23,829 nt of DNA from a virus. Positions 1-23,829 of the stretch are shown in pieces; within the stretch, counting starts at the first letter, position 1, and each line of letters opens with the position of its first letter. Below the pieces are notes generated by a model. The model saw only the letters and a program-made list of their open reading frames with translations, was not told where the DNA came from and made no database searches. The stretch is taken from positions 1 to 23,829 of the IMG/VR virus record IMGVR_UViG_3300032282_005140, one strand, 5' to 3'. The position numbers and the translations under genes were made by a program.

Positions 1-155
1 GGATTAGCCTCTGTATCTGCTGGGGCAGTTGCTGAAAAATATACAGCATTTCTATCATCTGCAAGGGTATCAATAAGATCAACATAATCACTAGATCCTG
101 GAGATTTACCTGCTCCAAATTTACCCAAAAGATACTCAATAGTCCTGACAGTCAT
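1..155 (-). CDS. Hypothetical phage protein, N-terminal part (runs off window)
   Basis: Only the first 51 codons are visible; the gene continues beyond the left edge. The peptide begins MTVRTIEYLLGKFGAGK and continues into an acidic helix-like stretch (SSDYVDLIDTL). Short openings of this style (a TIxxLLxKF stretch, then a D-rich 'DLID' segment) occur in hypothetical proteins near phage tail genes, but I cannot assign a family. The start at 155 is supported by a TATAAT box at 167-162 that ends exactly 6 nt before the ATG, giving a probable leaderless mRNA. It is divergent from the oxygenase at 211. Confidence 0.6.
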   Translation of the reverse strand, partial: MTVRTIEYLLGKFGAGKSPGSSDYVDLIDTLADDRNAVYFSATAPADTEAN

Positions 156-161
156 ACAATC

Positions 162-170
162 ATTATACCA
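162..170 (-). promoter_or_regulatory. Extended -10 promoter, leaderless, for gene 155-1
   Basis: On the - strand TGG precedes TATAAT (hexamer 167-162), an extended -10 element. The hexamer ends 6 nt before the ATG at 155, so transcription should begin at or next to the A of the start codon. No good -35 box is seen. Confidence 0.55.
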
Positions 171-195
171 CCTCAAGTTATAAATAGATAGAGTA

Positions 196-204
196 TGGTA
201 TGAT
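196..204 (+). promoter_or_regulatory. Extended -10 promoter, leaderless, for gene 211
   Basis: TGG followed by TATGAT (199-204), ending 6 nt before the ATG at 211. There is no clear -35 box. It sits back to back with the - strand promoter at 162-170. Confidence 0.5.
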
Positions 205-210
205 ATCATT

Positions 211-849
211 ATGAAAAAGTTGCATATTGATAAAGATTTATGGGTTATTGAAAATTTTTTGTCTGAAGAAGAAATTAAAATTTTGATGGGATATTGCCTG
301 GAAAAAGATAATTGGTATACAACTATGAGGTCAAAAGATGGCCTTGTGATGAATAAATATGTTGGAAGAGATTTAGATAAAGACGAAGATGGAAACATAT
401 TACAGCCTTTGGGTCACAATACTCAACATGATGTTCCAGTTTTTACAAAGCCTGGTGGTATATTTGAAAGACTTTCTATAGTTTTACCATCATCATATAG
501 ACCGCACTCAACAATTCAATCATACAAGCCAGTAGATGACCATGGCGCACTGGAAGATCTCACGATTGATTGGCATTATGAAGCATCTAATGAAAATGGT
601 ACTATTGACAATACAGTAACTGGTGGTTTTGTTGTTTATATTAATGATAATTTTGAAGGCGGAGAATTAGATTTTAAGCATAAACCATATAAAATTAAGC
701 CCAAGGCGGGGATGCTTGTTAATATTCCAGTAACCGAAGAGTATACTCATGCAGTTAGACATACGTATAAAAACATTAGACATGTTTTGTATGGTACATG
801 TTTTAAAGATATTTCTCCTGGATCTTTTAAAACTACAGATAAATGCTAA
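211..849 (+). CDS. 2OG-Fe(II) oxygenase family protein (HxE variant)
   Basis: 212 aa. Predicted double-stranded beta-helix dioxygenase that would use Fe(II), O2 and 2-oxoglutarate to hydroxylate an unknown substrate. The opening WVIENFLSEEE is typical of prolyl-4-hydroxylase-like phage and bacterial enzymes. The metal triad appears to be H122 and E124 (WHYE) with H180 (YTHAV); R190 could bind 2-oxoglutarate. NFEGGELDF (about 147-155) and the PKAGMLVNIP turn (164-173) are core-strand signatures. The acidic ligand is Glu rather than the usual Asp, so activity should not be assumed. It is transcribed alone from a leaderless promoter and followed by a second promoter 30 bases downstream. The substrate is unknown; a glycan, protein side chain or small molecule is possible. 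Confidence 0.8.
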   Translation: MKKLHIDKDLWVIENFLSEEEIKILMGYCLEKDNWYTTMRSKDGLVMNKYVGRDLDKDEDGNILQPLGHNTQHDVPVFTKPGGIFERLSIVLPSSYRPHSTIQSYKPVDDHGALEDLTIDWHYEASNENGTIDNTVTGGFVVYINDNFEGGELDFKHKPYKIKPKAGMLVNIPVTEEYTHAVRHTYKNIRHVLYGTCFKDISPGSFKTTDKC

Positions 850-865
850 GTTAAAAAGTGTAATA

Positions 866-874
866 TGGTATCAT
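866..874 (+). promoter_or_regulatory. Extended -10 promoter, leaderless, for gene 881
   Basis: TGG followed by TATCAT (869-874), ending 6 nt before the ATG at 881, the same geometry and nearly the same sequence as the element at 196-204. Confidence 0.5.
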
Positions 875-880
875 ATAAAT

Positions 881-1018
881 ATGACTCAAACCTTTGCTGA
901 CACATGCTATTTTTGTGACCAACTGGCTGAATATAACCAGGTTGTTAAAATAGAAAATAATTCATATACCGTATCTGGGGTATGTAAAGATCATTTAGAG
1001 ATGGGATTGTCTGCATAG
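881..1018 (+). CDS. Zinc-ribbon-like microprotein (45 aa)
   Basis: A longer reading frame opens upstream inside the oxygenase gene, but I place the start at 881 because a -10 box ends 6 nt before this ATG. The protein has a CYFC pair near residues 9-12 and a VCKDH pair near 34-38, a CxxC...CxxH pattern that would bind one zinc. No enzymatic domain is present. It resembles other tiny Cys-rich proteins in this window in size and layout only. Function unknown; a protein- or nucleic-acid-contact role is possible. Confidence 0.65.
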   Translation: MTQTFADTCYFCDQLAEYNQVVKIENNSYTVSGVCKDHLEMGLSA

Positions 1019-1027
1019 CAGGCATAT

Positions 1028-1056
1028 TTGACAATAATTCATGTCTTTGATATGCT
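1028..1056 (+). promoter_or_regulatory. Sigma70-type promoter, leaderless, for gene 1063
   Basis: Perfect TTGACA (1028-1033), a 17-nt spacer, then TATGCT (1051-1056) preceded by TGA (extended -10). The hexamer ends 6 nt before the ATG at 1063, so the transcript should start at the start codon. Confidence 0.7.
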
Positions 1057-1062
1057 TGTCTT

Positions 1063-1269
1063 ATGATAAGTATGGAAATACCCGATCCTTTTCAAACCTT
1101 TGTAGCCAAAAAATATGCTAACTATAAAGGTCTAGTTTATGATTTCTTTGCCAAAGAATGGTATTTAAAAACATCTTGTTGTGGTGAAGAACTTTATGCG
1201 CCAAACAAAAAGATTATGACAAAAATAAGGCTATATCACACAAGAAATGAATGTTTAGGTGGTTATTGA
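1063..1269 (+). CDS. Hypothetical small Cys-containing protein (68 aa)
   Basis: Unrecognised. The N-terminal half is aromatic and basic (FVAKKYANYKGLVYDFF); the C-terminal half holds TSCCGEELYAP and then NECLGGY, so three Cys and a His could form a metal site. An alternative ATG at 1072 exists, but the strong promoter at 1028-1056 points to 1063. Its TGA overlaps the next ATG (1269), implying translational coupling. Confidence 0.6.
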   Translation: MISMEIPDPFQTFVAKKYANYKGLVYDFFAKEWYLKTSCCGEELYAPNKKIMTKIRLYHTRNECLGGY

Positions 1270-1379
1270 TGGAAAAAAATGAATGCGGAAAGTGCTTAAT
1301 GTCTAAAAAAGATCCATTATTTTGGGAAAGTCATCAAACCATGAGCAATGGTAAAGTCTGGTGTGCAACAAAAATTTAG
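1269..1379 (+). CDS. Cys-rich microprotein (36 aa)
   Basis: It starts at an ATG overlapping the stop of the previous gene (TGATG). The sequence MEKNECGKCLMSKKDP carries a CxxC pair, and a WCATK stretch near the end has a third Cys. No known family. Coupled translation and matching base composition support a real gene, but at this length the call is tentative. Confidence 0.5.
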   Translation: MEKNECGKCLMSKKDPLFWESHQTMSNGKVWCATKI

Positions 1380-1382
1380 TTA

Positions 1383-1391
1383 TGATATACT
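1383..1391 (+). promoter_or_regulatory. Extended -10 promoter upstream of gene 1419
   Basis: TGA followed by TATACT (1386-1391). Unlike most promoters here it is followed by a leader of about 21 nt carrying a strong ribosome site (AAAGGGGG, 1406-1413) before the ATG at 1419. Confidence 0.5.
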
Positions 1392-1418
1392 TTTAATAAA
1401 CAACCAAAGGGGGACAGA

Positions 1419-1589
1419 ATGTCAGCAGCAACAGTAGAAAAGGTTATAGAAATTATTTCAACACGAAGAACACAGGTTTTAGAAGCAAATGGATTTGCTG
1501 AAAACCCAGAGGATCCAAATAACGTTCAGTTTGCATGGATTAATGGAATCTATGATGACCTTATTGAATGTATTAAGGCTTCTTCATAA
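1419..1589 (+). CDS. Hypothetical small protein (56 aa)
   Basis: It starts MSAATVEKVIEIISTRRTQ after a strong Shine-Dalgarno AAAGGGGG and ends just before the next microgene. The sequence reads as two helices separated by an acidic NPEDPNN turn. Small proteins of this type (a helix, an ExNGF motif, then FAWINGIYDDL) are seen in actinophage genomes, but no function is known. It has its own promoter and leader. Confidence 0.65.
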   Translation: MSAATVEKVIEIISTRRTQVLEANGFAENPEDPNNVQFAWINGIYDDLIECIKASS

Positions 1590-1593
1590 ATAA

Positions 1594-1698
1594 ATGTGTG
1601 ATTGTAGGGTTTGTAAATTAGAATTTTTATACCCAACAAACATTGATAGAATAGTAGAAGATGTATTTAATTATATGATGGAGGATAAAAATGGATGA
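1594..1698 (+). CDS. Cys-rich microprotein (34 aa)
   Basis: The opening MCDCRVCK has three closely spaced Cys, followed by a short amphipathic helix. It ends 8 nt inside the oxygenase gene that starts at 1691, so it could couple translation of that gene. No family recognised; it may act mainly as a leader peptide. Confidence 0.4.
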   Translation: MCDCRVCKLEFLYPTNIDRIVEDVFNYMMEDKNG

Positions 1699-2467
1699 AG
1701 CGCTTTGGAAGAAGATGACGGAGCATACTCCTCTTGATCAGTTACTTAAGATTGATGCAATTCCAGATGTTGTAAAGATAGAAGAAAACATTTGGGTTAT
1801 TAAAAATTTTGTGTCAGAAGAAATACTTGATTCATATAACAATTACATTGCATCAATTGATGAAAAAACTTGGTGGGAAAAAAACAAAGATTGGTGGATT
1901 GGAAAGTTTATATCAGTAGATGAAAACTCTGAAATATTTGCAACATCCTCAAAGGTAATAAAAAAGTTTGAATCAATACTTAATGAAGACGTTTATGTGG
2001 GTGCTTTTGGATCAATTCATAGACTAACTCCAGGGCAGGGAATGTTTATTCACACAGACAATCCTACAGAAAAAAGACGTATTTATGATGAAAATGGTCA
2101 AGAAGTTGGTGGTGCAAGTGGACACAATAATTACTGCATATTAGCCGTTGTTCTTTATTTAAATGAGTTTAATGGTGGAAACTTATATTTCCCACAAATT
2201 GGAATAGAGTATCATGGTAATCCAGGAGATCTTGTACTATTTCCAGGAACTGGAATAAAATATGATCATGGAGTAAGACCATTAGAAGATGGGCCAAACA
2301 GATATATAACAACTGGCTTTGGTTATGACCCAAGGGTAGAAATTATGAAACAAGCGCAGTATGTTTTTGAAGATATTGAAACTGGAGACTATGTACAGGT
2401 TGAGCCAGCATTGCTTAAGAATGATCCAGAAGAAGTCATGAAACTTCCTCCAAGAACGTTGTCATGA
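1691..2467 (+). CDS. 2OG-Fe(II) oxygenase (prolyl-4-hydroxylase-like)
   Basis: 258 aa. Predicted Fe(II)/2-oxoglutarate hydroxylase with the full set of active-site residues: H121 and D123 (FIHTD), H193 (YDHGVRP) and R204 for the 2-oxoglutarate carboxylate. NEFNGGNLYFP (about 158-168) and GNPGDLVLFPG (176-186) are classic core strands of the P4H-like clade. The N-terminus (EENIWVIKNFVSEE) closely matches that of the next gene. The start has a strong ribosome site (GGAGG). It overlaps the next oxygenase by 4 nt (ATGA), so the two are made together. Substrate unknown. Confidence 0.85.
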   Translation: MDEALWKKMTEHTPLDQLLKIDAIPDVVKIEENIWVIKNFVSEEILDSYNNYIASIDEKTWWEKNKDWWIGKFISVDENSEIFATSSKVIKKFESILNEDVYVGAFGSIHRLTPGQGMFIHTDNPTEKRRIYDENGQEVGGASGHNNYCILAVVLYLNEFNGGNLYFPQIGIEYHGNPGDLVLFPGTGIKYDHGVRPLEDGPNRYITTGFGYDPRVEIMKQAQYVFEDIETGDYVQVEPALLKNDPEEVMKLPPRTLS

Positions 2468-3075
2468 AAATAGAGCAAATACTTTATGATACTAAAGGTT
2501 TAACTAAAATTGAAGAAAATATTTGGGTAATACATAATTTTGTAAGCAAAGAAGAATCAAATCATTATTTAGATTTTGCTAACTCTGCCAACGAAGATGA
2601 TTGGTGGAAAGAAAATTCTGGATGGTATCAAGGTAAATATTTAAATGCATCTCAAAATAAAAAGATACAAGAAGTATCTAACAACATAATACAAAGATTT
2701 GCTTTATTGTTTAAGTCAGATGAATTTATTGAGTACGGTAGCCCTAGTTCTATTCATAGAATGAAACAGGGGCAAGAAATGTTTGTTCATGCAGACTTTA
2801 GTGAAATTGCAGAGAATGACAATGAAATAATTTTATTTAATACTGCAATATATCACAATGATGTTCCTGGAGGAGAAATATACTATCCAGAAATTGGAGC
2901 AGAGTACCATCCAACTCAAGGAGACATTGTAATACATCCAGGAACTACTAGATATAGGCATGGCGTTAGACCAGTTTTAAGTGATACCAGATACATATCA
3001 ACCTTGTGGGCTGCAAATAAAAAAGGAATAAAAATTAAAACATCTGGAAACATGTATAAGGATGATAATGGATAA
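2464..3075 (+). CDS. 2OG-Fe(II) oxygenase, tandem paralogue
   Basis: 203 aa. A shorter relative of the upstream enzyme: both share IEENIWVI-x-NFVS-x-E near the N-terminus, a DWW...GK segment, the S-I-H-R motif and the final HGVRP. The triad is H109 and D111 (FVHAD) with H166 (RHGVRP), and R176 is the likely 2-oxoglutarate anchor. It lacks the roughly 30-residue insert that the upstream protein has after the HxD motif and also its acidic C-terminal tail. Translation is coupled through an ATGA overlap with the upstream gene. It may act on the same or a related substrate. Confidence 0.83.
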   Translation: MKIEQILYDTKGLTKIEENIWVIHNFVSKEESNHYLDFANSANEDDWWKENSGWYQGKYLNASQNKKIQEVSNNIIQRFALLFKSDEFIEYGSPSSIHRMKQGQEMFVHADFSEIAENDNEIILFNTAIYHNDVPGGEIYYPEIGAEYHPTQGDIVIHPGTTRYRHGVRPVLSDTRYISTLWAANKKGIKIKTSGNMYKDDNG

Positions 3076-3772
3076 ATATATAAACATATACAGATATCCA
3101 GAAAACAATGTAAAAGCAAAACCACTTTCAGCAAAAAGAGAATGGTTAAAAAATAGTAATGGTTTACATTGCCCACCAATGATGTTGGCTAATACTCTTG
3201 GTTGGTATTATGGACTTGAAGAAGATATTACTTTTAACTGGAATGGCGAAATGATGCCAGGCAGTGTAAAAATAATTAATACAAAAACTGGAGATCCAGT
3301 ACATAACTCTATTGCAAATAATAATTTTGGAGAAGGAGTAATAACTTTTGGAGGCACAAGGGGTTTCTTTGAAACTACAGAAGGATACTCATTGCTTTTA
3401 TCTGGACCAACAAATATGTGGATTGATGGTATTCATCCTTGTACTGGGATAGTAGAAACAGATTGGTCTGCATTTCCATTTACAATGAATTGGAAAATGA
3501 CCATGACAAATCAAGACATTTTAATTCCAAAAGATTATCCAGTTATGTGTTTTATTCCAATAAAAATAGCAGAATTTGAAGAATTTAAAATAGAATATAA
3601 AAATGCAGAAAAATGGGAAAAAATTGATCAAATAAATATTTTTAGTCAAAACAGAAACAATGATGGAGTAGTCAAAGAAAATGATGAAACCCATGGATTA
3701 TACCTAAATGGCAAAAATGCATATGGTGAAAAAATAAAAGAGAGAAACAAGTTATTTAGGCTTTTTAAATAA
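3068..3772 (+). CDS. DUF6065 family protein
   Basis: 234 aa. It has the recognisable DUF6065 layout: N-terminal YRYP, then CPPMMLANTLGW, a NWNG strand, FGEGVITF, GPTNMW, and the hallmark IVETDWSAFPFTMNWK. The family has no established biochemical role. An ATG at 3062 is also possible, but AAGG at 3058-3061 is correctly spaced for 3068. It overlaps the end of the preceding oxygenase, so oxygenase-oxygenase-DUF6065 form one coupled unit. The context suggests it helps bind or process the substrate of these oxygenases; that is inference. Confidence 0.75.
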   Translation: MDKYINIYRYPENNVKAKPLSAKREWLKNSNGLHCPPMMLANTLGWYYGLEEDITFNWNGEMMPGSVKIINTKTGDPVHNSIANNNFGEGVITFGGTRGFFETTEGYSLLLSGPTNMWIDGIHPCTGIVETDWSAFPFTMNWKMTMTNQDILIPKDYPVMCFIPIKIAEFEEFKIEYKNAEKWEKIDQINIFSQNRNNDGVVKENDETHGLYLNGKNAYGEKIKERNKLFRLFK

Positions 3773-3776
3773 TACT

Positions 3777-3794
3777 TAGGTTGACTTTAACCTA
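3777..3794 (+). promoter_or_regulatory. Inverted repeat over a -35 box (possible operator)
   Basis: TAGGTT, six bases, AACCTA: a perfect 6-bp inverted repeat that contains the TTGACT -35 box of the promoter at 3781-3809. It has no T-run, so it does not look like a terminator. A repressor or activator site is possible. Confidence 0.35.
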
Positions 3795-3809
3795 CAAGTT
3801 TGATATACT
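3781..3809 (+). promoter_or_regulatory. Sigma70-type promoter, leaderless, for gene 3816
   Basis: TTGACT (3781-3786), 17-nt spacer, TGA plus TATACT (3804-3809). The -10 hexamer ends 6 nt before the ATG at 3816. Confidence 0.7.
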
Positions 3810-3815
3810 GGATAG

Positions 3816-3938
3816 ATGAATAATCATAACTGTGATTTTAAGTTAGACCTAGATGGGCAGGTCACCTGCTCTATTTGTGGTGCTATGGATGACGATATGA
3901 AGCCAGATATTTTTGAGACACAAAGGGATTTTGAATAA
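3816..3938 (+). CDS. Zinc-binding microprotein (40 aa)
   Basis: Begins MNNHNCDFKLDLDGQ, with a CSICG knuckle at residues 18-22; H4/C6 plus C18/C21 could hold one zinc. The acidic C-terminus (MDDDMKPDIFE) has no recognisable domain. It is the first gene of a run of six tiny coupled genes and starts at a leaderless promoter. Function unknown. Confidence 0.6.
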   Translation: MNNHNCDFKLDLDGQVTCSICGAMDDDMKPDIFETQRDFE

Positions 3939-3939
3939 T

Positions 3940-4131
3940 ATGACACTAGGATTAGTATTATTTTTTTGCACGGTAACGTGGTTAATAACAATGATGTACT
4001 ACACTGATAGATATAAAATATTTTTATATGAAAATGGATTTGCTAAGGTTAGATGTGCTCACTGTTCAAAATCACTATTAGTTGACTATAAAAACCTTCG
4101 GCAACCTATGTACTGTAACTGGTGTAAGTAA
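3940..4131 (+). CDS. Membrane-anchored zinc-ribbon protein (63 aa)
   Basis: One membrane segment at about residues 3-22 (LGLVLFFCTVTWLITMM), then a soluble tail with two CxxC knuckles, CAHC (about 38-41) and CNWC at the C-terminus. This is a classic small zinc ribbon displayed on a membrane anchor. The start at 3940 is 1 nt after the stop of the previous gene; an upstream in-frame start at 3913 would overlap that gene. Its stop overlaps the next ATG (TAATG). Role unknown; membrane remodelling or superinfection exclusion is speculative. Confidence 0.6.
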   Translation: MTLGLVLFFCTVTWLITMMYYTDRYKIFLYENGFAKVRCAHCSKSLLVDYKNLRQPMYCNWCK

Positions 4132-4199
4132 TGGAGTGTTTATTGTGTTTGATACCAGTGTTTATTTCTGGTTTTTTAATTAGGTTCCGCAAAAAGTGA
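4131..4199 (+). CDS. Tiny membrane protein (22 aa)
   Basis: MECLLCLIPVFISGFLIR followed by basic residues: a single hydrophobic helix with a positive C-terminal end. It starts at a TAATG overlap and its TGA overlaps the GTG start of the next gene (GTGA). The double coupling is the main support. Confidence 0.4.
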   Translation: MECLLCLIPVFISGFLIRFRKK

Positions 4200-4426
4200 T
4201 TAAATTTGGTGAGCCTCAGCATAAAACCAAGATTATTCCTCTTAGGTGGTTTGCAAACCTTTGTGAGAAACCTGCTTCTTATAACCTTATGATGGCTTTG
4301 CATCATAGTGATCATGATGATTATGGGTTTAAGTATAAGTACCATGCAATTTTATCTAATTGGCTATATAAACCTTACATAAGTTGGGGAACATTTTACA
4401 CAGCAGAGTTTGATAATGATCATTAA
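4196..4426 (+). CDS. Hypothetical protein (76 aa)
   Basis: It starts with GTG, coupled to the upstream microgene by a GTGA overlap. It is rich in His and aromatic residues (MALHHSDHDDYGFKYKYH around 33-50), with no signal peptide and no recognised domain. The His/Asp cluster could bind metal. Confidence in the gene comes from its place in the coupled chain. Confidence 0.5.
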   Translation: MIKFGEPQHKTKIIPLRWFANLCEKPASYNLMMALHHSDHDDYGFKYKYHAILSNWLYKPYISWGTFYTAEFDNDH

Positions 4427-4475
4427 TTATCTTGATTGGCTTAGTATCAATAATATAGATTGGGAATTAATATGA
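4416..4475 (+). CDS. Possible 19-aa leader/coupling peptide
   Basis: MIINYLDWLSINNIDWELI starts inside the end of the 4196 gene and its TGA overlaps the ATG of the next gene at 4472 (ATGA). No function can be read from it. It may exist to carry ribosomes across the 45-nt gap to gene 4472. Confidence 0.3.
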   Translation: MIINYLDWLSINNIDWELI

Positions 4476-4744
4476 GTACTTGCGCTATTTGTCGCAGACA
4501 CACTGACTATCCTACAATATGGCAAGGTGCCAAATTATGTATTGACTGTGTACCTAAAGAACGGAAAGCGTTTACATATGATGTAGTGACTAAAGATGTT
4601 ACTCTTCAGGTTGTAACTAGGTCCCCTGAAAAATGGATGTTAATAGACAGAGAAACTGGACAAACATATCAAGGCAGTATAAATGGTTACTGGGATAGAC
4701 TTGATCCAGTAATTAAAGATGTTGACAACAAAAACAAGCCTTGA
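4472..4744 (+). CDS. Zinc-knuckle protein (90 aa)
   Basis: The N-terminal half carries CAICRRH (about 4-10) and LCIDCVP (about 25-31), two CxxC knuckles that should bind one zinc. The rest is a strand-rich region ending in a Lys/Asn-rich tail (DVDNKNKP). An in-frame TTG at 4460 is possible, but the ATG at 4472 is coupled to the upstream stop. The last codons contain the -35 box for the next operon (4722-4727). Unrecognised family. Confidence 0.65.
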   Translation: MSTCAICRRHTDYPTIWQGAKLCIDCVPKERKAFTYDVVTKDVTLQVVTRSPEKWMLIDRETGQTYQGSINGYWDRLDPVIKDVDNKNKP

Positions 4745-4750
4745 TATACT
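4722..4750 (+). promoter_or_regulatory. Sigma70-type promoter, leaderless, for gene 4757
   Basis: Perfect TTGACA (4722-4727), 17-nt spacer, TGA plus TATACT (4745-4750), ending 6 nt before the ATG at 4757. The -35 box is inside the preceding gene and at the centre of the palindrome TGTTGACAACA (4720-4730). Confidence 0.72.
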
Positions 4751-4756
4751 AATTAA

Positions 4757-4867
4757 ATGAAAGAACCAAAGATCACAAAAATGGACTGGAAAGCCTTGGG
4801 GTATTGGCCAGTATACAAAGATGGAAAACTAAAATGGGTTCCAGAAAAGGAAGTTAAAAATGATTAG
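4757..4867 (+). CDS. Hypothetical microprotein (36 aa)
   Basis: MKEPKITKMDWKALGYWP opens a basic, Trp-rich peptide with no Cys and no membrane segment. It is supported by an unusually good leaderless promoter directly at its start and by the 8-nt overlap with the next gene. Function unknown. Confidence 0.55.
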   Translation: MKEPKITKMDWKALGYWPVYKDGKLKWVPEKEVKND

Positions 4868-4946
4868 TGTATTTTTTTTAATACCTGCGTTTGTAATGGG
4901 ATATGTTGCATGTTACATTGCTATGACGTATAAGGTTGATCAATAA
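4860..4946 (+). CDS. Tiny membrane protein (28 aa)
   Basis: MISVFFLIPAFVMGYVACYI is a single hydrophobic helix followed by a short polar tail. It overlaps its upstream neighbour by 8 nt and its downstream neighbour by 1 nt (TAATG). Confidence 0.42.
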   Translation: MISVFFLIPAFVMGYVACYIAMTYKVDQ

Positions 4947-5005
4947 TGTATATTGTTTTATCTCTAATGTTTATTTTTCTTGGAATTTGGGTATTTAAAC
5001 TATGA
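4946..5005 (+). CDS. Tiny membrane protein (19 aa)
   Basis: MYIVLSLMFIFLGIWVFKL is almost entirely one membrane helix. It is linked by TAATG to the upstream gene and by ATGA to the downstream one. It may be a membrane peptide or simply a coupling element. Confidence 0.35.
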   Translation: MYIVLSLMFIFLGIWVFKL

Positions 5006-5136
5006 ATATTAAAATTATTGTGTGCAAAGTAAAAGGTCATACCTTGGTTGTAGCAGGAGCATGCCCTTTTACGGGATCAACCTATGACTATTGTGAAAGA
5101 TGTAAAGCAATGATTCCTAGGGAATTAGCAGAATAA
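5002..5136 (+). CDS. DUF1660-like small Cys protein (44 aa)
   Basis: The pattern VCKVKGHTLV near the start and YCERCKAMIP near the end resembles small phage proteins of the DUF1660 type, which carry a C/H pair and a terminal CxxC. C8, H13, C31 and C34 are likely zinc ligands; C21 is extra. It ends the coupled chain that begins at 4757. No function has been established for this kind of protein. Confidence 0.55.
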   Translation: MNIKIIVCKVKGHTLVVAGACPFTGSTYDYCERCKAMIPRELAE

Positions 5137-5151
5137 TATTTATTTAGGCTA

Positions 5152-5157
5152 TATAAT
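5152..5157 (+). promoter_or_regulatory. -10 box, leaderless, for gene 5164
   Basis: TATAAT ends 6 nt before the ATG at 5164. Neither an extended -10 TG nor a good -35 box is seen. Confidence 0.45.
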
Positions 5158-5163
5158 GTAGGT

Positions 5164-5763
5164 ATGACAAAGCCAAATTATCCATACTACATGGTTGAAG
5201 ATTTTATAGATAAAGAATACTGCGATCAGTTGGCAAAATATTTTAAAGATAATGCTCAAGAAGATTCAAGACAATACTATAAAACATATGGCATTGACGG
5301 TAAAAAATATTTCTTTGCTGGCTATTTGCCTAAAGCAAAAGATTACGATCCAGAAATGAAGATATACGAAGCCGTTCATTTTGCTTATGATTTTTTTACA
5401 AAAAACTATGACATTGCAGGCAATTTTGAATTAAATAGAGTATCAGCAAATTTAATGTTTGAAGAATCAGAGTTAAACCCACACCACGATGACAGGGCTG
5501 GAACAACACCATTAAGTGAAATTGGAAGTAGAACGTATGTGTGTGGAATATTTTTAACAGATGATTATGAAGGTGGAGAAATTACTTTTGAAGAACATGA
5601 TGTTTCTTTTAAACCAAAGGCTGGAAGTTTATTAATGTTTCCTGGATTTAGTTCAAGGCATGGAGTAAACAAAATTGTATCGGGATTAAGATTAAATATA
5701 TTAGTTAATTTTTTTGATGTTATTGATAGAAATAAAGTAAATCCAGACTACCCTGCATACTAA
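5164..5763 (+). CDS. 2OG-Fe(II) oxygenase (prolyl-4-hydroxylase-like)
   Basis: 199 aa. A predicted Fe(II)/2-oxoglutarate hydroxylase. PHHDD at 106-110 supplies the HxD pair, H166 (SRHGV) is the distal ligand and R176 the likely 2-oxoglutarate anchor. DDYEGGEITF (133-142) and KPKAGSLLMFPG (150-161) are typical core strands. It is clearly a different branch from the 1691/2464 pair because the N-terminus (YPYYMVEDFIDKEYC) and the spacing differ. It is a single-gene unit with its own leaderless promoter. Substrate unknown. Confidence 0.85.
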   Translation: MTKPNYPYYMVEDFIDKEYCDQLAKYFKDNAQEDSRQYYKTYGIDGKKYFFAGYLPKAKDYDPEMKIYEAVHFAYDFFTKNYDIAGNFELNRVSANLMFEESELNPHHDDRAGTTPLSEIGSRTYVCGIFLTDDYEGGEITFEEHDVSFKPKAGSLLMFPGFSSRHGVNKIVSGLRLNILVNFFDVIDRNKVNPDYPAY

Positions 5764-5766
5764 AAT

Positions 5767-5795
5767 TTGCATAAAAATTATTTTTCTGATATACT
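5767..5795 (+). promoter_or_regulatory. Sigma70-type promoter, leaderless, for gene 5802
   Basis: TTGCAT (5767-5772), 17-nt spacer, TGA plus TATACT (5790-5795), ending 6 nt before the ATG at 5802. Confidence 0.68.
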
Positions 5796-5801
5796 TATTT
5801 T

Positions 5802-6011
5802 ATGTGGTCATGGGTATTAGCAGTTATTGGTGTTGCAGGAATTTATTTTGTTGGTCGTAAAACTATCTGGGGATGGCTTATTCTTTGTGCCAACGAAATT
5901 TTATGGATTACCTATGCAGTAATTACTAAACAATATGGGTTTATATTTTCAGCAATAGCCTATGCTATTGTATATATTAAATCTTTTATGCATTGGAGGA
6001 AAGATGGCTGA
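5802..6011 (+). CDS. Small integral membrane protein (69 aa)
   Basis: Two or three membrane segments: WVLAVIGVAGIYFVG (4-18), GWLILCANEILWITYAV (about 24-40) and FIFSAIAYAIVYI (47-59), ending in a basic tail (HWRKDG). Small proteins with this G-R-K-x-x-W-G-W pattern are widespread in actinophages as unnamed membrane proteins and resemble a fragment of PnuC-type transporters. A transport role is not supported at this length. Overlaps the next gene by 8 nt. Confidence 0.65.
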   Translation: MWSWVLAVIGVAGIYFVGRKTIWGWLILCANEILWITYAVITKQYGFIFSAIAYAIVYIKSFMHWRKDG

Positions 6012-6234
6012 TTGGACAGAAGAACTAACTGAAGAACAAAAAAATAATATTATGAATCTTATTGTTACTACAGTTAAAGAAATTAGAACTCAAATGGATC
6101 AGGATATTTTATTTACCCAACAAATTTGGGAACGAAAAGGTTTTGTAAAAAGTCGCAGAACACGCAAAGCATTTGAAGCATGCCGTGCTATTGTACAAGG
6201 GAAAAATGAAATATTTGAAAAAGAAGAAGTTTAA
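6004..6234 (+). CDS. Hypothetical soluble protein (76 aa)
   Basis: Starts MADWTEELTEEQKNN; the start is chosen for the GGAGGAAAG ribosome site just upstream rather than the longer upstream reading frame. The protein is helical and charged (KGFVKSRRTRKAFEACRA near the middle is basic), with no recognised domain. Its stop codon overlaps that of the convergent methyltransferase gene. Confidence 0.6.
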   Translation: MADWTEELTEEQKNNIMNLIVTTVKEIRTQMDQDILFTQQIWERKGFVKSRRTRKAFEACRAIVQGKNEIFEKEEV

Positions 6235-6782
6235 TCTTTTGTGATTACAAACATCATGTCATCTGGCTTATTGTTAATTAAACGATTATCATAAAATTTA
6301 TAACTATAACTAATTAAATGATTTTTTATTGTTTCTACATTTTCAAATACCTGAATGTCTTCAATAAAATATTTACCGCCTGACTTTAATTTTGAAAAAT
6401 AATTATCAAAAGTTTTAATTTGTGCATCAACTTTATGAACTCCATCATCAATTATATAATCAAATACTTCATCTTCAAAATTTTCATCGCAAGACTTCTT
6501 ATCCATAGAGTCAATTACGTATACTGGATAGTCTATACCTTCTGGAACAACCCCATTAAACTGGGGATAAAGATCAACGCCACATACTGTTGCATCTTCA
6601 AAGTATGAGTCCCAAAGAAGCAAAGAACCTCCATGCCATACACCAATCTCAAGGATTGAAACATTTTTTGTTTTAGTCATCTCTTTTTCATATATGGGTA
6701 AATAACTATGAGGATAGTCTTTATCAGTAATAGTTCTATCTAGTATATGTCTTAAATCGTTTAATGTTTCTTGCATCCCCAT
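6231..6782 (-). CDS. Class I SAM methyltransferase (TylF/cephalosporin-hydroxylase-like)
   Basis: 183 aa. SAM-dependent methyltransferase fold: motif I LEIGVWHGGS (44-53), acidic end of strand 2 in GVDLYP (68-73), a catalytic or metal-binding IIDDGVH (about 110-116), and GGKYFIEDI in strand 5. In the TylF/MycF clade an Asp pair at this site binds Mg2+ for sugar O-methylation. Together with the nearby glycosyltransferases this suggests methylation of a sugar or surface glycan, by inference. It is alone on the - strand in the left arm, with a leaderless promoter at 6797-6789, and converges tail to tail with the 6004 gene. Confidence 0.75.
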   Translation of the reverse strand: MGMQETLNDLRHILDRTITDKDYPHSYLPIYEKEMTKTKNVSILEIGVWHGGSLLLWDSYFEDATVCGVDLYPQFNGVVPEGIDYPVYVIDSMDKKSCDENFEDEVFDYIIDDGVHKVDAQIKTFDNYFSKLKSGGKYFIEDIQVFENVETIKNHLISYSYKFYDNRLINNKPDDMMFVITKD

Positions 6783-6788
6783 TTTTTA

Positions 6789-6797
6789 ATTATATCA
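6789..6797 (-). promoter_or_regulatory. Extended -10 promoter, leaderless, for gene 6782
   Basis: On the - strand TGA then TATAAT (hexamer 6794-6789), ending 6 nt before the ATG at 6782. A TTGTCA (6815-6810) lies upstream with a short 15-nt spacer and overlaps the TTGACA of the divergent promoter. Confidence 0.55.
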
Positions 6798-6808
6798 TAA
6801 AGATCGGT

Positions 6809-6837
6809 TTGACAACTAAGGCACTTAGGTGTACAAT
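6809..6837 (+). promoter_or_regulatory. Sigma70-type promoter for gene 6865
   Basis: Perfect TTGACA (6809-6814), 17-nt spacer, TACAAT (6832-6837). The predicted start near 6844 leaves a leader of about 20 nt. Its -35 box shares bases with the divergent promoter of the methyltransferase. Confidence 0.65.
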
Positions 6838-6864
6838 AATATTAAAGATAAAGAATGGACATAA

Positions 6865-7269
6865 ATGGCTAGACAATGTGGAACATGCACAAAATGTTGT
6901 GATGGAACATTAAGTGGAAAAATTAATGGACATGAAATGGGATTTGGCAAACCATGTCATTATCTTACAATAGGTAAGGGATGTAATATTTATGAAAAAA
7001 GGCCACAGGAGCCATGCAAAAGGTATGAGTGTGCATGGATTTCTGACGAAAATATTCCAGACTTTATGAAACCTGAAAATTCAAATTGCATTTTAGATTA
7101 CAAAGAAAAAAATAAAATAAAATATTTAAGATTAACTGAATCTACAACACCTTATACTGCGGAAGTATTATCTTGGTGTATTGATTATGCAAAATTAAAT
7201 AATTTAAACTTTGAGTGGTCTATTAACGGAAAAAGTTATTACATTGGAGATGATAACTTTATTAAATAA
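6865..7269 (+). CDS. YkgJ-family cysteine cluster protein (CxxCxxCC)
   Basis: 134 aa. The N-terminal MARQCGTCTKCCDG gives the CxxCxxCC signature (C5, C8, C11, C12). It is followed by PCHYL, GCNIYEKRP and PCKRYECAW, the standard Cys order of the putative zinc- or iron-chelating YkgJ family. The C-terminal half has few conserved features. The family binds metal and is often found near modification enzymes, but its reaction is not established. Sits between the methyltransferase and the tRNA pair, with its own promoter. Confidence 0.8.
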   Translation: MARQCGTCTKCCDGTLSGKINGHEMGFGKPCHYLTIGKGCNIYEKRPQEPCKRYECAWISDENIPDFMKPENSNCILDYKEKNKIKYLRLTESTTPYTAEVLSWCIDYAKLNNLNFEWSINGKSYYIGDDNFIK

Positions 7270-7271
7270 AT

Positions 7272-7345
7272 GCGGATATTGCATAGTGGTAGTGCGTAAC
7301 CTTGCCAAGGTTAATGTGCGAGTTCAATTCTCGCTATCCGCTCCA
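7272..7345 (+). tRNA. tRNA-Gly (GCC)
   Basis: Full cloverleaf: acceptor GCGGATA/TATCCGC, D stem GCAT/GTGC, anticodon stem TAACC/GGTTA with loop TTGCCAA (anticodon GCC), T stem GCGAG/CTCGC. The discriminator base is T, and CCA is encoded (7343-7345). Confidence 0.92.
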
Positions 7346-7346
7346 A

Positions 7347-7419
7347 ACGTCTGTAGTTCAGTGGATAGAACAATGGACTTCTAAGCCATGTGTCGCAGGT
7401 TCAATTCCTGCCAGGGGTA
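7347..7419 (+). tRNA. tRNA-Arg (TCT), imperfect stems
   Basis: D stem GTTC/GAAC and T stem GCAGG/CCTGC are perfect, and the anticodon loop CTTCTAA reads TCT. The acceptor stem ACGTCTG/CAGGGGT has a G-G mismatch at the third pair and a T-G wobble at the fourth. The anticodon stem ATGGA/GCCAT has an A-G mismatch at its last pair. No CCA is encoded. It matches the frequent AGA codons of these genes, so it is plausibly functional, though it could be decaying. Confidence 0.8.
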
Positions 7420-7425
7420 CGATTA

Positions 7426-7434
7426 TGTTATAAT
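7426..7434 (+). promoter_or_regulatory. Extended -10 promoter, leaderless, for gene 7441
   Basis: TGT then TATAAT (7429-7434), ending 6 nt before a GTG start at 7441. It lies just after the tRNA-Arg gene. Confidence 0.55.
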
Positions 7435-7440
7435 TGTTAT

Positions 7441-8058
7441 GTGAGCCTTTTAAATATTTTTGATGAATCAATAAAAAACTCTTCTGCAGTTTTACTAAAG
7501 AATTATTTTCCAAACTCTATAAATTGGCAAAATACTTTAGATTTTATATATAAACAATCTGTGATAAAAAATCCAGACCTTAAAAAGAAAAAAAATCCTC
7601 AATCATTAATAGACGTTGTTGGAAATATTTTAACTCTTTATCAATTTTGGCTAGCCCCTCAAACTGGAAATGTTTGGGATGATTTTCCAGAGATAAAGGA
7701 TTTTATTATTAAGTTAAACAAAGATTGCGGAAATGAAGAAGATATTAATGGGTGTAGTTTTTACAAAAAATGGGATGCCAGAGAGTGTACTTGTAAATCA
7801 ATTTGGCACTCTGAAGGTGTCAAGGTTTCTCTTTCAGAAAAATTTATTGGTGATCATAGCGACCCTTGGGATGCATGCTATCTTCAAATAATTGGAAAAT
7901 CATTTTGGAAAATAACGGGATCAGATTCAGCAACATATGAACTCAATGAAGGAGACCTATTGTTTTTTCCAAAAGCAACTTCTCATGAAGTCTGGTCTGA
8001 AGGTCCACGGATGGGTCTATTAGTAAGTTCAAGCAAAAGAAGCATATTTAATCTTTAA
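7441..8058 (+). CDS. Cupin/JmjC-like putative Fe(II) oxygenase
   Basis: 205 aa, GTG start set by the -10 box at 7429-7434; a longer frame would run through the tRNA-Arg gene. The C-terminal half is a cupin-type barrel: GDHSDPWDACYLQI holds H139 and D141, YELNEGDLLFFP is the turn before the distal ligand, and H182 (SHEVW) completes a 2-His/1-Asp site. This pattern fits cupin_8/JmjC-like 2-oxoglutarate oxygenases, whose substrates are proteins or small molecules. The N-terminal 80 residues are helical and unassigned. A plain metal-binding cupin is the main alternative. Confidence 0.68.
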   Translation: MSLLNIFDESIKNSSAVLLKNYFPNSINWQNTLDFIYKQSVIKNPDLKKKKNPQSLIDVVGNILTLYQFWLAPQTGNVWDDFPEIKDFIIKLNKDCGNEEDINGCSFYKKWDARECTCKSIWHSEGVKVSLSEKFIGDHSDPWDACYLQIIGKSFWKITGSDSATYELNEGDLLFFPKATSHEVWSEGPRMGLLVSSSKRSIFNL

Positions 8059-8089
8059 TTAAGGCTTGTTCTGCTAAAAGCACAAACTA

Positions 8090-8098
8090 TGCTATAAT
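8090..8098 (+). promoter_or_regulatory. Extended -10 promoter, leaderless, for gene 8105
   Basis: TGC then TATAAT (8093-8098), ending 6 nt before the ATG at 8105. No well-spaced -35 box. Confidence 0.6.
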
Positions 8099-8104
8099 GT
8101 TTAG

Positions 8105-8605
8105 ATGAATGAATTAATTGACATGCTTAAACGTCTTCTTGGAGATACTGTTGCCCTTAAATTTAAGGCTCACGGTTATCACTGGAATGTAGAAACTGAT
8201 GATTTTCCTCAGTACCATGATTTTTTTGGTGACATTTATGCAGAATATGATTCAGCAATTGATCCAATGGCAGAATGGATTCGCATTCTTGGGGATTACG
8301 CACCATTTAAACTTTCTAGATTGACAATGCTTAGTTCTATTCCTGAGACTGAAGTAACTTCAGACCACGAAGATATGACAATGGATCTTTATCTTTCTAA
8401 TGAAACAATGATTAATAAATTTGCTATTGCTGCTGATATGGCAACGGCTGCAAAACAATATGGACTTGCTAATTTTCTTGCTGATCGCCAAACAGCACAT
8501 CAGAAATGGTCCTGGCAATTAAAGGCTTGCTGTAGTGAAATGCTTGCCGAAGAATCAATGCCAGAGGCTGAAGTAGAAGTTTCTTCTCCAAACATTACAG
8601 AGTAA
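8105..8605 (+). CDS. Dps-like ferritin (DNA starvation/iron storage protein)
   Basis: 166 aa. Dps proteins form 12-subunit shells that oxidise Fe(II) with H2O2 and store it as mineral, protecting DNA. All ferroxidase ligands have the family spacing: H26, H38, D53 and E57 in KAHGYHWN, PQYHDFF and DPMAEW, and LGDYAP follows as expected. The length is normal. The C-terminal tail is acidic (EAEVEVSSPNITE) rather than Lys-rich, so direct DNA binding is less likely. It is transcribed from a leaderless promoter and may be co-transcribed with the glycan operon that begins 21 nt downstream. Confidence 0.88.
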   Translation: MNELIDMLKRLLGDTVALKFKAHGYHWNVETDDFPQYHDFFGDIYAEYDSAIDPMAEWIRILGDYAPFKLSRLTMLSSIPETEVTSDHEDMTMDLYLSNETMINKFAIAADMATAAKQYGLANFLADRQTAHQKWSWQLKACCSEMLAEESMPEAEVEVSSPNITE

Positions 8606-8626
8606 TTTTTTTAAAAGGGGTAAATC

Positions 8627-9586
8627 TTGGCTAGAATTGTTTTTTTGGGTAATTTCAGTGTTGACTATAGCAGTGAAAACCATCACGTAAAGTCATTAGA
8701 ATCTCTTGGTCACACTGTTATTAAAATGCAAGAGCGTGAAGCAAAGGCCCAGCATGTACTAAGAGAATGTTTAAATAGTGATCTCTTTGTTTGGGTTCAT
8801 ACTCACGGATGGCATACTCCTGGTAACATTGGGATGGATAAAGTTTTATCTACCCTCAAAAATTCAAATATTCCAACAATGACATATCATCTTGATTTGT
8901 GGTTTGGTATTGAACGACAAAAAGATTTAGAAGAAGACCCATTTTATAAATCAATTGGACATTTTTTTGCTACAGATAAATTAATGACTGACTGGTTTAA
9001 CAAAAATACAGAAGTTAAAGGGCATTTTTTGCCTGCAGGAGTATATGATAAAGAGTGCTATATTCATCAAGACTATAGCCCAAATGATTTTAAGTACGAT
9101 GTTATATTTGTTGGTAGCAAAGGTTATCACCATGAGCATAAGTATCGTCCAGAGTTAATAGATTTTTTAAGAAAAACATATGGTGAAAAATTTCTTCATG
9201 TAGGTGGAGACGGCGATACTGGAACAGTTCGTGGAGATGCACTAAACAAAATATACGCACAAAGTAAGATAGCCGTAGGGGATAGCCTTAACATTAATTT
9301 TAACTATCCTTACTATACTAGCGATAGGTTGTTTGAGAGTACTGGTCGTGGTGGTTTTACTATCTACCCTCGCATTACAGGGCTTGAAGAATACTTTGAA
9401 GATGGTAATGATATTGTATTTTATGAACACGGTAATCTTGAAGATCTAAAAACTAAGATAGACCATTATCTTAATGCTAATCTTGAAAGAGAGCAAATTA
9501 GATTCAATGGTCATGAAAGAACTAAACGAGAGCACACATATGTTCATAGGTGGGCAACTATTTTAACAAAACTTGGTGTAAAATGA
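8627..9586 (+). CDS. CgeB-like glycosyltransferase
   Basis: 319 aa, TTG start preceded by the strong ribosome site AAAAGGGG. A GT-B type enzyme of the CgeB/YkvP (Glyco_trans_1_2) kind: an N-terminal Rossmann-like half (ARIVFLGNF), then DVIFVGSKGY at about residue 160 starting the second half, and SDRLFESTGRGGFTIYPR with LEEYFEDGNDIVFY, the C-terminal signature where the donor nucleotide-sugar binds. First gene of a coupled glycan operon; its stop overlaps the next start (ATGA). Donor and acceptor sugars cannot be told from the sequence. Confidence 0.8.
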   Translation: MARIVFLGNFSVDYSSENHHVKSLESLGHTVIKMQEREAKAQHVLRECLNSDLFVWVHTHGWHTPGNIGMDKVLSTLKNSNIPTMTYHLDLWFGIERQKDLEEDPFYKSIGHFFATDKLMTDWFNKNTEVKGHFLPAGVYDKECYIHQDYSPNDFKYDVIFVGSKGYHHEHKYRPELIDFLRKTYGEKFLHVGGDGDTGTVRGDALNKIYAQSKIAVGDSLNINFNYPYYTSDRLFESTGRGGFTIYPRITGLEEYFEDGNDIVFYEHGNLEDLKTKIDHYLNANLEREQIRFNGHERTKREHTYVHRWATILTKLGVK

Positions 9587-10464
9587 ACTACTTAGTTACA
9601 GGCGGTGCTGGTTTTATTGGTTCAAACTTAGTTGATAGATTAATTGAACTTGGAAATAATGTAACAGTAATAGATAATGAATATTCTAAAGTGCACGATC
9701 AATTTTATTGGAACGAAAAAGCACAAAACTATAAACTAGATATACGTGATTATAAAAATACAAGAAAATTATACGAAGGAATTGATTGTGTTTTTCATGT
9801 TGCTGCAGAGTCAAGGATCCAGCCAGCAATACAAAACCCTGTTGAATCAATCAGCATAAACTCTGTTGGAACTGCAACGGTATTGGAATGTTCAAGAGAG
9901 GCAGGGGTTAAAAGAGTTGTATACTCATCAACATCTTCTGCGTATGGGAAAAACCCTGTTCCAAACCATGAAGAACAACCAGAAGATTGTTTAAATCCAT
10001 ACTCAGTTTCCAAGGTTAATGGAGAAAAATTGTGCTCCATGTATACAAAATTATTTGGTATTGAAACTATTATTTTTAGATACTTTAATGTTTATGGAGA
10101 AAGGCAACCATTAAAAGGTGAGTTTGCTCCAGTTATAGGTCTTTTTGATAAACAGTTTAAAGATGGACAACCACTAACTATTGTTGGTGATGGTAATCAA
10201 AGAAGAGACTTTACCCATGTATCTGATGTTGTTGAAGCAAACATTCTTGCAGCACAGGTTAATGATGGTTTTGGAGAAGTTTATAATATTGGTTTTGGTA
10301 AAAATTATTCTATTCTTGATATTGCAGGAATGATATCTGATAATATTGTTTTTATTCCTGAAAGAATTGGAGAATCAAAAGAAACTCTTGCATCATACAA
10401 AAAGTTTAATGCTTTGACAGGCTGGGAACCAAAGATATCACTAACAGAATGGTTAAACAAATGA
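9583..10464 (+). CDS. NAD-dependent sugar-nucleotide epimerase/dehydratase
   Basis: 293 aa. Extended short-chain dehydrogenase: the NAD-binding GGAGFIGS (7-14), SSTSSAYG with the catalytic Ser/Thr (about 115-122), and Y140-x-x-x-K144 (NPYSVSK). FRYFNVYGERQ and FTHVSDVVEA are usual in UDP-glucose 4-epimerase-like enzymes. It would supply an activated sugar for the surrounding glycosyltransferases. The start is the ATG overlapping the upstream TGA; a longer in-frame opening at 9550 runs inside the previous gene. Exact substrate (UDP-, dTDP- or GDP-sugar) is not resolvable. Confidence 0.85.
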   Translation: MNYLVTGGAGFIGSNLVDRLIELGNNVTVIDNEYSKVHDQFYWNEKAQNYKLDIRDYKNTRKLYEGIDCVFHVAAESRIQPAIQNPVESISINSVGTATVLECSREAGVKRVVYSSTSSAYGKNPVPNHEEQPEDCLNPYSVSKVNGEKLCSMYTKLFGIETIIFRYFNVYGERQPLKGEFAPVIGLFDKQFKDGQPLTIVGDGNQRRDFTHVSDVVEANILAAQVNDGFGEVYNIGFGKNYSILDIAGMISDNIVFIPERIGESKETLASYKKFNALTGWEPKISLTEWLNK

Positions 10465-11174
10465 CAGAAATGATTAAGGCAGTATTAAACGGAGAGTTTG
10501 AAATGATTTTGCCTAAGCACCGTGCAGATAGACCAGACTGGTACCAACCACATGGGTGGGAAAAACCAAGATTAAAACATATGTCTGAGAACATTGGTGA
10601 TGAAGATGTTGTTTACTACGTTGGTGCTGAAGAGGGAGAATTTCCAGCACTATGTCAAATGTGGGGGGCAGAAGTAGTTTTATTTGAGCCAAATCCTAAA
10701 GTTTGGTCGCACTTTCCTGCAACATGGACTGCAAATAATTTAAAAATTCCTATAGTATGTATTCCTGGATTTGCATCTGACAAGATCAATGACCTTGCAA
10801 GAATTTACTATAATGAATGGCCACCAGAAGTAAATGATGTAATTGAAGCAGCACATGGATTTAAAGAGTTATATCTTGAAGGAGATACCTATGGTCAGAT
10901 CACAATAGATTCTTGTGTTTATGATCATGGTATTAAGCCACCTACCGCTATTTCACTGGACGTAGAAGGTAGTGAGTGGAGAGTTCTAGGAGGCTCTGAG
11001 AAGGTACTTAGAGAACACAAACCAAAGATCTGGCTATCTGGACACCCTGAGTTTATGTTACAGCAATGGGATGAATCTTTATATAATCTTAGACAATGGA
11101 TCAAGGGATTAGGATATACTGAAATAATTTTAGACTATCAGCATGAGGTTCATCTATACTATGAACCAGCCTAA
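10461..11174 (+). CDS. FkbM-family methyltransferase
   Basis: 237 aa. SAM-dependent methyltransferase of the FkbM type: VVYYVGAEEGEFPAL replaces the usual motif I, VVLFEPNP is strand 2, and ISLDVEGSEWRVLGGSEKVL is the family hallmark (D-x-E-G-x-E). FkbM enzymes commonly O-methylate sugars or related hydroxyls. The start at 10461 overlaps the epimerase stop (ATGA); an ATG at 10449 is the alternative. It fits as a decorating enzyme of the glycan made by this operon. Confidence 0.8.
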   Translation: MTEMIKAVLNGEFEMILPKHRADRPDWYQPHGWEKPRLKHMSENIGDEDVVYYVGAEEGEFPALCQMWGAEVVLFEPNPKVWSHFPATWTANNLKIPIVCIPGFASDKINDLARIYYNEWPPEVNDVIEAAHGFKELYLEGDTYGQITIDSCVYDHGIKPPTAISLDVEGSEWRVLGGSEKVLREHKPKIWLSGHPEFMLQQWDESLYNLRQWIKGLGYTEIILDYQHEVHLYYEPA

Positions 11175-12015
11175 AGCATACATCTATTCTATTGATCCCC
11201 TTGATGCTGCAGATGGCAAATGGGATTATGCACTACTAAAAGAAACATTTGAAAAAAATAATGTTGACCAGTTAGTGGTAAAAGAAATTCCAAAAGCAGA
11301 ACGTGGATTTGTTGTAATTCCTGGACAAGGAAATGCTGGTAAAGAAAATAAAATATCAAACCAACTAAAAAACCTTGATAGGGCAGTTTTATTTATTACG
11401 GGGGATGAAAGCGCATACTTTGATGTAGATAAAATTAATCATCCTAATATTTCTATTTGGGTTCAATACCCTCATAAAAAACATGAAAAATATAATAAAT
11501 TTTTTGTTGGTGTTCCCCAGCATCTGAAGAAAAATTTGCCCAATTATCCTATTAAAGAATATGATATTTATTTTGGGGGACAGATAACCCATCAGCGCAG
11601 ACAACAGTTGGCGGAAGTCATGCCAACCCTACCAAATGCCCTATACAAGCCCACAGAAGGCTTTGCCCAGGGAGAAAAGCCTGGGGATTACTATAGATCT
11701 ATGGCTAGTGCTAAGGTCGCTCCTTGCCCTTCTGGAGCCCAGGTTATTGATACCTTTAGATTCTTTGAGGCTATTGAAATGCTTGCTTTGCCTGTTGGTG
11801 ATCGTATTGATTCTAAGGGTGAAATGACTGATTATTTTAACTATGTTTATCCTGCAGGAATTCCAATTGAAAAAGTTAAAAATTGGAATCAACTACAAGA
11901 AATGATTCCTAGTCTTATTAATAATTACCCAAATAATATGCATCAGGTTGTGTGTTGGTGGATTAAATATAAAAGAGATTTTTCTATTAAAGTAATGAGG
12001 GATCTTTATGAATAA
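11161..12015 (+). CDS. Putative glycosyltransferase (exostosin/GT-B-like)
   Basis: 284 aa, ATG chosen at 11161, 14 nt inside the previous gene. The C-terminal half has YYRSMASAKVAPCPSG followed by DTFRFFEAIEMLALPVG, resembling the donor-binding region of exostosin-type (GT47) and other GT-B transferases. YDIYFGGQITHQRRQQL around residue 140 resembles the start of that half. The N-terminal half is not recognisable. Position inside the glycan operon supports the call. Confidence 0.55.
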   Translation: MNQPKAYIYSIDPLDAADGKWDYALLKETFEKNNVDQLVVKEIPKAERGFVVIPGQGNAGKENKISNQLKNLDRAVLFITGDESAYFDVDKINHPNISIWVQYPHKKHEKYNKFFVGVPQHLKKNLPNYPIKEYDIYFGGQITHQRRQQLAEVMPTLPNALYKPTEGFAQGEKPGDYYRSMASAKVAPCPSGAQVIDTFRFFEAIEMLALPVGDRIDSKGEMTDYFNYVYPAGIPIEKVKNWNQLQEMIPSLINNYPNNMHQVVCWWIKYKRDFSIKVMRDLYE

Positions 12016-12739
12016 AGATGATGTAACTATTATTGTTGCTACTTCTGTTTTACCAAGCCATCCAGATACTGCAATAATTGATGAAACAATTTCTGCAATA
12101 AGGGCACACTTCCCTAACAATGAAATTATCCTACAAATGGATGGCCTGAGAGAAGAGCGTTTATCTCATAAAAAAAATTACGATGAATATAAAAATAGGG
12201 TTTTGTGGAAATGTTTACACGAATGGGAAAACGTTTTACCTATAATTTTTAATGAACATTGTCACCAAACCACCATGATGAAAAGAACAGTTGATCTTAT
12301 TAATACTTCAGCAATGCTTTACGTTGAAGGTGATGCTCCAATAACTCCTGATTGTGAAATTGATTGGGAAAAATGTTTAGACATGCTAGAGTATGATAAG
12401 GCTAATACTATTCGTTTTCATTTTGAAGTAGTAATTCCTCATGAGCATAATTATTTAATGTTTGGGCTTGAAGATGGTTTTATGAGAACTACACAATGGA
12501 GTCAGAGACCTCATCTAAGTACCGTCAAATATTATCGTGATATTATTCTTCCATTTTCTGAAGAAAAAACTTTTATTGAAGACAGATTTCATGGCAAAGT
12601 TCAAGATGATGGTTGGGACGCTCACAAACTTTGGATATACCATCCAGAAGGAAATATTAAACGCTCATATCATTTAGATGGTCGCCAGGGTACACAAAAA
12701 TTTACAGTAGATGATGAGACCTGGGGGTATAGTGAATGA
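12008..12739 (+). CDS. Putative GT-A-type glycosyltransferase
   Basis: 243 aa. The opening DDVTIIVATSVLPSHPDT followed by NEIILQMDGLRE is the typical first half of a GT-A nucleotide-sugar fold. The YVEGDAPI stretch near residue 104 could be the metal-binding acidic motif, though it is E-x-D rather than the standard DxD. The second half contains FIEDRFHGKVQDDGWDAHK. Overlaps both neighbours (4-8 nt). It may be a divergent transferase or a sugar-processing enzyme of the same fold. Confidence 0.5.
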   Translation: MNKDDVTIIVATSVLPSHPDTAIIDETISAIRAHFPNNEIILQMDGLREERLSHKKNYDEYKNRVLWKCLHEWENVLPIIFNEHCHQTTMMKRTVDLINTSAMLYVEGDAPITPDCEIDWEKCLDMLEYDKANTIRFHFEVVIPHEHNYLMFGLEDGFMRTTQWSQRPHLSTVKYYRDIILPFSEEKTFIEDRFHGKVQDDGWDAHKLWIYHPEGNIKRSYHLDGRQGTQKFTVDDETWGYSE

Positions 12740-13782
12740 GACTAGGAATCATTGCAAGATCTGATAACACTGGGCTAGGTAATCAAACAAGAAATATTGT
12801 TAACATGCTAAAACCAGACAAAATTCTTCTTATAGACTCAAGACCATTTAATGAAAATAAACAACACCCTGAATGGTATTCGGGATATCCTTGCATTACA
12901 ACCAAAAGAGGTTTTGCATCAAAAGAAGAAATTGTTGCATTTCTTCATGACCTTGATGTAGTATTTACTTGTGAATCTTTTTATAGTAATTTATTTTTGC
13001 CATTGGCAGAAAAAAGAAATATTAAAACAATTAACCAGTACAACTATGAGTTTTTAGACTTAATAAAAGATCCTGATCAAAGAACACCAAGCCTATTACT
13101 TTCTCCTAGCGCATGGAACATTGATCATGTAAAAGAACTTCTTGGAGATCAAACAAAAATTGCTCACCTGCCTCCACCAATAAATCCAGACGATTTTGCG
13201 GTCATTAGAAAAAATAATACATCAAAAACTTACAATAGAATACTTCACATTGCTGGCAAGTTTGCATCTAAAGATAGAAACGGTACTAGTACTGTAATAG
13301 ACATGCTTCAATACTCTACCGCCAACTATGAGTTAGTAATTAAAAGCCAAACACCAATAGAAACAGACTGTAGAGATCCAAGACTTACTATAGATATATC
13401 AAATACGGAGAGCAGTGCAAACCTTTACGATGGGTTTGACGCTATGGTTCTTCCAAGAAGGTATGCTGGGCTATGTTTGCCAATGAATGAGTCTTTGATG
13501 AGTGGTTTGCCAGTGTTTATGACAAATGTATCTCCAAATAATTTTGTTCTTCCACAAGAGTGGCTTGTAGAATCTAATAAGATTGACAAACTTATGACAC
13601 GCATGTGGCTTGATGTATATGAAGCCAACCCAAAGAAGTTGGCTAGTTTAATTGATAAATATGTTGAAAGCGATGACAAAGAATATCAAAAGAAAAAAGC
13701 CTATGAAATAGCATTGCAACATTTTGATATAAATATGCTAAAAGATAAATACTTAGATGTTATTCAAAATATAATCAGTTGA
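12736..13782 (+). CDS. GT4-like glycosyltransferase
   Basis: 348 aa. GT-B enzyme: an N-terminal acceptor half beginning MRLGIIARSDNTGLGNQ, then RILHIAGKFASKDRNG at about 178 opening the donor half, and LPRRYAGLCLPMNESLMSG with LPVFMT, the GT4 region that grips the nucleotide sugar (E at NESLMSG is the usual conserved Glu). The start overlaps the upstream stop (ATGA). Last gene of the operon; its final 30 nt overlap the convergent glycosyltransferase gene. Confidence 0.75.
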   Translation: MRLGIIARSDNTGLGNQTRNIVNMLKPDKILLIDSRPFNENKQHPEWYSGYPCITTKRGFASKEEIVAFLHDLDVVFTCESFYSNLFLPLAEKRNIKTINQYNYEFLDLIKDPDQRTPSLLLSPSAWNIDHVKELLGDQTKIAHLPPPINPDDFAVIRKNNTSKTYNRILHIAGKFASKDRNGTSTVIDMLQYSTANYELVIKSQTPIETDCRDPRLTIDISNTESSANLYDGFDAMVLPRRYAGLCLPMNESLMSGLPVFMTNVSPNNFVLPQEWLVESNKIDKLMTRMWLDVYEANPKKLASLIDKYVESDDKEYQKKKAYEIALQHFDINMLKDKYLDVIQNIIS

Positions 13783-14460
13783 AAAATTTCTTTTAAGATC
13801 TTTTAGATTAACAAATGTACCTTTATGATCTTTAATAAACTGAATGTTTGTGTCTAATAAGGTTATCTTATATTGAGTATACTTTAAGATGTAATAAGAA
13901 AACCAAAGGTCGTCAATAATGTGGTATTCATCTGGGCATTCAAACAGTTTATCATCTAGGAAAACATTAGAAGAGCAAACCAGTCCACCTGTACCAGCGT
14001 AGTTTCCTATCTCACCTACAGTAAGTCTAATCTTTTTCCAATAATCTTTATCAATTTGATGAGCATAAAAAGATTTAACATAGTTTTGATCATACTGATC
14101 ATAGCAGTCTTGAATAAATGTTGGTGGCAATGCCTCATCATCATCTACAAAAATTATTTTCTCATAACCTTCTTTTGCTAAATCTCTTGCAAGGTAAAAC
14201 CTAGAAAACTGTTTATATTTATTTTCATAATTTTTAATAAATATGTTTGTTCCAAAGTTTTCTCCATATTTATTAAAATAACCTATAAGCCTGCTATCTT
14301 TATTTTCGCAATTGTTTGATATATAAAAATCAAAAAATTTATTGGTTTGGTTTTGAAGCCTTTGTATAATTTTAGGCATGTTCTCAAGTCTAATGTACGT
14401 ACACATAATTAGTGCAGTCTTAGACTTTGGTTTTATTTGATTTTCATATAAGTATGTCAT
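13753..14460 (-). CDS. GT-A family glycosyltransferase (GT2-like)
   Basis: 235 aa. The opening KTALIMCTYIRLENMPKII is the standard GT2 start (strand 1 and nucleotide-binding Thr-Tyr-x-R). FVDDDEALPP with D106-D108 is the DxD metal site, and GGLVCSSNVFLDD and DDLWFSYY occupy the acceptor/catalytic region. Probably adds a sugar to the same glycan as the convergent operon. It lies 54 nt after the terminator-flanked holin-like gene, with no clear promoter or ribosome site seen. Confidence 0.75.
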   Translation of the reverse strand: MTYLYENQIKPKSKTALIMCTYIRLENMPKIIQRLQNQTNKFFDFYISNNCENKDSRLIGYFNKYGENFGTNIFIKNYENKYKQFSRFYLARDLAKEGYEKIIFVDDDEALPPTFIQDCYDQYDQNYVKSFYAHQIDKDYWKKIRLTVGEIGNYAGTGGLVCSSNVFLDDKLFECPDEYHIIDDLWFSYYILKYTQYKITLLDTNIQFIKDHKGTFVNLKDLKRNFSTDYILNNI

Positions 14461-14466
14461 AGTGAT

Positions 14467-14508
14467 AAAAGAAAGAGAGGGATAGGCCAGATAGACATAT
14501 CCCTCCCT
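14467..14508 (-). terminator. Rho-independent terminator after the holin-like gene
   Basis: On the - strand GAGGGATA (14505-14498) pairs with TATCCCTC (14484-14477), an 8-bp stem with a 13-nt loop, followed by a T-rich tail (TTTCTTTT, 14474-14467). It would end the long right-arm transcript. Confidence 0.75.
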
Positions 14509-14514
14509 AAAGAA

Positions 14515-14787
14515 TTACTTCTTCTTTGCTGCTGCCTTCTTGACAGGAGCCTTCTTTTTAACTACCTTTGCTGACTTAAGAGCCTTCTCTACTTCAACTG
14601 CATCTGGTAGACGACCAAATGCGGGATCTGCTGGATTAATTGCTCTAAGAAGCACTGGAACTAGTGCGCCAAGTAGTGAGTATACTAGTGTCTCTGGATC
14701 TGTGATGCCTGCAGCAAACATTGCTGTTCCTGCACCAATTACAGATCTTCCGTATGAGGCAAGAGCCTTCTTTAGTTGTTCATTCAT
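14515..14787 (-). CDS. Holin-like membrane protein
   Basis: 90 aa. Residues 12-30 (GRSVIGAGTAMFAAGITD) and 31-48 (ETLVYSLLGALVPVLLRA) form two weakly hydrophobic helices. They are followed by NPADPAFGRLPDA and a strongly basic Lys/Ala tail. This matches small actinophage holins with two helices and a charged cytoplasmic end. The ribosome site AGGAGG is strong. Next to XapX, and in the same transcription unit as the endolysin about 5 kb upstream. Lytic function is inferred from architecture. Confidence 0.65.
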   Translation of the reverse strand: MNEQLKKALASYGRSVIGAGTAMFAAGITDPETLVYSLLGALVPVLLRAINPADPAFGRLPDAVEVEKALKSAKVVKKKAPVKKAAAKKK

Positions 14788-14797
14788 ATTATTCCTC

Positions 14798-14956
14798 CTA
14801 GGATATAACGTTTGTTAGTACTGTAAAGCCAATCCATAGACCAATAATTCCTGCGACTCCCGCAAAAACTGGTGGTGCTGGTACTGGCAATTTGAATGCT
14901 GCGAATACTACGCCACATCCAAAACCTGTTATTGTTGATAGCATAATGTCTTTCAT
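14798..14956 (-). CDS. XapX (DUF1427) domain membrane protein
   Basis: 52 aa: two membrane segments with the family signature FKLPVPAPPVFAGVAGIIG in the middle (proline-rich hairpin) and G-x-x-x-G-F at the end. XapX proteins are small bacterial membrane proteins without a settled function. The start overlaps the stop of the previous gene (ATGA), and its TAG overlaps the ribosome site of the holin-like gene, so the two are closely coupled. It could be a second holin, an antiholin or a pinholin-type partner; that is inference. Confidence 0.7.
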   Translation of the reverse strand: MKDIMLSTITGFGCGVVFAAFKLPVPAPPVFAGVAGIIGLWIGFTVLTNVIS

Positions 14957-15372
14957 TTTACTTCCTCTTCTTCTGGCAACAATGCCTTTAACTTTTCATA
15001 CTCCTCTGTTATTTTTTTCATTGAGTAGTAGTTTGGTGCCATTGAAGATAGATCTCCATACTCTTTAAAATAATTAATCTCTGGTGCTGTTTCACTAATA
15101 AAACTATTTAATCCCGCTTGAACATCTTCAATATATTGGTATGCCCAATCACGAGAATCAGAAAGAAACTTAATAAAATTTTCTTTATGAACGCTTTCAT
15201 CGCTTTTTAATTTAAAGTCTTCTGCTTCGTTAATTAACTTTTCAAGTATCATCATATCAAGGAATAAAGCCTTATACTGTGAACGAACCTTGCTAAAATT
15301 ATTAAATAATGTTAAATAAGAAACACTTATTGAAAATAAACAAGCAGATAAAATTATTGAAGTTGTGTTCAT
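14953..15372 (-). CDS. Membrane-anchored coiled-coil protein (139 aa)
   Basis: One N-terminal membrane helix (IILSACLFSISVSYLTLF, 6-23), then a long charged helical region with several heptad-like stretches and an acidic end (LPEEEEVK). The layout of a single anchor and a coiled-coil body next to holin-like genes is compatible with an i-spanin-like or other lysis accessory protein. No sequence family is recognised, and actinobacterial hosts lack a typical outer membrane. Starts by ATGA overlap with the upstream gene. Confidence 0.6.
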   Translation of the reverse strand: MNTTSIILSACLFSISVSYLTLFNNFSKVRSQYKALFLDMMILEKLINEAEDFKLKSDESVHKENFIKFLSDSRDWAYQYIEDVQAGLNSFISETAPEINYFKEYGDLSSMAPNYYSMKKITEEYEKLKALLPEEEEVK

Positions 15373-15602
15373 TTTGGTAGTGCCTCTCTTGTTACTAAAA
15401 CAATTGCTCCATTTTGTTCAAGTGCACTTTTTAATTTTGCTACATACTGAACAGCAATAATTTTTTCATCATGAACCATGTTTAAAAAGTCAGTTTCTTT
15501 TAGTTTAATTGTAATAAAGGTATCATTATCAATTATTGTTACCCCAAAATTTTTAGGAGCAATTATAGAGTGAACTGCTGTTTTCATTTCATCTGTATAC
15601 AT
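15369..15602 (-). CDS. Hypothetical protein (77 aa)
   Basis: Alternating strands and helices (FGVTIIDNDTFITIKL, then a helix KIIAVQYVAKLKSALEQ, then GAIVLVTREAL), suggesting a small alpha/beta fold. No family recognised. Coupled at both ends: TAATG with the gene upstream and ATGA with the gene downstream. Confidence 0.6.
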   Translation of the reverse strand: MYTDEMKTAVHSIIAPKNFGVTIIDNDTFITIKLKETDFLNMVHDEKIIAVQYVAKLKSALEQNGAIVLVTREALPK

Positions 15603-15898
15603 TACTCATTATCCTTTGAATAAGTAAACAAATCCTCAAGACATGTAAAACCAATGTCTTCGTTAATCTCAAGAGACTTTAAAAGAATTGCCCATGTTTC
15701 TTCAATATACTTTTTTGCAATTTCTGTTGGTGTTACTAGTTCAGAATCAATTAAAAAAGCAAGTGGCAAACCTAAATCATTATACTGAATAAAATCTTCA
15801 AAAGTTTTTTCATGTTTATGATTTATCCACAACTCAGCAAGAATTGAGCAGGCATCATCAAATGTTGTTAAGTCTTGTCCATCGTCAAAGTTTGCCAT
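15602..15898 (-). CDS. Hypothetical acidic protein (98 aa)
   Basis: Starts MANFDDGQDLTTFDDA. The start at 15898 is supported by GGGGGACTAT just upstream; a GTG at 15910 is the alternative. It is strongly acidic and all-helical by appearance, with no Cys motif or membrane segment. It overlaps the end of the WhiB gene by 31 nt, so the two are expressed together. No family recognised. Confidence 0.6.
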   Translation of the reverse strand: MANFDDGQDLTTFDDACSILAELWINHKHEKTFEDFIQYNDLGLPLAFLIDSELVTPTEIAKKYIEETWAILLKSLEINEDIGFTCLEDLFTYSKDNE

Positions 15899-16155
15899 AT
15901 AGTCCCCCACTGATCTTTAGTTTTATGCTTATTAAATTCTCGTGAAATTTCTCCACCTTCTAAGTATACACCACCCCATATACCCCATTCTTTTCCAGAA
16001 ACACCATTTGCAAAACAAACTTTCATAACTGGACAAGAAATACAAAGATTATCTACGTTTGACCTTAAGTCAACATCATCTTCATATTTTTCAAAATATA
16101 AATTAGTGTCTAAACCAAGACATTTACCGTTATCTTTCCACAAATGCTGTTTCAA
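15868..16155 (-). CDS. WhiB-family Fe-S transcription regulator
   Basis: 95 aa. WhiB proteins bind a [4Fe-4S] cluster and act on the primary sigma factor in Actinobacteria. The four cluster Cys are C12, C38, C41 and C47 (CISC, VMKVC), followed by the invariant turn GIWGGVYLEGG (58-68). The start is TTG with a perfect AAGGAG site 6 nt upstream. The usual basic C-terminal DNA-contact region is short here. In phages, WhiB homologues are known to alter host transcription. This is the firmest sign of an actinobacterial host. Confidence 0.92.
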   Translation of the reverse strand: MKQHLWKDNGKCLGLDTNLYFEKYEDDVDLRSNVDNLCISCPVMKVCFANGVSGKEWGIWGGVYLEGGEISREFNKHKTKDQWGTIWQTLTMDKT

Positions 16156-16158
16156 GGA

Positions 16159-16368
16159 TTACTCCTTGTACTTATTTGGAATATCCCAGCCATTGCGATC
16201 AACCTCATAAATTTTATGAAGGTACCATTCACCATTGACTCTTATACCTTGCGGAGATGTACGTGCAATGTCTGATTTCTTAAGATCAATAACATTCCAT
16301 CCATCCCATTGCAAATTACGGTTCTTTCTTACAATTGATTCCATTGTTTTTAATTTATTTACAATCAT
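16159..16368 (-). CDS. Hypothetical basic protein (69 aa)
   Basis: Basic N-terminal helix (VNKLKTMESIVRKNRN), then Trp-rich short strands (WDGWNVIDL, GEWYLHKIYEVDRNGWDIP). No Cys motif. A ribosome site AAGGA precedes the ATG. It lies directly upstream of WhiB in the same operon. Compact and possibly nucleic-acid-binding; not recognised. Confidence 0.55.
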   Translation of the reverse strand: MIVNKLKTMESIVRKNRNLQWDGWNVIDLKKSDIARTSPQGIRVNGEWYLHKIYEVDRNGWDIPNKYKE

Positions 16369-16376
16369 TTTTATCC

Positions 16377-16739
16377 TTAATATCTGTATATTCCGACTTC
16401 AACATTTTTGAGTTCGGCTGATGCTACTAATTTTGAAACTGTTTCTTTTGGCTTACTTAAGAATGCCAAATAGTTTACATGTTCTAAATTTTCTTCAATA
16501 TATGATGCAGGCACTTTAAAAAATTTAATCTTCTTGCCTCTAGCCTTCATTCCTCTTTCAGATAAATTTGAAAACTCTGAGACCATTGAGTTAATTCTTG
16601 CTGGACCAGCGGAATAGATTAGCAGTTCTTTGTCTTCGTCTTGCATTGCAGACATTGCAACGCCCATTGCACGAAGAAAGACTTGATAATCATCAAAATC
16701 TTTCGTTCCCTGCACTGCTACTATCATCATTGCTTCCAT
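16377..16739 (-). CDS. SLOG/DUF2493-like small protein (120 aa)
   Basis: Starts at MEAMMIVAVQGTKDFDDY; a longer frame from 16805 runs inside the previous gene. The opening strand plus G-T-K-D-F-x-D-Y resembles the G-S-R-x-F-x-D-Y start of SLOG/DUF2493 nucleotide-binding proteins. LLIYSAGPARINSM would be the second strand with its phosphate turn. SLOG proteins bind nucleotide-like ligands. The match is by eye and partial. Confidence 0.45.
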   Translation of the reverse strand: MEAMMIVAVQGTKDFDDYQVFLRAMGVAMSAMQDEDKELLIYSAGPARINSMVSEFSNLSERGMKARGKKIKFFKVPASYIEENLEHVNYLAFLSKPKETVSKLVASAELKNVEVGIYRY

Positions 16740-17118
16740 TCTGTAGGTTATCCAATATGAATAACATCTTTTCAATATCTTTTTTAGACATATGTGTTGT
16801 ATCAACAGGCTCTGTAGTATCTATATTTACATTGCCATTAACTGCTTCAGCGCAATAAAATATATTGTTGCTTACCCAATAAGCGTTATCTTCTATAAAA
16901 ATAACTTTTATGCTATTTTTTTCAATATGCTTATGTGCTTGAGAAATTACAATAGGTTTTTCATATAAAGTTTTTGGAAGAAAATCTTTTACCATCATGT
17001 GTATGCCACTTTGACTATACGCAATTTTTGGAAAAACTTTTCTTTTGCTGCCTTTATAAAGTATATAAGAAACAAGGCACAATGTCAAGCCAAAGATTGC
17101 CCAATACTGTGCGTTCAT
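16693..17118 (-). CDS. Single-pass membrane protein (141 aa)
   Basis: N-terminal anchor (WAIFGLTLCLVSYILY, 6-21) followed by a basic KGSKRK, giving an N-out/C-in prediction, then a mixed soluble domain and a Ser/Asn-rich end. No recognised family. It overlaps the next gene by 47 nt. The conserved-looking central strand (KVIFIEDNAYWVSNN) is the only structured feature I can point to. Confidence 0.55.
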   Translation of the reverse strand: MNAQYWAIFGLTLCLVSYILYKGSKRKVFPKIAYSQSGIHMMVKDFLPKTLYEKPIVISQAHKHIEKNSIKVIFIEDNAYWVSNNIFYCAEAVNGNVNIDTTEPVDTTHMSKKDIEKMLFILDNLQNGSNDDSSSAGNERF

Positions 17119-17121
17119 TTA

Positions 17122-17367
17122 TCAAATAGACTTTGATCTTTTACTTTTTGTTGATGTTTCTGCAACAACCTCTTCAAATGTTGGCGCTGGTGCTGGCTGT
17201 TGTATTTTTGATTGTAAATCTCTATTGATATACTCTAGTTGAGAGCATGCATCAATAGCATACTTTAACTTTAGTTGTGTTTGAAGCAGATTAAACTCTG
17301 AATCAGAAACACGTTGCTTATAAAAAGAAACCAACTCTCTTAGTTGATCAATTGTCAAGTCTTCCAT
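17122..17367 (-). CDS. Coiled-coil hypothetical protein (81 aa)
   Basis: Residues 1-56 form a continuous heptad-like helix (LTIDQLRELVSFYKQRVSD...), followed by a Pro/Ala linker (QQPAPAPTFEE) and a basic Ser/Lys tail. The ribosome site AAAGGGG lies just upstream, inside the end of the neighbouring gene. It may be a structural or scaffold-type small protein. No family recognised. Confidence 0.6.
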   Translation of the reverse strand: MEDLTIDQLRELVSFYKQRVSDSEFNLLQTQLKLKYAIDACSQLEYINRDLQSKIQQPAPAPTFEEVVAETSTKSKRSKSI

Positions 17368-17369
17368 TT

Positions 17370-17510
17370 TTACCCCTTTTTTGTATTTTTGTTATGATTT
17401 ACTTCATAATTGCCAAGAACAGATTTTATGGTTCCATTTTTATTAATGCGAACAATTTTGCCATCTTTAATCTGAGTAGCATTAAATGATCCTGATTTTT
17501 TCTTAGGCAT
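17370..17510 (-). CDS. Small basic protein (46 aa)
   Basis: MPKKKSGSFNATQIKDGK then basic strands and a Lys/Asn tail. It starts by a 1-nt overlap with the stop of the DUF5872 gene (TAATG), and its stop lies in the ribosome site of the next gene. The bracketing makes it a credible coupled gene. Function unknown. Confidence 0.5.
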   Translation of the reverse strand: MPKKKSGSFNATQIKDGKIVRINKNGTIKSVLGNYEVNHNKNTKKG

Positions 17511-18229
17511 TACTTTAAAAAATCCTTTGCGTCAAAAAGACTTCCATCCCAAATAGTTTTTGATGCTACTGCATCTGCTTTATAAGTTCCACCTCTGCGC
17601 TTATACTCTGCAACTACCCAGGCATTTGCTACTGCAGATGGATAAACGTCAAACTTGTCTTTTGCTGCTTGAATAACTCTTGCATAAAGTTGACCGTCTG
17701 CTGGCTTACCTTTACGTTCTGAAATTATTGATCCATAGTTTGGCTTATCCTCTTTGCCAACAGAGTTGTCATACTCATCTGTGTTTGGTTTTGCTGCTTC
17801 AAACTCTGCATCTTTGCCATCGCCAATATTTTTTGGTGAACATGCAGGACAATCTGGGCAATCACAATTCATTGCCTTACATGTCTCACATCCACAATCT
17901 TTGTATCCTTCAGATGTTACTTCTTGTTCTTGAGGTGTTCCCCCAGGAATTTCTTCAATCATTTGCTTTACAACTGATGCAAATTCTTTAATTTGGTCTG
18001 CTGCTGTCATTGCCATTCCTCCAGTATTCATGCCAGAATGTGAGTCTCCAATGCCACTTCTTCTTCTACCATACCTAATAACATCATCTTTGGTAGCGTC
18101 TGGAACGTTAGCATATAGAGCCCTTACCTGGGCTGTTGCCTTACTTTTACTAGGGTGTGTCCCCATTGTCTTGCCATTGTCGTCTACAACTGCATACTGA
18201 GAGCCTGATCGTTCAATATGGTATGGCAT
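17510..18229 (-). CDS. DUF5872-containing phage protein with Cys cluster
   Basis: 239 aa. Three parts: an N-terminal strand-rich module (PYHIERSGSQYAVVDDNGK) ending in KATAQVRALYANV, a pattern common near phage prohead proteases; a central cluster with C112, C114, C117, C122, C124, C127 and C130 (seven Cys in 19 residues); and a C-terminal DUF5872-like module (FDVYPSAVANAWVVAEYKRR). The last motif is typical of small phage-associated domains. It has its own promoter at 18254-18262 and an AGGAGG site. It may be a capsid-related or DNA-contacting protein; the role is unproven. Confidence 0.65.
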   Translation of the reverse strand: MPYHIERSGSQYAVVDDNGKTMGTHPSKSKATAQVRALYANVPDATKDDVIRYGRRRSGIGDSHSGMNTGGMAMTAADQIKEFASVVKQMIEEIPGGTPQEQEVTSEGYKDCGCETCKAMNCDCPDCPACSPKNIGDGKDAEFEAAKPNTDEYDNSVGKEDKPNYGSIISERKGKPADGQLYARVIQAAKDKFDVYPSAVANAWVVAEYKRRGGTYKADAVASKTIWDGSLFDAKDFLK

Positions 18230-18253
18230 GGTTATCCTCCTAGGTATACTATG

Positions 18254-18262
18254 ATTATAGCA
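18254..18262 (-). promoter_or_regulatory. Extended -10 promoter for gene 18229
   Basis: On the - strand TGC then TATAAT (hexamer 18259-18254). Predicted start near 18247, giving a short leader of about 18 nt with AGGAGG before the ATG at 18229. Confidence 0.55.
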
Positions 18263-18264
18263 GA

Positions 18265-18591
18265 TTACTTAAGAAGAAGACGCTTTATTTCAAGCAAGTT
18301 TATTTGAAGTTCTATTGATATTTTTTCAATTTCTTCATCATTAAACGCCTTATCTGTCAAGACAACAAAAGGATCTTCTGACAATAGATCTATGTCTAAG
18401 AACCCATTTTCCCACAAGCGCATTACTCCACGATTAACATCGTCCAAATGCTCTTTGTATAACTCTGGCATTATTTCTTTTATTTTTGGGCTAAAAGAAT
18501 ATAGTGGTTGACTAGTAATTGCATCTAGACCAACTAATTCAATTGCTCCGCTAAGAATTAAAGCCTCAATAGTTTCGTCAATCGGATCCAT
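18265..18591 (-). CDS. Hypothetical helical protein (108 aa)
   Basis: Starts MDPIDETIEALILSGAIELV, chosen because GGAAAG lies at the right distance upstream; a longer opening at 18660 overlaps the thioredoxin gene heavily. Mostly alpha-helical and acidic, ending in a long amphipathic helix (IELQINLLEIKRLLLK). The pattern of ExxLxxGAIE near the start resembles small proteins near capsid genes in actinophages. No certain family. Overlaps the thioredoxin gene by 14 nt. Confidence 0.55.
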   Translation of the reverse strand: MDPIDETIEALILSGAIELVGLDAITSQPLYSFSPKIKEIMPELYKEHLDDVNRGVMRLWENGFLDIDLLSEDPFVVLTDKAFNDEEIEKISIELQINLLEIKRLLLK

Positions 18592-18835
18592 GAATAAAAC
18601 TTTCCAACTGATCTTTAGTCTTTGCTCCGTTAATGCGTCGTAATTCATTGCCATCCTCAATTAAAATAAATGTTGGAATTGCCTTAATATCAAACCTTTT
18701 GCATAAATCAACGTTGTTATCAGAATCAATAAATTGAACTTTAATTACATTATCTCTATCTAGTTCTTCTACTATAGGACGAACCCGTTTACATGGATTA
18801 CACCATTCTGCCGTAAAGTAAAGTATATGTTTCAT
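18578..18835 (-). CDS. Thioredoxin-like protein
   Basis: 85 aa. Thiol-disulfide oxidoreductase with the redox motif WCNPCK (C12, C15) and cis-Pro P54 in IKAIPTF. The motif is CNPC rather than CGPC, so its redox potential may differ from standard thioredoxin. The length is short, but the whole fold core is present. Starts by TAATG overlap with the thermonuclease gene. It may reduce phage or host enzymes. Confidence 0.85.
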   Translation of the reverse strand: MKHILYFTAEWCNPCKRVRPIVEELDRDNVIKVQFIDSDNNVDLCKRFDIKAIPTFILIEDGNELRRINGAKTKDQLESFIHGSD

Positions 18836-19242
18836 TATTTACCAGACTTTGATCTTGCCTTCTTAAGGGCCTCAAAATCTTTTATTTTTGTATCTCCAAG
18901 GTATCCCCAGGCATAGCCATCATTTATCATCATGTCATTGAGAGATACTGTATCTCCGTTAATATATACCCACCCCAAAATACGACCATACTTTTCAGAG
19001 GAATCCATCTTCTCAGTTTTAATTACAACAGACTTAGCATCCTTAAGAGCCTTCTTTAAGTACTCTTTAGCCTCTAGTCCTAGAGCCTTCTCAGCAAGAT
19101 CCTTTGTTCGGGACTCAGGGGTATCAATACCAGCAAGTCTAACACGGGATGCAAAAAGAATATCAAACCCTAAGTCAATAAGAACATCAATGGTATCTCC
19201 ATCAACAACATTTTCTACTTTGCGAACATAATATTCATACAT
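18835..19242 (-). CDS. Thermonuclease-like protein (SNase fold)
   Basis: 135 aa. Staphylococcal-nuclease-like domain filling the entire protein: VVDGDTIDV (12-20), RLAGIDTPE with R35, D40, T41 and E43, and EKYGRILG with R87. These catalytic and Ca2+-binding positions are all retained, so it should cleave DNA or RNA. No signal peptide, so it acts inside the cell. It may degrade host DNA for nucleotide recycling. In the same coupled run as thioredoxin. Confidence 0.88.
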   Translation of the reverse strand: MYEYYVRKVENVVDGDTIDVLIDLGFDILFASRVRLAGIDTPESRTKDLAEKALGLEAKEYLKKALKDAKSVVIKTEKMDSSEKYGRILGWVYINGDTVSLNDMMINDGYAWGYLGDTKIKDFEALKKARSKSGK

Positions 19243-19243
19243 T

Positions 19244-19468
19244 TTATTTTTCTAACCTTACTCTCTCATCAATAACTTCAACCATAAATTTCATTATTTT
19301 TTCATACCCAATTTTGTCATCAACAACTTTATTATAATGATGAGAACAAAAAAGAATTTCTCCAGAATGTCCAATTACCTTAACATAAGCCTGTGCAGCA
19401 CAGCGATCACAACGATCTGTTGCGTCTAAAAGCCATACTTGATCTTCTTGTTCAATCATCGTATTCAT
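19244..19468 (-). CDS. DUF7455 zinc-binding protein
   Basis: 74 aa. The motif DATDRCDRCAAQAYVKV followed by LFCSHHYN is characteristic of DUF7455, an actinobacterial family: CxxC plus CxHH would bind one zinc. The start at 19468 has no obvious ribosome site; an ATG at 19459 is possible. Role unknown. It adds to the evidence for an actinobacterial host. Confidence 0.78.
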   Translation of the reverse strand: MNTMIEQEDQVWLLDATDRCDRCAAQAYVKVIGHSGEILFCSHHYNKVVDDKIGYEKIMKFMVEVIDERVRLEK

Positions 19469-19474
19469 ATTGTA

Positions 19475-19651
19475 CTACCGCTTTCTATTATCTGTAGAAT
19501 AAAATCCCGTACCGTTAAAAAGCACACCTGGCGATTGCCATTGTCTTTGCATTACTTCATTACAACACACAGGCTCAGTACTGTCACCAAAATCTCTTTT
19601 GTACTCAACAGAACTAGAGCACTGTGTGCATTTGTAATCGTATACAGGCAT
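19475..19651 (-). CDS. FmdB-type zinc ribbon protein
   Basis: 58 aa. The opening MPVYDYKCTQCS with C8 and C11, then PVCCNEVMQRQW, is the FmdB/CxxC_CxxC zinc-ribbon pattern: the first knuckle is clear, and the second appears as CC. The ending (GVLFNGTGFYSTD) is also typical. Starts by a 1-nt overlap with the stop of the DUF2061 gene (TAATG). The role of the family is unsettled, and phage copies are common. Confidence 0.75.
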   Translation of the reverse strand: MPVYDYKCTQCSSSVEYKRDFGDSTEPVCCNEVMQRQWQSPGVLFNGTGFYSTDNRKR

Positions 19652-19851
19652 TACTTTACCTTATGTCCAAACTTTACCCATAGTCTTTCATGTACAAAAT
19701 ACCCTAATGACTCAATCAAAATGTACAGAATTGCACCAAGGCTTGCATATTCCCACTCACCAGTAAACAAATAAATTATTCCAGCAAGAACTAATAGATG
19801 AAAAATTTCCCAACTAATAGTTTTAATGGAAGTTCTTTTATTTGATTCCAT
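19651..19851 (-). CDS. DUF2061 membrane protein
   Basis: 66 aa with two membrane helices (IFHLLVLAGIIYLFTG and SLGAILYILIESLGYF) and the family signatures: RTSIKTISWE at the start and YFVHERLW at the end. DUF2061 members are small bacterial inner-membrane proteins without a known function. Located 1 nt after the endolysin stop, so it may serve lysis or envelope functions. Confidence 0.75.
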   Translation of the reverse strand: MESNKRTSIKTISWEIFHLLVLAGIIYLFTGEWEYASLGAILYILIESLGYFVHERLWVKFGHKVK

Positions 19852-19852
19852 A

Positions 19853-20683
19853 TTATGATTCTACAATCATCTGGTATGTTCTCTTATCAACTTTGCCAGT
19901 TACTGTAAGAGAATGATCTTTTTGGAATTTTCTGACAGCCTTTTCTGTTCCCTTGCCAAACTTACCATCGGCAGTAATCTTAAGTTTCTTTTGGATTGTA
20001 ATTACAGGATCTCCCGTAGCACCAACCATCATTCCTTCATCTTTATTTTTTGAAGATGCAGGCTTTTTTGTGTTAGTATTTTCTAGAGCAGGCTTTTTAC
20101 CAGCAGGCTTACTTGCTTGGGCTGCAGTGTCTGTAGAGTCAACTTTAGAAAGCAAAGGAACATTTGCCTCTCCATTATAAATTGGACGACCCCAACCAAC
20201 AACTGCATTCATTAGGCCACGACCATTTTGCTTGATATATGCACGAGTTTTTTCTACGCACATTCCACCATTGCGCTGGTCTCCCTTTGCAGTTCCTGAA
20301 GTGTTTCCTTCAATAACTTGGATAGTTCCATCGTTATTGTTCTTTACACAAAGTCCTACATGAGAAATTCTATTGACACCATCATCTGGGAAATCAAAAT
20401 AAATCCAGTCACCTGGTGATGGATCATCATTACGACAATCAGCCCATCTGCTATTTTTTCTAAACCAGTCTGACGCTGCAATTGTTGCTGCTGACTTTGG
20501 ATAAGTCTTTGGATCTAGTCCAGCAGTAAATGCACACCATGAAACAAAAGATTGACACCATGGAAGAAAGTTTGCACCTATCCACTTACCATACTTTGTT
20601 TCATTATCTTTTGGACCTTCAACAGTCCCTACTTCTTTCTTTGCAACCGTAATGATTGCTTCTAATGAGCCTTTTACAGCCAT
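19853..20683 (-). CDS. Endolysin: CHAP-like peptidase plus peptidoglycan-binding domain
   Basis: 276 aa. Residues 1-165 form a CHAP/TIGR02594-type peptidase or amidase: catalytic C43 in PWCQSFVSWC, H108 in ISHVG and a following acidic partner in IEGN (125-127). After a low-complexity linker (about 180-215, Lys/Pro/Ser-rich), residues 218-276 form a PG_binding_1 domain (GATGDPVITIQKKL, DGKFGKGTEKAVRKFQ). It cleaves the host cell wall. No signal peptide, so release depends on a holin. Strong AGGAGGG site and own promoter. Confidence 0.85.
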   Translation of the reverse strand: MAVKGSLEAIITVAKKEVGTVEGPKDNETKYGKWIGANFLPWCQSFVSWCAFTAGLDPKTYPKSAATIAASDWFRKNSRWADCRNDDPSPGDWIYFDFPDDGVNRISHVGLCVKNNNDGTIQVIEGNTSGTAKGDQRNGGMCVEKTRAYIKQNGRGLMNAVVGWGRPIYNGEANVPLLSKVDSTDTAAQASKPAGKKPALENTNTKKPASSKNKDEGMMVGATGDPVITIQKKLKITADGKFGKGTEKAVRKFQKDHSLTVTGKVDKRTYQMIVES

Positions 20684-20710
20684 AAAACCCTCCTAAAGTT
20701 TGTTATATCT

Positions 20711-20739
20711 ATTATAGCAAAGAATGAGCAGTTTTACAA
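20711..20739 (-). promoter_or_regulatory. Promoter for the endolysin gene
   Basis: On the - strand TTGTAA (20739-20734), 17-nt spacer, TGC plus TATAAT (20716-20711). A leader of about 20 nt carries AGGAGGG before the ATG at 20683. Confidence 0.65.
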
Positions 20740-20773
20740 CTTACTCAGGTTGTCCCAGGTAGCGTCCTGAAAT

Positions 20774-21190
20774 TTATTTAATGGTGATTGATTTAGGCTT
20801 TTTATCTTCAGGAACAATTCTCTCAACATTAATGTTAAGCATTCCATCATTCATTTTTGCCCCAGTTACTTCCATGTATTCGCCAAGAGCAAATGATCGT
20901 GTAAACTTACGACCCGCAATACCCTTGTGAACCACTTCAGCGTCTGTTACTTCAACAATTTCACCCTTAATAATTAGTGTGCCATTGTCCACCGACACAT
21001 CAATATCTTCTTTTCCAAAACCTGCTATAGCAATAGAAATTAAATATGTATCTTCATCTAGTTTAAGAAGATCATACGGAGGATATGATTGTGAATTGAT
21101 TTTGTGTGCATTATTTAAGCGACCCAACTCTCTGTTGAATCCAATAAAAAATGGATCATTAAATAGATCCAGTGTGAAGTTTGTTACCAT
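20774..21190 (-). CDS. Hsp20 small heat-shock protein
   Basis: 138 aa. ATP-independent chaperone that holds unfolding proteins. The alpha-crystallin domain spans about 38-125: YDLLKLDEDTYLISIAIAGF, DIDVSVDNGTLIIKG, and the closing G-M-L-N-I-N-V that replaces the common G-x-L-x-(I/V) motif. The C-terminal IT-I tail (KSITIK) supports oligomer contacts. T4-like and cyanophage genomes also carry Hsp20 genes, so a phage copy is not surprising. Its 5' leader can fold over the ribosome site (see the feature at 21192-21243). Confidence 0.9.
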   Translation of the reverse strand: MVTNFTLDLFNDPFFIGFNRELGRLNNAHKINSQSYPPYDLLKLDEDTYLISIAIAGFGKEDIDVSVDNGTLIIKGEIVEVTDAEVVHKGIAGRKFTRSFALGEYMEVTGAKMNDGMLNINVERIVPEDKKPKSITIK

Positions 21191-21191
21191 G

Positions 21192-21243
21192 TTATTCCCC
21201 TTTCAAGCGAATAAGTTAATGTGCTCCTCATTTGAGCAAGCAC
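21192..21243 (-). promoter_or_regulatory. Possible ROSE-like RNA thermometer in the Hsp20 leader
   Basis: Two hairpins in the leader. The upstream one (21243-21221) pairs GTGCT with AGCAC and CTC with GAG around an AAAT loop, and begins at the predicted transcript start. The downstream one (21214-21192) pairs TTATTC with GAATAA, then a G-G mismatch, then CTT with AGG around GAA, so it encloses the AAGGGG ribosome site. UCGCU opposite the ribosome site matches the UYGCU box known from ROSE elements of small heat-shock genes. Confidence 0.45.
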
Positions 21244-21249
21244 TAAATA

Positions 21250-21258
21250 ATTATATCA
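21250..21258 (-). promoter_or_regulatory. Extended -10 promoter for the Hsp20 gene
   Basis: On the - strand TGA then TATAAT (hexamer 21255-21250); predicted start at 21243, the first base of the upstream leader hairpin. It lies in the gap after the TauD-like gene. Confidence 0.55.
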
Positions 21259-21263
21259 TAAAA

Positions 21264-22100
21264 TTAATTTGGTATTAAAAATGTAAAGTCATTAAACTGG
21301 TGTCCCCAGATTCCAGTAAATTGTCTATCTTTGGGGTCAAAACCACCAGTTACTGCATGGGCAAGTTTAAACATGTCTGGAACAAAAAGATCGCCTTGTT
21401 CCCACCTATGAACAATCCTAATGTCTTCATTGTTTTTTACTTGATCTGAAAACCAAAAAGAAATTTCATTAAAGTTTTCAGTTTGTTCTTGAGTTGGCTC
21501 TTGGCCATCAAATAAAACTAATGCAGAAGGACTTTCTGAATCTTTTAAAACACGCATTCTAATTAAAGGATTTTCAGTAAGCCAGTGATTTTTAATTACA
21601 TTGTAGTCATACTTTACCATTGTAGAGTTACCATTTTTATTATCAAATTCTATAGTATTAGTTATGCACTTTGATAAAAAATGTTTCCAATCATCGGACA
21701 TAGTATTATAAACTTTTTCTGAATCAACAAAATAAGTTTTTCCGTTATCTGAGTCTGTTGTAAAAGTTGACATGTTCCAAGTTGAAGCAACAATTGGATT
21801 TTTGTAGTAAACATGCTCAATGTGCCATTTAAGCATTACGTCATCTTTTCCAGCAATATTAATTTCATCATTGTGTGAATGATTTTCTGTATAACTATAG
21901 AGTTTTTTGGCAGGTGATTCATTTGTATACCAACCAAAAAGATCACCTAAAGTTTTATGAAATGCTGAGTGTTCTTCACTGTTTAAGTTTGCATTTCTAA
22001 AAACTAAAAAAGAATTATTTATAAATTTATTTTTGTAGTAGTCAAAATTTTCTACTATTTCTTCTGTTCCTGGAAACATAATTGGTTCTGTATAGATCAT
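21264..22100 (-). CDS. TauD/TfdA-like 2-oxoglutarate dioxygenase
   Basis: 278 aa. The TauD clade uses Fe(II) and 2-oxoglutarate to oxidise small molecules. KWHIEHVYY supplies H93 and E95, an HxE instead of HxD. RWEQGDLFVPDMFKLAHAV supplies the typical W-x-x-G-D turn and the distal H248, and R259 is a candidate 2-oxoglutarate anchor. The N-terminal helix and FLVFRNANLN strand also fit. A TATAAT at 22134-22129 and AAAAGGAAAA ribosome site precede it. It is isolated from the five related genes in the left arm. Substrate unknown. Confidence 0.8.
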   Translation of the reverse strand: MIYTEPIMFPGTEEIVENFDYYKNKFINNSFLVFRNANLNSEEHSAFHKTLGDLFGWYTNESPAKKLYSYTENHSHNDEINIAGKDDVMLKWHIEHVYYKNPIVASTWNMSTFTTDSDNGKTYFVDSEKVYNTMSDDWKHFLSKCITNTIEFDNKNGNSTMVKYDYNVIKNHWLTENPLIRMRVLKDSESPSALVLFDGQEPTQEQTENFNEISFWFSDQVKNNEDIRIVHRWEQGDLFVPDMFKLAHAVTGGFDPKDRQFTGIWGHQFNDFTFLIPN

Positions 22101-22128
22101 TTATTATTTTCCTTTTCTTGATAATTTT

Positions 22129-22134
22129 ATTATA
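22129..22134 (-). promoter_or_regulatory. -10 box upstream of the TauD-like gene
   Basis: TATAAT on the - strand with a 21-nt leader containing AAAAGGAAAA before the ATG at 22100. No clear -35 box; the tRNA-Met gene lies just upstream. Confidence 0.4.
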
Positions 22135-22144
22135 CATCATGATT

Positions 22145-22221
22145 TGGTACACCAGATAGGACTTGAACCTATGATAACCGAATTATGAGTTCGGGGCCTT
22201 AACCAACTTGGCTACTGGTGT
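22145..22221 (-). tRNA. tRNA-Met (CAT)
   Basis: Acceptor ACACCAG/CTGGTGT, D stem GCC/GGC, anticodon stem CCGAA/TTCGG with loop CTCATAA (anticodon CAT), T stem ATAGG/CCTAT, and encoded CCA (22147-22145). The CAT anticodon could also be Ile2 after lysidine modification; elongator Met is the default call. Confidence 0.88.
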
Positions 22222-22222
22222 A

Positions 22223-22298
22223 TGGCTGGTCTGGCAGGTCACGATCCTGCGACTTCCGAATTAACAGTTCGGCACTCTACCAACTGAGTTACAGACCA
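22223..22298 (-). tRNA. tRNA-Asn (GTT)
   Basis: Acceptor TGGTCTG/CAGACCA, anticodon stem CCGAA/TTCGG with loop CTGTTAA (anticodon GTT), T stem GCAGG/CCTGC, discriminator G and encoded CCA. The T loop (ATCGTGA) departs from the usual TTCGAAT pattern. It lies 10 nt after the protease stop and 1 nt before tRNA-Met. Confidence 0.88.
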
Positions 22299-22308
22299 AA
22301 ACCTATTG

Positions 22309-23145
22309 TTATCCTACGTAAGGATAACTTTGTGCTTTAGGAAGAGAAGCAATATATTCACTCCAAGATCCAGAAGTTTTTCGTGTTACTGCCAATGTTG
22401 CTACAACTGGTGTTGCAACTGATGTTCCTGTAATTGTCATTGTCTTGCAACCACAATAACCCTTTACAGATGCATCGCCTCGCCCAACCATAGCAAGACC
22501 AGGACCTACGTTTGCATAAGATGCAAATGTTAGATCTGGCTTAAGTGCACTTACTGAAATTACTCCAGTTACACAGGAAGGAAATCCAATTTGATTTTTC
22601 TTTGCATCATTTCCAGTTGCAACAAATGTTGGAACATTTTGTACGTTTAATGATTTTACTGCATCAGAAAAAATTGTATCAGTTGGACATGTTCCAGCAG
22701 CAAAATTGCTTCTTGACTGACTAATTGATACGGCCTTAATATTAAGTCGTGATGAGTTAGCAGAAACCCAGTTCATTGCACGACTTACAGAACTTCCATC
22801 ATTATGCATTGCAGAGAACTTGGTGTATACATTTACATCCGAAATTCTTACAAAGACAATCTTAATATTTGGGTTTGCCAATACTGCTGCTTGTGCAATA
22901 TTAAAACCATGATCAATTCCATTAATCTTCCAATCATTGACCATTGCTGATCCTGGACCTTCTTGAAAATTAGTTCCATTTGGACAAGTATTTAGTGTAA
23001 AACATGCCTCATATACTACATTGCTATTCTTTGAAGCATCCATTGCTGTATCAATAATTGCAATTGTGTTTGTCTCTGCTGCCTGAACTGGTTGAACTAC
23101 AGCAAATCCAAGAATTACTGATAGTGTTAACGCTACCTTTTTCAT
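22309..23145 (-). CDS. Secreted subtilisin-like serine protease (S8)
   Basis: 278 aa. Residues 1-22 are a clean signal peptide (MKKVALTLSVILGFAVVQPV then QA). The mature part has all S8 catalytic positions: D32 in IAIIDTAMD, H79 in GIDHGFNIA, the oxyanion Asn N179 in ATGND, and S242 in GTSVATPVVA. There is no recognisable I9 propeptide, since the Asp motif follows the signal peptide almost directly. The start is fixed by AAAGGGGTAAAA just upstream. Possibly acts on host cell-surface or extracellular proteins. Confidence 0.85.
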   Translation of the reverse strand: MKKVALTLSVILGFAVVQPVQAAETNTIAIIDTAMDASKNSNVVYEACFTLNTCPNGTNFQEGPGSAMVNDWKINGIDHGFNIAQAAVLANPNIKIVFVRISDVNVYTKFSAMHNDGSSVSRAMNWVSANSSRLNIKAVSISQSRSNFAAGTCPTDTIFSDAVKSLNVQNVPTFVATGNDAKKNQIGFPSCVTGVISVSALKPDLTFASYANVGPGLAMVGRGDASVKGYCGCKTMTITGTSVATPVVATLAVTRKTSGSWSEYIASLPKAQSYPYVG

Positions 23146-23147
23146 TT

Positions 23148-23330
23148 TTACCCCTTTAGTTTGATTACTACTTGACATGGGTCGCCACCTGCTTCCCACT
23201 CTTCTTGCTCTTCTTCACTCATGTATGGATCACCATCATGAGTATTACAGAACGGTTCTGTTATCCAGCCCCGATCAATTCCATTATTTAACCAGATTTC
23301 AAACTCTAAACTATCTTCATCGTTAATCAT
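23148..23330 (-). CDS. Small acidic protein (60 aa)
   Basis: The pattern FCNTHDGDPYMSEEEQEEW followed by GGDPC is a familiar look for small actinophage proteins with no known role; two Cys and a His near Asp could bind metal. It starts at a leaderless promoter. Its stop sits in the ribosome site of the protease gene (2 nt before the protease ATG), so the two are translated as a pair. Confidence 0.65.
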   Translation of the reverse strand: MINDEDSLEFEIWLNNGIDRGWITEPFCNTHDGDPYMSEEEQEEWEAGGDPCQVVIKLKG

Positions 23331-23336
23331 ATATTA

Positions 23337-23365
23337 AGTATATCCTTAAACGCTTACTACGTCAA
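23337..23365 (-). promoter_or_regulatory. Sigma70-type promoter, leaderless, for gene 23330
   Basis: On the - strand TTGACG (23365-23360), 17-nt spacer, TATACT (23342-23337), ending 6 nt before the ATG at 23330. The -35 box and part of the spacer lie inside the end of the upstream peptidase gene. Confidence 0.72.
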
Positions 23366-23829
23366 CTGGACCCATGCATGAAGGGCTAAATTTAATTGCT
23401 GAATTGACTGCTCCTACTACACGCTTTCTTGCATCCCTTGTTTTTTCCGTGGCATTCATATAACCATATGCATACTCTGCACCTGAGCCCATAGAAAGAT
23501 AAGGAAGTGTATACTTAGACAAAGACATATCTGCAGAACTATGCTCATAAATATTTCCACGCACAGCAATAATCAAACCAAGGTCACCTTCTTTTGAAGT
23601 GTCTACCCAAAAATCATTATAAAATGAGCGAAGTTGTTTAATAAACTTTGTCTGCATAAACTTGTCTGTATCTTTAATGTCAGGTACATAGGGATTAAAG
23701 TTATAGCGAATTCGCTCACCATCCATAGAACCAGCATACCCAATTAGGTACGGGCCTAGTTTCCAAACCTTTGGACTAGATAGTGCTAGAATGGTGCCAT
23801 CATCTGATGCACCACGATCTCCTGCCATA
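23346..23829 (-). CDS. HslV/20S-proteasome-like peptidase, 5' end outside window
   Basis: Reads into the window from the right edge; 160 residues are visible, lacking the N-terminal Thr region. The visible start MAGDRGASDDGTI with SPKVWKLGPYLIGYAGS and the later MGSGAEYAYGYMNA are hallmarks of the N-terminal-nucleophile hydrolase family of HslV and proteasome beta subunits. Such proteins form ATP-dependent or self-compartmentalised peptidases. In phages they are candidates for prohead maturation proteases or host-protein control. The catalytic Thr cannot be checked here. Confidence 0.75.
   Translation of the reverse strand, partial: MAGDRGASDDGTILALSSPKVWKLGPYLIGYAGSMDGERIRYNFNPYVPDIKDTDKFMQTKFIKQLRSFYNDFWVDTSKEGDLGLIIAVRGNIYEHSSADMSLSKYTLPYLSMGSGAEYAYGYMNATEKTRDARKRVVGAVNSAIKFSPSCMGPVDVVSV

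What the first reader, a model, noticed from the sequence alone, without database searches (positions are those of the whole stretch)
155..23342. A fixed leaderless promoter geometry used on both strands
At twelve starts (155-, 211, 881, 1063, 3816, 4757, 5164, 5802, 6782-, 7441, 8105, 23330-) the -10 hexamer ends exactly 6 nt before the start codon, so the transcript should begin at the initiator base. Ten of the twelve also carry the extended TGn before the hexamer (not 5164 or 23330), and the clearest (1028, 3781, 4722, 5767, 23365) have a -35 with a 17-nt spacer. Leaderless mRNAs are well known in Actinobacteria, but such an invariant distance in a phage is striking. It may be an adaptation to compact gene packing.
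Basis: partly seen in the sequence, partly recalled or inferred. Interest (0 to 1): 0.75.

Follow-up and report, generated by a model that had tools for sequence, protein, structure and literature searches.

The report
Leaderless promoters of an actinobacterial phage
This fragment of a virus that probably infects actinobacteria places a promoter exactly six bases in front of twelve of its genes, so their messages should begin right at the start codon; hosts of this kind are known to do this, and here it turns out to be a conserved habit across a large group of uncultured actinobacterial phages.

Summary
In detail: at all 12 starts a -10 hexamer ends exactly 6 nt before the start codon, 10 of 12 with extended TGn, and the five -35/17-nt spacers exist. 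A blind rule recovers exactly these 12 sites at distance 6 and only 0-2 at each other distance; shuffles give 0.6 against 9 observed. It is not 'invariant' for the phage: other units in the same contig have the -10 at 24-28 nt, mostly with a Shine-Dalgarno. The window is an IMG/VR viral fragment carrying WhiB, an actinophage marker. Related Dps- and WhiB-bearing contigs keep the geometry (119 and 41 sites per ~1 Mb, sharply at d=6), cyanophages barely do (9). Orthologues keep it with diverged flanks, and TTGAC sits 17 bp upstream. Best reading: host SigA-type extended -10 promoters giving leaderless mRNAs, as in Actinobacteria generally and as predicted in cluster O mycobacteriophages. 'Compact packing' is not supported for co-directional genes, although divergent leaderless pairs with 37-68 nt between start codons are over-represented. 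New member of a known kind; transcript 5' ends remain unmapped.

The parts
153..170 (-). Leaderless promoter/start: TGG TATAAT N6 ATG, start at 155 (gene runs off the contig end)
   Evidence: one arm of a 55-nt divergent leaderless pair
196..213 (+). Leaderless promoter/start: TGG TATGAT N6 ATG, start 211, 2OG-Fe(II) oxygenase (Pfam PF13640)
   Evidence: geometry kept in L030 orthologue
866..883 (+). Leaderless promoter/start: TGG TATCAT N6 ATG, start 881, 45-aa protein
   Evidence: no orthologue found to test it
1028..1065 (+). TTGACA-17-(TGA)TATGCT-N6-ATG, start 1063, 68-aa protein
   Evidence: L030 orthologue keeps it
3781..3818 (+). TTGACT-17-(TGA)TATACT-N6-ATG, start 3816, 40-aa protein
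   Evidence: kept in L030 and L086
4722..4759 (+). TTGACA-17-(TGA)TATACT-N6-ATG, start 4757; -35 inside the preceding gene, whose TGA stop codon is the TGn of the extended -10
   Evidence: kept in L030, L031, L038 with diverged spacer sequence
5152..5166 (+). TATAAT-N6-ATG without TGn, start 5164, 2OG-Fe(II) oxygenase
5767..5804 (+). TTGCAT-17-(TGA)TATACT-N6-ATG, start 5802, 69-aa membrane protein
   Evidence: L049 keeps TGG TAAACT N6 ATG; most other orthologues sit inside operons without a -10
6780..6797 (-). TGA TATAAT N6 ATG, start 6782, methyltransferase-like protein
   Evidence: kept in L030
7426..7443 (+). TGT TATAAT N6 GTG, start 7441, JmjC_2-like protein, 20 nt after tRNA-Arg; weakest case because GTG starts show no excess at this distance in relatives
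8090..8107 (+). TGC TATAAT N6 ATG, start 8105, Dps/ferritin-like protein
   Evidence: about 70 of 80 Dps relatives keep a -10 at 6-7 nt
23328..23365 (-). TTGACG-17-TATACT-N6-ATG without TGn, start 23330, 60-aa protein; -35 lies in the 3' end of the HslV-like gene
   Evidence: kept in L011, L082, L024
1383..1421 (+). Contrast class: TGATATACT 27 nt before the ATG at 1419, with AAAGG Shine-Dalgarno
18229..18261 (-). Contrast class: TGCTATAAT 24 nt before the ATG at 18229, with AGGAGG; leader and SD kept in L030, L038, L018
20683..20718 (-). Contrast class: TGCTATAAT 27 nt before the endolysin ATG at 20683, with AGGAGG; similar in L018, L039, L072
15868..16155 (-). WhiB-family transcription factor gene (actinophage marker), SD-led

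Best explanation
[quoted passage not shown] the mRNAs are leaderless and are translated from a 5'-terminal AUG (once GUG) without a Shine-Dalgarno, as actinobacterial hosts do for many of their own genes. Each serves a gene or short operon at the head of a transcription unit; downstream genes and another class of unit use Shine-Dalgarno initiation, with the same kind of promoter placed 24-28 nt upstream. Shown here: the geometry, its excess over chance, the lack of a Shine-Dalgarno between promoter and start, -35 enrichment and conservation in related phages. Inferred: the actual 5' ends, use of the host sigma factor, translation from the bare 5' end, and the exact host.
For: Spacing peak at exactly 6 in the window. 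In 81 Dps-phage loci, 119 open frames at d=6 against a mean of 4.8 at d=8-19; WhiB-phage loci 41 against 3.3; cyanophage control 9 against 2.8. ATG only, with control motifs flat. Of 71 d=6 open frames in the Dps set none has a Shine-Dalgarno, whereas the d=23-27 sites often do. Among 79 non-Dps d=6 sites, TTGAC occurs at spacer 17 in 11, at 18 in 2, at 12-16 and 19-23 in none, and T is enriched at -1. Orthologues keep the geometry when they head a unit and lack it inside operons. WhiB in the window, in 51 of 81 Dps loci and 0 of 80 comparison loci, and in 11 of 12 longer Dps contigs. In Actinobacteria a TANNNT about 12 bp before the start marks leaderless genes, over 20% of genes (PMC3160421); TSS mapping gives 26% in M. 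tuberculosis (PMC3898074); -10 and SD are mutually exclusive upstream signals (PMC4633059).
Against: No transcript 5' ends exist for this phage. The host is inferred from WhiB and an endolysin related to Streptomyces phage enzymes; no host genome could be examined. 7441 uses GTG, which shows no excess at d=6 in relatives. 881, 5164 and 7441 have no informative orthologue. Some relatives use 5 or 7 nt, so the first transcribed base could be one off in some cases.
Confidence: 0.9

Rival explanations
1. Chance: AT-rich sequence is full of TATNNT near ATG, and the reader picked the ones at distance 6.
For: TANNNT and TATNNT alone show little or no excess at d=6 in the window.
Against: Extended or near-consensus hexamers peak sharply at d=6 only; the peak recurs in about 2 Mb of related contigs but hardly in cyanophages of similar GC; orthologues keep it.
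Confidence: 0.02
2. A phage-directed promoter class (phage sigma factor, or a factor acting with host polymerase at extended -10 sites) rather than plain host SigA promoters; mRNAs still leaderless.
For: 7 of 12 window sites lack a clear -35 at 17 nt and rely on TGn or the hexamer alone; M. tuberculosis promoters carry TGN in only 7% of cases (PMC3898074); isolated Nanopelagicales phages encode a sigma-70 factor (PMC10202952).
Against: No sigma-factor gene was recognised in the window; where a -35 exists it is the ordinary TTGAC at 17 bp; the SD-leadered units use the same TGNTATAAT; TG peaks are known in low-GC genomes (PMC3160421).
Confidence: 0.12
3. Start codons are misassigned and the true starts lie downstream with ordinary leaders.
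For: Starts were taken from open frames only.
Against: Dps, 4757, 1063, 5802 and 6782 proteins align from residue 1 in relatives, including relatives where the same ATG is used inside an operon without any -10.
Confidence: 0.03
4. The geometry is an adaptation to compact gene packing (a claim about cause, compatible with the leaderless mechanism).
For: Gaps before the window's co-directional leaderless genes are 12-46 nt; divergent leaderless pairs leave only 37-68 nt between start codons.
Against: Gaps to the upstream same-strand gene do not differ between leaderless and SD-leadered units (p=0.85 and 0.37); a saving of about 20 nt at 12 genes is about 1% of the contig.
Confidence: 0.12

Closest known systems
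Leaderless (TA-led) genes of Actinobacteria (Zheng 2011 PMC3160421; Cortes 2013 PMC3898074; Shell 2015 PMC4633059)
   Same: -10 hexamer beginning 12 bp before the start codon, no Shine-Dalgarno, AUG/GUG starts, coexisting with SD-led genes
   Different: Here nearly always extended TGn and near-consensus TATAAT/TATACT, a detectable -35 at 17 bp, and AUG almost exclusively; in a phage
Cluster O mycobacteriophage promoters PL1/PR2/PL2 (PMC4351075)
   Same: SigA-like promoters predicted to start transcription at the first base of the start codon, including a divergent pair
   Different: A few promoters in cultured mycobacteriophages; here 12 in 24 kb of an AT-rich uncultured phage, conserved across many contigs
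Corynephage gene DIP0180 in C. diphtheriae (PMC5784534)
   Same: Leaderless transcript of an actinobacterial prophage gene shown by TSS mapping
   Different: One of six mapped prophage TSSs; mapped rather than predicted
Lactococcal leaderless mRNAs and bimodal leader lengths (PMC10986495; TG peak noted in PMC3160421)
   Same: Low GC, extended -10 (TG), two discrete leader-length classes
   Different: Host lineage; leadered class there about 40 nt, here about 17-22 nt
E. coli bidirectional promoters (PMC12825309)
   Same: Divergent starts so close that two polymerases must exclude each other
   Different: There TSSs are 10-23 bp apart on one pseudo-symmetrical core; here two complete back-to-back -10 elements, starts 37-68 nt apart

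Membership tests
Actinobacterial-type leaderless transcription unit | -10 hexamer ending about 6-7 nt before the start codon | tested here: met
   12/12 sites; relatives
Actinobacterial-type leaderless transcription unit | No Shine-Dalgarno between promoter and start codon | tested here: met
   none at the 12 starts (SD-like strings at 155- and 23330- lie upstream of the -10); 0 of 71 d=6 sites in the Dps set
Actinobacterial-type leaderless transcription unit | Start codon AUG or GUG at the 5' end | tested here: met
   11 ATG, 1 GTG; excess only for ATG in relatives
Actinobacterial-type leaderless transcription unit | Mapped TSS at the start codon | not testable with these tools
   No transcript data for this uncultured phage
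Actinobacterial-type leaderless transcription unit | Actinobacterial host | tested here: inconclusive
   WhiB and endolysin similarity to Streptomyces phages point to it; no host genome examined
Extended -10 sigma-70-type promoter | TGn directly upstream of the hexamer | tested here: met
   10 of 12; TGNTATNNT-N6-ATG 9 observed, 0.62 expected
Sigma-70-type promoter | -35 TTGAC at a 16-18 bp spacer | tested here: met
   TTGAC at 17 bp at 4 window sites (1063, 3816, 4757, 23330-) and TTGCAT at 5802; group enrichment only at 17-18 bp; 7 of 12 sites lack it
E. coli-type bidirectional promoter | Divergent TSSs 10-23 bp apart on a shared core | tested here: not met
   Starts in divergent pairs are 37-68 nt apart with separate -10s

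The most novel reading that the evidence does not exclude
Leaderless and Shine-Dalgarno units form two regulated classes of the phage programme: accessory and host-interaction genes (Dps, oxygenases, small proteins) on leaderless mRNAs and lysis or late genes on SD-led mRNAs, so that a change in ribosome state during infection shifts output between them, with the 37-68 nt back-to-back leaderless pairs acting as mutually exclusive promoter switches.
Probability: 0.1. Interest if true: 0.7.

Novelty: new member of a known kind. Interest (0 to 1): 0.45.

Why it matters
It shows by sequence conservation that a large group of uncultured actinobacterial phages relies on leaderless expression for many genes, which matters for start-site annotation (the promoter pins the start codon to the base), for detecting actinophages in metagenomes by a DNA signature, and for asking why phages mix leaderless and Shine-Dalgarno initiation in one genome.

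Tried and rejected
Bare TANNNT/TATNNT tests were uninformative in AT-rich DNA. A relative search with the 5164 oxygenase found nothing. The genome-contig scan with Dps gave only one contig, labelled as a gammaproteobacterial MAG and more likely a misbinned phage contig, so no host genome could be compared; relatives cannot be drawn for a virus record. The INPHARED collection has no close nucleotide relative and lacks KU886271, KU886273 and AY129335. Literature searches for leaderless together with actinophage or Nanopelagicales found no report on these phages. Chance and misassigned starts were considered and rejected; packing was tested and not supported for co-directional genes.
Full report
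What the window is. The window is a whole IMG/VR virus record of 23,829 bases, linear and probably a fragment, about 33% GC, with four tRNA genes, a WhiB-family regulator, a Dps-like ferritin, several 2OG-Fe(II) oxygenases, and an SNase-like nuclease, an endolysin and an HslV-like peptidase. It has no close nucleotide relative among 50,697 deposited phages. WhiB matches are in Streptomyces and Rhodococcus phages only and the endolysin matches mostly Streptomyces phages; WhiB is treated in the literature as an indicator of actinophages (PMC10202952), and WhiB-bearing phages of about 33-36% GC have been found in Ca. Actinomarinales single cells (PMC7771536). The host is therefore probably an actinobacterium, but which one is unknown.

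The observation. All twelve starts were checked base by base and are as described: a -10 hexamer ends exactly 6 nt before the start codon, with TGn at ten. The claimed -35s with 17-nt spacers are present, the one at 5767 being weak (TTGCAT). TGNTATNNT followed by ATG occurs nine times at distance 6 and 0-2 times at every other distance; shuffles expect 0.62 and never exceeded 4.

Not the only class. The gene-by-gene table shows two kinds of transcription unit. The twelve have no Shine-Dalgarno downstream of their -10. Others (1419, 18229-, 20683-, 22100-) have the same sort of -10 at 24-28 nt and a Shine-Dalgarno, and 6865 has a -10 at 27 nt with no clear one; genes inside operons have overlapping starts with or without a Shine-Dalgarno. 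So the distance is fixed within one class and not a property of all phage promoters.

Conservation. Relatives of the Dps protein were found in 80 viral contigs. About 70 of them have TATAAT, TACAAT or TATACT 6 or 7 nt before the Dps ATG although the flanks differ; a handful have AAGGAG instead. In the 987 kb around them, TGNTATAAT-to-ATG distances peak at 6 (78 sites, 92% opening a frame of 40 aa or more), with small shoulders at 7 and 5. Leaving out the Dps genes, 79 such sites remain in 42 loci, and TTGAC lies 17 bp upstream at 11 and 18 bp at 2 of them and at no other spacer from 12 to 23. None of 71 d=6 frames carries a Shine-Dalgarno, unlike many of the d=23-27 frames. For the window's own genes, orthologues of 211, 1063, 3816, 4757, 6782- and 23330- keep the geometry in one to three relatives each while spacer and flanks have diverged; where the orthologue sits inside an operon the -10 is absent, and SD-led genes keep their Shine-Dalgarno.

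Controls. The Dps set carries WhiB in 51 of 81 loci against none of 80 comparison contigs, and in 11 of 12 longer contigs. A second set fetched with WhiB shows the same peak (41 at d=6, mean 3.3 at d=8-19). Cyanophage contigs of similar GC fetched with psbA show 9 against 2.8. Per 100 kb the rates are 12.0 (Dps), 4.2 (WhiB) and 1.1 (cyanophage). The two actinophage sets overlap in part (several contigs are common to both). The window's density (5.0 sites per 10 kb) is high but within the range of its relatives (median 1.7, maximum 7.5).

Mechanism. With the hexamer at -12 to -7, the 6-nt spacing puts +1 on the A of ATG. In Actinobacteria such TANNNT signals about 12 bp before the start mark leaderless genes, over 20% of genes (PMC3160421); TSS mapping gives 26% in M. 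tuberculosis (PMC3898074) and 20% in C. diphtheriae, where about 80% of leaderless starts are AUG (PMC5784534); a 5' ATG or GTG is necessary and sufficient in mycobacteria and a -10 and a Shine-Dalgarno are mutually exclusive upstream of genes (PMC4633059). The extended TGn is rare in M. tuberculosis (7%) but a TG peak is known in low-GC genomes (PMC3160421), so its frequency here fits an AT-rich system. That transcription starts at the start codon, by host SigA, is inference; no 5' ends exist.

Compact packing. Gaps between the upstream same-strand gene and the start do not differ between leaderless and SD-leadered units in either phage set (p=0.85 and 0.37), so packing is not a supported cause for co-directional genes. 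There is one clear spatial use: divergent leaderless pairs. The 155-/211+ pair has 55 nt between the start codons. Across the actinophage loci 23 distinct divergent pairs closer than 130 nt were found, 21 of them with 37-68 nt between start codons in three clusters (37-39, 51-57, 67-68), none in cyanophages and 3 in the comparison contigs; 35 raw pairs against 3.3 expected under random shifts, and none at control distances. From about 50 nt upward a -35 at 17 bp no longer overlaps the partner's extended -10, which may explain the middle cluster (inference). The clusters rest on roughly 15 independent families, so the spacing classes are only suggestive.

Verdict. A real, well conserved feature, correctly read as leaderless promoters, and a new member of a known kind. 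Cluster O mycobacteriophages were already predicted to have such promoters (PMC4351075) and one corynephage gene is leaderless by TSS mapping (PMC5784534). What is added is its extent in a large group of uncultured actinophages, the coexistence with an SD class at a second distance, and the divergent leaderless pairs.

Noticed in passing
window 155-211; L242 13614-13668; L030; L036; L049 and others: Back-to-back leaderless promoters with only 37-39, 51-57 or 67-68 nt between divergent start codons; far above random expectation and absent from cyanophage controls. Two polymerases could not sit there together.
   Followed up: partly
window 4742-4750: The TGA stop codon of the preceding gene is at the same time the TGn of the extended -10 of the next gene; the same 12-nt gap occurs 5 times among 89 leaderless sites in Dps phages.
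   Followed up: partly
window 211, 1691, 2464, 5164, 7441, 21264-: Several divergent oxygenase-like proteins in one 24-kb phage fragment: 211 and 5164 match PF13640 and 7441 matches JmjC_2; 1691, 2464 and 21264- look similar by eye only.
   Followed up: no
window 22309-23145-: Secreted-looking S8 (subtilase) protease next to an HslV-like peptidase in a phage.
   Followed up: no
window 8105-8605: Phage-encoded Dps-like ferritin with at least 118 relatives in IMG/VR contigs but only one distant match (Synechococcus phage S-SRM01, two records) among deposited phages.
   Followed up: partly
L089 (CAIOZF010000052.1): Contig labelled as a gammaproteobacterial MAG carries the actinophage-type Dps; probably a misbinned phage contig.
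   Followed up: no
window 3062-3772: DUF6065 protein inside the oxygenase operon; distant relatives in L052, L084, L088.
   Followed up: no
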